The position numbers were made by a program, and so were the translations under genes. A DNA stretch of 64,000 nucleotides. Source: Bacteroidota bacterium. Lineage in GTDB: Bacteria; Bacteroidota; Bacteroidia; Bacteroidales; JAAUTT01. The stretch is from contig JAJYAG010000004.1 in NCBI GenBank assembly GCA_021779665.1, positions 1 through 64,000 on the forward strand. The letters are read 5' to 3'. Every line of letters begins with the position of its first letter. Within the stretch, counting starts at the first letter, position 1. This document shows positions 1 to 64,000 of this stretch, piece after piece. The notes under the pieces were generated by a model that saw only the letters and a program-made list of their open reading frames with translations, searched no databases and was not told the origin of the DNA.

Positions 1-595
1 TATTATCTGTCATCCAGCGCTTAAGAATGGCCCCGCCGCGGCTTACGATGCCACAAACGCGTTCGTCATTTTGCAGAAAGGATAAGGAGCTTTTTGTAAC
101 GCCACAGTGCAAAGTCATAAAGTCAACTCCCATTTGAGCCTGTAGTTCTATTTCACGGAATAAACTTTCGGGATCAAGTTCGGCTATTCTTTTACCTTGT
201 TTCAAAAGTTCGGTTACCACTCCATAAACAGGTACGGTACCTACCATTACAGGAGATTTATCAAGGATTTTTTGTAAAATACGATGTAAGTCACCTCCTG
301 TTGATAAATCCATTATTGCATGCGCCCCATATTTAACGGCGATCTCCATTTTTTCAAGTTCTTCGTTAAGATCGCAATGTTTTTCTGAAGTACCGATATT
401 GGCGTTAATCTTTGTTGAAAGACCATTTCCAATACCGTTAACCGGAAAATTACGGTTTATATTTTTGGGGATAATAATTTTTCCTTCTGCAATATTTCCC
501 CGTAACCATTCAATGTCAATATTCTCTTTTTGCGCAACTTGGCGCATTTCAGGCGTTATTATTCCATTTTTTGCTTGTATTAGTTGTGTACTCAT
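1..595 (-). CDS. thiC: Phosphomethylpyrimidine synthase ThiC, N-terminal part (cut by window edge)
   Basis: The frame is open from an ATG at 595 to the window edge, so only about 198 N-terminal residues are visible. ThiC is a radical-SAM, 4Fe-4S enzyme of the cytosol that rearranges aminoimidazole ribotide into HMP-phosphate, the pyrimidine half of thiamine. Characteristic segments are NANIGTS, YGAHAIMDLSTGGD, VGTVPVY and FMTLHCGV. The catalytic Cys cluster would lie in the missing C-terminal half. Its start overlaps the thiE stop by ATGA, so the two are translationally coupled in one leftward operon that begins at the TPP riboswitch near 2118. Confidence 0.95.
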   Translation of the reverse strand, partial: MSTQLIQAKNGIITPEMRQVAQKENIDIEWLRGNIAEGKIIIPKNINRNFPVNGIGNGLSTKINANIGTSEKHCDLNEELEKMEIAVKYGAHAIMDLSTGGDLHRILQKILDKSPVMVGTVPVYGVVTELLKQGKRIAELDPESLFREIELQAQMGVDFMTLHCGVTKSSLSFLQNDERVCGIVSRGGAILKRWMTDN

Positions 596-1209
596 ATTTT
601 CCTCTTTAAAAGTTTTTTTAAATAAAGAATCCTTTCATCTGGTTCGGTTGCTTGCATTAAGAAACGGACTACTGCAATATTGACAGCTCCGGCGTCGATA
701 ACCGGCTGGATATTCTCTGGGAAAATTCCACCAATTGCCACTACCGGGACATCGGAAAACCCAATTACCTCTTTTAATAAATCTATGCCAACGGGGAGGT
801 CGGGTTTAGACTTGGCATTGGTAGGATAAATAGGGCCAAAGCCAATGTAATCAGGTTTTTTTAACAGTGCTTCTCTAGCCTGTTCAAGGGAGTGAGTGGA
901 AAGGCCAATTTTCATATCGCCAACTATTTTACGAGCTTCTTCAATGGGAAAATCATCCTGCCCCAGATGAAGATAATCAGCGTCACAAATTAAAGCAATA
1001 TCAGGACGGTCGTTAATTACCAATTTAGTTTGGGTACCTCTGGTTATTGAACGGATTTCTTTTCCTATTCGTATCAATTCTTTGTCGGAAAGGTGTTTCT
1101 CACGGAGTTGCAGCATTTTTATACCATAAAAAACACATTTTTCGGTGAAAGTACGATATGATAATACAGGGTTGGTAATTATTGCATAAACACCAATCTG
1201 GTCCATCAT
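592..1209 (-). CDS. thiE: Thiamine-phosphate synthase ThiE
   Basis: This 205-residue TIM-barrel enzyme joins HMP-diphosphate to the thiazole phosphate to form thiamine phosphate. Family signatures are QLREKHLSDKEL near residue 34, the LHLGQDD pyrophosphate/Mg site, GFGPIYPTNAKSKPD and the VVAIGGI phosphate-binding loop near 160. The length is normal. The start overlaps the last base of the thi4-type gene upstream (TAATG), and the stop overlaps the thiC start, which shows a tightly coupled operon. A second ATG follows at codon 2, so the exact start is ambiguous by one residue. Confidence 0.93.
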   Translation of the reverse strand: MMDQIGVYAIITNPVLSYRTFTEKCVFYGIKMLQLREKHLSDKELIRIGKEIRSITRGTQTKLVINDRPDIALICDADYLHLGQDDFPIEEARKIVGDMKIGLSTHSLEQAREALLKKPDYIGFGPIYPTNAKSKPDLPVGIDLLKEVIGFSDVPVVAIGGIFPENIQPVIDAGAVNIAVVRFLMQATEPDERILYLKKLLKRKI

Positions 1210-1979
1210 TATTTGTTTATTTGGCTCGTTATTAGTGCTGCAACTTTTTTACCCGACAAAAGCATCCCACCAAAGATAGGGCCCATTCTGAAGCCACCAC
1301 TAACGCCATTTGCAGCCATGCCTGAGACGTATAATCCAGGGAAGATTTCTTTTGTATTTTCAACGGTTGTGCGTTCGGCTTCATCTACTGACAATGACCG
1401 TTCTCCCTGCACTTTGCCAGAAACCGTATTTAATTGTATATTGTTTTTTCGTTCAAGTATGCGGGCAATATCGCAATCGTGACCGGTTCCGTCAATAACG
1501 GCTTGGGCCATTATAACTAACGGATCGACATGAAGTCTTTCTCGGTGAACTGGAGCCCAGTTTAGTACAATGCCCGATACTTTATTGTTGTGGAAAACAA
1601 CATCTTCGACCGATGTACAGTTAAAAATTCTTGCACCAGCTTTGCCGGCATGATAAATAAGCGATGATGTTGCTTGTACAGAATCCAGTGTATAGTAATC
1701 GCCCTCGTAATGGGTATAATCGATTTTGAACTCATCAAGTATTTGTAATGCTCCTTTTTGTACCACAATCTCATTAAACATCATGGCACCTCCCCACATT
1801 CCTCCGCCAGGGGCCAATTTTCTTTCGAACATGGCCACTTTTAAGCCCTTTTTTGCTAAATAGTAAGCAGCAACCAGACCTGACGGGCCTCCGCCAACAA
1901 TAGCTACATCAACCGATAAACTCTCTTTGATTTTTTTAAAATAGGAATCGATAATTCCTGAAGATACAATTTGTTCCAT
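1209..1979 (-). CDS. thi4: Thi4-type ADP-thiazole synthase, probably sulfide-dependent
   Basis: This 256-residue flavoprotein-like enzyme has an N-terminal dinucleotide fold (VDVAIVGGGPSGL, residues 23-35), the PGGGMWGGAMMF loop near 57-68 and a C-terminal GMAANGVSGGFRMGPIFGGM block. The family makes ADP-thiazole from NAD, glycine and a sulfur donor. At the site of the suicidal sulfur-donating Cys of yeast Thi4 this protein has His150, just before VDP. That agrees with the prokaryotic enzymes that take free sulfide and turn over. It replaces the ThiGHFS route beside thiC and thiE. An alternative label is ribulose-1,5-bisphosphate synthase-like protein. Confidence 0.88.
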   Translation of the reverse strand: MEQIVSSGIIDSYFKKIKESLSVDVAIVGGGPSGLVAAYYLAKKGLKVAMFERKLAPGGGMWGGAMMFNEIVVQKGALQILDEFKIDYTHYEGDYYTLDSVQATSSLIYHAGKAGARIFNCTSVEDVVFHNNKVSGIVLNWAPVHRERLHVDPLVIMAQAVIDGTGHDCDIARILERKNNIQLNTVSGKVQGERSLSVDEAERTTVENTKEIFPGLYVSGMAANGVSGGFRMGPIFGGMLLSGKKVAALITSQINK

Positions 1980-2040
1980 AAAACTGTTTATTTAAGTTAA
2001 ATATTCAACTACAAATAAACAGGGGCATGAATGCATACTT

Positions 2041-2118
2041 AACTTCCCTACGCTGGCATTACCCAGATCAGGTTAAAGGGTATGATCTCAGCCTTTAAAT
2101 AAAGGCACCCCTAGTTTA
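2041..2118 (-). promoter_or_regulatory. TPP (THI-box) riboswitch
   Basis: Read on the minus strand, the segment holds the classic THI-box parts in order: AGGGGTGCC, GGCTGAGATCATACCC, ACCTGATCTGGGTAATGCC and AGCGTAGGGAAG. It ends about 60 bases before the thi4 start at 1979 and is the only leader of the thi4-thiE-thiC operon. Binding of thiamine pyrophosphate should turn the operon off. No strong terminator hairpin was seen after it, so control may act on translation initiation. Confidence 0.96.
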
Positions 2119-2300
2119 TTTTTATAAAATAAGCTCTTTTAATTAGCTACGCGATAAAAGTATTCAAAATTCATAAACATTGGTATGTTTTATTAAAAAG
2201 TTTGTTTCTTTTTGAAGACACTAGTGCCTATGTGATTTTTTATTGTGAATATCAGTAACATTGTTGACAGAGAATACTAATGAAGTCATTTATTTACATT

Positions 2301-3119
2301 TCATATAGTAATTTTTAAATGTATCATATATTGAACATCTAGCTTGTCAGAAAAATAGGCTTTGATTTTATTGGGTAGGCTCAGAGAAAGTCCTTCGACT
2401 TTGAAAGTATGATAAGTACCTACCAATTGTATATTCTGATGCCAGCTACTGATAACTGATTTATCTTTGAGCCCCCACTTGAAACAAGAATTGAATTGTA
2501 TCCCTGATTTTCGAATTACATCGTTGGCTATTTGAACACCCCTGGGTGAAGTAACATCGAAGAACAATTCAGCCCCGGGAAATTTAGATACGACTTCCAA
2601 TAAGAACTTTCTAATTTGCTGTTCTTCAAAATAGACGAATACCCCTGTTGATATTAACAATATATGATTTCCTTTAATACTGTCCATCCAGTCAGGTTCT
2701 AGAAATGATGAAGCTATAAATTTTCGATGAGGCGTTTCTTCCAGAAATTGCTTGCGTAATGTAATGACATCGGGCAGGTCTAAATCGTACCATTGTATCT
2801 GACTGTTGTTTATCCGTTCGTACGTGGTGTCCAACCCACATCCAATATTTACTATAGTTGCATCGGGATATTGTTCAATAAAGGCCTTTATTACCCTGTC
2901 AAACCTTATGCAACGGGCAATCCACGCTATCTGACTTATTTCTGGCACATTTTTATCCAACTGCCCGAAATCAAAATCAATGGAACGGATAATTTTATCG
3001 GCTACATGATCGACTAATAGCGGTTTCTTTTTAGCTGTTTCCTTTGCCCTTGCCCATACCGGCATAAACAAAGTCTTTTGAATGTTACCTAATTGCACAT
3101 CTGTTTTATAGTTTGTCAT
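2301..3119 (-). CDS. SAM-dependent methyltransferase, leucine carboxyl methyltransferase (LCM)-like
   Basis: This 272-residue protein has a class I SAM-binding fold. The glycine loop is IVNIGCGLDTTYERI near residue 90, and the acidic ribose-binding segment WYDLDLPDVI lies near 112. The LCM family includes protein C-terminal leucine methyltransferases and enzymes that O-methylate polyketides or other small molecules, so the substrate is unknown. The stand-alone gene has its own spacing from the Cys-rich gene upstream at 3135. Nothing ties it to the thiamine operon, since the riboswitch lies between them. Confidence 0.75.
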   Translation of the reverse strand: MTNYKTDVQLGNIQKTLFMPVWARAKETAKKKPLLVDHVADKIIRSIDFDFGQLDKNVPEISQIAWIARCIRFDRVIKAFIEQYPDATIVNIGCGLDTTYERINNSQIQWYDLDLPDVITLRKQFLEETPHRKFIASSFLEPDWMDSIKGNHILLISTGVFVYFEEQQIRKFLLEVVSKFPGAELFFDVTSPRGVQIANDVIRKSGIQFNSCFKWGLKDKSVISSWHQNIQLVGTYHTFKVEGLSLSLPNKIKAYFSDKLDVQYMIHLKITI

Positions 3120-3134
3120 TCTGAAAGGTTTTAC

Positions 3135-3584
3135 TTAGTGAAATTTGATATGGAAATGATGAGTCCATATCTTAACAAGTTCTTGTCCGGCTGCAGAATT
3201 CCATTCCTTTTCAATATCAAGATGGCACTTAATACCTTCTCCTTTCCGACTATGGTGACAAAACCTACATTCCAGAGGTTGAAGTCCGGTATTATGCAAC
3301 TCGCATAAGTTGTCTTTTAAAAAAGTACAGCTGTTGTGTGAAAAAATCTGTAAAGCAAAGTTGCCTTCATTCCCTTTGAAAGAAGGAGACAAAACTCCAA
3401 AAGTAAAGTCAGGAGAAAGCTCAAGCATCATCCGGTAACCTAATCCATTATTTAGAACGGCTCCAGCTTCTTTTACTGTCCACCAGCCGGGTCGACGGCA
3501 ATAATTCGTGCATGCTTCGCATGAACATGGCTCAGATGGGGGATATTTTTCGGCAAGCGTTATATACTTATCTGTACAATTCAT
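3135..3584 (-). CDS. YkgJ/CxxCxxCC-type zinc/iron-chelating protein
   Basis: A 149-residue cytosolic protein with an N-terminal cluster CSCEACTNYC (residues 20-29) followed by RRPGWW, and later C-x7-C and ECRFCHH groups. This layout fits the broad family of proteins thought to bind a Zn or Fe-S centre through eight conserved Cys. No biochemical role is established for close relatives. It lies just upstream of, and on the same strand as, the LCM-like methyltransferase (15-base gap), so the two are likely co-transcribed. Confidence 0.65.
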   Translation of the reverse strand: MNCTDKYITLAEKYPPSEPCSCEACTNYCRRPGWWTVKEAGAVLNNGLGYRMMLELSPDFTFGVLSPSFKGNEGNFALQIFSHNSCTFLKDNLCELHNTGLQPLECRFCHHSRKGEGIKCHLDIEKEWNSAAGQELVKIWTHHFHIKFH

Positions 3585-3741
3585 GTTTTATTTTTTATGC
3601 CCATTAATACTGAATCTTAATAAGCCAAGAATAAAATACATTGACATAATTTTAATACTTCTACTTTTGGCTTATTTCTTATCATTTGCGTCATTTTTGT
3701 TGCTATACAAATTTATTTTGGTGAAATTTGGCTTGAAATAG
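3583..3741 (+). CDS. Possible 52-residue membrane peptide upstream of the LuxR gene
   Basis: A short frame from an ATG at 3583 encodes a peptide with a long hydrophobic stretch (DIILILLLLAYFLSFASFLL) and a basic C-terminus. Its stop codon (TAG) abuts the GTG start of the LuxR gene as TAGTG, which would allow translational coupling. No clear ribosome-binding site is visible, and the AT-rich composition could give such a frame by chance. It is listed as possible only. Confidence 0.25.
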   Translation: MFYFLCPLILNLNKPRIKYIDIILILLLLAYFLSFASFLLLYKFILVKFGLK

Positions 3742-4538
3742 TGAACGTTCATCATTTTATGGCAAAGAATTTAACCCAACTGGATGCAAAACATAAACAG
3801 AATGCAGATTCTCATATTTGTGCTGTTACCGAGGACGACTATGATAGAATAGCTCCTTATATCCGATTATTGGAAAGGGTTTCAGAGATTGAAAAGAGTA
3901 CTATGACGGTTTTCGATATGCACCGGAAACGTTATCTTTTAAAAAGTACCAAGTTTAAAGAGATGTTAGGTTATACAAACCAAGAAGATATGGATAATGA
4001 TGATATGGAGCTTTTTCACAAAGTAATTCACCCAGATGATTTACCCTTTGTATTGGAAACTGAGAATATGGCTCACGCATTTTTTAATGATTTGCCAGTA
4101 TCTGAAAAGAAAGAATATAAAATGGTATATGATTTCAGGGTAAAGAATACCACAGGTATCTATATGCGTTTTATTCATCAATTTGCAGTTCTCGAACAAG
4201 ACAGGAATGGCAAGTCCTGGTTAGTACTTATTATAACTGACTTAATCTCGGAAAGAGCTCAAAGCACTCCATTACAGAGAAGAATGATAAATATGCAAAC
4301 AGGAAAATTGTACCTGTTCAATGACGACGACGACTTTAAATCAGATAAGCTACTCACGGACAGAGAAATAGAAGTATTAAGGTTAATTTCACAAGGACTT
4401 GATAGCCAGAATATCGCAAGTAGACTCTTTATTAGTGTAAATACTGTAAACAACCATAGACAAAGAATACTCAGTAAAACCAAAACCGAAAATACCACAC
4501 AAGCATTATTGTATGCAAAGAAGGTAGGAATAATCTAA
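3741..4538 (+). CDS. PAS-domain LuxR-family transcriptional regulator
   Basis: A 265-residue regulator. Residues about 45-170 look like a PAS sensor (KRYLLKSTKFKEMLGYTNQE and HKVIHPDDLPFVLE motifs). The C-terminus is a typical LuxR helix-turn-helix, LLTDREIEVLRLISQGLDSQ followed by ASRLFISVNTVNNHRQRIL. Soluble PAS-LuxR proteins of this size are common in Bacteroidota, and their ligands are mostly unknown. The start is GTG at 3741 or ATG at 3759. The stop lies five bases from the stop of integrase 1, which is convergent. Confidence 0.85.
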   Translation: MNVHHFMAKNLTQLDAKHKQNADSHICAVTEDDYDRIAPYIRLLERVSEIEKSTMTVFDMHRKRYLLKSTKFKEMLGYTNQEDMDNDDMELFHKVIHPDDLPFVLETENMAHAFFNDLPVSEKKEYKMVYDFRVKNTTGIYMRFIHQFAVLEQDRNGKSWLVLIITDLISERAQSTPLQRRMINMQTGKLYLFNDDDDFKSDKLLTDREIEVLRLISQGLDSQNIASRLFISVNTVNNHRQRILSKTKTENTTQALLYAKKVGII

Positions 4539-4543
4539 AAGTT

Positions 4544-5794
4544 CTATGAGACACTTGTCTTTACTGATTTTGTGGATTGCATTTTTTCTCTTAAGTTTTT
4601 CATATCATCACTTACCTTTTGCTCAATAACCTTGGCGTAAATCTGGGTTGTTTTGATACTTGTATGTCCCAGAAGTTTTGATACAGTTTCGATGGGAACG
4701 CCATTTGTAAGTGTTACCGTTGTTGCAAATGTATGACGTGCAATATGAAAAGACAGAGGTTTTTCGATGCCGCAAAAATCGGCAATTTCTTTGAGGTAAT
4801 TGTTTAAGAGCTGATTGGCATAAACAGGCAATAGCCTGCCGGATTCCAAAACACGTGGGTTGTTTTTATACTTTTCAATGATGACCATGGCCTGTGGCAA
4901 TAATGGAACACGTACCGGAATATCTGTTTTGTGGCGGCAGGTGTTTATCCAGTAACCACCGTCAATTCCTAGTGACAGGTTTTTTGGCGTTAATTCATAA
5001 ACATCAATATAAGCCAGCCCTGTATAACAGCTAAAGACGAACGTATCTTTAGCGTGTTGGAGCCTGAGAATTTTAAATTCCTTTTGTTCAATGGCAGCCA
5101 GCTCATCGGCAGTCAGAAACTCCCGGTTACTCTTAATAAATGATGGTTGAAACTTCTGGAAAGGGTCGCGATCGAGCCAGTCATTTTTAATGGCCATGTT
5201 TACGACTTTACGTAACCGCTCGATGTGTTTCATTATGGTATTCTGACCGCAAGGTTTTTTCTGGTCTTTAGGTACATAGTTTTTCATAAAACATTCAAAG
5301 TCGGTCAGAAATTTATAGTTTAACTGGGAAAGGTACACATCGGAAGTCTTAAGCTTAGCTTTTAGAAACTCTTCAACATATCTGCGAGTTGTGAAATAGT
5401 TTTTTTGGGTACCCCATTCCAAAAGGTTTTTCATTTCGGTATTGTGGTATTCGAAAATAGAAATCAGGGAGTGCTCTTTTTCATCGAGTCCACAGAATAA
5501 ATTTTTAATGGCTTCGGCTGTGACCATTTTTTTCTTTAAGGTAAGTTCCTGGTAACATTCGGTCAAGCGACTGCGGATTTGTTCAAGATAAGTGTTGAGG
5601 TTGCGGATTTCTTCGCTTTTGCCTTTGGCCGAGCCTTTGGCATCGTTCCAATTGTCAGGGTGGATAAACCTCTTGAGGGAAACCTCAACGCGGTGACCAT
5701 CTACTGAAATACGGGCATAAACTGGAAGTAAGCCGTTTTTGGCCTTGTTGATACGGGTGATAAACTGTACCCCGAAGGTGTTGTTTGTTCTCAT
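4544..5794 (-). CDS. Tyrosine recombinase/integrase 1 (IntDOT-like)
   Basis: A 416-residue phage-type integrase with an N-terminal Arm DNA-binding domain (about 1-100), a SAM-like core-binding domain (110-215) and a catalytic domain. The catalytic pattern has HIARH near 350, LLGHTS near 372 and the nucleophile in TTQIYAKV near 386. The first catalytic Arg (normally TGLRxSD) is replaced, giving TGLAYID, as in the IntDOT group of Bacteroides integrases. It is closely similar over its whole length to the integrase at 59264, with long identical runs in the last 200 residues. It reads away from the junction at 6077-6110, as expected for an integrase at an element's right end. Confidence 0.93.
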   Translation of the reverse strand: MRTNNTFGVQFITRINKAKNGLLPVYARISVDGHRVEVSLKRFIHPDNWNDAKGSAKGKSEEIRNLNTYLEQIRSRLTECYQELTLKKKMVTAEAIKNLFCGLDEKEHSLISIFEYHNTEMKNLLEWGTQKNYFTTRRYVEEFLKAKLKTSDVYLSQLNYKFLTDFECFMKNYVPKDQKKPCGQNTIMKHIERLRKVVNMAIKNDWLDRDPFQKFQPSFIKSNREFLTADELAAIEQKEFKILRLQHAKDTFVFSCYTGLAYIDVYELTPKNLSLGIDGGYWINTCRHKTDIPVRVPLLPQAMVIIEKYKNNPRVLESGRLLPVYANQLLNNYLKEIADFCGIEKPLSFHIARHTFATTVTLTNGVPIETVSKLLGHTSIKTTQIYAKVIEQKVSDDMKNLREKMQSTKSVKTSVS

Positions 5795-6022
5795 GACAAT
5801 TCAGCTTTTGAGTTTTTGTTTTTACTTGATTTGGTTCACCGGAACTCATTCCGAAAAAGTCATCCAAACCCGTACAAACAAGACTATAAGAAACGATACA
5901 TTGTATTGATTTGATGTATTTTGCATCGTTTCTGGTGAACTAAATTAAACTCTAATTTGGTTCACCTTTTAGTTCTCATTTCCGCTGAAATTGTTCAATT
6001 GATATTGATATGCAAAAAATGA

Positions 6023-6056
6023 AAAAGCCTGCAGATCATACAATTTGCAGGCTTTT
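6023..6056. terminator. Terminator hairpin next to the left attachment-like site
   Basis: The arms AAAAGCCTGCA and TGCAGGCTTTT are perfect inverted repeats around a 12-base loop, with T-rich flanks on both sides, so it can act in either direction. A hairpin at the same relative place occurs at 60754-60787 beside integrase 2. This suggests it belongs to the element end, where it would insulate element and host transcription. Confidence 0.7.
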
Positions 6057-6076
6057 GTTTTGGGATAAATCCCGAA

Positions 6077-6110
6077 TTGTCGGGGTGAACCGACGACCCC
6101 ATATTTCGTA
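6077..6110. other. Attachment-like junction (left end of the element; possible attL or shared att of two tandem elements)
   Basis: TTGTCGGGGT at 6077-6086 is followed 17 bases later by TTTCGTA at 6104-6110. The same two boxes, 15 bases apart, occur at 60808-60839 at the far end of the element. In both places they follow a terminator hairpin and a TTTTGGG run, and both lie upstream of an integrase gene. The exact crossover cannot be fixed by eye. Confidence 0.55.
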
Positions 6111-6153
6111 AATACTTATGTCTTCTGATGTTTACAAAACCGAAATTTATTTA

Positions 6154-6177
6154 GGTAACCGAATAGGTCATTTTTTG
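6154..6177 (+). repeat. Left copy of 24-bp element-end direct repeat
   Basis: GGTAACCGAATAGGTCA plus TTTTTTG matches 21 of 24 bases with the sequence at 60691-60714 in the same orientation. The shared core CCGAATAGGTCA is perfect over 12 bases. It is the best evidence that 6.1-60.8 kb is a single unit recognised by one recombination system. Confidence 0.7.
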
Positions 6178-6302
6178 AAAGAACTATTCAATAATCAGTC
6201 AAATTTCAGTATAAAAAGAACGATTTCGGGACAAATATAAATAATAATTCGCAAATTATATTCTCGTGGTTTCGGGTGAGCCTGGATTAATACGTTTTGT
6301 TA

Positions 6303-6518
6303 TCAATCGGTAAGATGTTGCTTGATTAGGTCAACAGAGATGCCGGTAAATTCTGCAAAATCTTCGATGCTCACAAATTGGTGTTTCTCCTTTGCTTTGC
6401 ATAACCTGATTTTCTTAAACAGTTCCCGGCTCGATTTTTCACTCTTTCCCGTTAACCTCTGAACATCTTTTGGATAGATTACTATTCTGCCAGATGTATT
6501 GCTCACATTAAAGAACAA
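6303..6518 (-). CDS. Small helix-turn-helix protein at the element's left end
   Basis: A 71-residue basic protein with a predicted HTH-like middle part (VYPKD-type entry, RLTGKSEKSSRELFKKIR) and a C-terminal segment ending FAEFTGISVDLIKQHL. Proteins of this size and pattern are common near integrases in Bacteroidota, but I do not know a named function. It is divergent from the DUF4248 gene at 6646, and the spacer of about 130 bases would hold both promoters. It may be a local repressor or recombination directionality factor; this is inference. Confidence 0.5.
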   Translation of the reverse strand: MFFNVSNTSGRIVIYPKDVQRLTGKSEKSSRELFKKIRLCKAKEKHQFVSIEDFAEFTGISVDLIKQHLTD

Positions 6519-6645
6519 GGTTTACCCAAAAGTACACATTTATTCTTTGAAAAGATAAAAACTGGTAGAAATTGGTAGAAAGAAGTAAGCAGTCTCCAAG
6601 CTCTTTGAATATGAGTTTCGTGTGACTAATTTTCCAGAAAAAAAC

Positions 6646-6870
6646 ATGGAAAAAAAGTTTGAAGTCCGAACTTATGGCTTCGGTGAATTAGCCCAACTTT
6701 ATTTACCAAGAGTTTCAAAAACATCAGCTTCGAAAATGTTTAGTTCATGGATTTATGGATGTCCAGAGTTAATTGAAAGATTGAAAGCATCTGAATGGAA
6801 AAAGAGACAAAAATACTTTACACCTAAACAGGTAAAAATTCTAATTAACCATTTTGACCCACCGTATTAA
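6646..6870 (+). CDS. DUF4248 family protein
   Basis: A 74-residue protein starting at ATG 6646; an upstream in-frame GTG at 6622 adds eight residues and is less likely. It has the DUF4248 pattern: a start like EVRTYGFGELAQLY, a central W (SSWIYGCPEL), and an ending FTPKQVKILINHFDPP. The family is frequent in Bacteroidetes mobile elements and phages, its function is unknown, and an HTH-like DNA-binding role is often assumed. It opens the rightward module. Confidence 0.7.
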   Translation: MEKKFEVRTYGFGELAQLYLPRVSKTSASKMFSSWIYGCPELIERLKASEWKKRQKYFTPKQVKILINHFDPPY

Positions 6871-6981
6871 TTGACACTATTACTCTTTTTTATTCCTTAA
6901 TACACCAATTCTTCTGTTCTATGCCATTTAGCAGATTTCAATTTTTCTCCCCTTCTTATCCTTGCACCAGAAATCAATCCG

Positions 6982-7206
6982 ATGCAAGTCATGCCAGAAA
7001 ATCACCTTAACTCAGTTGTAGCCACTACCTCCGGTCTCTGCGGAGGATTAGGCAAAGCATTAACAGCTCACCTGGTACTTACCAATATCACCTTCCAGGG
7101 AATTATTGAAGTTTCTTTCTATGCAGCCATTTCTGCATTGGTTGGATATGGAGTGAAGAAAGGTGTTGACAGTCTTGTAAATCGCTTTAAAAATCGCAAA
7201 AGATGA
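6982..7206 (+). CDS. Small membrane protein of the phage-like module
   Basis: A 74-residue protein of unknown family with one or two hydrophobic segments (LVLTNITFQGIIEVSFYAAI and SALVGYGV) and a strongly basic tail ending NRFKNRKR. It overlaps the next gene by four bases (ATGA), so the two are coupled. A short membrane anchor with a basic end would suit a virion membrane or scaffold protein, but no homology was recognised. Confidence 0.55.
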   Translation: MQVMPENHLNSVVATTSGLCGGLGKALTAHLVLTNITFQGIIEVSFYAAISALVGYGVKKGVDSLVNRFKNRKR

Positions 7207-7703
7207 ACAAGTGGCTTAAAATAGGCATTGCCGGAGGTTTGGTGTTGGGAGCTGTCAAGCTCTTTAAGATGAAGACTGTTTCGGAAAAGATGGTGAGCAA
7301 CCTTTCTAATCCTCGCATTCATAAAGTCGATTTAAAGGGAATTGCTTTCCGCACTGAAATCAAAATCCAAAACCCTACCAAAAACAGCATGTCTATTACT
7401 AAACCAGCCGTCACCCTTAGTACCAGTGGTAAGTATATTACCAGCAATAGCCCGGAACAAAAGAGCATAACCATTCAGCCATTAGCCACAACAACCATTG
7501 ATACGATTGAACTTAATATTGGTTGGACAGCTTTGGCCGGTTATGTAACCGGAATTATCACCAAAGCCCCAACGATTATTGCTGCCTTCAAGAAAAAAGA
7601 CCTGAATGCTATTGCCGCAGCCCTTGCAATTCCTATGGAAATGAAATATTCGCTTTATGCCAATGGTCTCTTTTACGAATCCGAACCACAAAAAATCATG
7701 TAA
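7203..7703 (+). CDS. LEA2/WHy-like beta-sandwich protein with N-terminal membrane anchor
   Basis: A 166-residue protein with an N-terminal hydrophobic segment (IGIAGGLVLGAVKLF). This is followed by a domain resembling the late-embryogenesis-abundant LEA_2/WHy fold: FRTEIKIQNPTKNSMSI, then an IQPLATTTIDTIELNI strand pattern. LEA2 domains are Ig-like sandwiches that sit at membranes. It overlaps the next gene (TAATG). In this module it may be a membrane-associated structural protein; that role is inferred from context. Confidence 0.55.
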   Translation: MNKWLKIGIAGGLVLGAVKLFKMKTVSEKMVSNLSNPRIHKVDLKGIAFRTEIKIQNPTKNSMSITKPAVTLSTSGKYITSNSPEQKSITIQPLATTTIDTIELNIGWTALAGYVTGIITKAPTIIAAFKKKDLNAIAAALAIPMEMKYSLYANGLFYESEPQKIM

Positions 7704-9559
7704 TGAGCGAATTGTTCAACATAGAAAGTATTACCAACGGATACCGCCCAATTCAGGACGGTAGCAGGTACGAACGTTTCTTTGCCCGCCCAGAGGATTC
7801 TGACCGCATTATTATTGAAGATGGCGAAGTAGATGAGACCGTTGACTTGATGAAAAAAGTAGTATGGAAGTACATCAACGACACTAAACAAATCGCAATT
7901 TATCTGAAGGGAAGTACACTCCGACAAACCTGTGAAAACATCTGGAATTTCCTTTATCACCACGTTCAGTATAAACTCGACAAAAAAGGATTGGAACAAC
8001 TTCGCCGCCCAAACCGTAGCTGGGTTGAACGCAAAACTGGAATTGATTGCGATTGCTTTTCTATTTTCGTTTCCAGCATCCTTACCAACCTTAAAATTCC
8101 ACACCGTTTCCGCATTACTAAGTACAACCGGGATGTGTACCAGCATGTGTATGTTGTTGTCCCCATTCCCGGTTCTGGCAAATACTATACGATTGACTGC
8201 GTCCTTAGTCAATTTAATTATGAAAAACCATTTAAACAACAAAAAGACTTCGATATGAGCTTAAAAGGAATTGATGTCGCTGTGCTGTCAGGTGCAGCCG
8301 ATGACGTGTTAGACCTGGTTTCCGGTTTCGAGGAACTGGAAGGATTGGATGGCCCGGATTACGACCGCACTATCCTGGAACACCTCATTAAAACAAGGAA
8401 CATGATCGCCCAGAATCCCAATCTGATTCGGAATTCGGACTACCCACCGGCATTCTTAAAAATGCTCGATTATGCCATCGACAACTGGAACACCCCTAAC
8501 CGGGAAAAAGCATTGGAAATCCTGGCTAAAAACGAAGATGCCCTGAACCGGCTCAATGGTTTTGACGGCGCTGACGACACAGAAATGGATGGCCTGGACG
8601 ATGAATTTGGAGACCTCGATGGATTGTCCGGTGCAGAAATCGAGCAGGAACTCAACGGCAAGAAACGCCCTGCCAAGAAAAAAGGCTTTTTTAAGAAAAT
8701 TGGACAAGCAGTGAAGAAAGTAGGCAAAGCAGCCGGCCAGGTTGCTAAGAAAGTTGGTAAAGCAGTAATCCGGTTCAACCCACTAACCATTTCTGCACGT
8801 ACCGGATTTTTATTGGCCATGAAGCTCAACCTAAAAAAAATGGCCTCGAAAATCAAATGGGGATATGCTACCAAGGAACAAGCCGCAGCCAAAGGAATAT
8901 CAGCACAGGAATGGGAGAAACAAAAGAACGCACTGGCTAAGGTTGAAAAGCTGTTTGCGGACAAACTGCAAGGTAAGAAAAGCGCACTCAAAAATGCAGT
9001 ATTAAAAGGCAAAGCAAAAGGGTTAAGCGGTTTGGATGAAGAAACAGAAATAACCGGTTTGGGGGTTGCCGCAGCTGCAACACTTGCTGCCGCTGTGCCG
9101 GTTATTACAGCCGCTCTGAAAATTTTACAAGATACAGGGGTTATGTCCAAACAGGAAGCCGAAAACATCGAATCGGAAGTTACTGCTAAAACCTCCGAAG
9201 CTGAAAAACTTGCTAACGACCCCGATATTAAAAACAGTGGGACAGAAACAACTGAATCATCATCTTCTTCTTCGGGCGAGAGTAGCTCCGATAGTTCATC
9301 GGATAGAGGAGGTTCAAGTGGAAGCACGGGAGGAGGCATCATTGGTTTTATAAAGAAGCAACCGCTCATTGCAATAGGAGGTGCTGCACTTGGAGTATGG
9401 GGTTTGTCAAAACTCCTTGGTGGAAAGAAATCATCCGGTCAAGGCGTGAGTGGGGTATCTGGTAGGAAACGCAAAAAGAGTAAAACAAAGAGTAAATCAC
9501 ATTCCGGGAACTCACGCAAAAAAGGTAATCGGAGACCCAAATCCATTACGCTCTCATAA
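7703..9559 (+). CDS. Transglutaminase-like cysteine protein with basic and membrane segments
   Basis: A 618-residue protein; the start at 7703 overlaps the previous stop as TAATG. Residues about 70-170 carry a transglutaminase-like triad: Cys116 in TGIDCDCFS, His148 in YQHVYVVV and Asp165 in YYTIDCVL. A Lys-rich amphipathic stretch follows at about 318-355 (KKKGFFKKIG, KKVGKAAGQVAKKVGKAV). Then come an Ala-rich hydrophobic segment near 455-475, a Ser-rich linker, another hydrophobic helix (PLIAIGGAALGVWGLSKLL) and a basic tail. It could be a virion maturation peptidase or cross-linker. Acidic EELEGLDG-type repeats link the parts. Confidence 0.6.
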   Translation: MSELFNIESITNGYRPIQDGSRYERFFARPEDSDRIIIEDGEVDETVDLMKKVVWKYINDTKQIAIYLKGSTLRQTCENIWNFLYHHVQYKLDKKGLEQLRRPNRSWVERKTGIDCDCFSIFVSSILTNLKIPHRFRITKYNRDVYQHVYVVVPIPGSGKYYTIDCVLSQFNYEKPFKQQKDFDMSLKGIDVAVLSGAADDVLDLVSGFEELEGLDGPDYDRTILEHLIKTRNMIAQNPNLIRNSDYPPAFLKMLDYAIDNWNTPNREKALEILAKNEDALNRLNGFDGADDTEMDGLDDEFGDLDGLSGAEIEQELNGKKRPAKKKGFFKKIGQAVKKVGKAAGQVAKKVGKAVIRFNPLTISARTGFLLAMKLNLKKMASKIKWGYATKEQAAAKGISAQEWEKQKNALAKVEKLFADKLQGKKSALKNAVLKGKAKGLSGLDEETEITGLGVAAAATLAAAVPVITAALKILQDTGVMSKQEAENIESEVTAKTSEAEKLANDPDIKNSGTETTESSSSSSGESSSDSSSDRGGSSGSTGGGIIGFIKKQPLIAIGGAALGVWGLSKLLGGKKSSGQGVSGVSGRKRKKSKTKSKSHSGNSRKKGNRRPKSITLS

Positions 9560-9599
9560 ATAGCAAATAAGTCAAAACATCTTTTAATAAACAACGATT

Positions 9600-10121
9600 A
9601 TGGCACAAAAAGAATCCAATTCTAAAGTAAAGCTCGATGCCAAAGCCATCATAGAAGAACTTAAAACACCTGGATTGATAATTCTTGGTATGGTAGGTGG
9701 AAACATGGCAGGTAAGCTTATCGACAAAGCGGTGAAGGTGGACGACACCGCTACCGGCTTCCAGGCAAAAGCCCTTATCAAACCTGTAATACAAATTACG
9801 GCAGGTGTGGGTGGTGCGCTCTTTTTAAAAGACAAAAACCTAAAACTCATTTGCTCCGGTGTGGCAGCAAGCGGTATTGCATCTACGGTTAAGGTATTCT
9901 TGAAAAAAGACATTCTGCAAGGTTTGACCAATTTTGCAGGATTAGGCGAAGCTGTAAATCAAGTGTTCCGTGAACCATTGAACCTTTCCATCGAACCCTA
10001 TAACCCGGATTTACCTCAGTTGCCCCCTTCTCAAATGGCAGCCTTGCCAGTTGAATATGAATCGGATATGTCAGGAGACTTAGGCGAATACACCGAAATC
10101 AAATCGGTGGAAATACTCTAA
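9600..10121 (+). CDS. Hypothetical membrane protein of the phage-like module
   Basis: A 173-residue protein I do not recognise. It has a Lys-rich start, Gly-rich hydrophobic segments (TPGLIILGMVGGNMAGKLI, then IQITAGVGGALFL and LICSGVAASGIAS), and a Pro-rich acidic C-terminus (NPDLPQLPPSQM). The hydrophobic pieces suggest two or three membrane passes. It follows the transglutaminase-like gene on the same strand and is closely followed by the gene at 10151. Confidence 0.55.
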   Translation: MAQKESNSKVKLDAKAIIEELKTPGLIILGMVGGNMAGKLIDKAVKVDDTATGFQAKALIKPVIQITAGVGGALFLKDKNLKLICSGVAASGIASTVKVFLKKDILQGLTNFAGLGEAVNQVFREPLNLSIEPYNPDLPQLPPSQMAALPVEYESDMSGDLGEYTEIKSVEIL

Positions 10122-10150
10122 AACATTATTAATCTTTAAAAATACCAGAA

Positions 10151-10840
10151 ATGATAACATTAGGAGAACTTGCAAATAGCGAACTCGATTTGATGGGTGC
10201 TATGACTGATGAGGAACTTTTAGGCGCATTAGAAGCCGCCTCTCAACAGGAAAGAAAGACTTTTATTCGTAGGATTAAACAACCTCGGCCTGCCAGCGGT
10301 CGTTCCGATTCCCGCAGTGAATTCGAACGCCGACTCCATCTGCTCCCGAAGGAAATACAGCAAGGGTTGGCTAACAAAACCCTTCAGGCAGTTGATGCTG
10401 CTTACTACGTTACCAAAAGCGTATCGTCCAACAAAATTATCAAAATGCTCAAGGACGATGATAACAAAACCGTTGGTATATCAAATATTTCCAGCGCAAA
10501 ACTCGAAAAAGGAAACATCATGCTCCTTAGTGGTATTGTGCTGCTGGCTTCTGTTGGTATTGCCAAGGCCGAAGAAGGCAAATACGAGCTGCTTCCCGAA
10601 ATCCTCCGCAACGGAGAGTTCGAGTTCAAAGCCAATGGTACTACCCTTGTTCCCCTTACTTCCAACGAAGTATTCGACTCCCAGGGAACTACCCGCCAAA
10701 AAGGGCTGTACAAGCTCGATAACCCAAAGATTATCTACGACCAGCAAGCAATGGAGCTGAACATTGAGTGGGGAGCAAACGCCCCTGAAAACACGTTCAT
10801 CAAAGTTGTTTTGCACGGTACGGCAGTTACCAAGTATTAA
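10151..10840 (+). CDS. Candidate structural protein: helical N-terminus, membrane segment, beta-rich C-terminus
   Basis: A 229-residue protein of no recognised family. Residues 1-110 are charged and helical (SELDLMGAMTDEELLGALEA, RRLHLLPKEIQQGL). A hydrophobic segment follows at about 120-136 (NIMLLSGIVLLASVGIA). The last 90 residues alternate strands and turns and end LNIEWGANAPENTFIKVVLH plus GTAVTKY. This build would suit a membrane-anchored jelly-roll capsid or capsid-associated protein; that is an inference from shape and context only. Confidence 0.5.
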   Translation: MITLGELANSELDLMGAMTDEELLGALEAASQQERKTFIRRIKQPRPASGRSDSRSEFERRLHLLPKEIQQGLANKTLQAVDAAYYVTKSVSSNKIIKMLKDDDNKTVGISNISSAKLEKGNIMLLSGIVLLASVGIAKAEEGKYELLPEILRNGEFEFKANGTTLVPLTSNEVFDSQGTTRQKGLYKLDNPKIIYDQQAMELNIEWGANAPENTFIKVVLHGTAVTKY

Positions 10841-10842
10841 TA

Positions 10843-11571
10843 ATGAGGCACGGTAGCCTATTTTCTGGGATTGGGGGCTTCGATCTGGCCGCTATATGGG
10901 CGGGTTGGGATAATATCTTTCAGGTCGAAGCCAACCCATTCTGTCAGCAAGTATTGACTAAGCATTTTCCACATGTCACGAAATATAAAGACATCCGGGA
11001 GTTCAACGGGAAAAAGTACAGGGGAGCAATTGATATACTTTCAGGCGGCTTCCCGTGCCAACCGTTTAGTGCTGCCGGCAAACGCAAAGGAAAGTCGGAC
11101 AACAGGTATCTCTGGCCCGAAATGCTTCGAGTTATCAAAGAAGTTCAACCACGCTGGGTACTGGCAGAAAACGTTTACGGGCTTGTTACTCTCAAAGGGG
11201 GGATGGTCCTCGAAACGGTTTGCGCTGATTTGGAAGGTTCAGGCTATGAAGTCCAACCGTATATTGTTCCGGCTTGTGCCATTGGCGCAATCCACAAAAG
11301 GGAAAGAATCTGGATACTGGCCCACGCCAACCACTATGGATTACAAAGGAAGCTGCCTCAAAATAGCAGGGAAACGAACAGGCTTTCTAAAGCATTTTCT
11401 TCACATGCGTTATGCCAGGACGAAAAGCAGCTTCCCACACCCTACGTTACTGGAGGCTATGATGGGATTCCCAACAGGATGGACAGAATTAAGACCCTCG
11501 GTAATGCCATCGTCCCACAGGTCGCATACGAATTCTTCAAAATAATTAATTATTGCGAGAAACAGCTATGA
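10843..11571 (+). CDS. C5-cytosine DNA methyltransferase, short form
   Basis: A 242-residue enzyme that would methylate cytosine C5 in DNA. Motif I is LFSGIGGFDLAA at residues 5-16, and the catalytic motif IV is GGFPCQPFSAAGKRKG near 67-82. Motif VI is AENVYGL near 108, motif VIII HKRERIWILAHA near 148, and motif X IKTLGNAIVPQVAYEFF near the end. The target-recognition region between VIII and X is very short. A 190-residue frame overlaps most of the gene in the +1 phase and itself looks conserved. No restriction enzyme lies nearby, so an orphan or anti-restriction role is likely. Confidence 0.88.
   Translation: MRHGSLFSGIGGFDLAAIWAGWDNIFQVEANPFCQQVLTKHFPHVTKYKDIREFNGKKYRGAIDILSGGFPCQPFSAAGKRKGKSDNRYLWPEMLRVIKEVQPRWVLAENVYGLVTLKGGMVLETVCADLEGSGYEVQPYIVPACAIGAIHKRERIWILAHANHYGLQRKLPQNSRETNRLSKAFSSHALCQDEKQLPTPYVTGGYDGIPNRMDRIKTLGNAIVPQVAYEFFKIINYCEKQL
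10973..11545 (+). CDS. Overlapping +1-frame protein inside the cytosine methyltransferase gene
   Basis: This frame lies wholly within the methyltransferase gene in the +1 phase and is open for 190 codons. Its product has patterns I associate with phage methyltransferase companion or target-recognition segments: GWSSKRFALIWKVQAMKSNR, LFRLVP, SGYWPTPTTMDYKG and LLEAMMGFPTGWTEL. Such ordered motifs are not expected by chance in a shadow frame. The start is uncertain (ATG at 10973 is only the first available). It may be a real dual-coding product or a trace of an ancestral frame. Confidence 0.4.
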   Translation: MSRNIKTSGSSTGKSTGEQLIYFQAASRANRLVLPANAKESRTTGISGPKCFELSKKFNHAGYWQKTFTGLLLSKGGWSSKRFALIWKVQAMKSNRILFRLVPLAQSTKGKESGYWPTPTTMDYKGSCLKIAGKRTGFLKHFLHMRYARTKSSFPHPTLLEAMMGFPTGWTELRPSVMPSSHRSHTNSSK

Positions 11572-11945
11572 ATGCTATCAAATATCAAATCGTCAAAGTC
11601 ACTGTTCCGGCAGCCGGGGCAACGGTTAATATCAATATCAACAGCGATAAACTTTACAAAAAGGTTACCGGGATATTGGTCACTGTGCCTTATGTGATGT
11701 CGTTTCTGAACAAGTCAACTCTTTCCTTATCTATCAACGACCAGGAGGTGTTCCCTGACGATTTCGAAGTTAAACTCATTACCTGCGATTCGTATGTTCC
11801 GACAAACGAGCGGTTCTATAAGCTCGAAGAAGAAGCAGACGGAAGTACCGTAAAGGGAAAGTTTAAGGATGGCGGAGCAATGAATGGTATCACCTACCCC
11901 TATACAGCTAACCTATACTTGAAACTCGAAGAAAAGAATTGGTAA
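11568..11945 (+). CDS. Beta-rich small protein 1 of a paralogous pair
   Basis: A 125-residue protein starting at ATG 11568, overlapping the methyltransferase stop as ATGA. It is rich in Val, Thr, Asn and alternating hydrophobics (KVTVPAAGATVNININSD, LYLKLEEKNW at the end) and has no membrane segment. Its layout resembles the next gene's product: a start with a Y-x-V/I-VPV strand, a central FxxxD strand and a GxxxG turn. Two adjacent beta-rich paralogues of about 125 residues could be single jelly-roll capsid proteins or fibre subunits. No sequence family was recognised. Confidence 0.55.
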   Translation: MNAIKYQIVKVTVPAAGATVNININSDKLYKKVTGILVTVPYVMSFLNKSTLSLSINDQEVFPDDFEVKLITCDSYVPTNERFYKLEEEADGSTVKGKFKDGGAMNGITYPYTANLYLKLEEKNW

Positions 11946-12331
11946 TGGAAACACCTGGGTACATAAAGTATGAGAAGTGGGCAATCATCCCGGTTACTGC
12001 AACTTCTAAAGCAGTGACCAGGATAGATGCGAAATTACCCGCCAACGCAGTTCATTGTACAGGAGTAGCCTTTACCATTTGCGACATCCAGGGAACATTC
12101 AACCCGGATTATATGGGTGAGATAAGCCTTTCGTTCAACAACCGAAAGAGCCATCCGCTCAACTTTCCGGTTGAATGTAAAACCAACCGATTTCGATTGG
12201 ATGAACTTATTCTGAAACTTGAAGAACCCGTCCGGGGTGGCTCTCATGTTACCGGATACTTCCGAAACCTGCTTAGTAATGCTTATCAGCTTAAAGTGTA
12301 TATCCAGTGTATCGCCTTAACAAAGCCTTAA
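11945..12331 (+). CDS. Beta-rich small protein 2 of a paralogous pair
   Basis: A 128-residue protein; its ATG shares one base with the preceding stop (TAATG). It starts YIKYEKWAIIPVTATSKAVT and ends with alternating strands (YQLKVYIQCIALTKP). It lines up loosely with the neighbour at 11568 in strand spacing and in the central FNNRKSHPLNF/INDQEVFPDDF element, which suggests an old duplication. The function is unknown; a structural role is inferred from the module. Confidence 0.55.
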   Translation: METPGYIKYEKWAIIPVTATSKAVTRIDAKLPANAVHCTGVAFTICDIQGTFNPDYMGEISLSFNNRKSHPLNFPVECKTNRFRLDELILKLEEPVRGGSHVTGYFRNLLSNAYQLKVYIQCIALTKP

Positions 12332-12332
12332 T

Positions 12333-12698
12333 ATGGACAGTCTAATCCTTGCATATATCTCGCAGCGTATGGCCGATTTGGGCTATGCAACATACACCTT
12401 CGAACCTTTTGTGGCAGTCCTTAACGATTGTCAAAAGGAGGTTCAAATCGAAGGGACTAACGAATATTACTACCTGCTCTCGAAAGACCTTGCTGCCGGA
12501 ACGGAAATCATTTCGGATAACAACTATTTCAAAGCCGAGGATTATTACGACAGCCTTGAGTTTGCCAAAACGCAGGAGTTCACTGGCCAGATAAAGTTGG
12601 GCTGCTCGAACTGGAAATGCGAACAGACCATTGTCCTGGAATTTATCCGTGTATTACCACAGATTGCAAGCGATGGAAAAGAACAAGTACACCCTTAA
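12333..12698 (+). CDS. Hypothetical protein, 121 residues
   Basis: I do not recognise this protein. It starts MDSLILAYISQRMADLGYAT, is acidic with many aromatic residues (NEYYYLLSKD, FKAEDYYDSLEF) and has a Cys pair near 90-94 (GCSNWKCEQ). It begins one base after the previous stop. Its end overlaps the start of the coiled-coil gene by 26 bases in another frame, so translation is probably coupled. Confidence 0.55.
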   Translation: MDSLILAYISQRMADLGYATYTFEPFVAVLNDCQKEVQIEGTNEYYYLLSKDLAAGTEIISDNNYFKAEDYYDSLEFAKTQEFTGQIKLGCSNWKCEQTIVLEFIRVLPQIASDGKEQVHP

Positions 12699-13527
12699 CC
12701 TGAGCAACATCCGCACAAAGATTCGCACCTACCAGGAGCAAGGGAAAGATGTGTTGTTTTCTGCTGTTTTCATTACCGGCAAGGAAAAGACAAAGCTCGT
12801 TGATCGTGCGCCGGTTGCACAGTTGTCACTCATAACCAAGAATCTTAAATGCGAGAACCCGGATAAAATTCGAATTGAGCTGTACGATGGGAAAGAAAGT
12901 CCTAATCCTCTTTGGTTGAAAGAACTGGTTTTGGCACAGCCTGAACCCGAAGTTGAAGCTTCAAGTTTTAAAGGTTTGGGAGAAGTGGAAATCAACCGCA
13001 TTGTAGATGAACGCTTCAGGGAACGCCAGCGTAACGCTGAATACGAAACTCTGAAAGAAAGGGTGATGGAATTGACCGAGGAAAACGAAGAACTACACGA
13101 TTCCATTGAAGAACTCGAAAATGAAAACTCCCGGCTCGAACAGGAACTTGAAGGAAAGAAGCAAATCAAGTATTACGCAGGAATGCTAGGCGATATTTTC
13201 GAGAGTTTCGGGATTTCGAAAGACCGGATTAAAAAGCCCATAGCCGAGCTGATGGGGATTAACGATACCGATGAAAAAGCCAAATCTCTTGAAACTAAAG
13301 CGGACAACTCCGGAATTGTGGATGAGCCGAAGTCTGCTTCTTCAACCGAGGAACAAAAACGTTCCGAAATCATCTCCCTTGTTGCCGAATACCTGAAAAC
13401 CACGACTAATCAAACGCTGGCCAATGTATTCAGCATCTTTTCGGAAATCGAGGCCGACAATTCAATTGCAGATAAAATCATTCAATATATCAACACCTTA
13501 AAAAACGAAGAACATGCAAAAGTTTGA
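12673..13527 (+). CDS. Coiled-coil protein of the phage-like module
   Basis: A 284-residue protein from ATG 12673. Residues 1-85 form a mixed domain. A linker holding SSFKGLGEVEINRIVDERF follows, then a strong coiled coil at about 120-160 (LTEENEELHDSIEELENENS, RLEQELEGKK). The C-terminal part is helical (FSIFSEIEADNSIADKIIQY). No family was recognised. An oligomeric structural or scaffold role is possible. It overlaps the next gene by 14 bases. Confidence 0.55.
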   Translation: MEKNKYTLNLSNIRTKIRTYQEQGKDVLFSAVFITGKEKTKLVDRAPVAQLSLITKNLKCENPDKIRIELYDGKESPNPLWLKELVLAQPEPEVEASSFKGLGEVEINRIVDERFRERQRNAEYETLKERVMELTEENEELHDSIEELENENSRLEQELEGKKQIKYYAGMLGDIFESFGISKDRIKKPIAELMGINDTDEKAKSLETKADNSGIVDEPKSASSTEEQKRSEIISLVAEYLKTTTNQTLANVFSIFSEIEADNSIADKIIQYINTLKNEEHAKV

Positions 13528-13702
13528 TTTTACAGTAATCATAGAAGCAGAAAACCGGGAAGAAGCCCGTGAAGTATTGCTTTCGATGTTCGACATTATG
13601 AAGACCATCCGCAGCGAGACATCCACCAAGGAATTCATTGAGTTTGGGACTAAGCTCAAAGCAAAGCCCTCACTGGTTAAAAAAGCTAAACTATTTATCT
13701 AA
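13514..13702 (+). CDS. Hypothetical 62-residue protein
   Basis: A small soluble protein with an alternating start (KFDFTVIIEAENREEAREVL) and a basic end (SLVKKAKLFI). It overlaps its neighbours on both sides (14 bases upstream and a shared base downstream), so it sits in one translational chain with them. No function can be assigned. Confidence 0.5.
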   Translation: MQKFDFTVIIEAENREEAREVLLSMFDIMKTIRSETSTKEFIEFGTKLKAKPSLVKKAKLFI

Positions 13703-14742
13703 TGGCTGCCCCAAAGAAGGACAAATATGAATTTCTGGACAATCCCAAGCGCATTCTTGTGGGAGGCGCAGTTATTGGTATTGGTGGTTTCTTGCTTTAT
13801 AAGCTGGGTCGGAAAATCATTACAGGTATGCAGAAACGCAATACCGAGAACCTTGCCGATGACAGTCCAGAAGTACGTCAGGCAATGGCATTGCGTTCTG
13901 CCATGAACCCATCGGGTGCATCCTGGATGATGTCCTTCGATACTACCAATACCAAAGCAATTTTTGATACTGCACCACAAATCAAAAAACTGGACGAAGT
14001 GTCTACAGCTTATCGAAAGCTTTATGATGACGACCTTTTAAAGAACCTGCAAAACGAATTGAGCGCTACCGATTACCAGAAGTTCCTCACTATGGTGTCG
14101 AGCAATCCTTCTAAATCGGGAGGCGCAGCACCTACAACCTTTGCCAAAAAGAACCAGTTGGTGGTGGCAAAAGCAGAGGTATTCCTGCGTACTTCGCCCG
14201 ATGCCAGTTATCACGGGGCAATTTATGAGTTTGCAGAGAAGAAAAACGTCATCCGTAAGGCTAAGGTCGGAGAATTTCTTGGGTATGCCACAGGAAAGCA
14301 AAGCTTCGATGTAAAGAACAATGTGAAGTTTATCGAAGTTGGTTATCTCGTCAAAAAGGAAAATCCACCAGCAGCCATGAAAGCCTATGCCGGGAAAAGT
14401 TATACCTATTGGGTTTCATCAGCTTCAACCTATGTAGAAATCTTCGCCTATTACAAGGATATGTGGAATAAATATCCGTCCACACAAAGTGAAGTTTCCT
14501 ACAAAAAACCTTTGGACTATTATTCTGGCGTATCGGGAGCTTTTTCGCAACCAGTAATTACAACAAAGTTTGTACATGTGCTGGATGATAAAATGCAACC
14601 CTATATCCCTGTAAAATCCGGGACACTTCTGGGCGAATACCTCATGTGCCTGAATACAGGCAAAACCAAGTATGTAAAATTCCGCACGGTGGACAATACC
14701 GAACGCTGGGTTTCAGCCGATGCAGTAAACATTAAATGCTAA
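13702..14742 (+). CDS. Membrane-anchored protein with possible SH3-like C-terminal domains
   Basis: A 346-residue protein with one N-terminal transmembrane helix (ILVGGAVIGIGGFLLYKLGR, residues 18-37). A helical region follows (YRKLYDDDLLKNLQNELSAT), then a beta-rich C-terminal half with two repeated pieces resembling bacterial SH3 folds: VFLRTSPDASYHG and GEFLGYATG, then PYIPVKSGTLLGEYL and RWVSADAVNI. SH3b domains bind cell-wall peptides. It is immediately followed by the transglycosylase, so the pair may act together at the cell wall. Confidence 0.55.
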   Translation: MAAPKKDKYEFLDNPKRILVGGAVIGIGGFLLYKLGRKIITGMQKRNTENLADDSPEVRQAMALRSAMNPSGASWMMSFDTTNTKAIFDTAPQIKKLDEVSTAYRKLYDDDLLKNLQNELSATDYQKFLTMVSSNPSKSGGAAPTTFAKKNQLVVAKAEVFLRTSPDASYHGAIYEFAEKKNVIRKAKVGEFLGYATGKQSFDVKNNVKFIEVGYLVKKENPPAAMKAYAGKSYTYWVSSASTYVEIFAYYKDMWNKYPSTQSEVSYKKPLDYYSGVSGAFSQPVITTKFVHVLDDKMQPYIPVKSGTLLGEYLMCLNTGKTKYVKFRTVDNTERWVSADAVNIKC

Positions 14743-15329
14743 AAGCTATGATACTGATTGAAAAATTACAACGCAACAAAGGCGAAAGCCCGGCAGAATT
14801 TGAACGGGTACTGCGGAATATTTGCAGCACACTTGGTATAAACCCCAACTGGTTAATGATGGTTATGTGGAGCGAAAGCCGGTTGAATGCCCAAGCTGTA
14901 AATAAGCAACCAGGGGACACCGATAATGCACAAGTTCGTGCAGCATCAAGAGCTACCGGATTAATTCAGTTTATGCCCGATACTGCTTTGAACCTTGGTA
15001 CAACCACCAAAGCCCTTTATGCCATGAGCGCTATTGACCAACTCGGTTATGTGTACAAATATTTCAAGCCCTGGGCTGGAAGGATTAAAAGCTATTTTGA
15101 TTTGTACCTGGTTACGTTCTTCCCGGATGCAGTTGGTCGGCCAGATGATTATATCCTTCAGACCAAAAAGCTTTCAGCCGCCACCATTGCTAAGCAAAAC
15201 CCCTTTTTTGATGTGAACAAGGACGGAAAACTCACAGTTGGCGAGATAAAACGCCGGATGTACGAATCTATCCCCAAAGCAATTGTGGCGGATGTTGTCT
15301 CTGAGATAGAAAAAAAAAGTTTGAGTTAG
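14736..15329 (+). CDS. Lytic transglycosylase (SLT-like)
   Basis: A 197-residue enzyme that would cleave the glycan strands of peptidoglycan. The catalytic Glu is probably in MVMWSESRLNAQAVN (about residue 47). The Gly-Leu-Ile-Gln-Phe-Met-Pro block follows at about 72-79 (RATGLIQFMPDTALNLG), and the later YVYKYF motif is also typical. A second in-frame ATG lies at 14748. The 3' end runs into nine A residues (15310-15318); a -1 slip there would add a transmembrane tail. It overlaps the stop of the SH3-like gene. The role is local wall opening, as in phage entry or release or in secretion. Confidence 0.8.
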   Translation: MLKAMILIEKLQRNKGESPAEFERVLRNICSTLGINPNWLMMVMWSESRLNAQAVNKQPGDTDNAQVRAASRATGLIQFMPDTALNLGTTTKALYAMSAIDQLGYVYKYFKPWAGRIKSYFDLYLVTFFPDAVGRPDDYILQTKKLSAATIAKQNPFFDVNKDGKLTVGEIKRRMYESIPKAIVADVVSEIEKKSLS

Positions 15330-15415
15330 GGATTGGCGGATTTATCCTGCTTGGAATCGGAGCCTGGTATTTCTATAACAAATTAAAAAAGAAGAAGAAA
15401 GGGAAACGGAAATGA
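15302..15415 (+). other. Possible -1 frameshift extension of the transglycosylase: membrane helix plus Lys-rich tail
   Basis: In the -1 frame after the A9 run, the sequence reads on past the transglycosylase stop to a TGA at 15413. It encodes ELGIGGFILLGIGAWYFYNK followed by a run of Lys and Arg. This frame has no ATG, GTG or TTG of its own, so the peptide can only be made by slippage at the A run or by a non-standard start. The product would be a membrane-tethered form of the enzyme. Confidence 0.45.
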
Positions 15416-15419
15416 GGAA

Positions 15420-15632
15420 TTAGGAACAGCTTCCGCAAGTACCATTCTCTTGAATTGGAGGGCATTTTACCGAACCATACGAACAAAACACACAGCAATC
15501 ACCCGCTTTAGGCTTCAGAATCTGCATACAGGAGGTGCATTCATAAAAATACTGACAGGCATTGGTGGGCATCTCCTCCGATTTACTGAAACCGCAATGT
15601 GGACAAGTAATTACTGATGTTAACTCTATCAT
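15420..15632 (-). CDS. GDCCVxC-domain small metal-binding protein
   Basis: A 70-residue Cys-rich protein from ATG 15632. It has an N-terminal CPHCGF zinc-knuckle, YECTSCMQILKPKAGDCCVFC, then YGSVKCPPIQ and a CGSC end. This matches the family known by its GDCCVxC motif (annotated as a GDCCVxC (seleno)protein), often found near heavy-metal genes. Its function is unknown. It is the only minus-strand gene inside the module and ends five bases from the transglycosylase tail's stop. It may be a moron gene or belong with the arsenic cargo. Confidence 0.7.
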   Translation of the reverse strand: MIELTSVITCPHCGFSKSEEMPTNACQYFYECTSCMQILKPKAGDCCVFCSYGSVKCPPIQENGTCGSCS

Positions 15633-15660
15633 TTTCAATTTTTCTGTAAAGGTAACTAAA

Positions 15661-15846
15661 ATGAAAACATCGAAACGGTACTCCATTACCATTGTTGCCG
15701 GGATAGTCCTGGCTGGTCTGGCTTTTCTTTCGGTCCTGAAAAGCATGGAAGGGTTGGCTTCGGCATGTGTGGGCGGCATTTTGACCATCCTCACCACCTA
15801 TATCTGGGGAGAAACCAAACGACCATCAAATACCAAAGAGCCATGA
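15661..15846 (+). CDS. Small two-helix membrane protein (holin-like)
   Basis: A 61-residue protein from ATG 15661 with two hydrophobic segments (ITIVAGIVLAGLAFLSVL and LASACVGGILTILTTYIWG), a short charged start and a polar end. Size and topology match class II phage holins, and it lies between the transglycosylase and a coiled-coil membrane protein. That position supports a lysis cassette. The homology is not certain. It overlaps the next start by four bases (ATGA). Confidence 0.55.
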   Translation: MKTSKRYSITIVAGIVLAGLAFLSVLKSMEGLASACVGGILTILTTYIWGETKRPSNTKEP

Positions 15847-16436
15847 AAGAAAAAGCACTATCCACAATTATATTTCTGTTTATCTGCTTTATTGGCTTCG
15901 AGTATGCTAAAATGTACTACACTGAGAAACGGGAACGGGAAAGAATTACCGAGAGCTTTAAGGCATCCGAGCAGAAGCTGACCTATTATAAAACCCAAAA
16001 CGGACAATTGGCTGCAAAGAATCAAACGCTCCAACTCCGCTATAACGAGGTACAACAAATCTTTCCTAAAGTACTGGATGAAATTCGAAATCTAAATATC
16101 AAGCCAAAGCATGTAACCCAATATTCTGAAACCGTGGTTAAACAGGAAAAGGAAATTCTGACCAAGCTTAGGGATAGTCTTATATGTGACACCATTCATG
16201 CGAAAATTTTCAATTACCAGGATAGTTTCTATACGGTCAAAGGCATTGCAGTAGGAGATTCTCAGAAGGTACATATTTCCTCACTGGACAGTTTGGTGCA
16301 GGTGGTTTATAAAGGTGAACGATTGCGCCCTTGGCTTTGGTTCTTCTCACGTCGGAAACTGGAACAGGTCATTACCGCTAAGAATCCGAATAGTACGATT
16401 TTGTATAACAGAACAATTCAAATAGTAAAAAAATGA
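15843..16436 (+). CDS. Rz/DUF6549-like membrane coiled-coil protein
   Basis: A 197-residue protein from ATG 15843. It has one N-terminal transmembrane helix (STIIFLFICFIGFEYAKMYY), then a coiled-coil periplasmic part (RERERITESFKASEQKLTYY, TQNGQLAAKNQTLQLRYNEV) and a C-terminal globular end containing LRPWLWFFSRRKLEQ. The pattern is that of DUF6549-type proteins of Bacteroidetes phages and of inner-membrane spanins, which finish lysis. It follows the holin-like gene directly. The spanin role is inferred. Confidence 0.55.
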   Translation: MKEKALSTIIFLFICFIGFEYAKMYYTEKRERERITESFKASEQKLTYYKTQNGQLAAKNQTLQLRYNEVQQIFPKVLDEIRNLNIKPKHVTQYSETVVKQEKEILTKLRDSLICDTIHAKIFNYQDSFYTVKGIAVGDSQKVHISSLDSLVQVVYKGERLRPWLWFFSRRKLEQVITAKNPNSTILYNRTIQIVKK

Positions 16437-16654
16437 AAAAGGCTAAAACTAAGACACGGAAGACTAAAACCAAAAAGGCAAAAGCGACCAGTACCCGCAA
16501 AACGACCCGAAAAAAAGTAGGTAATTGTAAGAAAACAACTGCCCGTAAAGCAACAGCCAAAAAGAAACCGGTAACCAGCAAAGCCCGGATGAAGCGCACC
16601 ATTGAGAGCATCAAGTCAAGTGTAAAAGTGTTGGAAAAGGAAATAGGGAAATAA
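16433..16654 (+). CDS. Histone H1-like Lys-rich protein
   Basis: A 73-residue extremely basic protein, about half Lys and Arg, with Thr-Lys and Ala-Lys repeats (KKAKTKTRKTKTKKAKATS, KPVTSKARMKRTIESIK). It resembles bacterial and viral histone H1-like tails that condense DNA. Its start overlaps the previous stop by four bases. In a virus-like module it could package genome DNA. Low complexity prevents any finer call. Confidence 0.65.
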   Translation: MKKAKTKTRKTKTKKAKATSTRKTTRKKVGNCKKTTARKATAKKKPVTSKARMKRTIESIKSSVKVLEKEIGK

Positions 16655-16657
16655 TCT

Positions 16658-17428
16658 ATGGCCGGGAAAAACCAATATCAGCTTAACAAGGAAATAGAAT
16701 CCTTTATCCTGGACAAGGACAAAAGGAATGAAAGCTATTCCCAAACTGATATTGAGTTTATCCAAAAGTATGAAGGCTCAGGTGGGCAAGGCAGCAAAGG
16801 GGCAACTGGTGAAGGGATTTTGTATGAGTTTTATACGCCCGGCTATGTGGTCAAACTCATGTGGGAACTGGCTTTTAGGTTTGGATTTGACAAATCAGGA
16901 ACAGTGCTTGAACCAAGCATTGCTACGGGACGGCTCATTGAGCCAGCTCCCGATAAAACCAAATGTGTGGGTTTTGAAATCAACTCTATCTCTGCACGTA
17001 TTGCAGAAATCAGTTTTCCAGGAGCAACCATCTATCGTGGTTATTTCGAAACCGCTTTCATGCAGCCTGAAAGGTTTACGAAAAGGTTACCACTTAGTCA
17101 GCTAACCTGGCTGAAAGAATACCCTTTCTCGTTGGTCATTGGCAACCCACCTTATGGAAAATACAGGAACAAATACAGTTCCTATTTTTCTACGCCTAAA
17201 ATACCTCAGATTGAGCAGTTCTTTATGTACTATGGGTTGCAATTATTGAAACCGGGTGGTTTGCTAATCTATCTGACCAGTTCCAATTTCCTGCGTAATG
17301 GCCTTACCTACAACAAGGCAAAAGATGAAATTGGCAAGTTGGCAGATTTGTTGGATGCGTACCGTTTGCCCCCGGTTTTCCGCTTTTCGGAAGTCCCCAC
17401 AGATATTATTGTTTTAAAACGCAAGTAA
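16658..17428 (+). CDS. N6-adenine DNA methyltransferase
   Basis: A 256-residue enzyme of the gamma class. SAM-binding motif I is SGTVLEPSIATGRLIEPA near 86-103, and the catalytic motif IV is SLVIGNPPYGKY near 164-175. A motif VIII-like YLTSSNFLRNG follows. The N-terminal YEFYTPGYVVKLMW segment is typical of helicase-linked or phage methylases. It lies upstream of the large SNF2 helicase, an arrangement seen in DarB-like or anti-restriction systems. No cognate endonuclease is present, so self-protection of element DNA is likely. Confidence 0.85.
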   Translation: MAGKNQYQLNKEIESFILDKDKRNESYSQTDIEFIQKYEGSGGQGSKGATGEGILYEFYTPGYVVKLMWELAFRFGFDKSGTVLEPSIATGRLIEPAPDKTKCVGFEINSISARIAEISFPGATIYRGYFETAFMQPERFTKRLPLSQLTWLKEYPFSLVIGNPPYGKYRNKYSSYFSTPKIPQIEQFFMYYGLQLLKPGGLLIYLTSSNFLRNGLTYNKAKDEIGKLADLLDAYRLPPVFRFSEVPTDIIVLKRK

Positions 17429-17429
17429 T

Positions 17430-17663
17430 ATGGCTAAGAATGATTTGGAATATCAATTACGCCTTGAAATAAAGGAACAATTGAGTAGGGTGACAAAGGC
17501 AAATAGCCCAAACATCTATTCGGCCATATATAATACTAATGGCAATTTAAATGTGAATGGTTATGCCCGCATTGAAGGTAAACTGATTCAGAAAATCATT
17601 TCCGGCATGCTTACTCCTGCGGCAGCTGTTCCGCAGCTCGAACAGGAACTCGATTTATTATAA
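17430..17663 (+). CDS. Hypothetical 77-residue protein
   Basis: A small soluble protein of unknown family, with start LEYQLRLEIKEQLSRVTKAN and end AAAVPQLEQELDLL, mostly helical with a polar centre. It begins one base after the adenine methyltransferase stop and shares a base with the next start (TAATG). No function can be assigned. Confidence 0.5.
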   Translation: MAKNDLEYQLRLEIKEQLSRVTKANSPNIYSAIYNTNGNLNVNGYARIEGKLIQKIISGMLTPAAAVPQLEQELDLL

Positions 17664-18124
17664 TGAATGGACGAACTCCGGCATATTACAGGGCAAGGCT
17701 CGATACGTTCCGGTATTTTCTGCATGAAGAATTACCGGGACATCCTGTTTACGATACAGGTCAAAAGAATAGCCCGCTGGAATTATTAAAACAAGGGTTC
17801 GTTCATCCAGACCTTAAAGAAAGGTTTGAGAGCCGGATTGAAAGTTTTTCAAAGCTGGGAATCAAGGTTTCGGATACACCGCTCTCATTTACTGAGCTAT
17901 GTTCTTTTAATACATGGTTTGCTATACACCCTGAAAAGGTTGCTGGAATTGAATTGGTAACTACCAGTATAAACTTTCCAATAACGATTAAAGGGACGAA
18001 AGAGGATATTGAAAAGACGATTACCAAAGGCTTAGGAAACGATAAAGACAAACGTATTCGTATTGCTCAGGTAAAGGCGGCTGCAAAACTCAAAATTTTG
18101 ATGTTGTTAAAATTGAACCCATGA
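17663..18124 (+). CDS. Hypothetical protein with the RIRIA...AKLK C-terminal tail
   Basis: A 153-residue protein of unknown family. The body has an LDTFRYFLHEELPGHPVYDT start and a central SFTELCSFNTWFAIHPEKV segment. Its last 25 residues, DKDKRIRIAQVKAAAKLKIL plus MLLKLNP, closely match the tail of the SNF2 helicase encoded next (DDEKRIRIARIKAQAKLKML). That suggests a shared docking or packaging signal. Its stop lies within the 17-bp inverted repeat at 18120-18177. Confidence 0.55.
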   Translation: MNGRTPAYYRARLDTFRYFLHEELPGHPVYDTGQKNSPLELLKQGFVHPDLKERFESRIESFSKLGIKVSDTPLSFTELCSFNTWFAIHPEKVAGIELVTTSINFPITIKGTKEDIEKTITKGLGNDKDKRIRIAQVKAAAKLKILMLLKLNP

Positions 18125-18177
18125 AACATCCATGATACAAAAACACAAAATGACATGTACATCATGGATGTTCCATG
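18120..18177. repeat. Long inverted repeat before the SNF2 helicase gene
   Basis: The arms CATGAAACATCCATGAT (18120-18136) and ATCATGGATGTTCCATG (18161-18177) pair at 16 of 17 positions around a 24-base loop. No T-run follows, so it does not look like a standard terminator. It lies 30 bases before the helicase start and may be an operator or an mRNA element that sets helicase level apart from upstream genes. Confidence 0.6.
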
Positions 18178-18207
18178 AGACCAATAATTTAAAATAAATA
18201 TGTGCGA

Positions 18208-21200
18208 ATGAAAACAAACACTTTATCAGGGATAGACGGATTAGCAAGTTTGGGCGAGCTTCGACCAAATTTGAGGAAAGCCATTTATGACAATAAATCT
18301 ATTGTTGCCAAAGTATTGAAGCAATCGGAGCGTTTTGCAGGACTTGGTTTTGTCGAAGGCAAAAAAGTCACTTTCCCGGATGTCGTCAAAATGTACAACG
18401 AAGGCATCAGCGAAGCCGAAATCACAGCATGGGTCTGGTACAAACGCAAACAGGGCGTACCTATGACCCATTGGAACAAGATTTACAAAATTGCAGACAG
18501 CGATTTATCTACTTTGGTAAAATCTGGGGCAATGTTTGTCTGCGGTAAGGAATTCATACCACTACCCATCTATTCCTTTGGCAATATGTACGAACGCAGA
18601 GACCAGCTCATGCAGGACAAGGAACACATCGCAAAAACCTACGGCAAAGATGTATTTGAAAACCACCTGAAAGTAGTTACAGAAGCCATTCCCAAACAAT
18701 TAAGCGTAACCGAATCAGACCCGAAAGAACGCCCCATCATTATGGCTATCTCGGAACTTGTTCGGAACAAAGAACTGCTGAGTATCCGTTCCGTTCGCCC
18801 GGAATTTATGGATACCGAAAATGCTGAACAGCTCACCAAGGTAAACGGTAAAATATCCGTTAAGCGGGATTCATCCAGTGCAAAATATAAAGTTATCCGT
18901 TTAAGGTTCGATGGCGAAACCGATTACTCTTTGAGGGATGTATTCGTTAAATGGTTATACACCCTACAACAAGCCGACTTTGATAAAAGCAATGCCATTG
19001 ACATTGCCGAATATTACCTCTACAACAAGCCCTTGAAGGACGATGAAATGACTTCCGACCAGAAAGCGGAGTTGAAAGTAAATGCCCGCAACGAAGGCGA
19101 AAAGCTCTTTTCCCGTTTCCTGCATGAAGTCCTAACACCCGAAGACCAGAAACGCCTCGATGAAATATGGAACCGCATGTACAATGCCCAGAGCGACATT
19201 AACCACAAACGTGTCCCTGTGGGCTTTGAATGTTCCTCCCGGTTCAAATCGGGAATGTTGCAGATAACACCTATCCAACGGGAAGGCGTTGCCTTTTTTG
19301 AAGCCTTGGGAAGTGGTATCTGTGCCTTTGATGTTGGTGTAGGAAAAACCATGACCGCCATCATCAACATTGCCACAAACATCTATTCCGGCAAATGCAA
19401 ACGTCCGTTGGTAGTGGTTCCCAAGCCCACCTACAAAAAGTGGATTGGCGAGATTATCGGTTATACGGATAAAAACACGAAGGAATTTGTACCAGGTGTA
19501 TTGTCTTACACTGACATTAAACTAAACGATTGGAGCAACCTCGGAACGGGTATCAAGGAAAAGCTGAACTTCTCAAAGCAAGTACCTGAAAACTCAATAA
19601 CACTTGTAACTTATGAAGGATTTAAACAGATAGGTTTTTCCGGCAATGTGTCTGAGGACTTATTTACCGAACTGGTTAACATACTTGGACAAAGTGCCGA
19701 AAAATCTGCCCGTGATGCAGAAATTGACTACCAAAAATACCGTGAAAAAATCGGTATGGGAGAAAAGAACACCGTTTGCGACATTGATACATTGGGGTTC
19801 GATTACTTGGTCATAGACGAAGCGCACCGTTGCAAGAATGTATTCGAGCAGGTAAAGAGCGATGACGAAGGTAACAAGCGGTATAACATTACTTCTGCTG
19901 TTTCCGAAACTGGTATCAAAGCTTTTTTTCATGCCAACTATATTCAGCGAACCTATGGCAACAATGTAATGCTTTTAACAGCAACACCCTTTACCAATAG
20001 TCCGCTTGAAATCTATTCAATGCTTTCGCTGGTGGCTTATGAAAGTATGCGTAGGAACGGTATCTACCATATCAACGCTTTCTTTGATACGTTTGTGCTT
20101 CCAACTGTGGAATGGACAGCCAACTACAAGGAGGAAATTGTAGAAAAAGAAGTTATCAAATCGTTTACCAACCGGCTCATTCTTCAAAAGCTTATTTACA
20201 ACCACATCCTTTACAAAACAGGTGAGGAAGCGGGGGTAAAACGGCCGGTTAAAGTCAATTTGCCCAAGATTTACGACACCTCTCCCGAAGGTAAAACGCT
20301 AAAACTAAGCCCGGCCAAACAGGTATTGACTTACATTGAGCCAACTGTAAAGCAACGCCGTAACCAGCAAGCAATTGTTTCACTGGCACAGTCCGCCACT
20401 TCCGGGAAACTTAATATGGGCGATTTGTTCCGTGCATTGGCGTACAGCCTCGATAATGCCCTTTCGCCTTATTTGTATGTGGGGAATCCCGACCGTCCAG
20501 AGAATTACAAGGAGTTTGTTGAAGAAAGCCCGAAAATACTCTTTGCTTGTGAATGTTGTCGAACCGTAAAGGAATACCATGAAAGTTTGGCTAAAAACCT
20601 TCCCAAAGATGCTCCCCAGATATTGAAAGAAGTGTCTGGTCAGGTATTGTATATGAACCGGGGAAAAGAGTATTTCAAGTTAATCAAAGAATACCTTGAA
20701 AAGGAAATAGGCTACCAAAAAAACGTTTTGTACAACAACACCCGTTTCGATGAAGTTGAAATCATAGATAGTTCTATTTCCGACATCAAAAAAGAAAACG
20801 TCAAAGAAGCATTCTTAGCGGGAGTTGTTAAAATTATCATTGGAACTGCGACCATTCGTGAAGGGATTGACCTGCAAAAACGAGGAACGGTCATTTATAA
20901 CCTTTATCCCGATTGGAATCCGACCGACATCCGTCAGCTCGAAGGACGTATATGGAGACAGGGAAACGAATTTGCTTTTATCCGTTCAGTAATGCCGTTG
21001 GTGCAGGATTCGATGGACGTTTTCGTATTCCAGAAACTCGAAGAAAAGACTGGACGAATCAACGACATTTGGTTCAAAGCCGACCGGGGTAATGTTCTTG
21101 ATGTGGAATCACTCGACCCCCAAGAGGTGAAGCTGGCACTCATAACCGATGTTGTCCGGATTACCGCCTTATACTTTGATGAAGAACGGCGGGAAGTCGA

Positions 21201-22056
21201 ACGTGAACTTAGCCGTGCCAATTCCAATCTATCACAGGTAAACAAAGTGAAAGAAGCAATTAGCCAATACCTTACCGATAAGGATGAACTGGTGCAATGG
21301 ATTAACCAGTTTTATAACGATATGCTTGCCAAGTCCTGGGTGTTCGATAATGAGAAAGTCGAAAAGAAAATCTCAGAATACAAAAATGTCTCAGACGAAA
21401 AAGAACAAGTCAAAAAGATAAAGGACTACCAGAAGAAAAGTGAAGCCTTGAAAGCAGATATTGAAAAAATACAGACCAGCTCATCTGTTTCAGATAATGA
21501 TTTGTTAGAATGCGCCCGCAAGATTCAGCGGGAAAGCCAGTATTTCGGTCACTACTGGATTGTAAACGAGTTCAAGGAATCCATGACCAACGTTTATAAA
21601 ATTGAGCGCACCATCCTCAAACCTAAACGCCTTAGCATTTTTGATGACATGAACGGTTTGGAAAGCGAGCTGAAGAAAGATGTAATGAATGCCGAAGCTA
21701 AACTCACAAACTACAAGGGCGGTCAGCATGGAGAACAATCCAAGCGTTTTCATGAATTGTTCAAAGAAATCGAAGCCAAAAAGGAAACTCTTGCGGTAAA
21801 AGGCAAATCGCCAAAGGAACGGGCTGAGGATTTTGCAAAACTCAACTACTTGCTTCAATACCTCAAAGACGATTACGACCCGGAAACCTGTGTTTTTCCA
21901 GAACCAACGGATAAACCGGGCTATTGCCGGACGAACACAAAGCAACCAGGAATACCCATTTCGCCCAAACCTGATTCAGATGATGAAAAACGCATCCGCA
22001 TTGCCCGGATTAAGGCACAAGCCAAACTCAAAATGCTCGAACTTTTAAAAGTATAA
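18208..22056 (+). CDS. Large SNF2/DEAH-family helicase of mobile-element type
   Basis: A 1282-residue protein from ATG 18208, with a GTG two codons earlier. After an N-terminal region of about 350 residues come the helicase motifs. These are GVGKT near 378, VIDEAHR near 537, LLTATPFTNSPLEIYSMLS near 590, IGTATIREGIDLQKRG near 882 and QLEGRIWRQGNE near 915. A long charged C-terminal region ends DDEKRIRIARIKAQAKLKML. Proteins of this kind sit beside N6-methylases in phages and plasmids and are linked to anti-restriction (DarB-like) or DNA translocation. The tail is shared with the protein at 17663. A packaging or entry role is possible but unproven. Confidence 0.8.
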   Translation: MKTNTLSGIDGLASLGELRPNLRKAIYDNKSIVAKVLKQSERFAGLGFVEGKKVTFPDVVKMYNEGISEAEITAWVWYKRKQGVPMTHWNKIYKIADSDLSTLVKSGAMFVCGKEFIPLPIYSFGNMYERRDQLMQDKEHIAKTYGKDVFENHLKVVTEAIPKQLSVTESDPKERPIIMAISELVRNKELLSIRSVRPEFMDTENAEQLTKVNGKISVKRDSSSAKYKVIRLRFDGETDYSLRDVFVKWLYTLQQADFDKSNAIDIAEYYLYNKPLKDDEMTSDQKAELKVNARNEGEKLFSRFLHEVLTPEDQKRLDEIWNRMYNAQSDINHKRVPVGFECSSRFKSGMLQITPIQREGVAFFEALGSGICAFDVGVGKTMTAIINIATNIYSGKCKRPLVVVPKPTYKKWIGEIIGYTDKNTKEFVPGVLSYTDIKLNDWSNLGTGIKEKLNFSKQVPENSITLVTYEGFKQIGFSGNVSEDLFTELVNILGQSAEKSARDAEIDYQKYREKIGMGEKNTVCDIDTLGFDYLVIDEAHRCKNVFEQVKSDDEGNKRYNITSAVSETGIKAFFHANYIQRTYGNNVMLLTATPFTNSPLEIYSMLSLVAYESMRRNGIYHINAFFDTFVLPTVEWTANYKEEIVEKEVIKSFTNRLILQKLIYNHILYKTGEEAGVKRPVKVNLPKIYDTSPEGKTLKLSPAKQVLTYIEPTVKQRRNQQAIVSLAQSATSGKLNMGDLFRALAYSLDNALSPYLYVGNPDRPENYKEFVEESPKILFACECCRTVKEYHESLAKNLPKDAPQILKEVSGQVLYMNRGKEYFKLIKEYLEKEIGYQKNVLYNNTRFDEVEIIDSSISDIKKENVKEAFLAGVVKIIIGTATIREGIDLQKRGTVIYNLYPDWNPTDIRQLEGRIWRQGNEFAFIRSVMPLVQDSMDVFVFQKLEEKTGRINDIWFKADRGNVLDVESLDPQEVKLALITDVVRITALYFDEERREVERELSRANSNLSQVNKVKEAISQYLTDKDELVQWINQFYNDMLAKSWVFDNEKVEKKISEYKNVSDEKEQVKKIKDYQKKSEALKADIEKIQTSSSVSDNDLLECARKIQRESQYFGHYWIVNEFKESMTNVYKIERTILKPKRLSIFDDMNGLESELKKDVMNAEAKLTNYKGGQHGEQSKRFHELFKEIEAKKETLAVKGKSPKERAEDFAKLNYLLQYLKDDYDPETCVFPEPTDKPGYCRTNTKQPGIPISPKPDSDDEKRIRIARIKAQAKLKMLELLKV

Positions 22057-22058
22057 CC

Positions 22059-24032
22059 ATGTACCAGGAGAAAAAAGAAATCGTATTGTTTGGGGTTGAC
22101 CCGAAGCCATTAAAACCGTTTGTCCCTGAAATCAAAATCAGGATGAATAAGGGAAAGGTTTTTGATGTAAATAAGGTCACAACTTCAAAGGAAGTATATG
22201 AAATACTGAAACGAATCTTTGGGCGTAATCCTATCCAGGAGAATTTCGTGATGCTGCTGTTTAACCGGGCAAATAAGCTGATAGGTTATTACAAACACAC
22301 CATTGGTTCAACTTCTGCCACTATTGTGGATATACCAATGCTAATAGGTTTGGCAACAAAAGCCCTTGCCCAGGGCATTGTAATTTCTCATAACCACCCA
22401 TCAGGCACACTAACCCCATCCGACCCTGACAGGGAACTAACCAGGAATATTTCACAAGCCCTTAAAACAGTAAAGATAAACCTGCTCGACCATCTCATAT
22501 ATACCAACGATGGCTATTACTCTTTTGCAGATGAAGGTACACTTAACGGAATTAACAACAAACCTATGATAACAGTAGAAAATATCATGTCGGAATATCC
22601 AGGTATTGACCAGGCTATTTTGCCCGATGCCTTAAAGAAAGATGAATTTGAGTTCATCCGGGAGAACATTGACCTGTATAACGATGATGAAACTATCAAA
22701 AAGTACATTGATACGTTTGTGGAAAAGCTCAATGAAGTCATTAATAAGCATACGCCTGAAAAGAAAGTTAAGGAGAAGAAGTCCAAGTCTCCGAAAGAAC
22801 CCGATGTTGAGAAGAGTTCTACTGAAGAAACTACTACTCCAGTTGAAAAAGTAAGCCTGGAGGTTTCCTTTATCAAACGATATGTTGGATTACATGGGAA
22901 AACCAAGGATAAATCCCAAATTCTGAACCTTCTTAACTCGCTTCAAAAAGCCATTATTGAAAAACGTATCCGCAAGACATCGGTTTATTCCAGGGAAATT
23001 GAAAATATCCAGGCACAGTTAATCAAATGCTACAACCAAATGGGCAATACTATCAAGGTTAACCTGGACGAAGATACCCTGGATAAATACACTACCATAG
23101 CTGAAAGTCAAAAGACGATGCTTTCGGTTACTTACATCAAGCAATATATCAGCATTCATGGGAAAAAGGATGTAAAGGAGAAAGCCAAGGCATTGTTAAG
23201 CCGGATTGAGAAAGCCATTGAATCCGGTAAGATTCCTGAAAACTGCCCTTACTGGAACGAAATACAGGAAATCAAATCTTCTCTGGAGAGTTATTTGGCA
23301 AACAAGTCTAAAGTTCCTGTAATTACCGAAAATACCTTAAATGGCATCATGTCCTGGATGGTTAGGCGGCAACAAAAAAAGAAAGTAGCCAAATATCTCC
23401 AAAAGATTTACGAAACGGAAAGAGGTTTACGGGGAGTTGAAGCAGAACAAGAACCAAATCTGAACGAAGTTCCAGAACCTATCGTAATTTCAAGTTCGGA
23501 GTTGGCCGGAATGGACTTTGAAACCATTGGATTAAAAGGCAAATACAAAGATTTAATAGGCGACCCTTCGGTAGGCTTTTCGGCAATGGTATTTGGATTA
23601 CCCAAAAGTGGTAAATCAACCCTGTGTATCGACTTTGCTAAATATTTAGCCGAAAATCATGGAAAAGTTTTGTATGTTGCCATTGAGGAAGGTTTTGGTT
23701 ATACCCTCAAAGAAAAGTTTGAACGCCTTGGAGCTATCCATCCCAACTTAATTATTGCAGAAAAAATCCCCGATGATTTATCTCCCTACCAATTCGTTTT
23801 TATTGATTCGGTTAGCAAGGCTAAACTAACCAGTCAGGCTTTAACCAAACTCAGAAAAGATAACCCCCAAACTGCTTTTATATTTATTTTCCACACCACT
23901 AAGGAGGGCAATTTCCGGGGACAGCAGGATTTCGCCCACGATGTGGATGTGATTATAAATGTTGAAAACGGTATAGCCAAATCAAATGGTAGATTTGGAG
24001 TTGGTGGGTCATTGTCAATATTTGGTGATTAA
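22059..24032 (+). CDS. RadC/JAB - repeat - RecA-like ATPase fusion
   Basis: A 657-residue composite protein. Residues about 30-165 are a RadC-type JAB/MPN domain with the metal motif ISHNHPSG and SDPDRELT near 108-127. Two repeats of about 65 residues follow, near 270-335 (VSFIKRYVGLHGKTKDKSQI) and 360-425 (VTYIKQYISIHGKKDVKEKA). The C-terminus is a RecA/KaiC-like ATPase with Walker A GLPKSGKSTL near 513, Walker B FVFIDSVS near 587 and a FIFHTTKEGNFRGQQDF motif. It starts two bases after the helicase stop and probably works with it. Its stop overlaps the convergent HesB gene. Confidence 0.7.
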   Translation: MYQEKKEIVLFGVDPKPLKPFVPEIKIRMNKGKVFDVNKVTTSKEVYEILKRIFGRNPIQENFVMLLFNRANKLIGYYKHTIGSTSATIVDIPMLIGLATKALAQGIVISHNHPSGTLTPSDPDRELTRNISQALKTVKINLLDHLIYTNDGYYSFADEGTLNGINNKPMITVENIMSEYPGIDQAILPDALKKDEFEFIRENIDLYNDDETIKKYIDTFVEKLNEVINKHTPEKKVKEKKSKSPKEPDVEKSSTEETTTPVEKVSLEVSFIKRYVGLHGKTKDKSQILNLLNSLQKAIIEKRIRKTSVYSREIENIQAQLIKCYNQMGNTIKVNLDEDTLDKYTTIAESQKTMLSVTYIKQYISIHGKKDVKEKAKALLSRIEKAIESGKIPENCPYWNEIQEIKSSLESYLANKSKVPVITENTLNGIMSWMVRRQQKKKVAKYLQKIYETERGLRGVEAEQEPNLNEVPEPIVISSSELAGMDFETIGLKGKYKDLIGDPSVGFSAMVFGLPKSGKSTLCIDFAKYLAENHGKVLYVAIEEGFGYTLKEKFERLGAIHPNLIIAEKIPDDLSPYQFVFIDSVSKAKLTSQALTKLRKDNPQTAFIFIFHTTKEGNFRGQQDFAHDVDVIINVENGIAKSNGRFGVGGSLSIFGD

Positions 24033-24316
24033 CCATAGCAACCACCTGATTTCTTTAATCCATCAAGCTTAAAGTTTTCATCTCTAAAATCAATGATTAC
24101 TTCTGAAAGCATTTGGTCTGCCTCTGATTCAACAAAAAATTCAACTCCATCTAAGTTTATTATTTTATCTCCTGCGGAAGCTCGGTTTACAACGCTCATT
24201 TGAATTGCAGGGCCACAACAGCCTTTTCCAGCAAACAAGCGGATGCCAGAACCAGGCACATCATACTGTTCGATAGCGTTTTTAAATTGTTTTGCTGCAT
24301 TATCAGTTACTTTCAT
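24029..24316 (-). CDS. HesB/IscA-like iron-sulfur or metal-binding protein
   Basis: A 95-residue A-type carrier-like protein with a GKGCCGPAIQMS block near 30-41 and a C-terminal GGCYG. These give the Cys triad expected of HesB/IscA proteins, though the first motif is CCGP rather than the usual CxxxxxxC spacing. Such small proteins are often found at the end of arsenic operons. It is the last gene of the operon that starts at arsR (29165). Its stop overlaps the stop of the RadC-RecA gene by four bases. Confidence 0.75.
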   Translation of the reverse strand: MKVTDNAAKQFKNAIEQYDVPGSGIRLFAGKGCCGPAIQMSVVNRASAGDKIINLDGVEFFVESEADQMLSEVIIDFRDENFKLDGLKKSGGCYG

Positions 24317-24386
24317 TGTAGTACATTTTAAGATATTGATAAATTGGTTAGTTCATTACTTTTTAAAATATCCTGCTGAAGTATAT

Positions 24387-26288
24387 CTACCGTTTGTAAT
24401 CTGATATTTTTGCCCAAAGCAATAGTGTTGAACTCACCACCACGGTTACACAGCCCGCTTCCTGGAAAATAACAGCCATAACGGGAGTAAGATATCCTAA
24501 CAATGCCAAAACTAGACCAATCACATTGTAGATGATGGAGAAAAAAATATTTAGTTTGATACGTCTTAGTACTTTTCTTGATATTTGAATAAACTCTACC
24601 AAACGAGCAAAACTTCCATCCATCAAGGTTACATCAGCGGCCTCAATAGCAATATCTGAACCTGTTCCCCCCATTACGATACCCACATCGGCAAGTGCAA
24701 GTGCTGGTGCATCATTGATTCCATCGCCAACCATTGCAACAATTCTCCCTTCATTTTTCAAAGCTTTAATTGCTGCTTGCTTATCATGGGGTAGAAGCTC
24801 TGCCTTGTAATTATCAATTCCAATCTGTTCAGCTACTGCTTTGGCAACTTTATTGTGGTCGCCGGTAAGCATAACAATGTTCTTAATGCCAAGATTTTTT
24901 AAGGAACTAATTGAATGAATAGTTTCGGGTCGAACTTCATCGGCAATGGATATAATTCCGGCAATTCCATCGTTATTAGCTATTAAAATAGTTGTACGCC
25001 CCAAATCAGACTGTTGGACAATCTTTTCCAGAGCTGACGGGCTGATTATAATATTATGTTCTTTTAGGAAATCTTCTTTACCAATCAATATTTTCTGACC
25101 ATTGTAACTGGCTTCAATCCCTTTTCCAACTTCCGATTTAAAATCATCGGGGTCAGGTATTTCAATTGATTGTGAACGGGCAATAGTTAAAATAGCTTTT
25201 GCCAAAGGATGTTCTGAATACTTTTCACCAATGGCAGCTAATTTAAGCACTTCGGCATCTGACAAACCATTTAAGCCAATAATATTCATTACTTTTGGGT
25301 GGCCAATGGTGAGAGTGCCTGTTTTGTCAACAACCAAACAATTTATTTTTCCTGCTATTTCAAAGAAGATGCCCCCTTTTATTAAAACAGCCCTGCGAGC
25401 CATATTAGCAATACCTGCTGCAACTGCTGACGGAGTGGCAATAGCAAATGCACAAGGACAGGCAACCAGCAATATAGCAACTGCTACTTTAATATCGCCA
25501 CTGAAGAAATATCCAATAACAGCCAGAACGATTACAAAGGGGAAAAACCAAGTGGTGAAACGGTCAGCAACGGTTTGTATTGGAGCCTTTGATTCTTGCG
25601 CTTCTTCAACAAGATGGACAATTTTAGCAAGGGTAGTTTCTTTGCCTACTTTTGAGGTTTGAATTTCCAGTCTTCCACTTTCGTTTAATGTTCCGGCAAA
25701 TACTTCATTGCCTTTGAATTTCTCAACCGGAATAGACTCGCCTGTAATCGGAGCCTGATTGACCGATGCACTCCCCGCAATAACGATACCATCTACAGGA
25801 ATGCGTTCACCGGGTCTTACAACTACAACATCACCTGTTTGTAATTTGCTTACTTCAACGGATATTTCGACATCACCCTGTTTAACATTTGCTTTGGCTG
25901 GCGTTAAATCAAGTAAGCCACTTATGCTCTTTCTCGTTTTGTCAAGAGTGTAGGCTTCTAATGAACCTACTATAGCCATGATAAGTATAATCACTGCCGC
26001 AGGTAAAAATTCGCCGACTGCCACTGTAACAATTATAGCAAATGTCACAAAGACATTCACCGTTATCTTACGGTTAAATGCATCGCGAAAGCCAGCCCGA
26101 AAACGCTGATAACCCCCGAAAATTGTTGCCAATACTGCCAGTACGATATATAAATAGGGATGAAATATTTCAAAATGCTTAAAAAGCCATGCCCCCAATG
26201 TTAAAAGACCAACTATAATAGGTGCAATTGCAAATACTATAATCTCTTGAAAAGAATAGTTTGCTTTATTTGTAGCCTTTGTATTCAT
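24387..26288 (-). CDS. P1B-type heavy-metal translocating ATPase
   Basis: A 633-residue efflux pump without an N-terminal HMA domain. The TGES actuator loop is near 182, the ion-binding CPC lies at 277-279 (VACPCAFAIATP), and the phosphorylated Asp321 is in DKTGTLT. The SEHPLAKA motif and GDGINDAPALALADVGI hinge complete the set. CPC pumps export soft metals; Zn/Cd/Pb or Cu cannot be told apart by eye. The start overlaps the stop of a 59-residue Cys-rich gene as ATGA, so that peptide may be its metal-handing partner in place of the missing HMA domain. Confidence 0.9.
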   Translation of the reverse strand: MNTKATNKANYSFQEIIVFAIAPIIVGLLTLGAWLFKHFEIFHPYLYIVLAVLATIFGGYQRFRAGFRDAFNRKITVNVFVTFAIIVTVAVGEFLPAAVIILIMAIVGSLEAYTLDKTRKSISGLLDLTPAKANVKQGDVEISVEVSKLQTGDVVVVRPGERIPVDGIVIAGSASVNQAPITGESIPVEKFKGNEVFAGTLNESGRLEIQTSKVGKETTLAKIVHLVEEAQESKAPIQTVADRFTTWFFPFVIVLAVIGYFFSGDIKVAVAILLVACPCAFAIATPSAVAAGIANMARRAVLIKGGIFFEIAGKINCLVVDKTGTLTIGHPKVMNIIGLNGLSDAEVLKLAAIGEKYSEHPLAKAILTIARSQSIEIPDPDDFKSEVGKGIEASYNGQKILIGKEDFLKEHNIIISPSALEKIVQQSDLGRTTILIANNDGIAGIISIADEVRPETIHSISSLKNLGIKNIVMLTGDHNKVAKAVAEQIGIDNYKAELLPHDKQAAIKALKNEGRIVAMVGDGINDAPALALADVGIVMGGTGSDIAIEAADVTLMDGSFARLVEFIQISRKVLRRIKLNIFFSIIYNVIGLVLALLGYLTPVMAVIFQEAGCVTVVVSSTLLLWAKISDYKR

Positions 26289-26464
26289 TTTTCGTTTGCC
26301 TTTTTTTCCTGTAGTTTCTCTTCATTATTTTGTTTTTCAGCTTCTTTTTTTGGTTCGGTGTTACATCCACACCCTGGGCCACAACCGCTACTTGACTTGT
26401 CGAAAGATTGTTTTATTAATGACCAGAGTACCTTCTTTTTTTGTTGTTTTTTATTTGCTTCCAT
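26285..26464 (-). CDS. Tiny Cys-rich protein coupled to the metal ATPase
   Basis: A 59-residue protein with a Lys-rich start (MEANKKQQKKKVLWSLIKQS), a central SSGCGPGCGCN motif at 26-35 and a charged, Lys/Glu-rich end. Its stop overlaps the ATPase start (ATGA), and it begins five bases after the acr3 stop, so it is a true operon member. The CGPGCGC motif is a likely soft-metal or arsenite ligand. A similar GCGPGCGPAGCG tail ends the lipoprotein at 31650. No named family was recognised. Confidence 0.75.
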   Translation of the reverse strand: MEANKKQQKKKVLWSLIKQSFDKSSSGCGPGCGCNTEPKKEAEKQNNEEKLQEKKANEK

Positions 26465-26469
26465 TTTTT

Positions 26470-27525
26470 TTAGTTTTTAATGACATGATTTATAAAGTAC
26501 TTGCTTCTAAATCGAAGCGCCACGTTTACAAGCAGGATAAGTACAGGGACTTCAACCAATGGGCCAATAACAGTTGCAAAAGCAGCTTGTGAATTGATAC
26601 CAAATACAGCAATAGCCACGGCAATTGCAAGTTCAAAATCGTTGCTACCGGCGGTAAAAGCCATTGTGGCTGTTTTCTCGTATCCTTCGCCCATCCATTT
26701 GGCAATAAAAAATGTTGTAAAAAACATGAAAGCAAAATAGATAGTATAAGGTATTGCTACGTGGATAACATCGAGAGGCAATGCAATAATATTTTCGCCT
26801 TTAAGCGAAAACATTACAAAAATTGTGAATAACAATGCTATGGGAGTTAACCATGACGCTTTTGAAATAAATTTTGAATAATACCAATCGCTACCCTTCC
26901 ATTTACGCAGTATTACATTGGTTATTAACCCTGCTGCAAAAGGTATTCCCAAATAAATTAAAACAGTAACAGCAATCTCGGAAATAGAAACATTTACTGC
27001 TGCCCCTTTAAAGCCGAATAATGGAGGTAAAAAAGTAATGAATATGTATGCGTAAACCGAATAAAGAAATACCTGAAAAATGGCATTAAAAGCGACTAAT
27101 CCGGCAGCCAGTTCGGTATCGCCTTTTGCAAGGTCGTTCCAAACGAGTACCATTGCTATGCAACGTGCCAACCCGACTAAAATAACACCGACCATTAAGC
27201 CCGGATAGTTGTGCAGAAAAATAATAGCCAGAAAGAACATTACCAACGGGCCAATAATCCAGTTTTGAGTGAGCGACAAGCTCAATAGTTTTAGATTTTT
27301 AAACACCAATGGTAATTTTTCGTATTTCACTTTAGCAAGTGGCGGGTACATCATTAAAACCAAACCTATTGCAATAGGGATATTGGTTGTACCTGAGCTT
27401 AGCGAATTCCAAAAACCTGAAATACCGGGCATGAAATAACCAATAATGACCCCAGCAAACATTACAAGGAAAATCCATAGTGTAAGGTATCGGTCGAAAA
27501 ATGAAAGTTGTTTTGCTGTTCCCAT
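26470..27525 (-). CDS. acr3: Arsenite efflux permease, Acr3 family
   Basis: A 351-residue membrane protein with about ten helices, from ATG 27525; an upstream TTG would add eight residues. Acr3 signatures are [36 protein letters not shown], which carries the conserved Cys needed for arsenite transport, and [20 protein letters not shown]. It exports As(III) and sometimes antimonite, driven by proton-motive force. It sits between arsM and the metal ATPase in the first ars operon. Confidence 0.93.
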
Positions 27526-27581
27526 AATATTAATTTGAAAAGTTGACAATTTGAGAATTTGAAAATTGGATAGTTTGGAAA

Positions 27582-28373
27582 TTATATTTTATAACCAGAT
27601 ACTGTAATGCTGAAAATGCCTGTATCTCCGCTTTTAAAACTTGCACTTTCTTCTTTGGAAATGTGTTTTTCAAGAATATCGAGCGGAACTGAAATTTCCT
27701 TTTGTTTGTGTATTGTTACGTTTTTGAAACCTTGCTTATTAATAATTTCAAGGTATTCATCAATTCCGACAGCCCCCGAAACGCAACCAACATACATTTC
27801 AGCATCCTTACGTAAATTTTCGGGTAAACTGCCTTTAAGAACTACATCGGAAACACAAAAATGGCCATTGGGTTTTAATACCCGTATAATTTGGGCAAAG
27901 GCTTTATTTTTATCGGGTACTAAGTTTAATACACAATTAGAAACCACAACATCGAAGTTATTATCGGGTAATGGCATTTCTTCAATATCGCCTTTTATAA
28001 ATTCAATGTTTGCATATCCGAGCTTTTTAGCGTTTTCAATAGCCTTGGCAACCATAGCGTCAGTAAAATCCAGACCCGTAACTTTGCCAGATTCTCCCAC
28101 AATAGCCCGTGCAACAAAACAATCATTTCCAGCGCCACTTCCAAGGTCGAGAACATGGTCGCCTTTATTTATTGCAGCAAATTGAGTAGGAATACCACAG
28201 CCCAAACCCAAATCAGCATCAGGGTTATGACCTTCAATATTTTTGTATTCATCACCAATCATGCTAATTTCTAACTCGCCACAACAGCTTGAATTACCAC
28301 AGCAAGATGTTGATTGCTTGGCAATTTCGCTGTATTTTTCTTTAACAACCAGTTTTAAATCTTCTGGTTTCAT
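27582..28373 (-). CDS. arsM: Arsenite S-adenosylmethionine methyltransferase ArsM
   Basis: A 263-residue SAM methyltransferase that turns arsenite into methylated, partly volatile arsenicals. The N-terminus has the Cys pairs [11 protein letters not shown], and the SAM loop is [15 protein letters not shown] near 71-85. The conserved Cys residues in [12 protein letters not shown] and [11 protein letters not shown] match the As(III) ligands of the family. Its start overlaps the arsC stop (ATGA). Methylated products could then be handled by the ArsP/ArsG-type genes elsewhere in the island. Confidence 0.92.
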
Positions 28374-28795
28374 AATTGTGGTTTAATTTGTTCAACATAG
28401 AATTTGTAAAAACCTTCTTTTATTTCGTCCCGTACCCTGTGAAATTCGCTCCAAATGTATTCGTCTGTACCGGTAACGTGTGAAGGGTCGTCAAAGCCAA
28501 TGTGTAAGCGGTGTTTTACTTTGCCCAAAAATGCCGGACAATTTTCATTTGCGCCACCGCAAACGGTAATTACATAATCCCATTCTTCGCCTAAATACAT
28601 ATCGACTGAATCGGAAGTGTGGTGGCTAATATCTATTCCGGCTTCTTTCATAACCTGAACTGCTTTTTGATTGAGTTTGCCTGATGCTTCGGTTCCTGCT
28701 GAACAAACTGTAATGTTTTTGTCGAACGATTGTAAAAAGCCGTGAGCCATTTGGCTGCGGCAACTGTTTCCTGTGCATAAAATCAATACTTTCAT
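28370..28795 (-). CDS. arsC: Arsenate reductase ArsC, LMW-phosphatase/thioredoxin type
   Basis: A 141-residue enzyme reducing As(V) to As(III). The phosphatase-like loop CTGNSCR at residues 7-13 begins with the catalytic Cys. The resolving Cys are in VCGGANENCP near 79-86, and the general acid is in HIGFDDPSH. It receives electrons from thioredoxin. It lies second in the operon arsR-arsC-arsM-acr3-Cys peptide-ATPase-hesB. A second, divergent arsC lies at 37167. Confidence 0.92.
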   Translation of the reverse strand: MKVLILCTGNSCRSQMAHGFLQSFDKNITVCSAGTEASGKLNQKAVQVMKEAGIDISHHTSDSVDMYLGEEWDYVITVCGGANENCPAFLGKVKHRLHIGFDDPSHVTGTDEYIWSEFHRVRDEIKEGFYKFYVEQIKPQL

Positions 28796-28832
28796 ACTTT
28801 TTAACTTTTTTTTATTCTCTGAAATCCAAAAA

Positions 28833-29165
28833 TTAACAGCATTTGTCGTTACAACAGTCTATCTTACTTAAAAAATCATCTATTATGATTTTCATTTTTT
28901 CCACAATTGCCGGGTTTAAACAGTAATTTGTCTTAACCCCTTCAACAGTTCCAACAATCAGCCCAATCTTCTTCAGTTCAGTTAAATGCTGATTAACAGT
29001 AGTGCGACTAAGGGGCAATTCTTCAGATATATCTCCGGTTATGCAAGTTTTCTTTTCGGAGAGATACTGAATTATCTGCAACCTGGCTGGATGCGCAAAC
29101 GCTTTAAAAAATTCTGCGGTTTGCTGTAATTGCTTATTAAACAATTCTGTTTTTGCAAATGCCAT
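28833..29165 (-). CDS. arsR: ArsR-family repressor 1
   Basis: A 110-residue winged-helix repressor, first gene of the main ars operon. The fold markers are AHPARLQIIQYL, TGDISEELPLSRTTVNQHL and the wing residues TVEGVKTNYCLNP. Metalloid ligands are likely Cys41 in KTCITG, the YC Cys, and a C-terminal CCNDKCC cluster. Two 20-bp operator dyads lie just upstream (29177-29196 and 29205-29224), so autoregulation and As(III) derepression are expected. Confidence 0.92.
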   Translation of the reverse strand: MAFAKTELFNKQLQQTAEFFKAFAHPARLQIIQYLSEKKTCITGDISEELPLSRTTVNQHLTELKKIGLIVGTVEGVKTNYCLNPAIVEKMKIIIDDFLSKIDCCNDKCC

Positions 29166-29176
29166 AGCTAAATATA

Positions 29177-29224
29177 TTGACGTAAATATACGTTATATTT
29201 TATTATGACGCAAACATTCGACAT
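29177..29224 (-). promoter_or_regulatory. Twin ArsR operator dyads (class 1) before the main ars operon
   Basis: Two sites follow the pattern ATGWYGTA-N4-TACGWCAT: TTGACGTAAATATACGTTAT at 29177-29196 and ATGACGCAAACATTCGACAT at 29205-29224. Their centres are 28 bases apart, which puts them near the same helix face. The same motif occurs singly at 32894, 36974 and 38824. Confidence 0.7.
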
Positions 29225-29246
29225 ATAAATATGTATTTCATTTCGT

Positions 29247-29642
29247 CTATTTTTTAGCGACTACATTGCCCTTTATTGTTAGAACAACGGTTGCGTTTTT
29301 AGCATTGGAGTTCACCGTAATTGTTTTAGAAAAAGTACCGACAGAGTTTGTGTTGTATTTCACTTTGATAACACCCGTTTTACCAGCAGGTATTGGTTCT
29401 TTAGGCCAATCGGGTACAGTGCAGCCACATGAAGCATTTACATTGCTCAATATTAATGGTTCTTTAGCTTTGTTGGTAAATTTAAACTCGCAATTACCAT
29501 CAGCCCCTTGAGTAATAGTACCATAGTCATGAGTTGTTTTAACGAAAATGATGGAATCATTTGTTGTGTTTTGTTTTTCTTGGGCAAATAAACCTAAAGT
29601 TACGAAACACAGGATGAAAACTATAAATACTGACTTTTTCAT
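29247..29642 (-). CDS. Secreted DUF1573 protein
   Basis: A 131-residue exported protein with a signal peptide (VFIVFILCFVTLGLFAQ) and one DUF1573 Ig-like domain: HDYGTITQGADGNCEFKFTN, then NVNASCGCTVPDWPKEPI and GVIKVKYNTNSVG. DUF1573 domains are common in the Bacteroidota periplasm, and their conserved Cys pair (CGC) may bind metal or form a disulfide. It is the last gene of the operon starting at arsR2 (32878), after the ABC exporter. Its specific job here is unknown. Confidence 0.8.
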   Translation of the reverse strand: MKKSVFIVFILCFVTLGLFAQEKQNTTNDSIIFVKTTHDYGTITQGADGNCEFKFTNKAKEPLILSNVNASCGCTVPDWPKEPIPAGKTGVIKVKYNTNSVGTFSKTITVNSNAKNATVVLTIKGNVVAKK

Positions 29643-29655
29643 AATATTTGAGTTT

Positions 29656-30357
29656 TTAATTTATTTGTTCAGCAATTACATTACTTACATGAGTATGTAA
29701 TTTGCCATTTTTCATTTGAATTTTAGTATTCCCATATTCGGCAGCCATAGGACTATGTGTAACCATAACAATTGTTGTATTGTGGTTTTGGTTAATTTCT
29801 TTCAAAACACCCAGTATTTCTTCGGATAAACCGGGGTCAAGGTTGCCCGTTGGTTCGTCAGCAAGTAATAAGTCGGGATTGTTAGCCAAAGCCCGTGCGA
29901 TAGCAACACGTTGCTGTTGACCTGCCGAAAGCTCTTTAGGGTAATGCGTGGTACGGTCATCTAAACCAACCCATTCCAATAGTTCCAACGCTCCTTTTCT
30001 GTTTTTAGCTTTATCGCTGTTTTTAACATTGAGCGCAATCATAATGTTTTCCACGGCAGTAAGGTAAGGGATAAGAGCGAAGCTCTGCATTACAAACCCA
30101 ACATGGTTGCTGCGGAAATTAGCAAGTTCTTCTTCTTTATGCAGGTTTATTTCGTTGCCATTATAGACCATTTTACCCGATGTAGGGCGCAATAGGCCGC
30201 CCAGCATTAACAACAGGGTTGTTTTGCCCGAACCCGAAGCCCCGGTAATGGTTACAAACGAACCTTTTGGTATGTCGAGTGAAAGGTTATCAACCGCATT
30301 GATGGCTCCATCGTGGCGTTGATAAGTTTTCGTGAGATTTTTTATTTGTATCAGCAT
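29656..30357 (-). CDS. ABC transporter ATP-binding protein (MacB/LolD type)
   Basis: A 233-residue ATPase with Walker A GASGSGKTT near 39-47, signature LSAGQQQRVAIARAL near 143-157 and Walker B DLLLADEPTGNLD. The sequence class is that of LolD/MacB, which pair with FtsX-like permeases. It lies 38 bases after the permease gene at 30396. In this arsR-led operon it probably powers movement of the neighbouring lipoprotein or a metal-related substrate across the cell envelope. Confidence 0.85.
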   Translation of the reverse strand: MLIQIKNLTKTYQRHDGAINAVDNLSLDIPKGSFVTITGASGSGKTTLLLMLGGLLRPTSGKMVYNGNEINLHKEEELANFRSNHVGFVMQSFALIPYLTAVENIMIALNVKNSDKAKNRKGALELLEWVGLDDRTTHYPKELSAGQQQRVAIARALANNPDLLLADEPTGNLDPGLSEEILGVLKEINQNHNTTIVMVTHSPMAAEYGNTKIQMKNGKLHTHVSNVIAEQIN

Positions 30358-30395
30358 ATTTTTTATTTGAAGATGAGTTAATTTGAAAATAATAT

Positions 30396-31604
30396 TTAAT
30401 CTTCTTGCATATTTGAAAAAGGTTCTATTTTACCGGCCAGGTATGCAGGAATGAGAGAACCTATTATCGAAATTAAAATTGCAACAACAATAGAGTAAAA
30501 GAAGTACATATAAATAGGGTTTACTGCGATTCCGGAAAATTGTGGCCCCAGCCACATAGCGCTTAAAGTACCCAAAATATAACCGGCAATGCCACCCACT
30601 AAGCCCATTAAAAGAGCTTTAAGTACAAGAATGTAATAAATATATTGTTTGTGGTAGCCAATCATACGGAGAATTCCTATTTCTTTTCGGCGTTCGTTAA
30701 CATTACCCCAGATATAATTACCAATAGAAATACCGCCGACAAAAACAATGATAATTAGAAATACCAACGATATTTTACTCATCAACTTGTTATTTTCAAT
30801 TTGGGTAGAAACTATCTGGCCGATAGTAGTAATACGCGTGTCGGGCAAAACATTACGAAGTTTCCCTAAAAGGCCTTCAGATATTGCGCTGCAACAGCCC
30901 ATAATTTCGATAGCACTGATTTGTTCGCCAGTTCCTAAAAGAGCCTGAACGGTATGCAAGTTTGCAAATACACGGTCGTCATCGACAGTGCCGGTTTCGG
31001 GTAATAACTTAGCAACAGTGAACTCTTTGTCCATTATGGTTAGCTTACTACCTTCTTTTAATTTGAGCCTCGAAGCAATACCAGAACCAATAAAGCAATC
31101 GTTATTTGCTAATGTATCAATCCCTTTTCGTTGCAGTTTTGCATCGGCATATTTTTGGGGACCCGATGGAGCACAGCTTGCGGCTGCCTGTTGACCTTGT
31201 ATTCCGCCTCTTTGCCATATAGGTTTCGATGCAATTTCACTTTTAGGTAAAATTCCGGTAAGTACAATGTTTTCGTTTCCAACCTTAATCCTACGGGTTA
31301 GTTTTGGAGATATATTATCGACACCGGGAATGGTAGATGTTACCAATTTTTCCACGTAATCTTCGGGGAATGTAGAAGCGTCAATGTCAGCGGCGTAATA
31401 ATTGTCAACGCTTGAGGACTGCGGTAATACAAGAATATTTGCCCCTAAATTGTCAAGATTCACGGCTACAGCTTTTTCCGATACAACCGAAAATGAACGG
31501 ATACCTACAATTACGCCAATTCCCAGCGTTATAGCTAATAAACCCGAAACAAGCTGCGATTTTCGGTGCCAGAGTTCTTTTAATGTTAAATCTGTTAATC
31601 TCAT
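30396..31604 (-). CDS. ABC transporter permease, FtsX/MacB-like
   Basis: A 402-residue permease from ATG 31604. It has an N-terminal helix (GLLAITLGIGVIVGIRSF), a large periplasmic MacB-PCD domain, and three C-terminal helices ending in the FtsX pattern (IWGNVNERRKEIGILRMIGY). The periplasmic part has Cys residues in AAASCAPSG and IEIMGCCSAI, unusual for this family and possibly metal ligands. It is the partner of the ATPase at 29656 and the lipoprotein at 31650. The substrate is unknown. Confidence 0.82.
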   Translation of the reverse strand: MRLTDLTLKELWHRKSQLVSGLLAITLGIGVIVGIRSFSVVSEKAVAVNLDNLGANILVLPQSSSVDNYYAADIDASTFPEDYVEKLVTSTIPGVDNISPKLTRRIKVGNENIVLTGILPKSEIASKPIWQRGGIQGQQAAASCAPSGPQKYADAKLQRKGIDTLANNDCFIGSGIASRLKLKEGSKLTIMDKEFTVAKLLPETGTVDDDRVFANLHTVQALLGTGEQISAIEIMGCCSAISEGLLGKLRNVLPDTRITTIGQIVSTQIENNKLMSKISLVFLIIIVFVGGISIGNYIWGNVNERRKEIGILRMIGYHKQYIYYILVLKALLMGLVGGIAGYILGTLSAMWLGPQFSGIAVNPIYMYFFYSIVVAILISIIGSLIPAYLAGKIEPFSNMQED

Positions 31605-31649
31605 AACTATTAATTTAAAAATTTGAAAATGAGTCAATTTGAAAATGGA

Positions 31650-32492
31650 TTATCTACCGCAACCAGCTGGGCCGCAACCTGGGCCGCAACCACCTCTGAC
31701 AGGTGTTTTGGCTGCTGCAACTAATTTTGCTGCATCGGGTACAGTTGTTGATGTGCCAGCTACCTGTCCTTGTTTGTTAATAACTACAGTTACGGATGCT
31801 TTAGTCGATAATTTATCAATACGAAGTTGGTTCATAAAACCATTTTCTTTGCTGTCGTCCATATCAACTTCAACAAACACGGCTTCGTTATTTAATTTAG
31901 CAACAGCATCTTTTGCAATTTTTATTACTTCTGTTCTATCAACAAACGATTTTTTGGTGAATACAACAATTGCATGTTTGCTGCTGGCAATTGCTGCATA
32001 TACTTCTTCCAGTTTTGGAGATGGAACAAGAGCTGCAATGTTTTCGGCAGTTGCTTGAGCAAGAACATAGCCACCTGTTGGTTGACCTTTTGAAGAAATA
32101 ACCAATATGAGAGGAATTGGCGCTCCTGCTAACCGCCATTCAGCTACCAATGAAGCGTTAGCTGCATCATCGCGGTTCATTTGAATAACAATTGCATTTT
32201 TATAAATGCCATTAGCACCTTTGGCTATTGTTGTAGCTTTATCGGTGTCGGTTGCGCCCGTTCCGGTTACAACTACAAAAACTGCTTTCCCTGCTTTTTT
32301 TGCTTTGTCGAGTTCAGTTTGCACACCTGATGTCCCTTTTTGTACAGGCTGTTGCGTAGCTTCTGTTTTTTGCTGAGCATTATTGTTCGCATCAACCTTG
32401 TTATTTGCAGCGTTTGGATTGCTACATGCATTGAATGTTACTGCATTTACCAGAAGCAGTGTTAAAAGCTGCCATTTTTTTAAAATTGTCAT
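31650..32492 (-). CDS. Lipoprotein with tandem thioredoxin-like domains and a Cys-rich tail
   Basis: A 280-residue protein from ATG 32492. It has a signal peptide and lipobox (LLLVNAVTFNACSNPN), a linker rich in Asn, Gln and Ala, then two thioredoxin-fold-like units without CxxC (KAVFVVVTGTGATD and HAIVVFTKKSFVD starts). The C-terminus GGCGPGCGPAGCGR is a probable metal-binding tail, echoing the 59-residue peptide at 26285. It is second in the arsR2 operon and adjacent to the ABC permease. It may capture metalloid in the periplasm for that exporter; this is inference. Confidence 0.65.
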   Translation of the reverse strand: MTILKKWQLLTLLLVNAVTFNACSNPNAANNKVDANNNAQQKTEATQQPVQKGTSGVQTELDKAKKAGKAVFVVVTGTGATDTDKATTIAKGANGIYKNAIVIQMNRDDAANASLVAEWRLAGAPIPLILVISSKGQPTGGYVLAQATAENIAALVPSPKLEEVYAAIASSKHAIVVFTKKSFVDRTEVIKIAKDAVAKLNNEAVFVEVDMDDSKENGFMNQLRIDKLSTKASVTVVINKQGQVAGTSTTVPDAAKLVAAAKTPVRGGCGPGCGPAGCGR

Positions 32493-32548
32493 GTTCCAAT
32501 TGTTTAAGTGGTTAAAAAATCTATTTTTGAATTTGATACAGAGAGACT

Positions 32549-32878
32549 TTAGAGAATACAATCCACCCGACTTGACTTTATGGGTTCAAAGAAACTGTTG
32601 AACAGTTGTAATTTTTTTTCAATTAAGGGATTGCAAAGGCAATAATTAATTTTTAACCCGTCAATTGTGCCTTGGATTAAACCTAAATCTTTGAGTTCTT
32701 TCAGGTGTTGCGAAACAGTAGTTCTGCTTAATGGCAGATAGTCTGAAATATCACCGGATATGCAGGTTTTTGTTTCAGCTAAATGTTTTAAAATAGCTAA
32801 ACGTGCAGGATGCGAAATAGCTTTAGCAAATTTTGCAAGCTCTTGTAATGATTCGTCGAAATTTTCAGCTTTGTTCAT
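32549..32878 (-). CDS. ArsR-family repressor 2
   Basis: A 109-residue winged-helix repressor (SHPARLAILKHLAETKTCIS, GDISDYLPLSRTTVSQHLKE). The likely metalloid ligands are Cys in KTCISGD, YCLCNP near the wing and a C-terminal VDCIL. It heads an operon with the Cys-tailed lipoprotein, the ABC exporter and the DUF1573 protein, and has a class 1 operator at 32894-32913. It is closely related to repressors 3 and 4. Confidence 0.9.
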   Translation of the reverse strand: MNKAENFDESLQELAKFAKAISHPARLAILKHLAETKTCISGDISDYLPLSRTTVSQHLKELKDLGLIQGTIDGLKINYCLCNPLIEKKLQLFNSFFEPIKSSRVDCIL

Positions 32879-32893
32879 AGTTAATTATATCTA

Positions 32894-32913
32894 ATGATGT
32901 AAACATACGACAT
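32894..32913 (-). promoter_or_regulatory. ArsR operator dyad (class 1) before arsR2
   Basis: ATGATGTAAACATACGACAT fits ATGWYGTA-N4-TACGWCAT and lies 16 bases upstream of the arsR2 start. The flanking ACAATG on the minus strand is shared with the site at 36974. Confidence 0.68.
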
Positions 32914-32950
32914 TGTTTTGATGTAAAAAGTTAAAACATGTTAATTTTTA

Positions 32951-35002
32951 CTAATTCTTCTGTGTAAACGCTTTTAATCCATTTTCAAGGTATTCTACAA
33001 AATTATCTGCATTCAGGTCATAAGCTTTAGGTTTTGCAAGCTGCTGGCCATTGTTACTAAGTAATACATAGTAAGGTTGAGCGTTTACATTAAAGTGTGT
33101 AATCTGAAAATCAGCATTTTTTGTACCTATGTTTTTTTTCAACTTACCGTCGTAATTAGAAATAGCCCACTCCGATTGGGGGAGTTCTTTTTTATCATCA
33201 ACATAAAGCGCGGTAACAATATATTTTTCACGTAGTATTTTAAGCACTCTCGGGTCGGCCCAAACCCTCGCTTCCATTTCGCGACAGTTAACACATCCAT
33301 GCCCTGTAAAATCAATGAATAATGGTTTGTTCTGTTGTTTTGCACAAGCCAAAGCTTGATTATAATCGAAATACCCTTTTAACCTATGAGGTAGTTTTAG
33401 AAAATCGGCATATTTTGGTTTATCGCAAAGTCCGGTATTGACAATATGACCTGGAATGGAATATGTTTTCTCAATATTATCCCTGATAATTGCATTCAGG
33501 TTAAAATCTTGTGTCTCCTGTGGAGGCAAATATCCGGCAAGGGCTTTTAAAGGAGCGCCAAACATGCCAGGTATCATATACACAACAAATGCAAATGTGA
33601 TAACTGCAAGAATGATACGGGGAGCACTGATATGTTTGATTTCGCTGTCGTGGGCAAATTTTATTTTTTTCAATAGATAAAGACCAAGCAGTGTAAAGAT
33701 TACAATCCAAAATGCAAGGTAAACTTCCCTGTCGAGAATACCCCAATGATAGGTTTGGTCTGCGATGCTAAGAAATTTTAAACCCAAAGCAAGCTCTAAG
33801 AAAGCAAGTACTATTTTTACAGAATTTAGCCAACCACCGGACTTCGGCAGACGAGCCAACCAAGATGGGAAATAAGCAAACAAAGTAAAAGGTAAAGCAA
33901 ATGCAAGAGAAAAACCAAACATTCCAATAACAGGTTTCAGTACTTGCCCACTGGCCGATTCAACAAGGATAGCCCCAACAATTGGCCCTGTGCAGGAAAA
34001 AGATACAAGTACCAGTGTAAATGCCATGAAAAAAGCGCCGAGAAAACCACCTTTATCCGCTTGCTTATCAGTTTTTGTTACTAACCACGATGGCAATGTA
34101 ATTTCGAACATACCAAAGAAAGACAGCGCAAATACCATAAATATAAGGAAGAAAAAAACATTCGGAAGCCATGCCGTGCTTAGCCAATTGGCAAAATTTG
34201 CACCCAGTGTAACTGCAACAATAGTACCGATAACGGTATAGATAGCGATAATTGAAAAACCATAAACTAACGCCAGAATACGTGATTTAGTTTTAGTCTC
34301 TTTATTGTGCATGAAAAAAGTTACAGTTAAAGGAATTATCGGGAACACACACGGGGTAATTATTGCTGCCAATCCGGCAATAAAAGCTAAAAGAAAAAAC
34401 CATAATAAAGAACTGTTCTTTTCATTAAGTTTGGTTTTCTCCTGAGATATATTTGTTGCAGTAGTATTGCTGGCTGCAAGGGTTAATGTATTCTCCGGTT
34501 TCAAAGATAATGTTGTATCGTTATTTTGGACAAAAACCGCTTTACTGTATCCGTCAATATTAAAAGAAAATTCAATGTCTTGTGGCGGAAGACATTGTTT
34601 GTTGTCGCAGCACATGAAATTTAATATACCCTTAATTTTGAATGGTTTTGTGGAACGAATTTTAATATGTTGGGTAAAAGTTGCAGTATTCGAAAAATAT
34701 TTGAGGTTCATACTAAAAGTAGAATCGTATTCTTCTGTTGCTTTGGGTTCAGCTACTTTACCAATTAACTGGAAATCGTTACTTTGTTGGAAGGAAAAAG
34801 AAGTTGCAATTGGGCCATCGGCAGGGATATTTTGCGAATACAAGTGCCAGGTTTTGTCAATGGTGGCTTTTAAATATAAAATAGCAGTTGAGTCACTGGT
34901 TTTAGTTGTGCTGAAAGACCACTTTACGGGATTAAGTATCTGTGAAAATGAAGTAAAACTGACAAACAAAAATGCAAAAAAGATTATATATTTTTTATTC
35001 AT
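32951..35002 (-). CDS. DsbD-like thiol:disulfide interchange protein
   Basis: A 683-residue protein with a signal peptide, an N-terminal DsbD-alpha-like domain with the Cys pair NFMCCDNKQCLPP near 130, about eight membrane helices (AIITPCVFPIIPLTVTFF, VSFSCTGPIVGAILVESA) and a C-terminal thioredoxin domain with CVNC (FTGHGCVNCREMEARVW). DsbD moves electrons from cytosolic thioredoxin to the periplasm. It is last in the operon tlpA-DoxX-dsbD, controlled by a class 1 ArsR operator, so it likely supplies reducing power to keep envelope arsenic-binding Cys reduced. Confidence 0.88.
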   Translation of the reverse strand: MNKKYIIFFAFLFVSFTSFSQILNPVKWSFSTTKTSDSTAILYLKATIDKTWHLYSQNIPADGPIATSFSFQQSNDFQLIGKVAEPKATEEYDSTFSMNLKYFSNTATFTQHIKIRSTKPFKIKGILNFMCCDNKQCLPPQDIEFSFNIDGYSKAVFVQNNDTTLSLKPENTLTLAASNTTATNISQEKTKLNEKNSSLLWFFLLAFIAGLAAIITPCVFPIIPLTVTFFMHNKETKTKSRILALVYGFSIIAIYTVIGTIVAVTLGANFANWLSTAWLPNVFFFLIFMVFALSFFGMFEITLPSWLVTKTDKQADKGGFLGAFFMAFTLVLVSFSCTGPIVGAILVESASGQVLKPVIGMFGFSLAFALPFTLFAYFPSWLARLPKSGGWLNSVKIVLAFLELALGLKFLSIADQTYHWGILDREVYLAFWIVIFTLLGLYLLKKIKFAHDSEIKHISAPRIILAVITFAFVVYMIPGMFGAPLKALAGYLPPQETQDFNLNAIIRDNIEKTYSIPGHIVNTGLCDKPKYADFLKLPHRLKGYFDYNQALACAKQQNKPLFIDFTGHGCVNCREMEARVWADPRVLKILREKYIVTALYVDDKKELPQSEWAISNYDGKLKKNIGTKNADFQITHFNVNAQPYYVLLSNNGQQLAKPKAYDLNADNFVEYLENGLKAFTQKN

Positions 35003-35034
35003 AAAAGCTTTATCTGTATGTGAAAAAACGGTTA

Positions 35035-36306
35035 TTATAGTTTTGTAGTCTTTAATTCTTTGGCCTGTGCTTTATATTTCAAATAATCGGCATCGTATTT
35101 TTTTATTGATGTTTTGAATTCTTCAAACGAAGGCAAAGTGCGGAAAGGCCATTTATTAATAACATATCCATCTTTAAGCAGTAGAATACCCGGGTTGGAA
35201 CGGATAACCGTTTTCAGGGCTGTTCCATCAGTGAAATAAATTGGGAATATCGGTTTTGTTAAAGAAGCGAAACTATTCATTACATCATTTGAAGAGCCTG
35301 TTAAGCCAATAAAAGAAATATTTTCGTTCATACATTTTTTTGCGAATGCATTAATGGCCGTAAAGCTTTCCTTATTTGTTTTTCCCAGATTATAAGCAAT
35401 CAAAATAAAATGGTAATCCGTTTTATTCAAAATAGAATCGGTTAAATCATCCCCTTGCGAATTGCTAATAGTAAAGTCGTGAATTGGAGCCGCTATGGAT
35501 GGCTCAATAACTACCTTGCGTTGGTTAATAAATTTTATTGTAGACATTTTTATACTGTCCTGCCAAGGCAATGTTTCGGTGGTATATTCTTCTTCTTTGC
35601 CGGTTTCGGTATTTTTATACACTAAATACACGTCGGCTTTTTCGGGAATAGAAACCATTTGGTCGGCAATACGGTTGCCAACTTTCCAGGGGCGAAAATC
35701 AATTAAAGCGTCGTAGCGTATCGCGTAAAACTGCATTCCCATAGCTATAATTATCCCCACTACAATGATGCCATTTTTAAACCAACCCGAAAGCATCGTA
35801 TCATTATATTTATTACGATAGCTAAATACAATGACAGCACAAGTGATAAAAACCAAATTTTTGAAAAAGGTTTCCCAATTGGTCATTACCAGAAAGTCGC
35901 CAAAGCAGCCACAGTCGGACACCGGATTTTTTATGGCCAGATACAGCGTTAAGGGTGTAAAAATTATCATAAACAATAACGTTCCCCATGAAAAGAGCCT
36001 CATACGAACTCCAAAAAGCACAACGAAGCCGATTAAAAATTCTGCTAAATTCAATAACATCCCTAAAGCAAGGGATGCGGGTAGCAGCCAGTTTAACCCA
36101 AAAGCAGATAAATAATCGTGGATTTTGTATGCCGAACCGAGCGGGTCAACCGCTTTAACAAAACCTGAGAAAACAAATATTAAGCCGATAAAAATTCGGG
36201 CAAAAATAGCAGCGGTTTTTCTCATACGTGGAACGAACAAATAAACTATTAAATCTATAAGCATTAAGGCTGCCAGCGCAAGAATGATAATTTTTATAAA
36301 GCTCAT
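35035..36306 (-). CDS. DoxX/MauE-like membrane protein with thioredoxin-like C-terminus (BT_3928 type)
   Basis: A 423-residue protein. The N-terminal half has four or five helices of the DoxX/MauE type (FARIFIGLIFVFSGFVKAVD, then DCGCFGDFL). The C-terminal half is a thioredoxin-like domain without an obvious CxxC active site (FILIAYNLGKTNKES, PGILLLKDGYVINKWPF). In Bacteroidota such proteins are thought to pass electrons between the membrane and periplasmic thioredoxins. It lies between tlpA and dsbD in one operon. Confidence 0.78.
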   Translation of the reverse strand: MSFIKIIILALAALMLIDLIVYLFVPRMRKTAAIFARIFIGLIFVFSGFVKAVDPLGSAYKIHDYLSAFGLNWLLPASLALGMLLNLAEFLIGFVVLFGVRMRLFSWGTLLFMIIFTPLTLYLAIKNPVSDCGCFGDFLVMTNWETFFKNLVFITCAVIVFSYRNKYNDTMLSGWFKNGIIVVGIIIAMGMQFYAIRYDALIDFRPWKVGNRIADQMVSIPEKADVYLVYKNTETGKEEEYTTETLPWQDSIKMSTIKFINQRKVVIEPSIAAPIHDFTISNSQGDDLTDSILNKTDYHFILIAYNLGKTNKESFTAINAFAKKCMNENISFIGLTGSSNDVMNSFASLTKPIFPIYFTDGTALKTVIRSNPGILLLKDGYVINKWPFRTLPSFEEFKTSIKKYDADYLKYKAQAKELKTTKL

Positions 36307-36323
36307 TGTTTTCTGGTTTTATG

Positions 36324-36959
36324 TTATTTTTGAGTTAACGATGCAAGTTTTGCATCGAGTTCTGCACCCCGTAAATCTTTTGCTATTACTATTCCATCTT
36401 TATCAATTAAGAAATTAGCAGGAATAAGACTTACACCATATTTTGTAAGAATCTCGGATTTCCAAACTTTTAAATCGCTTACATGATAAGTCCATTCAAG
36501 ACCGTCTTTGTTGATAGCATTCGTCCATGACAATTTATCCTTGTCCAACGAAATACTAAAAACGGTAAAACCTTTTGTTTTGCCGTTTTCGAATGTAGAA
36601 CTTTTATATTTTTTATAAGCTGCAACAACCGTAGGGTTTTCCTTCCTGCAAGGGCCACACCACGAAGCCCAAAAATCGATAAGCACCAATTTCCCTTTTA
36701 GGGAACTTAAACGAATTATAGAATCTTTAGGGGTTTTAAGAATGATTTCGGGGGCTTTGCTGCCAATAGTTACAGCATTAACGCTGGCATTATAATTAAA
36801 TTGTGCTTTTACAATAGAAGGCGCAGTATCAGCAGGATTATCTATAGTCAACAGTTTTAGCGATTCGCTGGAATTGGTTTTTAAATATTTACCCGAAACA
36901 GATATCGTAATTAAAGCAATAATGGCTACTGAGAATATTACAAGTTTACTTTTGTTCAT
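36324..36959 (-). CDS. TlpA-like thioredoxin, exported
   Basis: A 211-residue protein from ATG 36959, with an N-terminal membrane anchor (LVIFSVAIIALITISVSG) and a TlpA/ResA thioredoxin domain. The active site is DFWASWCGPCRKENPTVV near 94-111, and the cis-Pro region is SLIPANFLIDKDG. It reduces disulfides in the periplasm. It heads the redox operon tlpA-DoxX-dsbD. Its class 1 operator lies only 15 bases upstream of the start, so the whole operon should respond to arsenite through an ArsR. Confidence 0.85.
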   Translation of the reverse strand: MNKSKLVIFSVAIIALITISVSGKYLKTNSSESLKLLTIDNPADTAPSIVKAQFNYNASVNAVTIGSKAPEIILKTPKDSIIRLSSLKGKLVLIDFWASWCGPCRKENPTVVAAYKKYKSSTFENGKTKGFTVFSISLDKDKLSWTNAINKDGLEWTYHVSDLKVWKSEILTKYGVSLIPANFLIDKDGIVIAKDLRGAELDAKLASLTQK

Positions 36960-36973
36960 ATTTGTTATTTCTA

Positions 36974-36993
36974 ATGTTGCGAACATACGACAT
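36974..36993 (-). promoter_or_regulatory. ArsR operator dyad (class 1) before the redox operon
   Basis: ATGTTGCGAACATACGACAT has the right half-site TACGACAT and a weaker left half. With neighbouring bases it shares the block ACAATGTCGTATGTT (minus strand) with the arsR2 operator. It places a thiol-redox operon without its own repressor under ArsR control. Confidence 0.65.
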
Positions 36994-37029
36994 TGTTTTC
37001 ATATAAAAAACATAAAATTTGTTAATTTT

Positions 37030-37167
37030 TCATTTATTCTGTTTTTCACAAGGACATGGGAAAGCTTTGTGTTTCTTGTATTTGCCTTGAGTAGCACAAC
37101 TATTTGAAATGATTGCTAAAGTTAGAACAATGGCAATTAGGCTGAAAAATTTATGAATATGTTTCAT
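37030..37167 (-). CDS. Tiny Cys-containing lipoprotein after arsC2
   Basis: A 45-residue protein with a signal peptide and lipobox (LAIISNSC, predicted lipid Cys24), leaving a mature peptide of about 22 residues that ends AFPCPCEKQNK. Its ATG shares one base with the arsC2 stop (TAATG). A lipid-anchored CPC peptide co-expressed with arsenate reductase could bind arsenite at the membrane. No family was recognised. Confidence 0.65.
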   Translation of the reverse strand: MKHIHKFFSLIAIVLTLAIISNSCATQGKYKKHKAFPCPCEKQNK

Positions 37168-37607
37168 TAAAAATTTATTTCCTGATATTTTTTAATAAAA
37201 GTGTTTATTTCTGCTTTAATGCTATCACGAACCAATCTTGTTCTGGTAAGAATTTCGTCATGTGAGCCTGTAAAAGAGGCTGGGTCTTCAAAAGACCAGC
37301 CTAACCTTTTTGTTACACCGGGAAATATAGGGCAACGTTCAGCGCTGGCTGCGTTGCAAACAGAGATTACGAAATGATATAAGCGACCTTGTTTGAAGAA
37401 GTCGAAAACACTTTTGGTTTGATTGTGTGATATGTCAATGCCTATTTCGTTCATTGCTTCAATAACAAGCGGGTTAATAACGCCCGGTTCAAAACCTGCG
37501 CTTTCGACCTCGAATTTATCGGAAGCCAATTGCTTTAAAAAAGCCTCGGCCATTTGACTGCGTGCTGAATTATGCACACATACGAATAGTACTCTTATTT
37601 TACCCAT
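37167..37607 (-). CDS. arsC: Arsenate reductase ArsC 2, LMW-phosphatase type
   Basis: A 146-residue enzyme with catalytic loop CVHNSAR at residues 10-16, resolving Cys in VCNAASAERCP near 84-92 and the WSFEDPASFTG acid loop. It belongs to a branch clearly different from the enzyme at 28370 (CTGNSCR loop), so the two were acquired separately rather than duplicated here. It lies in the operon uspA-arsR3-arsC2-lipopeptide. Confidence 0.9.
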   Translation of the reverse strand: MGKIRVLFVCVHNSARSQMAEAFLKQLASDKFEVESAGFEPGVINPLVIEAMNEIGIDISHNQTKSVFDFFKQGRLYHFVISVCNAASAERCPIFPGVTKRLGWSFEDPASFTGSHDEILTRTRLVRDSIKAEINTFIKKYQEINF

Positions 37608-37630
37608 AGCTTACTATTATTTACATTCGG

Positions 37631-37951
37631 TTAATTATGGTCAATGCTGCTGATGTCTTTAAAAAACTCATCGAACATTGATTTATACTTAGAAATAGTT
37701 GAATTGCAAAGGCAGTAATTGACTTTTAGCCCGTCTATTTCGCCATGTATCAAGCCCAGTTCTTTTAAGTCGTTTAGGTGTTGCGATACGGTACTGCGGC
37801 TTAACGGCAAAAAATCGGATATATCACCAGAAATACAGGTTTTGGTTTCGGCCAAATATTTAAGAATAGATAACCTTGCAGGGTGAGAAATGCACTTTGC
37901 AAACTTGGCCAGTTCTTGTAATTCGGTGCTAAATGCATCTGTTTTAATCAT
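37631..37951 (-). CDS. ArsR-family repressor 3
   Basis: A 106-residue winged-helix repressor (SHPARLSILKYLAETKTCIS, GDISDFLPLSRSTVSQHL). Likely ligands are Cys in KTCISG and YCLCNS. It is nearly identical to the ArsR part of the chimeric gene at 38871, and the DNA is also almost the same over about 200 bases, so one is a recent copy of the other. It lies between uspA and arsC2. Confidence 0.9.
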   Translation of the reverse strand: MIKTDAFSTELQELAKFAKCISHPARLSILKYLAETKTCISGDISDFLPLSRSTVSQHLNDLKELGLIHGEIDGLKVNYCLCNSTISKYKSMFDEFFKDISSIDHN

Positions 37952-37978
37952 AATTGGGGAATTAATTGGTTTAAAACA

Positions 37979-38803
37979 CTACATTATTTTGCAGGCAGTT
38001 TTTTGATTTAACGCTAAAACAGGGATATGACTTGTTTTAACAACCGAAGGAGTTGCGCCGCTATCCATTACTAATTTATCAAATAAACCTCGTGGTTTAT
38101 GGCACATAACGAGGATGTCGGGTTTGTGTGTTTTTATAAATTCATGGATGCCTGTAACAGGTTCATTGTCGAAAGGTGTTTTAACAAAATGCAGGTTAAT
38201 TTTGTCATAATTGTTTTTGTTGTGCAACTCTGACAGAACATGCTTTGTATCGTATTTTTCGACATTAATCATTTGTGGAAAAACAGGGTAAACATGAAAT
38301 GCCTCGATACTTGCATTTGTAAGTTTTGCAAAAGGCACAATTTCCTTTATTCTGGTAGTAATATCAACCAATTCGGTTGCATAGCCAATCCGGTCAATAT
38401 TAAGTGAAGAATAATCGTGAGGTACTGATAATACAGGACAAGCAACATCATTAATAAGGTCGGAAACATGACTGCCAAAGAAGGTTGTTCTAATGCCTTC
38501 ATTGCTTGCTCCCATAACAACAAGGTCGATATTGTATTTATCAATAACAGTTTTTAACTGGGCATTATGAAACTGACCATTTTCAACTATTAATTCAGTT
38601 TGAGCATTTTCAAAATTGAGTTTAAGCTCGCTGAAAGCATCTTTAATATATTTTATGGCATATTCCTTAACGTCAGTGTCTTTTGTAGTGCTGGCATGGT
38701 AAAAGAACAATTTTGTATTGCTTTTTACGCTAAGACTAATTGCATATTTTAAGGTGTTTTGCGTGCAATTGGTAAGGTCGGTAGGAACTAAAATATTTTT
38801 CAT
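37979..38803 (-). CDS. Universal stress protein, tandem UspA domains
   Basis: A 274-residue cytosolic protein with two Usp domains. The first (ILVPTDLTNCTQNTLKYAIS, then VVMGASNEGIRTTFFGSHVS) has a usable G-2x-G-9x-G-S/T-like ATP loop. The second (DILVMCHKPRGLFDKLVMDS) is degenerate. Usp proteins adjust cells to stress, and their targets are unknown. It is the first gene of an operon with arsR3 and arsC2, and a class 1 operator lies 21 bases upstream, tying it to arsenic stress. Confidence 0.83.
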   Translation of the reverse strand: MKNILVPTDLTNCTQNTLKYAISLSVKSNTKLFFYHASTTKDTDVKEYAIKYIKDAFSELKLNFENAQTELIVENGQFHNAQLKTVIDKYNIDLVVMGASNEGIRTTFFGSHVSDLINDVACPVLSVPHDYSSLNIDRIGYATELVDITTRIKEIVPFAKLTNASIEAFHVYPVFPQMINVEKYDTKHVLSELHNKNNYDKINLHFVKTPFDNEPVTGIHEFIKTHKPDILVMCHKPRGLFDKLVMDSGATPSVVKTSHIPVLALNQKTACKIM

Positions 38804-38823
38804 ATTCTTTCAGCTTTATGTTT

Positions 38824-38843
38824 ATGACGTAAAGATACGACAT
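38824..38843 (-). promoter_or_regulatory. ArsR operator dyad (class 1) before uspA
   Basis: ATGACGTAAAGATACGACAT is the best fit in the window to ATGWYGTA-N4-TACGWCAT, with 7 of 8 half-site positions symmetric. It lies 21 bases before uspA, the first gene of the operon that also holds arsR3 and arsC2. Confidence 0.72.
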
Positions 38844-38870
38844 AAATTGATAAAAAAGGATTTTATAGTA

Positions 38871-39365
38871 TTAATTTATTGTTAAGGATTTGATTAGTTC
38901 ATCAACCGAATAATAACCCGTATGCCTGAAAAACTCTTTGGCTTCCTTGTTTAGCAATACTTGTGTTGGTATGGCAGCAATGCCATAATATTTCATTAAA
39001 CGTTGGTTTTGGGGCAACATGATATTTACAAAAACAACATTAACCCGGTTTGGGTATTTGGTGTTGATGTCTTTATAAAACTCAACGAACATTGATTTGT
39101 ACTTAGAAATAGTTGAATCGTAAAGGCAGTAATTGACTTTTAGCCCGTCTATTTCGCCATGTATCAAGACCAGTTCTTTTAAGTCGTTTAGGTGTTGCGA
39201 TACGGTACTGCGGCTTAACGGCAAATAATCGGATATATCGCCAGAAATACAGGTTTTAGTTTCGGCCAGATATTGCAATATTGCCAACCTTGCAGGGTGT
39301 GAAATGGCTTTTGCAAACCTCGAAATATTCTGTAATTCGCTATCAAACTTTTCTTTTTTTATCAT
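38871..39365 (-). CDS. Chimeric ArsR repressor fused to the C-terminal half of a thioredoxin
   Basis: A 164-residue protein from ATG 39365. Residues 1-100 are a complete ArsR domain (AISHPARLAILQYLAETKTC, LPLSRSTVSQHL) nearly identical to repressor 3. From residue about 101 on (TKYPNRVNVVFVNIMLP, YYGIAAIPTQVLLNKEAKEF) it matches the last 60 residues of the membrane thioredoxin at 43050, including the cis-Pro loop. The CxxC active-site half is missing. The break falls just after the ArsR body, at about 39065. It looks like a recombination product; the ArsR half keeps its Cys ligands and may still work. Confidence 0.8.
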   Translation of the reverse strand: MIKKEKFDSELQNISRFAKAISHPARLAILQYLAETKTCISGDISDYLPLSRSTVSQHLNDLKELVLIHGEIDGLKVNYCLYDSTISKYKSMFVEFYKDINTKYPNRVNVVFVNIMLPQNQRLMKYYGIAAIPTQVLLNKEAKEFFRHTGYYSVDELIKSLTIN

Positions 39366-39378
39366 ATCGTTTAAATTG

Positions 39379-39519
39379 TTAATGCACTTCACCAAAACTT
39401 ACAATACAGCTTAAAACCATTAAAACAACACCAGTTGAAACACCTACATAAAGCAAATACCGTAAATCTCCTTTGTTTTCATGTAGGATTTCTTTCAGTC
39501 TAATAACCAATTTTTTCAT
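39379..39519 (-). CDS. Tiny single-helix membrane protein
   Basis: A 46-residue peptide with a charged start (KKLVIRLKEILHENKGD) and one hydrophobic helix (LLYVGVSTGVVLMVLSCIV). It ends 13 bases before the chimeric ArsR start on the same strand, so it likely heads that transcript. No family was recognised. Confidence 0.5.
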   Translation of the reverse strand: MKKLVIRLKEILHENKGDLRYLLYVGVSTGVVLMVLSCIVSFGEVH

Positions 39520-39844
39520 GGCTAATTTTCTTTATGACTTATTGTCAAACTTTTAATTTGGTCATTGGAAGAATAATATATCGTTTGACTGAAAAACCAT
39601 ACTGATGACGACCTACTAACCGATTGAAAAGAAAAATGAAAACCACCCCACGCAAAAAAAAGAAAAAGTATGACAGCCCTTCCCTGCAAGCCTCACTTCG
39701 CTACCAAACACTTGCTTTCTTGCCTCCGCAACTGCCCCGTTGATAGTTTCTGCCTAATTCAGAAGTCATAACTATTTAATAAACAGGATACGATTAAATA
39801 CTTTTATAAAAAATCCTAAAAATGTTTGTTGATAACAAAAACTG
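39520..39844. other. Gene-free spacer between divergent ars transcripts
   Basis: About 325 bases with no supported gene. The middle (39640-39760) is more GC-rich and less AT-skewed than its surroundings. It contains only a 35-codon frame with a Lys run, which has no support. The spacer should hold the promoters of the leftward 46-residue gene and the rightward arsR5 operon. The GC-rich patch may be a leftover of an earlier insertion. Confidence 0.5.
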
Positions 39845-39860
39845 TTCGTTATTTTGCGAA
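39845..39860 (+). promoter_or_regulatory. ArsR operator dyad (class 2) before arsR5
   Basis: TTCGTTATTTTGCGAA fits TTCG-N8-CGAA, the same form found before arsR7 at 49670-49685. It lies 19 bases upstream of the arsR5 start. Confidence 0.55.
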
Positions 39861-39878
39861 TGACTAAATTCATATGAT

Positions 39879-40199
39879 ATGGCACAACAACAAACTGAAA
39901 ATTATACCGAAGATGAAATCCTTATTGCAAAGTTTTCTAAGGCATTAGGGCATCCGGCAAGGGTCTCAATCCTAAAATTTTTATCAACTCTTGATTCTTG
40001 TTACTTTGGTAATATTTGTGACGAACTCTCTATTGCAAAATCGACTGTTTCTCAACATTTGGATGAATTGAAAAATGCAGGACTGATACAGGGCACCATA
40101 GTGCCTCCTAAAGTTTATTACTGCATTAATAAAGAGAATTGGAAAAAATCACAAGAAATTTTAACTGCATTTTTCGAAACAATTAAAGTGTCACAATAA
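39879..40199 (+). CDS. ArsR-family repressor 5
   Basis: A 106-residue winged-helix repressor of a different subgroup (ALGHPARVSILKFLSTLDSC, DELSIAKSTVSQHLDELKNA, wing IQGTIVPPKVYYCINKEN). Likely ligands are the Cys in LDSCYFGNIC. It resembles repressors 6 and 7 (C-terminal CINxENW) more than 1-4. It starts the rightward operon with the TonB-dependent receptor and the ArsF-like protein, and has a class 2 operator just upstream. Confidence 0.9.
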   Translation: MAQQQTENYTEDEILIAKFSKALGHPARVSILKFLSTLDSCYFGNICDELSIAKSTVSQHLDELKNAGLIQGTIVPPKVYYCINKENWKKSQEILTAFFETIKVSQ

Positions 40200-40201
40200 C
40201 T

Positions 40202-42409
40202 ATGAGAAGAGCAATATTAATTATTTCAGCTACTATTATCACTTGCACAAATATAGCAGCTCAAACAATTTCTGGGATTATAAAAGATGCTAAAGACAGT
40301 ACAACCTTACAGTTTGCCAGCATAGGCGTTAAAGGGACTAATGTAGGCACAGTTTCTGATATCACAGGTAAGTTTGCACTTAACTACAAAGCGAGTTCAA
40401 AAACCGAATTAATTGCAAGTTTTACAGGTTATAAAGCAAATACGGTTAGTATTAACGGGCATGAGAATGAATTAGTAATTTACCTTGAACCTGATGTGAA
40501 AACTTTAGATGAAGTATCTATTGTTGCAAGGCAAAACGCTACTTCAATGAATACAATCTCAGCAATAAATGCTCAAACTATCTCTTCATCGGGAATACAG
40601 CGATTGGCTTGTTGCAGTTTGGCCGAATGTTTTGAAAACAATGCAACGGTCGATGTTGGCTATTCCGATGCTGTATCAGGTGCAAAACACATTCAAATGC
40701 TCGGACTATCTGGTATTTATAGCCAAATATTGGTCGAGAACCAGCCTTCAGTGCGCTTGCTTTCTTCAATGTATGGATTAAATTATATTCCGGGCCCTTG
40801 GTTAAGCGGGATTAGCATATCAAAAGGAACATCATCGGTGGTTCAGGGTTACGAAAGCATGACAGGTCAAATAAATATTGACATCAAAAAGCCCGAAAAA
40901 AGCGATAAATTTTATTTGGAATATTTCACCAACGATTATTTAAAACAAGAACTTAACCTTAATACTTCCACTAAAATTAATGACAACCTTAGTACCGTAT
41001 TTTTGGTGCATGGTGCAACTGTTCAACAGGAAGTGGACAGGAACAACGATAGCTTTCTGGATGTTCCAAAATCAAATTTATTCATAGGTTCAAACCGCTT
41101 TTTTTACAACAAAGCAAACAAAATCCGCAGTCGTTTCGGTTACGATGTTCTTTACGAAGACCGTACAGGCGGTCAAACTGGATTCGACAAAGAAAAGCCT
41201 ACAACAAATCTTTACGGTGCTACTTTAAACGCACGTCGAATTCATATCTTTGAAAATACAGGATTTTCAGTTAATCCCGAAAAAAACAGTAGTATCGGAA
41301 TAAATGCCAACTTCGTGTATCACGAGCAAAATTCAGAGTTTGGTTTGAATACTTACAAGCCATTACAAAAAAGCGCCTATTTTACAGCCCTTTACAATAC
41401 CGATATATTCAACAACAAACACAAAATAAGCACAGGAGTAAGCTATATTTACGACAATTTAACCGAAAAGCTAAACGACACCACATTTTTGAAGGATGAA
41501 AATGTTGCAGGAATCTTTGCAGAATACACCCTTACAACTACTAAATGGTCAGTAATTGGAGGAATACGTGCCGATTACAACGGTTTTTACAAGCAAAACT
41601 ATATTACACCGCGCTTGCATGTAAAATATACACCAATTGATAATTCAGCAATCAGGTTATCGGCAGGGCGTGGGTTGCGCAGCGCAAACATTATACCCGA
41701 AAATATTAGCTTGTTAAACTCGTCACGCCAGTTGATTTTTGCCGAAAAATTCAAAATGGAAGATGCCTGGAACGCAGGGATTTCTTTTACCCAAAAATTC
41801 TTTTTCGACAACGACCGCAAAATAACCCTGAACACAGATTTTTACCGCACCGAGTTTGCCAACCAAATTATTGTTGACCTTGAACAGCACACCAATACAG
41901 CCATTTTCTATAATCTTCAAGGAAAATCATATTCCAATAGTTTCCAAACCGATTTGATAATTGAACCCTTAAAAAGTTTTGAAATAACCCTTGCTTATCG
42001 TTTGAACGATACCAAAACCACCATTAACCACCAGTTAATTTCAAAACCTTTGGTTTCAAAACACAAAGCATTGCTTGCCCTGCATTATTCAACACGTTAC
42101 GAACGATGGAATTTTTCGTTTACAACCCAATATCATGGCGAAAGCCGTTTACCCAATACAAAGGACAATCCTATAAATTATCAATTACCCGAATTTTCGC
42201 CCGACTATTTTATTCTACATGCCCAAATAACACGCAAATTCAAGAAAATGGAGTTTTATGTAGGTTGCGAGAATTTAACCAATTATAAGCAAAACAACCC
42301 CATTCTTGCATCCGATGACCCATTTGGGCCATATTTTGATACCTCCATTATATATGCCCCAATTTTAGGAAGGCAGTTTAACTTTGGTTTCAGATTAAAA
42401 ATTCAATAA
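40202..42409 (+). CDS. TonB-dependent outer-membrane receptor
   Basis: A 735-residue outer-membrane barrel protein. It has a signal peptide, an N-terminal carboxypeptidase-regulatory-like domain (ISGIIKDAKDSTTLQFASIG), then a plug domain (SSGIQRLACCSLAECFENNA, with an unusual ACC..C cluster) and a 22-strand-type barrel ending in an aromatic residue pattern (RQFNFGFRLKIQ). It begins two bases after arsR5, so uptake or sensing of its ligand is under ArsR control. The ligand may be a metal complex; the Cys cluster in the plug supports this weakly. Confidence 0.85.
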   Translation: MRRAILIISATIITCTNIAAQTISGIIKDAKDSTTLQFASIGVKGTNVGTVSDITGKFALNYKASSKTELIASFTGYKANTVSINGHENELVIYLEPDVKTLDEVSIVARQNATSMNTISAINAQTISSSGIQRLACCSLAECFENNATVDVGYSDAVSGAKHIQMLGLSGIYSQILVENQPSVRLLSSMYGLNYIPGPWLSGISISKGTSSVVQGYESMTGQINIDIKKPEKSDKFYLEYFTNDYLKQELNLNTSTKINDNLSTVFLVHGATVQQEVDRNNDSFLDVPKSNLFIGSNRFFYNKANKIRSRFGYDVLYEDRTGGQTGFDKEKPTTNLYGATLNARRIHIFENTGFSVNPEKNSSIGINANFVYHEQNSEFGLNTYKPLQKSAYFTALYNTDIFNNKHKISTGVSYIYDNLTEKLNDTTFLKDENVAGIFAEYTLTTTKWSVIGGIRADYNGFYKQNYITPRLHVKYTPIDNSAIRLSAGRGLRSANIIPENISLLNSSRQLIFAEKFKMEDAWNAGISFTQKFFFDNDRKITLNTDFYRTEFANQIIVDLEQHTNTAIFYNLQGKSYSNSFQTDLIIEPLKSFEITLAYRLNDTKTTINHQLISKPLVSKHKALLALHYSTRYERWNFSFTTQYHGESRLPNTKDNPINYQLPEFSPDYFILHAQITRKFKKMEFYVGCENLTNYKQNNPILASDDPFGPYFDTSIIYAPILGRQFNFGFRLKIQ

Positions 42410-42435
42410 TTTATAACTTAATAAATAATCATTTT

Positions 42436-42837
42436 ATGAAAAAAATTGCATTATTAGTTTTACTGGCATTAAACTTAAGCACAGTAGCATTTGCCCAAAA
42501 ACAAAAATTTGTTGAAGTGCTTTATTTTCATCGCACAATTCGTTGCCATACGTGCGAAACCATTGATAGCACCACAAAAGCATATATTGGCAAAGAATAT
42601 AAAAAGGAATTGGCATCGGGCGATGTTACATTTAAATCAATAGATTTTCAGGCAGAAAAAGAAAATACCTTAGTAAAAAAATACGATATAAATGGGCCTA
42701 CCTTACTCATAGTGCATCACAATAAAGCCAAAGAGACTAAATTCGATTTAACCGATACAGGTTTTTCAAATTCTGTATCCAATCCATCAAAATTTAAAAA
42801 CGATATAAAAGAAGAAATTGACGAATTTTTTAGGTAG
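42436..42837 (+). CDS. Exported ArsF-like thioredoxin-fold protein
   Basis: A 133-residue exported protein with a signal peptide (ALLVLLALNLSTVAFAQ), then a thioredoxin-like fold whose active-site region is LYFHRTIRCHTCETIDS, a CxxC pair. It is similar to the protein at 48612 (YFYFTRRCYTCESVESN). The group is annotated in databases as ArsF family, named from organoarsenical work. It is co-transcribed with arsR5 and the receptor. The real redox partner is unknown. Confidence 0.75.
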   Translation: MKKIALLVLLALNLSTVAFAQKQKFVEVLYFHRTIRCHTCETIDSTTKAYIGKEYKKELASGDVTFKSIDFQAEKENTLVKKYDINGPTLLIVHHNKAKETKFDLTDTGFSNSVSNPSKFKNDIKEEIDEFFR

Positions 42838-42974
42838 GGGCATTATGAACGAAAAATATGGAAACAATATTGTTTCATGTCAATTATTTAGTTCCCTGCA
42901 CTATATGGTCTTATCGTAAACCTCTCAATTTAGCCTTTTCCTAATGTTTGCGGTTAAAGCCTTCCATCTTATAT

Positions 42975-43012
42975 TTTTCCAAACATACCCGGTAACGGGT
43001 GTGTTTGGAAAA
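42975..43012. terminator. Bidirectional terminator between convergent operons
   Basis: The arms TTTTCCAAACATACCCG and CGGGTGTGTTTGGAAAA form a 17-bp stem with one G-U pair around a GTAA loop. T and A runs lie at the two ends, so it can stop both the rightward arsR5 operon and the leftward operon ending at 43050. Confidence 0.85.
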
Positions 43013-43049
43013 TAGTAGAAAAGGTAAGTGGTTTAAATGGAGTTGATGT

Positions 43050-43535
43050 TTAAAAGCGGAAAGTTATTATTAGTTCATTTGTAGAAAAATATCCCGTGTG
43101 CCTGAAAAACTCCTTACCCTCTTTGTTTAACAGCACTTGCGTAGGTATAGCAGCAATGCCGTAATATTTCATCAAACGTTGGTTCTCAGGCAGCATAATA
43201 TTTACAAAAACTACATTCACACGATAAGGGTATTTTGCTCGAATGTCACTCATAACAGTTTCCATACGCTTACAAGCGGAACAACCCTTTGCGCCAAATT
43301 CAAGAAAAGTAACTTCGTAGTTTAACCCATTTTTAGCGTAGTTGTATGCAGAATCGACAAAAGCCGATTCCGAATTTTGTATTTCGGAACCAGCTTGTGC
43401 TTTAATGGCTTTTGAAGCGTAGCTGTTTAAAGTATCTTTGAATGCGAAAAGCAATACTAAGAACAAAACAGAAAGCACTAAAAAAGACCAGGTAATGAAT
43501 TTCTTTAGTTTAATAGTCAACTGTGGCTTTCTCAT
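43050..43535 (-). CDS. Membrane-anchored thioredoxin-like protein
   Basis: A 161-residue protein from ATG 43535; a TTG four codons earlier is possible. It has an N-terminal helix (FITWSFLVLSVLFLVLLFAF) and a periplasmic thioredoxin domain with active site GAKGCSACKRMETVM (CSAC) and cis-Pro segment YGIAAIPTQVLLNKEGKE. Its C-terminal half is the part duplicated, with divergence, in the chimeric ArsR at 38871. It overlaps the DGC gene upstream and ends the leftward operon that begins at the ArsP-like permeases. Confidence 0.82.
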   Translation of the reverse strand: MRKPQLTIKLKKFITWSFLVLSVLFLVLLFAFKDTLNSYASKAIKAQAGSEIQNSESAFVDSAYNYAKNGLNYEVTFLEFGAKGCSACKRMETVMSDIRAKYPYRVNVVFVNIMLPENQRLMKYYGIAAIPTQVLLNKEGKEFFRHTGYFSTNELIITFRF

Positions 43536-43887
43536 AAACAATTTCAATTACTTCGTTTGTAACAGGTGTTTGCCCTTTAATATAACCGAGGTCGGTAATA
43601 CGCATGTATTTGTAATTGTTAATACCCGCTTTTTCAAGTATCTTTTTGCCACAATCAACAGTACAGCCATCAATAAGTAAAAGGTTAGCTGTTTTAAACA
43701 TTTCGATAGTAGGTTTGATGTCAGCGCCAACGGCAGCCAGACAATTCATTTTGCGAATTTTATTAACGCGCAATTTACGGGCTACCAAATCAGTAACTTG
43801 TCCCAAATCACAAGACCCCGAACAAGCAATTACGATGTATTCGCCGTTATCGCACAGGCAGCCTTTTTGATTATCAGTTGTACTCAT
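43510..43887 (-). CDS. DGC-family putative zinc-binding protein
   Basis: A 125-residue protein with the conserved Cys pattern of the DGC family: YIVIACSGSCDLGQVTD near 18-34, RKMNCLAAVGADI and LLIDGCTVDCGKKILEKAG, the DGC motif itself. The family is believed to bind zinc through these Cys and recurs in Bacteroidota arsenic clusters. It begins right after the reductase-like gene at 43888 and overlaps the thioredoxin gene. Confidence 0.8.
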   Translation of the reverse strand: MSTTDNQKGCLCDNGEYIVIACSGSCDLGQVTDLVARKLRVNKIRKMNCLAAVGADIKPTIEMFKTANLLLIDGCTVDCGKKILEKAGINNYKYMRITDLGYIKGQTPVTNEVIEIVYEKATVDY

Positions 43888-44658
43888 TTACGGTTTAATT
43901 TTATTGTAAATACCTTTTAAGTATTGGTCGTAATAGCCTTTTATTGTTTCTTCTACTTCAGCTAAAGGCTTTACAGGTACAAGGTCGGTAACTTCTTCAT
44001 ACGTTAAGCCAGAATTAAAGAGCGTTTCCGTTGTACCCCAAAGCATATTTGAAATGGTTTTAGCGGCTTCTTGTTCATCCATGCCAAAAGAAACAGCCAG
44101 CTCTTTAAGTTTTTGAATCTGAAAATTGAAATAAGTATGGCCCATTGCACTAATAACAGCATAAGCCTCAATTTTAGAATCACTAATTTCAAAGGGATTG
44201 CCCAACGATTGAAGAACATTAAGAAGTTTTGCTTTTTTATCTTTATCAAAAGAAGCTGAAAAAGCAATTGGGTTTACTCCCTTATTGATAATAGATGAAG
44301 CACTTGGGTTCATCCGGGCAATATTTGCAAAGCCATTTAAAATAGCCGTTGCTTTTTCAATATTGATTTTTGGCACAAGCGACAGCAAAACAGTGTTTGC
44401 AGATAGATTACCTTTTAACTTTTCGAGAGTTTCGACTGTAACCGGTGGGTGAACTGCAAGAATAACAAGTTCGGCATTTACAACATCAGCCAGATTACTT
44501 GTGATTGTAATTTGCGGGAATTTGGTTTTTAGATTGTTTAAAGCACCTTCGTTAATGTCGAATACCAGTGTTTTTTCAAAAGAAATATTTACATTCTTAA
44601 ATGCCTGGAGAAAGATATTAGTAATTCTTCCACCGCCTATAATTCCAATTGTTTTCAT
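43888..44658 (-). CDS. ProC/F420-type NAD(P)-binding reductase-like protein
   Basis: A 256-residue Rossmann-fold protein with nucleotide loop IGIIGGGRITNIFLQAF near 4-20 and the ProC-like segments LVILAVHPPVTVETLEKL and RMNPSASSIINKG. It resembles pyrroline-5-carboxylate reductase but is likely another imine or thiol-linked reductase, since it is embedded in an arsenic operon. The C-terminal helical part (LLNVLQSLGNPFEISDSKIE) forms the dimer domain in the family. The substrate is unknown. Confidence 0.75.
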   Translation of the reverse strand: MKTIGIIGGGRITNIFLQAFKNVNISFEKTLVFDINEGALNNLKTKFPQITITSNLADVVNAELVILAVHPPVTVETLEKLKGNLSANTVLLSLVPKINIEKATAILNGFANIARMNPSASSIINKGVNPIAFSASFDKDKKAKLLNVLQSLGNPFEISDSKIEAYAVISAMGHTYFNFQIQKLKELAVSFGMDEQEAAKTISNMLWGTTETLFNSGLTYEEVTDLVPVKPLAEVEETIKGYYDQYLKGIYNKIKP

Positions 44659-44694
44659 GGTTTAAATGTATTTAGAAAGGTTAAACATAAAATG

Positions 44695-44919
44695 TTACTC
44701 TACATATTTTGCAATATTTCTTTTAATAATGGGCATTATAACCATTACCACCGGAAGTGCAACTACAAAAGCAAGTCCCCACGATTTCATCCATTTGGCA
44801 ATAAATCCGGCATGGTAGCCATAGTTTACCGATACACTTACGAATGTTACAATGAAGGTCATTATAGTAATCATAATGGTTAGCGTAACTTTCATTTCGT
44901 TTTTCTTTGCAATTTTCAT
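44695..44919 (-). CDS. DUF2798 small membrane protein, intact copy
   Basis: A 74-residue protein with two membrane helices (VTLTIMITIMTFIVTFVSVS and WGLAFVVALPVVMVIMPII) in the DUF2798 layout. Function is unknown. A truncated relative (37 residues) lies between the two permease genes at 46488-46601 and shares IAKKNEMKV and TFVSV, so the permease-DUF2798 unit was duplicated here. Confidence 0.75.
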   Translation of the reverse strand: MKIAKKNEMKVTLTIMITIMTFIVTFVSVSVNYGYHAGFIAKWMKSWGLAFVVALPVVMVIMPIIKRNIAKYVE

Positions 44920-44948
44920 CAGAATATATTTTTTTGGTTAAGGACTGA

Positions 44949-45031
44949 TGGAACACCCATATTAATATTCATGCGTGTTTACTCGCTTCGCTCATGAGAG
45001 AAGTTGTGATTATGCAATTGTGGGTGTTTCA
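44949..45031. repeat. 83-bp segment bounded by 11-bp inverted arms
   Basis: TGGAACACCCA (44949-44959) and TGGGTGTTTCA (45021-45031) pair at 10 of 11 positions. The inside is AT-rich with a small CGCTTCGCTCATGAG core. It lies between arsR6 and the DUF2798 gene and may be a folded intercistronic RNA or a small inserted element. Confidence 0.4.
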
Positions 45032-45057
45032 TTTTTACTTATTTTTTAAAATTTGAA

Positions 45058-45372
45058 TTATTCCAGATTAATAAAATCATTAAACATATTTTTAGCTAAG
45101 AGCCAGTTCTCCCAATTAATACAATATTTCACATAAGGCGGTTCGATTTGTCCAATAATCAGCCCGGCGTTTTTCAATTCGGTAAGATGCTGTGATATGG
45201 TAGAATTTGCAATAGGAAGCATATTTGATAAATCGCTAAAACAACATGAACACTTTTTTGTATTTGCAAGATGGCGCATAATAACAATACGGGCAGGATG
45301 CCCCAATGCTTTTGCAAAACGTGCAAGTTTAATATCGTGTTCAGTGTATGATATGCTTTTCAAAAAAGCCAT
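45058..45372 (-). CDS. ArsR-family repressor 6
   Basis: A 104-residue winged-helix repressor from ATG 45372 (ALGHPARIVIMRHLANTKKC, MLPIANSTISQHLTELKNAG, CINWENW). The ligand Cys lie in a dense KKCSCCFSDL segment, the best As(III)-type cluster among the seven repressors. Unlike the others it is not first in its operon: it follows the two permeases, 10 to 16 bases after the second one. Confidence 0.88.
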   Translation of the reverse strand: MAFLKSISYTEHDIKLARFAKALGHPARIVIMRHLANTKKCSCCFSDLSNMLPIANSTISQHLTELKNAGLIIGQIEPPYVKYCINWENWLLAKNMFNDFINLE

Positions 45373-45387
45373 TTCCAACTTAATTGA

Positions 45388-46491
45388 TTAAAATATAAAG
45401 TTGAATAAATACCCTACTATCATAATACCTGTTGCTACTATACCAACAAAAGTTAATATTAATGGCAGTTTTAAAACCTTTTTAAGTATTATCAATTCAG
45501 GAAGGGATAAGCCAATAACAGCCATCATAAAGGCTAACGAAGTTCCAAGCGAAGCACCTTTTTCGAGTAAAGCAGAAACTATGGGAACAATACCGGCTGC
45601 ATTAGAATACAATGGAACGCCAATAAGCACAGATAAAGGCACGCTATACCAATTAGATTTGCCCATGAGCGAAGCCATAAATTCCTGAGGGACATAACCA
45701 TGTATTATTGAACCAATTCCAATTCCAATTAAAACATAAATCCAAACTTTATATAAGATTTCTTTTACCGATGCGAATCCAATTTTAATTCGGGCATCAA
45801 AAGTTAATTGTTCTTCCTGATAGAAATTTTCTTCATGACCTGTTTTGTAAACCCAATCAGCAACCCAATGTTCAAGTTTTAGTTTGCCAATAATATAACC
45901 TGCCGTAATAGCAATTGTTAAACCTGTAAGGATATATAATAGGGCAACTTTCCAACCAAATAAACCAAATAAGAGGATTACAGCTACTTCATTAATCATT
46001 GGGGCTGCAATCAAAAAAGAAAAAGTGACACCCAATGGAATCCCTCCTTGGATAAAACCCAAAAATAAAGTAACCGCTGAACAAGTGCAAAATGGAGTAA
46101 TAATGCCAAGTAAGCTAGCAAAAATATTTCCGGTAAATAATTTTTTGCCTTCTAATGCTTTACGAGTTCGTTCGGGTGAAAAAAAGGTTCGAATTACACC
46201 TACAATAAAAATGATAAAAACAAGCAACAAGAATACTTTGGAGGCTTGAATAAGAAAGAATCGAATGGTATTTATCAGATTAGCCTGAGTTTCAGTTAAT
46301 GCTTTTACTCCTTTTATATCACAACTGCAAATAGACAATGAATTATTATTCACCTTTTGTAAATTGAAAATTTGACTTAACAAAAAATCAACCAAAGGTT
46401 GTAAATAATAGATACATGCCAACCAAGCGGTAAAGAGAAAAATTACCTTGGGTAAAATTTCGTATTTTGATTCTGATGGCTGATGATTCAT
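45388..46491 (-). CDS. ArsP/DUF318-type permease, copy 2
   Basis: A 367-residue membrane protein of about eight to nine helices. Typical segments are SPERTRKALEGKKLFTGNIF, then GIITPFCTCSAVTLFLGF and SFLIAAPMINEVAV. The Cys motif in copy 1 is TPFCSCSAIPLFLGF; here Ser becomes Thr and the Pro is lost, so substrate choice may differ. ArsP-type permeases export methylated or aromatic trivalent arsenicals. An extra stretch of about 25 residues near the N-terminus contains ICSCDIKG, a further Cys pair. Its start overlaps the DUF2798 fragment by four bases. Confidence 0.85.
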   Translation of the reverse strand: MNHQPSESKYEILPKVIFLFTAWLACIYYLQPLVDFLLSQIFNLQKVNNNSLSICSCDIKGVKALTETQANLINTIRFFLIQASKVFLLLVFIIFIVGVIRTFFSPERTRKALEGKKLFTGNIFASLLGIITPFCTCSAVTLFLGFIQGGIPLGVTFSFLIAAPMINEVAVILLFGLFGWKVALLYILTGLTIAITAGYIIGKLKLEHWVADWVYKTGHEENFYQEEQLTFDARIKIGFASVKEILYKVWIYVLIGIGIGSIIHGYVPQEFMASLMGKSNWYSVPLSVLIGVPLYSNAAGIVPIVSALLEKGASLGTSLAFMMAVIGLSLPELIILKKVLKLPLILTFVGIVATGIMIVGYLFNFIF

Positions 46492-46601
46492 ATTTTTTGT
46501 CGATAATTGAAGGTGACACTTACAAACGTAGCCAGAAATGTCTTTGCCAAAACCATAATAGATAAAGAAACTTTCATTTCATTTTTTTTAGCTATTCTCA
46601 T
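46488..46601 (-). pseudogene. Truncated DUF2798 gene between the two permeases
   Basis: A 37-codon frame encodes RIAKKNEMKVSLSIMVLAKT and then FLATFVSVTFNYRQKI. This matches the first 33 or so residues of the intact DUF2798 protein at 44695 (KIAKKNEMKVTLTIM, FVSVSVNYG), then runs into the start of permease copy 2, ending as ATGA. It is the remnant of a DUF2798 gene cut by the insertion or duplication of permease 2, and may now serve only for translational coupling. Confidence 0.75.
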
Positions 46602-46605
46602 TTCA

Positions 46606-47625
46606 TTAAAGTATAAAGTTAAATAAATAACCTACTAGCATAATTCCTGTTGCTACTATACCAACAAAAGTTAATATTAATGGCAGTTTTAAAACCTTTT
46701 TAAGGATAATCATTTCGGGTAATGACAAACCTATTGTAGCCATCATAAAGGCTAAGGCAGTACCCAGAGAAGCCCCTTTTTCGATTAATACAGAAACAAT
46801 AGGAACAATACCAGCCGCATTAGAGTATAATGGAACACCGATTAAAACAGACAAAGGCACGCTGTACCAAGCTGATTTACCCATGAGCGAAGCCATAAAT
46901 TCCTGTGGCACATAACCATGTGCGCCAGCACCAACAGCAATACCAACAGCAACGTAAATCCATACTTTGCCAACAATTTCCTTTACGGCATTGTACCCAA
47001 AGCGGATGCGGTCGGATAGTTTTATTTTTTCCACGCTGACGCCTGTGTTACCAATTTTGGTTTTATATACCCAATCTTGTACCCAATGTTCGAGTTTTAG
47101 TTTGCCAATGATATACCCTGCTGTTATTGCAATAAATAAGCCTGTAAGGACATAAATAAGCGCCACTTTCCAGCCAAACATACCAAAGAGCAATACAACA
47201 GCAACTTCGTTAATCATTGGGGCTGCAATTAGGAATGAGAAGGTAACACCCAACGGTACACCCGATTCAACAAAACCTAAGAATAAGGGGATTGCCGAAC
47301 ATGAGCAAAAAGGGGTTACAATACCAAGTAAGGAAGCCATTACATTGCCTGTAAATGTTGATTTACCCTCTAACATTTTGCGAGTTCGTTCGGGCGAAAA
47401 GTACGAACGGATAATACCTACAAAAAAGATAATCAAGGCAAGTAACATCATCACTTTTGGCACTTCGTAAACGAAAAACCGTAACGATTCCGTTAAGTGT
47501 GCGCCTTTTTCCAAACCCAAAACCGAATCAATAAACCAGTCGGCAAAAGGTTGCAAGTAGCGATATAGTAAGTACCAAACAGGCAACAACAAAAAAGGGA
47601 TTATAATTTTTTTATTCAACTTCAT
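46606..47625 (-). CDS. ArsP/DUF318-type permease, copy 1
   Basis: A 339-residue membrane protein with the canonical family motifs: SPERTRKMLEGKSTFTGNVM, then GIVTPFCSCSAIPLFLGF and the LPLILTFVGIVATGIM end. The paired Cys in FCSCSA are thought to bind trivalent arsenicals. The C-terminal 130 residues are nearly identical to copy 2, including the DNA, so the duplication is fairly recent. It starts the operon ending at 43050, behind a 20-bp palindrome. Confidence 0.87.
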   Translation of the reverse strand: MKLNKKIIIPFLLLPVWYLLYRYLQPFADWFIDSVLGLEKGAHLTESLRFFVYEVPKVMMLLALIIFFVGIIRSYFSPERTRKMLEGKSTFTGNVMASLLGIVTPFCSCSAIPLFLGFVESGVPLGVTFSFLIAAPMINEVAVVLLFGMFGWKVALIYVLTGLFIAITAGYIIGKLKLEHWVQDWVYKTKIGNTGVSVEKIKLSDRIRFGYNAVKEIVGKVWIYVAVGIAVGAGAHGYVPQEFMASLMGKSAWYSVPLSVLIGVPLYSNAAGIVPIVSVLIEKGASLGTALAFMMATIGLSLPEMIILKKVLKLPLILTFVGIVATGIMLVGYLFNFIL

Positions 47626-47641
47626 AGTAGTAAAGCTTTGT

Positions 47642-47661
47642 GTTTCGGGTAAACCCGAAAC
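47642..47661 (-). promoter_or_regulatory. 20-bp palindrome before the permease operon (class 2 operator or hairpin)
   Basis: GTTTCGGGTAAACCCGAAAC is perfectly symmetric and contains TTCG-N8-CGAA. It lies 16 bases before the permease start and 15 bases after the stop of the BFD-like gene. It may be a class 2 ArsR operator, or an RNA hairpin that separates the two gene sets; a weak AT tail follows. Confidence 0.5.
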
Positions 47662-47676
47662 GATTTTACAAATTTT

Positions 47677-47907
47677 TTATTTACAACAACAACATGAACT
47701 ACCTCCTTTAGCAACGTTTTCGTTTAGCATTGCATTAATATCACCAGAGCAACAAACACCTGAAGGGTTAAACTCCTTACAATGATTGCCAGTGCAAGCT
47801 CCGGTTATTTCTTTAATGTCTTTAAGTGTTTTTGCACCGTTTTGAATAGCATTTTCAATTTCTGCTTTCGTAACTTGTTTGCAATGACAGATAATTTGGT
47901 TCATCAT
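47677..47907 (-). CDS. BFD-like [2Fe-2S] protein with Cys-rich tail
   Basis: A 76-residue protein with a BFD-like pattern (IICHCKQVTKAEIENAIQNG, then ITGACTGNHCKEF), giving the four Cys for a 2Fe-2S cluster. It has added Cys in GVCCSG and a final SSCCCCK tail. The tail is not part of the family and could bind arsenite or another soft metal. It follows directly the ArsG-type gene at 47908 without a gap. Confidence 0.75.
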   Translation of the reverse strand: MMNQIICHCKQVTKAEIENAIQNGAKTLKDIKEITGACTGNHCKEFNPSGVCCSGDINAMLNENVAKGGSSCCCCK

Positions 47908-48606
47908 TTAAATAAAGAATAAACTGATATAATAAATACCAACCAGTATAAACAACACAGCTATTACACGCCTAAACCAAAGTTCAAATGTTTTGATATT
48001 GTTGTATAATTTACCGACATTACCCACTGCAAAAGCCAATAACCAAGCAAAAACAATAACAGGTAAACCCGTAGCAATAGCGAATATTACAGGTAAATAT
48101 AAACCGCTTGCGCTTGCAACGGTCATAGGTATAAGCATAGCAAAATACAAAACGCCACTGTAAGGACAGAAAGCCAGCGCAAACACCATACCTAACAAAA
48201 GAGTACTCCAATAGCTTCCTTTGCCATTTTCGCCAATACGGTCGGTTAATTTGTGTACTCCCGGAAGGTTAATTTTAATAACGTTAAGCATGAATAAGCC
48301 AATAACAATTAATAAAGGGCCTAACAACTTTTCGCCCCAGCCTTGAAAAAGCATGGAAACATTCATTTTGTTAGCACCAAAGAAAAGTATTACTGCCAAA
48401 CCCGTATAACTTATTGCACGCCCAAGCGTGTAAACAAGTCCATTAATGAATACACGTTTACGGTTTTCAATATCACGGCTAATAAACCCTATTGCAGAAA
48501 TATTAGTAGCCAAAGGGCAAGGACTGATAGCTGTCATAAGTCCCAAAATTATTGCAGTTAGGAAACCATATTGAGAATTTTCGAGAATACTTCTAAGAAA
48601 CTCCAT
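47908..48606 (-). CDS. ArsG-type/CcdA-like transport protein
   Basis: A 232-residue membrane protein of the CcdA/DsbD core fold with six helices. The two Cys-Pro motifs are AISPCPLATNISAIGF near 26-41 and ALAFCPYSGVLYF near 148. Database relatives next to ArsF-like genes are named ArsG and described as permeases for aromatic aminoarsenicals. By fold it could instead pass electrons across the membrane. It sits between the ArsF-like gene at 48612 and the BFD-like gene. Confidence 0.78.
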   Translation of the reverse strand: MEFLRSILENSQYGFLTAIILGLMTAISPCPLATNISAIGFISRDIENRKRVFINGLVYTLGRAISYTGLAVILFFGANKMNVSMLFQGWGEKLLGPLLIVIGLFMLNVIKINLPGVHKLTDRIGENGKGSYWSTLLLGMVFALAFCPYSGVLYFAMLIPMTVASASGLYLPVIFAIATGLPVIVFAWLLAFAVGNVGKLYNNIKTFELWFRRVIAVLFILVGIYYISLFFI

Positions 48607-48611
48607 GCTAA

Positions 48612-49037
48612 TTAACCTTTAATTGCTTGTTCAACGGCTTTTTTGATTTCTTCTTTCATTTTTTCAAGGTCTTGTGCATTCATAAAACCTTTGTCGGTAA
48701 TATCAATCTTTTTGTTGTCACAAACTACTAATAAGGTTTGACCGCCAACGCCTAATTTTTCGGCAATAGCCTTGCTGCTGGCATCGTCAAGGTTTAAACC
48801 TTTAAAAGAGTATTCACCTTTTTTAATTTTATCGGCATACAGTGTTTCAACAGCAAGTTTTGCATTGCTTTCGACCGATTCGCAAGTATAGCATCTGCGG
48901 GTAAAATAAAAATAATACACTTCAACTTTAGTTGAAACAGTGGTTTTGACGTCAGCTTTTTTGTTGTCTTGTGCGTTACATGAAAAACTGCCAAACATCA
49001 TAATCAGGGCAAAACCGAATATTGCAATTTGCTTCAT
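48612..49037 (-). CDS. ArsF-like thioredoxin-fold protein, exported
   Basis: A 141-residue protein with a signal peptide and possible lipobox (LIMMFGSFSCNAQ), then a thioredoxin-like fold with the pair RRCYTCESVE near 49-58 and the strand GGQTLLVVCDNKKIDIT. It is a paralogue of the protein at 42436. It is placed between a glutaredoxin-like gene (49058) and the ArsG-type gene, as in other ArsF-ArsG pairs. The redox partner is probably the ArsG-type protein. Confidence 0.78.
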   Translation of the reverse strand: MKQIAIFGFALIMMFGSFSCNAQDNKKADVKTTVSTKVEVYYFYFTRRCYTCESVESNAKLAVETLYADKIKKGEYSFKGLNLDDASSKAIAEKLGVGGQTLLVVCDNKKIDITDKGFMNAQDLEKMKEEIKKAVEQAIKG

Positions 49038-49057
49038 AACCGTAAAGTATTTAGAGG

Positions 49058-49294
49058 TTAATATTTAGATAAAACTTGTTTTATTTCGTCAGCCGAAGGA
49101 ACACGGCCTTTAATTTCAACTTTTTCATTCACTACCAGTGCCGGTGTAGCCATAATGTTGTATTTCATAATATCAACAATGTCTTCAACTTTGGTAATTT
49201 TGGCATCAAAGCCGTTTAGTTCTACAACATCACGGGTAATTTTTTCGAGTGTTTTACACTTTGCACAACCAGTGCCTAAGATTTTAATATCCAT
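49058..49294 (-). CDS. Small thioredoxin/glutaredoxin-like protein (MTH895 type)
   Basis: A 78-residue cytosolic redox protein: IKILGTGCAKCKTLEKITRD (active-site CAKC) and the cis-Pro segment IMATPALVVNEKVEIKGRVP. It is of the MTH895/TM0996 type, which reduces disulfides or arsenate reductases. It follows arsR7 and starts the ArsF-ArsG-BFD series. Confidence 0.85.
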   Translation of the reverse strand: MDIKILGTGCAKCKTLEKITRDVVELNGFDAKITKVEDIVDIMKYNIMATPALVVNEKVEIKGRVPSADEIKQVLSKY

Positions 49295-49314
49295 ACGTTT
49301 TATAATTAAGGTAT

Positions 49315-49330
49315 TTCGGGAAAGCCCGAA
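49315..49330 (-). promoter_or_regulatory. TTCG-N8-CGAA dyad between arsR7 and the redox genes
   Basis: TTCGGGAAAGCCCGAA is a 16-bp symmetric hairpin-capable site in the 54-base gap between the arsR7 stop (49349) and the glutaredoxin-like start (49294). It is close in sequence to the palindrome at 47642. It is either a second operator or an intercistronic hairpin. Confidence 0.5.
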
Positions 49331-49348
49331 CTATATTATCAAATTTTT

Positions 49349-49660
49349 TTAACGCTTAAAGAATGCAGAAAATGAAAGTTTGGCATCTTCCCAATTCTCA
49401 CGGTTAATGCAGTATTTTATATAAGGCGGATTAATTTCACCTTGTATTAAACCAGCTTTTTTCAGTTCCTTCAGGTGTTCAGAAAGGGTTGAACGTGCAA
49501 TGGGTAATTCTTCAGCCATATCACCACTGTAACAACATTTGTCGAGATTGTTAGCGAGGTAATCGAGTATGAAAACCCTTACAGGGTGTGAGAGTGCTTT
49601 TGCAAATCGAGCAACTTTCTCCTGCTTTTCTGTGTAGTATTTTTTTTCTTCTACTTGCAT
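49349..49660 (-). CDS. ArsR-family repressor 7
   Basis: A 103-residue winged-helix repressor (ALSHPVRVFILDYLANNLDK, ELPIARSTLSEHLKELKKAG, CINRENW), with likely ligand Cys in DKCCYSGD. It belongs with repressors 5 and 6. It heads the transcript with the redox protein, ArsF, ArsG and BFD genes, and has a clear class 2 operator at 49670-49685 just upstream. It marks the right edge of the arsenic island. Confidence 0.92.
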   Translation of the reverse strand: MQVEEKKYYTEKQEKVARFAKALSHPVRVFILDYLANNLDKCCYSGDMAEELPIARSTLSEHLKELKKAGLIQGEINPPYIKYCINRENWEDAKLSFSAFFKR

Positions 49661-49669
49661 GTTTAGTAT

Positions 49670-49685
49670 TTCGTCTAAAAACGAA
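49670..49685 (-). promoter_or_regulatory. ArsR operator dyad (class 2) before arsR7
   Basis: TTCGTCTAAAAACGAA, with one further matching base pair on each side, fits TTCG-N8-CGAA. It starts nine bases upstream of the arsR7 ATG, where a repressor would block transcription. Confidence 0.65.
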
Positions 49686-49825
49686 ACAAAGGTATGAAAA
49701 GTTTCAAATTACAATCATAAAAAAAGTATTTTTTAAAAAAAAAGGTATGATGGTCAGGAGAATTATCAATTAATTTTCAGATAATTCAAAAACACACAGA
49801 TTAACGCAGATAAACTTTTTATCGA

Positions 49826-50503
49826 CTATTCAGATTTTAAGCGATTTTTCTGCTCTTTAGCAATACTCTCAGGTGTAAAGTCTTTTTCTTTGCGAGGTAA
49901 AAAGAATCCTTTTATGGCATTGGAATTGCGAATACAAATTTGTATATGATTCTTTTCCTGAATCCCTGCTCCGGGGAAAGCTGGGCCACCTTCAGTAAAA
50001 ACGCCCCTTGCAGAATCGAATAATTGCAGCTCAGTAAAACCTTGTGTTTTCTTTTCTTTGAGCATTTGTTCCAAAATAGCTTGGTGCATGTATTCAATGA
50101 GTGTACAATCAAGTTCCCGGATAATCTTATCCTTATGTTTGTCGTGGCTTAAGTCTTTATTCTTAGGCAATTCCTTATTTAATAACTCGTACTCAGCTTC
50201 CATTGTTTTATAATAAGCTTGGAGTAAATGTATTGACGAACTGTCGAGTAAATCAAGACAATAGCCCAAATGTATTACAGCACCTATTACAGCTGGTATT
50301 TTAATTTCTCCACGTGCTTTTTTGTCTTTTGCCCAAAGCATTGCACGGTCGTAGTTGTTTTCCCAGAAATACATGCCATGACCTAACCAGTCATAAGGTT
50401 TGTCACTATAAACTATATCGTTCGGATTATTAAGAAGGGAGTTGCAAGTTTCTGCATCGCAGCCGTGAAACCCTATAACAAGATTTGGGCGGATGCTATA
50501 CAT
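49826..50503 (-). CDS. Putative ADP-ribosyltransferase-fold toxin (DUF3990-like)
   Basis: A 225-residue protein. The start VIGFHGCDAETC and the block GHGMYFWENNYDRAMLWAKD near 47-66 recall the His- and Tyr/Trp-containing NAD-binding core of ADP-ribosyltransferase-like DUF3990 proteins, and FTEGGPAFPGAGIQEKNHIQ near 174-193 may give the third element. It is preceded by a 58-residue gene with a 3-base gap, the usual antitoxin-toxin order. It lies at the edge of the arsenic island, apart from any metabolic operon. The toxin role is inferred from motif and context. Confidence 0.5.
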   Translation of the reverse strand: MYSIRPNLVIGFHGCDAETCNSLLNNPNDIVYSDKPYDWLGHGMYFWENNYDRAMLWAKDKKARGEIKIPAVIGAVIHLGYCLDLLDSSSIHLLQAYYKTMEAEYELLNKELPKNKDLSHDKHKDKIIRELDCTLIEYMHQAILEQMLKEKKTQGFTELQLFDSARGVFTEGGPAFPGAGIQEKNHIQICIRNSNAIKGFFLPRKEKDFTPESIAKEQKNRLKSE

Positions 50504-50506
50504 GAA

Positions 50507-50683
50507 TTATTTTTTTATTGGAACAACAGCGGCGGCTAAATGAGGGTAGTTTTCGGTAAACTGACCATCAGCATCTAAAATTCCGGCCATAACAAAAGTA
50601 TGTAAAGCTTCTTTTTTGGAAACTCTCTTTTTTAGCCTGTCTTTAGCCAAATCTGTAAGCCGTTTAATTTCTTTTTCGCTCAT
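50507..50683 (-). CDS. Putative small antitoxin paired with the ART-like protein
   Basis: A 58-residue protein with a basic helical first half (EKEIKRLTDLAKDRLKKRVS) and a second half KEALHTFVMAGILDADGQFT ending AAVVPIKK. It lies directly upstream of the ART-like gene on the same strand, with only three bases between them, which points to co-translation. Size and position suit an antitoxin; no named antitoxin family was recognised. Confidence 0.5.
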   Translation of the reverse strand: MSEKEIKRLTDLAKDRLKKRVSKKEALHTFVMAGILDADGQFTENYPHLAAAVVPIKK

Positions 50684-50860
50684 TGTGAATACCTTTTGAT
50701 GTGGTATTGTTGTTTTTGATTCTTTTACAAAGATATGAAAAATTTGAATGATTGTAAATCTTTAATTTGCATTGGTGTAAAATCTTGATAAATTTGATAG
50801 TTGGCGGCAACCGTACCGACGATCAGCTAACTTTAACGAAAACGATAAAAGCGAACAGAA

Positions 50861-53800
50861 ATGACAATAATCCTTCCAAAAGTTTTGAAACTTGTTACCG
50901 AAAACAACACAAATGAGATATGGCAATATTTTGGAGATGTAAAAACCATAGACAATATTCAAATTATAAGCACTGACCCTTTTATAATAAAATCGTCAGA
51001 AACAAATTATTTATTGACAAGCAATAAGGATTATCAAGACGAAGGGGATAATGACTATATTCTTCTCACCACAAAGATTCCCAAAAGGGTAGATTTAAAC
51101 GCTGGAAAGATAAAAATTAAACGCTGGTTAAAACACCCTCTTTTCCAAAATAAAACACCAGACGAAGTTGTAACCACTTGGGTTGACAAATTCAAATTCA
51201 TTAAGGAAAACGAGCAACAAAACATCAAAGGACTAAGACCGCCACAAATTGGTGCGCTGCACTCTATTTTAGCTCATATTCACAATGCAGATGACAAAGC
51301 AATTGTGGTAATGCCAACAGGTACAGGTAAAACTGAAACTATGTTGGCAACTTTGATTTCAAATTGTTGCAAAAAACTACTTGTTTCAGTTCCCTCTGAT
51401 TCTCTTAGAACACAGATTGCACATAAATTTATTACGCTTGGATTACTTAAAGAGTATGGCATTGTTGATACATCTTGCATAAATCCAATTGTCGGTATAA
51501 TAAATAGTGGTTTTGATACCATACAAGACTTACAGGACTTCGTTGACAAATGTAATGTCGTTGTCTCAACAATGGACTTGCTTACAGATTTTTCTATTCA
51601 GCAAAAAGCGATACTAAACAATTCTTTTTCTCATTTTTTTGTTGATGAAGCTCATCATTCAGAAGCAGAAACGTGGAAAGACCTTATCAATAAATTCGAC
51701 AAGGAAAAAGTTTTTCTTTTTACAGCTACACCTTTCAGAAATGACGGTCAGAGTTTACAAGGAAAGCAGATTTTTAATTTTTCGCTCAGAAAAGCACAAG
51801 AGCAGAAATACTACAAGAAAATTAATTACCTACCAATTAGAGAATACAATAAGAAATTTGCAGATAAAAAGATTGCAGATAAAGCAGTTGAACAATTGAG
51901 AGTAGACCGTGCCAATGGGTTTAATCATTTTATTATGGCAAGGTGTAAAGATAAAGTGAGGGCAAAAGAGGTTTTTGAATATTACAAAGACTACACAGAG
52001 TTTAATCCTGTTTTAGTTTACACTGGAGTTGCAGGTTTAGGCGACAAAATTGAAGAAATAAAAAGGGGTGAGCATTCCATTATTGTATGTGTAAATATGT
52101 TGGGAGAAGGTTTTGATTTGCCTAATCTTAAAATTGCGGCTATTCACGATGACCGACAAAGTTTACCAATAGCGCTTCAATTCATTGGTCGTTTTACAAG
52201 AACATCTTATGACCAATTAGGGAATGCAAGTTTCATTACTAATATTGCTTATCCGCCAATCCACGAGGAGTTAGACCAGCTTTATGCACGAAATTCTGAT
52301 TGGAATTTAATACTTCCCCGTTTAAGTGCAAATGCAACCCAAAAGGAAATTGATATTAAATCCTTTTTGGACAACTTTAATAACCTTTCGGATTCTGTTG
52401 TCCCTTTTCAACAAATAAATCCAGCAATGAGTACTGTGATTTTTAAATGTGCAGTAAATGTTTGGAATCCTTCAAATTGGGAAGAAGGTTTTGAAGGAAT
52501 TAATAATTATGAACACGTTTTCAGTCGCCATAGTAACGACACGTTAATAGTTATCTTGGGGAAAATAGAGAAAGTTGAATGGGGTAGATTTGAAACAGTT
52601 CAAAATTTGCAATGGGATTTAGTTGTTGTACACTGGGACTTAAGACCTAACATAAATAGGGTTTTCTTAAACACTTCAATAAAAGGATTTTCAGGTGAAT
52701 CACTTATGGAAGCTATTTTTGAGGCGGGCAATACAACTCAAATTTCAGGAATGAACGTATTCCGAATATTCCATAATGTAAATAGGCTTTCTCTTTACAA
52801 TGTAGGAACAAGAAAGGGAATAGGACAAGATATAACCTTTCAATCCTATTACGGCAAAGGTGTGCAAGACGGAATCAAACTTATAGAACAAGGAACACTT
52901 ATTAAGAATAATATTTTTGGAGTTGGCTATAAAGATGGAGAAAAAGTGTCTTTAGGCTGTTCCGTTAAAGGGAAAATATGGTCATATCAGAGAGGAAACT
53001 TAGACGAACTAACAAAATGGTGCAAAATAATTGGTGAAATTGTTGAGAACAATGCCATTGACCCGAACGTGGTATTGCAACACACATTAGCAATTGAAAA
53101 ATTGCAACAAAGACCTGATGTAATGCCAATTTTAATTGATTGGAATCCTGAAATGTATGAGTATACAGAAAGCCGATATACTATAAATATCAACGGTTCG
53201 ACTTATGACCTTTCAAATACAGAATTGAACTTATTGAATCCAGGTGTTGATGTAAATCAAAGTTTAAAATTTAATGTTGACACAGACGAGCATTCCATTC
53301 AATTTGAAATTGAAATAGGACTTAATCAAGCAACAAACGAGGCATATTATAAAGTCAATAAACTGACAAATCAAAATTGCACGATTCAATACGGTAACAA
53401 GAATGAAAATTTGGTAGATTTCTTTCAAAACACTACACCTACTTTATGGTTTGCTGATGGCTCACAATTATTTGGAAATCTTTTTGTCAAACTTAAAGTT
53501 CAACCGGATGTTCTTTCCAAAGAATTAATAATTACGGATAATTGGACTGGTGTTGACATCAGCAAAGAATCACAGGATATAGCTCCCTACATTCAAAATT
53601 CAATTCAATATTATTTCATTGAAAAAATAAAAAACGACTATCAAATTATCTACGATGATGATGGTAAAGGTGAGATTGCGGATATTATTGGCATCAATGA
53701 TTCTGATTCTGAAATTGACATTCATCTATATCATCTTAAATATGCCCAAGATGGAGCAGTAAGCAATAATATTGACAACTTCTATCAAGTATGTGGGCAA

Positions 53801-54106
53801 GCAGAGAAATCATTAAAATGGAAACATAAAGACGGAAGAGAATTTTTTAATCATCTATTCAAAAGGAAAACTAAGACACTTGGAGGGAATAGCTGTAGCA
53901 GAATAATAAAAGGAACAGAAGACGATTTAGAGAATCTTTTAAATCAAGCTAAATGGACTAAAGCAATGCGATTCCATATCTACATTGTACAGCCTTCATT
54001 AAGTAAAGCAAATGCTTCAAATGACATCTTATTATTGTTAGGAAATGTTCAACATTACCTTTCAACAGTAGGGAACATTGAATTAAAAGTTTTTTCAAGT
54101 CTGTAA
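50861..54106 (+). CDS. SF2 helicase with C-terminal nuclease-like domain, probable defence protein
   Basis: A 1081-residue protein. Helicase motifs are Q-like RPPQIGALHSI near 127, Walker A PTGTGKTE near 150-157, VDEAHHSE near 260, TATPFRND near 286, MLGEGFDLPNLK near 410 and QFIGRFTRT near 437. A long middle region of beta-rich character follows. The C-terminal part has a PD-(D/E)xK-like series: GEIADIIGIND near 937, then EIDIHLYHLKYA near 951-962. It ends in a region of the kind seen in phage-defence helicases. It stands alone on the + strand in a mobile element, which supports a defence role. Confidence 0.7.
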   Translation: MTIILPKVLKLVTENNTNEIWQYFGDVKTIDNIQIISTDPFIIKSSETNYLLTSNKDYQDEGDNDYILLTTKIPKRVDLNAGKIKIKRWLKHPLFQNKTPDEVVTTWVDKFKFIKENEQQNIKGLRPPQIGALHSILAHIHNADDKAIVVMPTGTGKTETMLATLISNCCKKLLVSVPSDSLRTQIAHKFITLGLLKEYGIVDTSCINPIVGIINSGFDTIQDLQDFVDKCNVVVSTMDLLTDFSIQQKAILNNSFSHFFVDEAHHSEAETWKDLINKFDKEKVFLFTATPFRNDGQSLQGKQIFNFSLRKAQEQKYYKKINYLPIREYNKKFADKKIADKAVEQLRVDRANGFNHFIMARCKDKVRAKEVFEYYKDYTEFNPVLVYTGVAGLGDKIEEIKRGEHSIIVCVNMLGEGFDLPNLKIAAIHDDRQSLPIALQFIGRFTRTSYDQLGNASFITNIAYPPIHEELDQLYARNSDWNLILPRLSANATQKEIDIKSFLDNFNNLSDSVVPFQQINPAMSTVIFKCAVNVWNPSNWEEGFEGINNYEHVFSRHSNDTLIVILGKIEKVEWGRFETVQNLQWDLVVVHWDLRPNINRVFLNTSIKGFSGESLMEAIFEAGNTTQISGMNVFRIFHNVNRLSLYNVGTRKGIGQDITFQSYYGKGVQDGIKLIEQGTLIKNNIFGVGYKDGEKVSLGCSVKGKIWSYQRGNLDELTKWCKIIGEIVENNAIDPNVVLQHTLAIEKLQQRPDVMPILIDWNPEMYEYTESRYTININGSTYDLSNTELNLLNPGVDVNQSLKFNVDTDEHSIQFEIEIGLNQATNEAYYKVNKLTNQNCTIQYGNKNENLVDFFQNTTPTLWFADGSQLFGNLFVKLKVQPDVLSKELIITDNWTGVDISKESQDIAPYIQNSIQYYFIEKIKNDYQIIYDDDGKGEIADIIGINDSDSEIDIHLYHLKYAQDGAVSNNIDNFYQVCGQAEKSLKWKHKDGREFFNHLFKRKTKTLGGNSCSRIIKGTEDDLENLLNQAKWTKAMRFHIYIVQPSLSKANASNDILLLLGNVQHYLSTVGNIELKVFSSL

Positions 54107-54164
54107 TTGACAAACTTTAACAATATTGACAACAATTAAAAACAACAAAAAAGGCAATTACCAA

Positions 54165-54205
54165 CAATGGATTGAGCTTACAATAAGATAATACCCAATC
54201 CATTG
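54165..54205. terminator. Inverted repeat between the helicase and a receiver gene
   Basis: CAATGGATTG (54165-54174) and CAATCCATTG (54196-54205) are perfect inverted arms around a 21-base loop, placed between the convergent stops at 54106 and 54221. There is no strong T-run, so termination is only likely, not certain. Confidence 0.45.
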
Positions 54206-54220
54206 CTGAAAAATATTATT

Positions 54221-54637
54221 TCAAAGTATTACAAATTCATTCACATCCAGACATTCAATTTCCATGTCCTGCTCAGTTGAAGAATATTTTTTCACTACCG
54301 AAATAAATTCCCGGAAATCAATTGGTTTTTGGACATATTCGTTAAATCCGGCATTCAGGCAGATACATTTTGTGTTATTTACTACAGTTGCTGTTTGTGC
54401 AATAATAGGAATTTTAGGGTTAATCTTTCTCATCTCACTTAATACCCCGAAGCCGTCAATTTCTGGAAGTTTTAACTCGGTAATAACCAAATTGAACGAT
54501 GGATTTGCATTAAATATCTGAACTGCACGTAAGCCACATCTTGCATGTAGGATTTCCACATTACAGCCTTCTAATAACTCTGAAACAAGGAAGTAACTGG
54601 CTTCGTCATTGTCAATGTATAGGATTTTCGTATTCAT
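54221..54637 (-). CDS. Single receiver-domain protein with Glu at the phospho-acceptor site
   Basis: A 138-residue CheY-like domain: YIDNDEASYFLV keeps the acid pair, TATVV the Thr and YVQKPIDF the Lys. The strand-3 acceptor reads LVITELKLPEIDG, with Glu where the Asp should be. Glu can mimic the phosphorylated state, so the domain may be always active and act as a protein-protein adaptor. No output domain is attached. A second such protein is at 55115, and an XRE repressor lies between them. Confidence 0.82.
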   Translation of the reverse strand: MNTKILYIDNDEASYFLVSELLEGCNVEILHARCGLRAVQIFNANPSFNLVITELKLPEIDGFGVLSEMRKINPKIPIIAQTATVVNNTKCICLNAGFNEYVQKPIDFREFISVVKKYSSTEQDMEIECLDVNEFVIL

Positions 54638-54745
54638 AAGACAATTATGTTAATCTTGTTTACTTTACAAATATAATAAAATGCCTTTAATTAATGGTAT
54701 TTAATTAAAGGTAATAAATATGACGTTTTTTTTCTTTTTTTGAGT

Positions 54746-54991
54746 ATGAAATCAAAGGAAGAAAAAGAACTTAAAGATGAAGATTTGAAAAAGCTTGCGG
54801 CCAGAATCCGTTCGCTTCGTTTAAAAAAAGGATACAGCAATTACGAAAACTTTGCTTACGAGCATGATATTGCCCGAGCCCAATACGGCAAATATGAAAA
54901 AGGTGAGGATTTACGATATTCAAGTTTGTTGAAGGTAATTAGGGCATTAGGTGTAACTCCTAAAGAATTTTTTTCCGAAGGGTTCGATTGA
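54746..54991 (+). CDS. XRE-family helix-turn-helix regulator
   Basis: An 81-residue protein from ATG 54746. The HTH is LAARIRSLRLKKGYSNYENF followed by DIARAQYGKYEKGEDLRYSS, with a C-terminal VIRALGVTPKEFF that is standard for Cro/CI-like proteins. It lies between two leftward receiver genes and is divergent from the first, with a spacer of 108 bases for both promoters. It is probably a regulator of the element's maintenance or transfer genes. Confidence 0.82.
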   Translation: MKSKEEKELKDEDLKKLAARIRSLRLKKGYSNYENFAYEHDIARAQYGKYEKGEDLRYSSLLKVIRALGVTPKEFFSEGFD

Positions 54992-55114
54992 AAATAATTG
55001 AACAATACGTTTATTTGTAAGGAAATCTGTTTGTTAAGACTATACAACGGTAAAACGTGTTTGCGTTCTAATGCTATTTGATTCCCACTAATGCAAACAG
55101 AAATTCATCTACAC

Positions 55115-55492
55115 TTATATGTTTTTTTCTTTTTGGATATATTTTTTGGTCGTAATGGTAAATTCATTTAAATCAAAAGGCTTTGCTACAAACTCATTAA
55201 ACCCTGCCTCCAAACATCTTTTCTCCATGTTATCCAAAACACTTGCTGTTTGAGCAATGATTGGAATATCCGGCTTTATCCTACGAATCTCATTTAAAAC
55301 GGTAAATCCGTTTGCTTTGGGCAACCTAATCTCGGTAATTATCAAATCAAACGAAGGATATTTCTTAAACAACAGGATTGCAGATGTACCACATTTGCAA
55401 TGTGTAATTTTAACATTACAATTTCTCAAAATCTCCGAAATGAGGATATAACTTGCTATGTCGCTGTCGATATATAGAATTTGCTTATCCAT
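55115..55492 (-). CDS. Second receiver-domain protein with Glu at the phospho-acceptor site
   Basis: A 125-residue CheY-like protein, paralogous to the one at 54221 (YIDSDIASYILISEILRNC, NEFVAKPFDLNEF). The acceptor strand reads LIITEIRLPKANGF, again Glu for Asp, and the first acid pair is D-S-D. The shared change in both copies suggests it is selected rather than random decay. Unlike its partner it lacks the extra C-terminal tail. Confidence 0.82.
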   Translation of the reverse strand: MDKQILYIDSDIASYILISEILRNCNVKITHCKCGTSAILLFKKYPSFDLIITEIRLPKANGFTVLNEIRRIKPDIPIIAQTASVLDNMEKRCLEAGFNEFVAKPFDLNEFTITTKKYIQKEKNI

Positions 55493-55543
55493 AATTTTAG
55501 CTTTTTAATTGATTTGAATTCCAAAACCGTTTCTTTAATCGGA

Positions 55544-55617
55544 TTTCAATCCATTTTCAACTCAAAATCAACCGTTTTTCAATCGAAATTGAATTGGTTT
55601 TCAAAAAGATTTCAATC
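55544..55617 (+). repeat. Three TTTCAATC repeats phased at exactly 33 bp (iteron-like)
   Basis: TTTCAATC occurs at 55544, 55577 and 55610, each 33 bases apart, or about three helical turns. AT-rich DNA and partial inverse copies (ATTGAA) lie between them. The array ends 71 bases before the stop of the DnaC-like gene, next to the replication genes. It is a good candidate for initiator or regulator binding at an origin. Confidence 0.5.
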
Positions 55618-55688
55618 GAAGAGCTACCTCTTAGGTCTGAATTTTGCAATTTTTATTACTATTCGATAATGATTGCAAAGTAAAAACC

Positions 55689-56303
55689 TCATACTCGTTT
55701 ATCCCCGGCTTCTCTATCAAATGATACCAGGTTAAACATCTCTCGCATTCGGCTCCTAACCCTTATTCCGTATAGAGATTCTATTTCAGAACTGTTCAGG
55801 TTGGTTGTTATGTGTGTTATCATCTGCCGGGAAACAAACATATCGTACCGGGACAGCAAGATTTCGGTCATTACATTACATTCGTTGCCGTAGTATTTCA
55901 GATTGTTCTCAGTTCCCAGGTCATCGAAGCAATACATTTTGGGTTTATCCTGGTTAAAAGCTTGTTTGCCGTATTTCAAAATAACCGAATACCCTTCCTG
56001 GATAAACTCAAAACTCACATCCCGACAGGATTTCATAATGTACCTGTTATCGCCTGGTTGAAAAAACCGTAGCAAATTCATCAAGGTTGTCTTACCACAC
56101 CCAACCGGGCCCGTCAGCAAAATTCCTTTTTTGAGCGAAATGCCATTTTTCATGCAGATTTCTTCATCTTTCAGGATGTATGCCAGAAGTTTGGCAATAA
56201 GGTCATGGTCTTCTTGGTAAATCCTAAATTGTTCACCATAGAGTTCTTTTCCTTTCCGTTCAATAATCCGAACGCAGGTGTCAAAATCATAAAGGTTCGC
56301 CAT
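55689..56303 (-). CDS. DnaC/IstB-like replicative helicase loader ATPase
   Basis: A 204-residue AAA+ ATPase: Walker A GILLTGPVGCGKTTLMNLLR near 60-79, Walker B KMYCFDDLGTE near 121-131, and a sensor-1-like TTNLNSSEIE near 165. Such proteins load the DnaB helicase onto origins or forks of plasmids and phages. The gene overlaps the preceding replication gene by 17 bases, forming a two-gene initiation unit. A genuine replication role for the element in its excised circular state is likely. Confidence 0.82.
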   Translation of the reverse strand: MANLYDFDTCVRIIERKGKELYGEQFRIYQEDHDLIAKLLAYILKDEEICMKNGISLKKGILLTGPVGCGKTTLMNLLRFFQPGDNRYIMKSCRDVSFEFIQEGYSVILKYGKQAFNQDKPKMYCFDDLGTENNLKYYGNECNVMTEILLSRYDMFVSRQMITHITTNLNSSEIESLYGIRVRSRMREMFNLVSFDREAGDKRV

Positions 56304-57096
56304 AGTCTTTACGGGTATTAAGTTTTACAGCGTTTTGCTTAGTTTCGGGTTCGTACCTGGACGTATTGAGCATCCAGTTATGAGCTGCTGCGTTCCAGTT
56401 TTTCATTGGTGTTTTTCCACCAACCTTCCAGCCATTAGCCTCAAAATGGTAGAAGAACTTTCTGGCTTCAACTTCGGGATATTGTTCTGCTTTGAAGAAT
56501 GCTAGAGCATCATCGAGATTTGGCGGAATAAATACCTTTTCTTTTTTTGGCGCAACTTTTTTTCTTTTGGCCTCCTGGGTGAGTTTCTGTTTTATAGTTT
56601 CCCCATTTTTTTCAAAATCCGAATTTTCAATTTCAGGAATTTGAGCTTGCGTTTTTTCCCCTCTCTCTGTTTTATTGTTTATATACTTTATATTATTTAT
56701 TGAAGGGTGCAGTACTGGTGCAGTACTTGTTTCACTTTTGCACAAGTTGTTGTGCAGTACTTGTTCCGATTCTGCACAAGTAGGTGGTTCAACTTGTGCA
56801 ATACTTGTGTCAAAAATGCACATGTTCACCAAACTGCCTTTTAACGGGTTATGCGTAGGTAAATACTCGATATATCCCCAATGATGTAGGTCATATAAAC
56901 ACTTGTAAAGTGTATGGTGCGAACCTATCTTACTGAACTTGACAACTTGTGTCCTAGTCACAGAAATTGGATTTTCAAACCGGTTCATATTCCAAAATTG
57001 AAATAAAGCATGGTACAGGCTGATATGCGTAGGATTTAGCCTATCATCAATTGTCGCTTTTGCATAAAAAGCTGAAAGGTGACGGATGTAGTTCAT
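56287..57096 (-). CDS. Replication-initiation/primosome-like protein
   Basis: A 269-residue protein. The first 100 residues form a winged-helix-like unit (HISLYHALFQFWNMNRFENP, KFSKIGSHHTLYKCLYDLHH). A Ser/Thr/Glu-rich linker follows, and the last 60 residues hold FFYHFEANGWKVGGKTPMKN and WNAAAHNWMLN, similar to DnaD/DnaT or phage O-type C-terminal domains that bind single-stranded DNA. Its partner is the DnaC-like loader downstream. It is probably the origin-recognition protein of the element. Confidence 0.65.
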   Translation of the reverse strand: MNYIRHLSAFYAKATIDDRLNPTHISLYHALFQFWNMNRFENPISVTRTQVVKFSKIGSHHTLYKCLYDLHHWGYIEYLPTHNPLKGSLVNMCIFDTSIAQVEPPTCAESEQVLHNNLCKSETSTAPVLHPSINNIKYINNKTERGEKTQAQIPEIENSDFEKNGETIKQKLTQEAKRKKVAPKKEKVFIPPNLDDALAFFKAEQYPEVEARKFFYHFEANGWKVGGKTPMKNWNAAAHNWMLNTSRYEPETKQNAVKLNTRKDYGEPL

Positions 57097-57124
57097 GCCG
57101 CACTCGTTTTAAAGGGTGCAACAT

Positions 57125-57406
57125 TCAGAATAGCTTATTCTGCTTCTTATTGTCTAATAGTACTTTTTGGATGTCTTCATAATCGTAATACAATGCACCG
57201 CCAATTTTCGTAAATGGAAGAACGCCATTTACACGTAAGTTTTGCAATGTGCCGGGTGAAATACTCAGGAGTTTTCGAACTTCTGGCGATTTTAACCATT
57301 TTCGGGAAGGTTGTCCGCCGTGTTCTTTTAGTAGTTTCTTAAAATCTTCAAGCAACTCAATTCTGAGTTCCCGAAGGTCATCGGTGGTTACAATTTGTGC
57401 TGGCAT
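57125..57406 (-). CDS. Excisionase-like MerR/HTH-17 DNA-binding protein
   Basis: A 93-residue protein with a helical N-terminus and an HTH-17-type DNA-binding unit: WLKSPEVRKLLSISPGTLQN, then LRVNGVLPFTKIGGALYYDY and EDIQKVL. This is the usual form of Xis-type or control proteins of Bacteroides conjugative and mobilisable elements. It lies 28 bases before the replication genes on the same strand, so excision and replication may be turned on together. An 18-bp GC palindrome is located 65 bases upstream. Confidence 0.78.
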   Translation of the reverse strand: MPAQIVTTDDLRELRIELLEDFKKLLKEHGGQPSRKWLKSPEVRKLLSISPGTLQNLRVNGVLPFTKIGGALYYDYEDIQKVLLDNKKQNKLF

Positions 57407-57470
57407 AATGATATAGTTTAAAATGATTCATTGCAAAGCAAATTAAATTGCCAACGCAAAACCAGCCACG

Positions 57471-57488
57471 GGGGCCACGTGGCCCCCT
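57471..57488. repeat. Perfect 18-bp GC-rich palindrome
   Basis: GGGGGCCACGTGGCCCCC is fully symmetric and stands out in AT-rich DNA between the divergent excisionase-like gene (57406) and the leader-controlled gene (57623). It may be an operator read by a dimer, or a structural site such as a nick or resolution site. Confidence 0.7.
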
Positions 57489-57603
57489 GTTAAACACTTG
57501 TATGTCAGTAAGAAAATTTTTAAAAATATTTTATTTGGAGGATTGTGTTCTTTAAAAAAACATAAGCATTGCTTTCAATTTATTATTTTTGTACTGATTT
57601 AAA

Positions 57604-57611
57604 TACATTTG
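57604..57611 (+). promoter_or_regulatory. TAnnTTTG-type -7 box before the leader peptide gene
   Basis: TACATTTG matches the Bacteroidetes -7 consensus TAnnTTTG exactly. No clear -33 TTTG is seen at the normal spacing. The transcript would begin close to the strong AAGGAGAGAG ribosome-binding sequence at 57612-57621. Confidence 0.45.
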
Positions 57612-57622
57612 CAAGGAGAGAG

Positions 57623-57703
57623 ATGTATTCCTATAGTAGCATTCACAAGTATCAGGTTGATTACTGGTATTTGCTATTAATTAAATTCTTATTCCAAAAA
57701 TGA
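57623..57703 (+). CDS. 26-residue leader peptide
   Basis: ATG 57623 follows an AAGGAGAGAG Shine-Dalgarno site, which is rare in this phylum. The peptide is MYSYSSIHKYQVDYWY plus a hydrophobic end (LLLIKFLFQK), unusually rich in Tyr. Its stop overlaps the start of the alpha-CTD-like gene as ATGA, so translation of the leader should drive or limit that gene. No family was recognised. Confidence 0.55.
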   Translation: MYSYSSIHKYQVDYWYLLLIKFLFQK

Positions 57704-57924
57704 CAGATAAAGATACTATCCTTTCAAAACCATTAGACCAGTTTGCGCTAAGTGACGAATTTCTTGAAATGGTTCGAATAAATAATTTTAAAAACCTTGG
57801 AGAGATTGTGACTATACCTTTGGAGCAATTATTAAAGCTACCCTATTTTGGATACAGGGTATTAACCGAATTGATTACTATCCTTAATTGCTACCATATA
57901 AAATCTCCGTTAAATGAGTTTTAG
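57700..57924 (+). CDS. Small protein resembling the RNA polymerase alpha C-terminal domain
   Basis: A 74-residue protein like the alpha-CTD helix-hairpin-helix unit: ILSKPLDQFALSDEFLEMVR (compare the PIEDLELSVR type), INNFKNLGEIVTIPLEQLLK and LPYFGYRVLTELITIL. Alpha-CTD binds UP elements and activators, so a free copy could recruit or compete at promoters. It is coupled to the leader peptide and its stop overlaps the end of the RteC-like gene, which is convergent. Function is inferred. Confidence 0.65.
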   Translation: MTDKDTILSKPLDQFALSDEFLEMVRINNFKNLGEIVTIPLEQLLKLPYFGYRVLTELITILNCYHIKSPLNEF

Positions 57925-59120
57925 AGACTCTTGTTCACTTCATTTAACATTTTAATAATTAAGTCTTTCACTGCCTTTTTAGTACCTATCTCATTGTAGT
58001 AATATTTCTTTCTAAGACTGGAATACCCAATTTTCCCTTTGGATTCAGGGGAGGTGCTATGTTCAGCAATAAGTTTTAACATTTGAGTTAAATTCTTGTC
58101 ACTTAAAATTTTACATTCTGTAAGTATTTTGAGGATATAACCAAATTTGGCAACAGAAACATTCGAATTTATTACTAATGAGTTCGATTCATTTGAATTA
58201 CCAGTGTTTGCTTGATAATTTATTTCAGGTTTAATACTTCTTTCGAGGTAACAGATTTCTTCGAGCAGCCAACTTGTAATTTTTTCTTTAATAGATTCTT
58301 CAGTAGGCTCAAGGATAATATTATTTCTCATTTGAATCTGATTTACCTGTTTTAGGTAGAAGGACAACTTTTCTATTTTTTCGTCATGAGTTTCTAATGG
58401 TATGATTATTTGCTCTATTTCGTTGATAATGTACCATAGGAATTGGTTAGAGTTGAAGTTTAATTCAACAAGTGCAATTTTAATATTTTTGACTTCCCAA
58501 TTTTCTGATTCAACAATAGGTTCGAGAGTTTTTATCATTGTATCGAAATACATTAGTTTTCGAAATGTAACGGGCTTAACTAACGGATGATGCGCAAATT
58601 CTTTAATGGGAGCAATAGCAATTTCAAGTAAAGTGGGAGGAGTTCCGGCTATAACAGATTTAAGTTTCGTTAATTGCTCTTTGAAATGAGCCGATGCAGT
58701 TCTTTTAAATGAAACGGTTGATTCGGCATCATAGTTAAAATAATCCTTAAACGTATCTGCCAGGAATCGCATCAAAGCAACAACATGACTAATCATTTGG
58801 TCTATGACTAATTGATAGTCGGTAGATTTTTTAACTATATCTTCATCAAGATAATTAAACAGCCTTTCTATTAAATGGCTTAATCTGGCTTGATGATTAT
58901 GGATATATGTAGCGGTGTGTCTTTCTTCCGAGAATGAATAGGCTGTTCCTACCATTTTCTTCTTAATAATTTCCTTTTGGGTTTTGGCAATATCTATGCA
59001 ACCCATCAGCGAACCCAATTGGTCTGGTATTGGGTTTCGCTCCGGGTTTATCTTTTCAAGCACAAGTTCATCAAGTACTTTCAGTTCATACTGCAATGAA
59101 AGATTTTTCCCATCAGACAT
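57921..59120 (-). CDS. RteC-like regulatory protein
   Basis: A 399-residue protein with the general layout of RteC: helical N-terminus with QARLSHLIERLFNYLDEDIV, a middle block SFKRTASAHFKEQLTKLKSV and a C-terminal winged-helix-like part (VAKFGYILKILTECKILSDK, YSSLRKKYYYNEIGTKKAVK). RteC controls excision of CTnDOT-type elements after tetracycline exposure. Here it stands next to integrase 2, the expected place for such a regulator. Similarity was judged by eye, so the call is moderate. Confidence 0.6.
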   Translation of the reverse strand: MSDGKNLSLQYELKVLDELVLEKINPERNPIPDQLGSLMGCIDIAKTQKEIIKKKMVGTAYSFSEERHTATYIHNHQARLSHLIERLFNYLDEDIVKKSTDYQLVIDQMISHVVALMRFLADTFKDYFNYDAESTVSFKRTASAHFKEQLTKLKSVIAGTPPTLLEIAIAPIKEFAHHPLVKPVTFRKLMYFDTMIKTLEPIVESENWEVKNIKIALVELNFNSNQFLWYIINEIEQIIIPLETHDEKIEKLSFYLKQVNQIQMRNNIILEPTEESIKEKITSWLLEEICYLERSIKPEINYQANTGNSNESNSLVINSNVSVAKFGYILKILTECKILSDKNLTQMLKLIAEHSTSPESKGKIGYSSLRKKYYYNEIGTKKAVKDLIIKMLNEVNKSL

Positions 59121-59263
59121 TGATAAATTTCATGTAATGATAGACTGCTCAAGTTTCCGTACCCTTTATTTAGTATACGTATTTAGATTGTTTGAGTTAG
59201 CAATAACATATCAATTATCATTAAAACGTCAATGCTCTGAAAACGTTACGATTAGAGATAAGT

Positions 59264-60523
59264 TTATTTCATCGCCAACGCTTTGGGTGGTGTGGTAGTT
59301 TTATTTGCCAGTCTACTACGAAGGTCACTCATATCTTCACTAACCTTTTGCTCAATTACTTTTGCATAAATCTGGGTTGTTTTGATGCTGGTATGACCCA
59401 ATAATTTTGAAACGGTTTCGATTGGAACTCCATTGGTAAGAGTTACGGTCGTTGCAAATGTATGGCGGGCAATATGGAAAGATAATGGTTTTTCAATACC
59501 ACAGAAATCAGCAATCTCTTTCAGGTAATTGTTAAGAATTTGATTTGCATAAACGGGCAAGAGTCTGCCTGTTTCCAATACCCTCGGATTGTTCTTATAT
59601 TTTTCAATAATAGCCATTGCTTGTGGCAATAAAGGCACACGAACCGGAATGTCGGTTTTATGACGACAGGTATTAATCCAGTACTCACCATCAATGCCAA
59701 GGGACATGTTTTGAGGGGTCAGTTCATAAACATCAATATAGGCTAAACCTGTATAACAACTGAACACAAACATATCTTTAGCATGTTGCAAACGAAGGGA
59801 TTTAAACTCTTTTTGTTCAATTGTAGCAAGCTCGTCTGCTGAAAGATATTGTCTGTTTGTTTTTAAGAAATTAGGCTGAAATTTTTGGAATGGGTCTCTA
59901 TCGAGCCACTCGTTTTTAATGGCAAGGTTTACCACTTTTCTTAGTCTTTCGATATGCTTCATAACTGTGTTTTGCCCACATGGCTTCTTGGGCTGGAGCG
60001 GTTTATATTCCTTCATGAATTTTTCGTACCCAACTATAAACTTATAGCTTAGCTGAGAAAGGAATAAATCAGAGGTGTGAAGAACTTCCTTGATGTAGAG
60101 TTGGAAGTATGTTTTAGTGGTGTAGTAGTTTTTCATGGTTCCCCATTCCAGGACATTTTTCATCTGCTCGTTGTGATAGTCAAACAAGCTCATTAGCGAA
60201 TGTTCCTTTTCTTCGATACCCAAATATTTATTTTTGACACCTTCAGCGGTAATCAATTGCTTTTTGAGTTGGAGATGCTGATAGCATTCTACCATTCGGC
60301 TGCGGATTTGTTCCAGGTATGTGTTCAGTGCTTTTATTTCTTCGCCTTTGCCTTTGGCCATCCCTTTGCCCTTACTCCAGTTATCTACATCAATGTCCTT
60401 TTTGATTGACACTTCAACTCTTTTTCCATCAACAGTAATTCTGGCATAGATGGGAGCTTTGCCTTTTTTTTCCTTTTGTCTTTTGAGATAAAAAACAATT
60501 CCGAACGTGTTTGTTGTTGTCAT
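59264..60523 (-). CDS. Tyrosine recombinase/integrase 2 (IntDOT-like), element-specific
   Basis: A 419-residue integrase with an Arm-binding domain, core-binding domain and catalytic domain. HIARH lies near 350, LLGHTS near 372 and the nucleophile in QIYAKV near 386, and the first catalytic Arg is again replaced (TGLAYID). It is highly similar to integrase 1, mostly in the catalytic half, while the N-terminal Arm domain differs more (IKKDIDVDNWSKGKGMAKGK). That fits the different arm sites upstream of each gene. It lies at the element's right end, 285 bases from the core, and is the likely integrase of the 54.7-kb unit. Confidence 0.93.
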   Translation of the reverse strand: MTTTNTFGIVFYLKRQKEKKGKAPIYARITVDGKRVEVSIKKDIDVDNWSKGKGMAKGKGEEIKALNTYLEQIRSRMVECYQHLQLKKQLITAEGVKNKYLGIEEKEHSLMSLFDYHNEQMKNVLEWGTMKNYYTTKTYFQLYIKEVLHTSDLFLSQLSYKFIVGYEKFMKEYKPLQPKKPCGQNTVMKHIERLRKVVNLAIKNEWLDRDPFQKFQPNFLKTNRQYLSADELATIEQKEFKSLRLQHAKDMFVFSCYTGLAYIDVYELTPQNMSLGIDGEYWINTCRHKTDIPVRVPLLPQAMAIIEKYKNNPRVLETGRLLPVYANQILNNYLKEIADFCGIEKPLSFHIARHTFATTVTLTNGVPIETVSKLLGHTSIKTTQIYAKVIEQKVSEDMSDLRSRLANKTTTPPKALAMK

Positions 60524-60565
60524 ACAAAATACGATTTAGTTGTTATTAATTCATTTTAAAAATCC

Positions 60566-60708
60566 GGTCACCTTACCATCCGAAAATGACCGATTAAAAC
60601 CTATCAAAAACACCTAAATAATATTATTCAATCAATTGTAAATAAATTACTTATGTGCTATTCGGTGACCCAAAAGTAAAATTTAATTTTGGTATCCGAA
60701 TAGGTCAC
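60566..60708. other. Arm-type GGTCACC sites upstream of integrase 2
   Basis: GGTCACC at 60566, GGTGACC (the inverse) at 60664, and GGTCAC at 60703 form a set that includes an inverted pair around AT-rich DNA. Similar placement, with the core GGTTCACC, is seen upstream of integrase 1. They are probable Int or Xis binding sites. Confidence 0.5.
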
Positions 60709-60714
60709 ATTTTG
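60691..60714 (+). repeat. Right copy of 24-bp element-end direct repeat
   Basis: GGTATCCGAATAGGTCACAT plus TTTG matches 21 of 24 bases of the copy at 6154-6177 and lies in the same orientation. It is about 94 bases inside the right junction, while the left copy is about 68 bases inside the left one. Confidence 0.7.
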
Positions 60715-60753
60715 GTTGAAAATAATTGTTTCGATTTTGTATCAGAAAATAAT

Positions 60754-60787
60754 AAAAGCCCGTAAATCATAAGATTTACGAGCTTTT
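60754..60787. terminator. Terminator hairpin beside the right junction
   Basis: The arms AAAAGCCCGTAAATC and GATTTACGAGCTTTT pair at 14 of 15 positions around an ATAA loop, with a following T-rich stretch. It is the counterpart of the hairpin at 6023-6056 and insulates the element from the host OmpA gene. Confidence 0.75.
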
Positions 60788-60795
60788 ATTTTGGG

Positions 60796-62451
60796 TTGAT
60801 ACCCATTTTGTCGGGGTATCTCGATTTGTATTTTTCGTATCCAGATTCCATAGGTGTGAAGCCATTCCCGCGCGGAGTTAATTCCCGGTATCACGAGGGA
60901 CCGGTAACATTTACACCCGGTGAGGATACCATCATTTTTACACGGAGCAATTACAGCCACCTGCGATTTGGTAAGAGCAACGACGGCATCAACAAGCTCA
61001 AGCTTTTCCAGGCACATTTGAATAAGCTCACCAATAAATGGGAAGGAGTGGAGCCGTTGCCGTTTAATTCCGATCAGTATTCGACAGGGCATCCCGCTTT
61101 GGCCGATCATGGCACTGTGCTTTATTTTGCATCGGATATGCCCGGCGGTTTTGGCGGCACCGACATTTATGTTTCGCAACTCGAAAAAGATGCCGCTGGA
61201 AAATCGCGCTGGGGAAATCCCCGGAACCTTGGTCCTGACATTAATACTCCCGGTAACGAAATGTTTCCTTTTGCCGATGAGAGCGGAAATCTGTGGTTTG
61301 CTTCCAACGGTCTGCCCGGCATGGGCGGTCTCGATGTTTTTGTTGCCTATGCCCGCAACGGAGCTCTTTCCAAACCTGTCAATCCCGGTAGTCCCATAAA
61401 CAGCCGCTTCGACGATTTTGGGATAATTACCCGCAACGGTGGCCGCGAAGGGATGATCACTTCCGACCGTTACGCCGAAGTTGGCAACGACGAAATCTAC
61501 TCTTTTACCCTTAACAGCCTTTCCATAAAAGGAAAAGTGTTTGATATTTCAAATAAACAGCCTCTCGAAAAAGCAGTTGTGCAGCTCATCGCCGGCGACG
61601 GCACTTTTGCCTCGCAAATTGAAACAGGCGCAGACGGAAGCTTCCGGTTCCCTTTGAAATTCAACAGTGACTATACTATTAAGGTAATCAAGCAAGGCTA
61701 TACTGCTGCAGAGGAAAAGATTGCCGCCGTGGGGTCAAATTCTTCCGTCCTTAGCAAGGATATAGGACTTGATAAAGCCAAAGCTGTTCTTTTGTTTGGC
61801 ACCATTGCCGATAAAAAATCGGGCGAAAAGCTCGAAGGCGTTGAGATTTATATTATCGACACCGTAAAGAAAGCCATGGTACTCGACACCACAACAACAA
61901 CCGATGGTAACTTCCGTAAAGAACTGACTACGGTGCAGATAAACGACCGTTTAGGTTACAATATCCTCCTGAACAAGAAAGGCTATCTTACAAAAAAGAT
62001 AAGCTTTAAATATACGGTTACCTCAGGCGAAATCAACCTGAACGATTTTCTGGAAGTTAACCTCGATAAAATTGATGTGGGAACCGACATTGGTAAGCTT
62101 TTGCAGATTAATCCGATTTACTTCGACCTCGGAAAGTCAACCATTCGACCCGATGCTGCTGCAGAGCTTGATAAGGTTGTACGTGCCATGCAGGATAACC
62201 CCACTTTGGTGATAGAACTCGGATCGCACTCCGACTCCCGTGGCAGCAATACCGCCAACCTGAGCCTATCCGACAAACGTGCCAAGGCTTCAGCAGAATA
62301 TATTATTTCCAAAGGAATAGACAGGAGCCGCATCTATGGTAAGGGGTATGGCGAAACCATGTTACTGAACCGCTGTGCCGATGGTGTTAAATGTTCGGAA
62401 GAGGAACATGCGGCCAACCGGAGAACCGAGTTTAAGATTGTAAAGTTATGA
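60796..62451 (+). pseudogene. 5'-truncated PorE-type OmpA/PD40 outer-membrane gene
   Basis: The open frame gives 551 residues, of which about the first 15 to 25 are probably element-derived. It has PD40/WD40-like propeller blades (GPVTFTPGEDTIIFTRSNYS, LGPDINTPGNEMFPFADESG), two carboxypeptidase-regulatory-like Ig domains at about 240-410, and a C-terminal OmpA peptidoglycan-binding domain (FDLGKSTIRPDAAAELDKVV, NLSLSDKRAKASAEYI). Full-length PorE relatives start with a lipoprotein signal and TPRs, which are missing. The 5' part is not on the left side of the element in this window. Confidence 0.75.
60808..60839. other. Attachment-like junction (right end of the element, attR)
   Basis: TTGTCGGGGT at 60808-60817 and TTTCGTA at 60833-60839, as at the left junction. 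Just after it the sequence reads as host protein (PFPRGVNSRYHEGP of the OmpA/PD40 gene). The host-element switch therefore lies within or very near these 32 bases. Confidence 0.6.
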
Positions 62452-62487
62452 GTTGGATAGTTGAAATGTTTCGAAAAAGGAGAAGGA

Positions 62488-63555
62488 TTATTTATCAGGT
62501 TTGTAATTATCTTGTATCCTTATCTTTGCAAAGCAATCCGGATAGTTATCGTTTATATAATCGATAAGCTTTTCGCGGATTGCTGTGCGAAGATCCCAGT
62601 TTTTGGAAGCGTTGGAACTACTTAACAAAATTCTGATTTCTTTGTGCCTGTCGGTAGTGTTTGTTACCTGGACGTTCTGAACGCGCTTGTCCCAGTCGGA
62701 GTTTCCTTCCAGCATTTCAGGTAAAACTTTCCGGATTTCGTTCACAGGAAAATTATAGTCTACATACAAAAAAATTGTACCTAAAATATTGGAACTGGAA
62801 CGGGTCCAGTTTTGAAATGGCTTTTCGAGAAAATAAGTTACAGGAAGGATCAAGCGACGCTCATCCCAAATTTTCACTACCACATAAGTAAGTGTTATCT
62901 CCTCAATTCTTCCCCATTCACCTTCAACAATCACAACATCATCGATTCGTATTGGCTGGGTAATGGCGATCTGGATTCCTGCAAGCATTAAACCGAGGCT
63001 TTTTTGAGCGGCAAACCCCACAACAATCCCCAATATACCTGCTGATGTTAACAGGCTTACCCCAATAGCTTTAGCCTGGTCGAATGTTAAAAGACTTATG
63101 GAGATGGCGACAATAATAATTAAAGTATTTATTATTCCCTGAAACACTTTTAATTGAGTCAGATTTTTTCGTGCCAGTAAATTATCAGCCTGCGTGATAT
63201 CGAGTTTATTTTGAAGGTAATATGCCCCTGCCTTTACAAGTTTTGTTAAAATATAGGCCACCGAAAAAATAAGAAGGATATTGTTTATTTGCGAAACATA
63301 GGTTGAAAATGCAAAACGGTTTAAAGTTGCTACGGAATAAATTTTAAATAATATCCAGAAAAGAAGCCATAAGAGCGGCAACCTGAAAAGCTCCACAATA
63401 AAATCATCGATTTTACCAGGGGTTCTGTTTACATACCTTTTCAGGCGTTTATACAGGAAGTTGGCAATAACCAGCAATATGATAAAAACAACAATGAAAA
63501 TCAGCGAGCCTGTTAAGATTACAGTTAAATCCGTGTTTTTTACAGTGTCTTCCAT
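62488..63555 (-). CDS. Mechanosensitive ion channel of the MscS family
   Basis: A 355-residue inner-membrane protein with four or five N-terminal helices and the pore-lining MscS core: SLLTSAGILGIVVGFAAQKS, then ITQPIRIDDVVIVEGEWGRI and EITLTYVVVKIWDERRLILP. It opens under membrane tension to release solutes during osmotic downshock. It is chromosomal, outside the element, and convergent with the truncated OmpA gene. Confidence 0.88.
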   Translation of the reverse strand: MEDTVKNTDLTVILTGSLIFIVVFIILLVIANFLYKRLKRYVNRTPGKIDDFIVELFRLPLLWLLFWILFKIYSVATLNRFAFSTYVSQINNILLIFSVAYILTKLVKAGAYYLQNKLDITQADNLLARKNLTQLKVFQGIINTLIIIVAISISLLTFDQAKAIGVSLLTSAGILGIVVGFAAQKSLGLMLAGIQIAITQPIRIDDVVIVEGEWGRIEEITLTYVVVKIWDERRLILPVTYFLEKPFQNWTRSSSNILGTIFLYVDYNFPVNEIRKVLPEMLEGNSDWDKRVQNVQVTNTTDRHKEIRILLSSSNASKNWDLRTAIREKLIDYINDNYPDCFAKIRIQDNYKPDK

Positions 63556-63730
63556 ACCTCAGTTATTAAATGTATCTCAAAAATTTCAGCGACCCGGCTG
63601 GCGATTTAAAAGATGGATCAGCCGTTGGGTCGGAATTGTAATTATCCGCAAATTACGCAGTTAATGTTTGATATTTTAAGTGCTGTTACAATATTAATTC
63701 TAAAAAAAGTGTGAATCCATAATTACTTAC

Positions 63731-63802
63731 GATTTGTACCATCAGTCAACAGGAAAATGCCATTCGAACCACCAAAAATGACGTAATTTTGTGGTACAAA
63801 TC
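63731..63802. promoter_or_regulatory. Inverted 11-bp arms upstream of the AraC-like gene
   Basis: GATTTGTACCA (63731-63741) and TGGTACAAATC (63792-63802) are perfect inverse copies with 50 bases between. They lie 13 bases before the AraC-like start and are likely operator sites for that regulator or a neighbouring repressor. Confidence 0.55.
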
Positions 63803-63815
63803 AATTTTAACGGCT

Positions 63816-64000
63816 ATGGTTTCCCGAAATACAAATTCACCTAAATCAAATGCCTATGCAGATTTTAAAATCTCAACCATCAATGGCTTTAACCTGCCCG
63901 AAGAAACTAATCTGAACAATAAGTTTTACACTTTTATCATTGTAAAAAGTGGCCAGGGTGCTATTAAGATTGATTTTGATGAATATGCAATCCGTAAAAA
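63816..64000 (+). CDS. AraC-type regulator, N-terminal part (cut by window edge)
   Basis: From ATG 63816 the first 61 residues are visible: a polar start and then a cupin-like segment (NNKFYTFIIVKSGQGAIKID). This is the usual sensor domain of AraC-family regulators in Bacteroidota. The DNA-binding HTH pair would lie outside the window, so the family call is provisional. Confidence 0.55.
   Translation, partial: MVSRNTNSPKSNAYADFKISTINGFNLPEETNLNNKFYTFIIVKSGQGAIKIDFDEYAIRK

Follow-up and report, generated by a model that had tools for sequence, protein, structure and literature searches.

What kind of element is encoded by a block of about 20 plus-strand genes, intact and overlapping or nearly so, at positions 6982-24032 of a 64,000-nucleotide stretch (here called the window) of contig JAJYAG010000004.1 from the Bacteroidota bacterium assembly GCA_021779665.1? 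A sequence-only reading of the DNA had described these tightly coupled genes, all of which are present where it placed them, and had proposed a tailless, perhaps membrane-containing virus of jelly-roll type, while counting the lack of a packaging ATPase of the FtsK/HerA type against that idea. We conclude, with a probability of roughly 0.86, that the block is the genome of an integrated tailless virus that belongs with SSIP-1 in one lineage and would form particles containing a membrane. Jelly-roll folds, homology to SSIP-1 and mobility all support the viral proposal. The genes of the unit are listed in Table 1.

Table 1. Genes of the putative provirus, with the basis of each assignment. G numbers designate related genomes; percentages are identities to the homologue in the genome named.
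Feature	Coordinates	Strand	Basis
Tyrosine integrase (Arm-DNA-bind_5 / Phage_int_SAM_5 / Phage_integrase)	4544..5794	-	Pfam; likely the provirus integrase, presumed member of the unit
Small protein between integrase and module	6622..6870	+	G685 67%, G687 43%
Small membrane protein with one helix; module starts here	6982..7206	+	Homologues in same place: G685 76%, G687 44%, G689 35%
LEA_2-like protein, N-terminal membrane helix	7203..7703	+	Weak Pfam LEA_2; family directly upstream of transglutaminase gene in nearly all loci
Transglutaminase-fold protein, SSIP-1 gp34 counterpart	7703..9559	+	Profile-profile, Pfam
Gly-rich helical membrane protein, SSIP-1 gp44 counterpart	9600..10121	+	Profile; same placement relative to capsid gene
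Predicted major capsid protein, single jelly roll, gp45/gp46 counterpart	10151..10840	+	AlphaFold2, VIA, profiles
C5-cytosine DNA methyltransferase	10843..11571	+	Pfam E 2e-48
Second capsid-type protein, 8-strand single jelly roll	11568..11945	+	AlphaFold2
Paralogue of the 11568 product	11945..12331	+	Family profiles merge
Conserved module protein	12333..12698	+	Family at same position in 76 loci
Coiled-coil, scaffold-like protein; possible SSIP-1 gp33 counterpart	12664..13527	+	Family in >80 loci
Small conserved protein	13514..13702	+	G685 94%, G692 37%
Membrane-anchored annexin-like protein	13702..14742	+	Family matches to Pfam Annexin
SLT lytic transglycosylase	14736..15329	+	Pfam E 2e-7
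PF20186 (DUF6549) membrane protein, weakly spanin-like	15765..16436	+	Pfam E 2e-40; PHROG spanin E 3.5e-4
Lys-rich basic protein, possibly DNA-binding	16433..16654	+	Composition only
N6-adenine DNA methyltransferase (Eco57I-like)	16658..17428	+	Pfam E 5e-11; G685 90%
Two small conserved genes	17430-17663, 17663-18124	+	G685 82%, G687 32-36%
SNF2-family helicase	18202..22056	+	Pfam; G685 92%, G687 59%
Fusion of a RadC domain and a RecA/RadA-type ATPase; unit ends here	22059..24032	+	Pfam, BLASTP, PDB profile

The block is set apart from its surroundings by an AT skew of about +0.12 to +0.19 from 8 kb onward, against values mostly near zero or negative outside, and its GC content is also the higher. 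The sequence-only reading began the module at 6982. The unit probably starts farther upstream, because the minus-strand integrase and the small gene that follows it adjoin the module in relatives too. Its right end at 24,032 is the end of the last module gene, whose neighbor is an Fe-S protein gene in the opposite orientation; a second integrase and metal-resistance genes also lie to the right of the module. Neither the edges of the window nor the modules beside tRNA genes showed a convincing attachment-site repeat, so we infer the left border near 4.5 kb from the integrase, which would give an integrated genome of about 19.5 kb. Within the unit, the true start of the 15765 gene probably lies near 15843, judging from the closest relative, and the C5 methylase sits between capsid genes, a place from which it is missing in the closest relatives.

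Most functions read from the letters were borne out. The transglycosylase, the two methyltransferases and the SNF2 helicase have Pfam matches; PADLOC matches to the methylases and the helicase were generic. The gene called spanin-like matches a PHROG spanin model weakly, and its strong match is to PF20186. For the gene called histone-like, the lysine-rich composition stands and nothing further supports the label, while the RadC-RecA fusion is a fusion indeed, with a "RecA" part that is more exactly of the RadA/RecA type. The SLT domain matches counterparts embedded in tail proteins; the coiled-coil product has weak scaffold-protein matches.

It had also been stated that the block holds no tailed-phage hallmark, relaxase or type IV secretion gene, and Pfam and PHROG searches agree. 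They gave no convincing match to a terminase, portal, tail or HK97 capsid protein in the module. An origin as the remnant of a tailed phage would account for an SLT domain of the tail-protein kind and for an ATPase distantly related to Bacteroides phage records; however, with the Caudoviricetes terminase, portal and HK97-fold capsid all unmatched and with jelly rolls as the capsid candidates, we consider it extremely improbable. RadC, methylase and SNF2 genes are known from conjugative and integrative elements of Bacteroidota. An element of this kind without any capsid would explain the presence of RadC, N6-methylase and SNF2 helicase genes, as well as the second integrase and the metal-resistance genes rightward, but 6982-24032 has no Pfam or PHROG match to a relaxase, coupling protein or type IV secretion gene and its core genes are homologous to SSIP-1 virion proteins, as described below, which makes a conjugative identity very unlikely.

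Comparison of predicted structures with capsid folds, which the sequence-only reading had proposed, gave single jelly rolls for the products of the genes at 10151 and 11568. Both AlphaFold2 models have a mean pLDDT of 93, obtained from input alignments of 48 and 43 sequences, respectively. The 10151 model consists of an N-terminal helical arm followed by the jelly roll at about residues 77-229, and its best comparisons are with capsids of membrane-containing viruses. The top VIA match is the capsid protein of SPV1 (Z 8.8, 148 residues, 3.6 Å), followed by those of PBCV-1 (8.6), EhV-201 (8.4) and PRD1 (P3, 8.1), and the Z scores against SH1, HHIV-2 and P23-77 are 6.6-6.9. Since the nonviral jelly rolls of Furin/Kex2 and PHM also match at Z 6-7, the fold is support for a capsid role but no proof of it. 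The 11568 model has VIA matches to generic jelly rolls only (PHM, the p24 GOLD domain and others, Z up to 8), so its candidate capsid role is argued from position, paralogy and fold. The suspected paralogy of the two β-rich proteins encoded at 11568 and 11945 is upheld by the merging of their homologue profiles, and two copies per locus are the rule. Neither the 10151 nor the 11568 product has a significant sequence match in the PDB. A BFVD match, I1ZBH9 (TM 0.43-0.46), has 211 residues, the same length as SSIP-1 gp46.

SSIP-1 is an isolated salt-lake phage that has been an orphan since 2012, and it is unclassified in the NCBI taxonomy. It is a tailless, membrane-containing phage with T=49 geometry, a circular double-stranded DNA genome of 44 kb and two types of capsid protein (PMC6260650, PMC6356626), and according to a review it hardly resembles anything in GenBank (PMC6356626). 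Its record annotates gp34, gp40 and gp43-gp48 as structural. The transglutaminase protein of the window matches a single phage, SSIP-1 (28% identity over 142 amino acids, E 4e-5). With gp46 as query, SSIP-1-like proviruses turned up in 15 of the 395 genomes examined from the phylum; gp40, gp43, gp44, gp45/46, gp47 and gp48 are common in these loci, and many also have gp33, gp34 and gp54. Profiles built from these proviruses served as eight targets for hhalign. The transglutaminase family matched gp34 best of the eight (E 2.5e-15, probability 98.5%), as did the 10151 family gp45/46 (E 2.5e-8 and probability 95% with the seed profile; 6.9e-6 and 85% with the enlarged one) and the 9600 family gp44 (E 4.5e-6, range 1e-6 to 5e-6). 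The ATPase part of the 22059 product matched gp40 by BLASTP (25% over 178 amino acids, E 2e-17). The E-values refer to single comparisons, of which about 200 were made in all, and the transglutaminase, capsid, gp44-type and ATPase links stay significant when multiplied by that number. Initially, with individual SSIP-1 proteins as hhalign targets, the capsid link was suggestive only (E 1.5e-3 to 3e-3); enlarging the window-side capsid profile alone gave no stronger link to gp45, and it was the SSIP-1-side homologues that made the link firm. Weaker best targets were gp33 for the coiled-coil family (E 9e-4) and gp47 for the 11568/11945-type jelly-roll profiles (E 7e-3 to 2e-2).

By these profile and BLASTP comparisons, four module products are homologous to the SSIP-1 structural proteins gp34, gp44, gp45/46 and gp40. 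The module and SSIP-1 thus have in common a capsid protein, a transglutaminase-fold protein, a membrane protein and a RecA/RadA-type ATPase, and the neighborhood of gp44 and gp45/46 is kept. They differ in that SSIP-1 has a circular genome of 43.8 kb, which includes two gp45-type genes and a giant gp43, whereas the module is compact and integrated, carries an annexin-like gene, an SNF2 helicase and a RadC fusion, and has another overall gene order. We considered gp43 as an equivalent of the window methylase and helicase, in the manner of P1 DarB, and rejected it, since neither window protein had a significant BLASTP match to it. By analogy, a PHROG DarB-like match suggests that the methylase and helicase may have a DarB-like role.

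The protein described as a transglutaminase-like Cys protein has such a domain (Pfam DUF553, E 4e-6), with Cys116, His148 and Asp165 invariant in the family. The only genuine Walker A protein of the module is the C-terminal part of the 22059 product, whose profile matches RadA (PDB, 2.5e-15) and RecA; this ATPase family was found in all 18 module-bearing genomes tested. Among SSIP-1 proteins a clear Walker A ATPase motif is present only in gp40, a motif-like string in the C-terminal tail of gp41 looking spurious. No packaging ATPase of the FtsK/HerA type was found in the window module, as had been noted, nor in SSIP-1. Since SSIP-1 likewise has only a RecA/RadA-type P-loop protein, this absence no longer counts against a viral nature, contrary to the earlier argument. 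The RecA/RadA-type ATPase is the only candidate for a motor and may act in packaging; distant relatives in other phage records make a role in replication or recombination possible as well.

The same gene order had been suggested as something to look for in other Bacteroidota, and it recurs in about 90 loci: LEA-like gene, transglutaminase, Gly-rich membrane protein, 10151 family, one or two jelly rolls, 12333 family, coiled coil and 13702 family. Recurrence on this scale puts the order far beyond chance. The loci come from a genome scan with the transglutaminase alignment (292 loci, of which 80 were kept, nearly all of Bacteroidota type) and from viral contigs, which added 11; with the transglutaminase protein as a single query no viral contig was found, so that the alignment was needed. 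Gene families were built over 108 loci, and the 10151 family is present in 97 of these. Relatives of the transglutaminase protein occur in several Bacteroidota genomes and on Persicobacter plasmids, the closest relative of the module being in G685 (Bacteroidales MAG Cfx3-06), with core genes 45-94% identical. The capsid gene was found in 16 of 295 relatives, about 5% of the genomes sampled from the order, and was missing from all four of the further genomes sampled within the host genus.

The sequence-only reading had allowed that such modules might turn out to be fixed chromosomal genes only; instead they are patchy, mobile and also plasmid-borne. Fulvivirga kasyanovii JCM 16186, Taibaiella soli and Puia dinghuensis are among the cultured carriers, as are the Aquimarina and Marinilabilia strains named below. 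In Persicobacter sp. JZB09, plasmids of 47.6 kb and 632 kb share 14 kb at 94.5% identity, from about 300 bases before the LEA-like gene to the stop codon of the ATPase gene; the sequences on either side are mostly unrelated. The two copies are alike over the module only, which indicates that the module moves as a unit. In G687 an integrase (39% identical) lies between a tRNA-Ser gene and the module, and in G696 a more distant integrase lies behind a tRNA-Pro gene. Fewer than half of the scanned loci adjoin a tRNA gene, and this adjacency was not counted as evidence.

A compact module without a clear replication initiator could be defective or helper-dependent. It is therefore conceivable that the block descends from an SSIP-1-like virus and now makes a gene-transfer or helper-dependent particle, as a domesticated element or satellite rather than an autonomous virus. 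The core module of only about 15-17 kb, carriage on plasmids (one of them with annotated Rep and ParA genes) and the two or more copies in some genomes would fit such a state. We nevertheless judge it unlikely, given the patchy distribution with absence from other genomes of the genus, the integrase at the edge in several hosts, the retained lysis genes and the 94% identical copies on two replicons. The PRD1 genome is also of similar size, at about 15 kb (PMC6260650).

Among known tailless viruses, the vertical single jelly-roll viruses (P23-77, SH1, HHIV-2 and HCIV-1; Z about 6.6-7.3) likewise have two small single jelly-roll proteins side by side, but no sequence relation to them was detected and their A32/HerA-type ATPase is missing from the module. 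Sulfolobus polyhedral virus 1 (Portogloboviridae), the source of the best structural match to the 10151 model, is archaeal. Double jelly-roll viruses such as PRD1, PM2 and FLiP have two jelly rolls per capsid chain, whereas the 10151 and 11568 models have one each. The module would be a temperate branch of the SSIP-1 lineage, compact in its genome and equipped with an annexin gene.

The annexin-like nature of the 13702 product was absent from the sequence-only reading. Pfam Annexin (PF00191) matches 21 of 29 family members at E <= 0.01, with a best value of 2.8e-9, and the profile of the family, whose proteins have an N-terminal membrane helix, matches annexin VI in the PDB (E 1e-27). The window copy is degenerate, with a Pfam Annexin score of 15.5 bits against a cut-off of 25 (E 0.019) and loss of the GxGT calcium motif. 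Across the 395 genomes surveyed from the phylum, the annexin model matches three places in two genomes, all three inside modules; in ten named carriers, six of seven annexin matches lie within or adjoining modules, the two of G699 having been placed by their distance (about 5.5 kb) from the module ATPase. A 2014 survey of bacterial annexins names Aquimarina agarilytica ZC1 and Marinilabilia salmonicolor JCM 21150 (PMC3894181). Both strains carry modules (L090 and L093), and the annexins surveyed in them are likely to be module proteins. The 13702 family shares the annexin repeats of the bacterial annexins, which the survey reads as cellular, the word phage being absent from it (PMC3894181). 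The modules would explain in a simple way why annexins are so oddly scattered among bacteria.

In the life cycle that we propose for the provirus, the integrase would insert and excise the genome, and the jelly-roll proteins encoded at 10151 and 11568/11945 would build the capsid lattice, with the coiled-coil protein (12664) as a putative assembly scaffold. The membrane proteins encoded at 6982, 7203 and 9600 might, together with the annexin-like protein, organize an internal membrane, and the transglutaminase-fold virion protein may cross-link or process other proteins. The methyltransferases and SNF2 helicase would act on the viral DNA, protecting or processing it; the RecA/RadA-type ATPase could drive packaging or delivery of that DNA, and the transglycosylase and spanin-like genes would open the cell.

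In the literature consulted, mostly without subscription papers, nothing was found that links SSIP-1 to Bacteroidota proviruses, nor any vertical jelly-roll virus or tailless prophage in Bacteroidota. The window capsid protein has only stray weak matches in PHROGs and none among 50,697 phage records; as these catalogues hold no relative of it, surveys of Bacteroidota viruses probably miss the group. The broadest reading, to which we give somewhat less than an even chance, is that of an unrecognized large group of temperate, tailless membrane viruses in Bacteroidota, with SSIP-1 as the sole known member. In these viruses a RecA/RadA-type ATPase, and no FtsK/HerA enzyme, would move the DNA, and a virus-encoded annexin would shape the membrane; the group would also be the source of most Bacteroidota annexins. 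This reading raises the question of whether an ATPase of the RecA type can drive packaging. The modules give SSIP-1 a large family, present in roughly 5% of the sampled genomes, cultured strains included.

Clear SSIP-1-like proviruses, related to the isolated tailless membrane-containing phage SSIP-1, were found in 15 of the 395 genomes of the phylum (loci L237-L254; genomes G348, G364, G250 and others), and these loci keep gp40-gp43-gp44-gp45/46-gp47-gp48. The giant virion protein gp43 of SSIP-1 (L029:26863-33822) carries the methylase motif NPPF as well as a stretch resembling ParB, and is possibly a DarB-like protective protein. The large proteins adjoining the ATPase in P13 and G312b are relatives of gp43.

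The module is also present on Persicobacter plasmids of 47-53 kb (L030, L031 and L032), which may be phage-plasmids, since the module is accompanied by Rep and ParA genes on at least L032. Modules close to those of Fulvivirga lie on contigs filed as Thalassovita and Rickettsiales MAGs (L098, L115), assignments that are probably due to binning contamination.

Within the window, the riboswitch and thiamine genes at the left edge are chromosomal context. The genes lying rightward of the provirus, up to the second integrase, probably make up a metal-resistance island of their own. The C5 methylase gene sits as an insertion between the two capsid-type genes; the closest relative has no such gene at the matching position.

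Features in and around the provirus (window positions)
Feature	Position	Strand	Remarks
TPP riboswitch	2028-2122	-	upstream of thiamine genes
C5 methylase gene	10843-11571
Annexin-like gene	13702-14742
Region between provirus and second integrase	24029-59120		P-type ATPase, ArsP-type permeases, sodium/bile-acid-type symporter, DsbD, TonB-type receptor
Second integrase	59264-60523		76% identity to first integrase, 54 kb distant

The annexin-like gene product and its homologues (A6) form an annexin-like family. All three annexin places in the survey of 395 genomes sit inside these virus modules, a location that could account for the patchy occurrence of annexins among bacteria.
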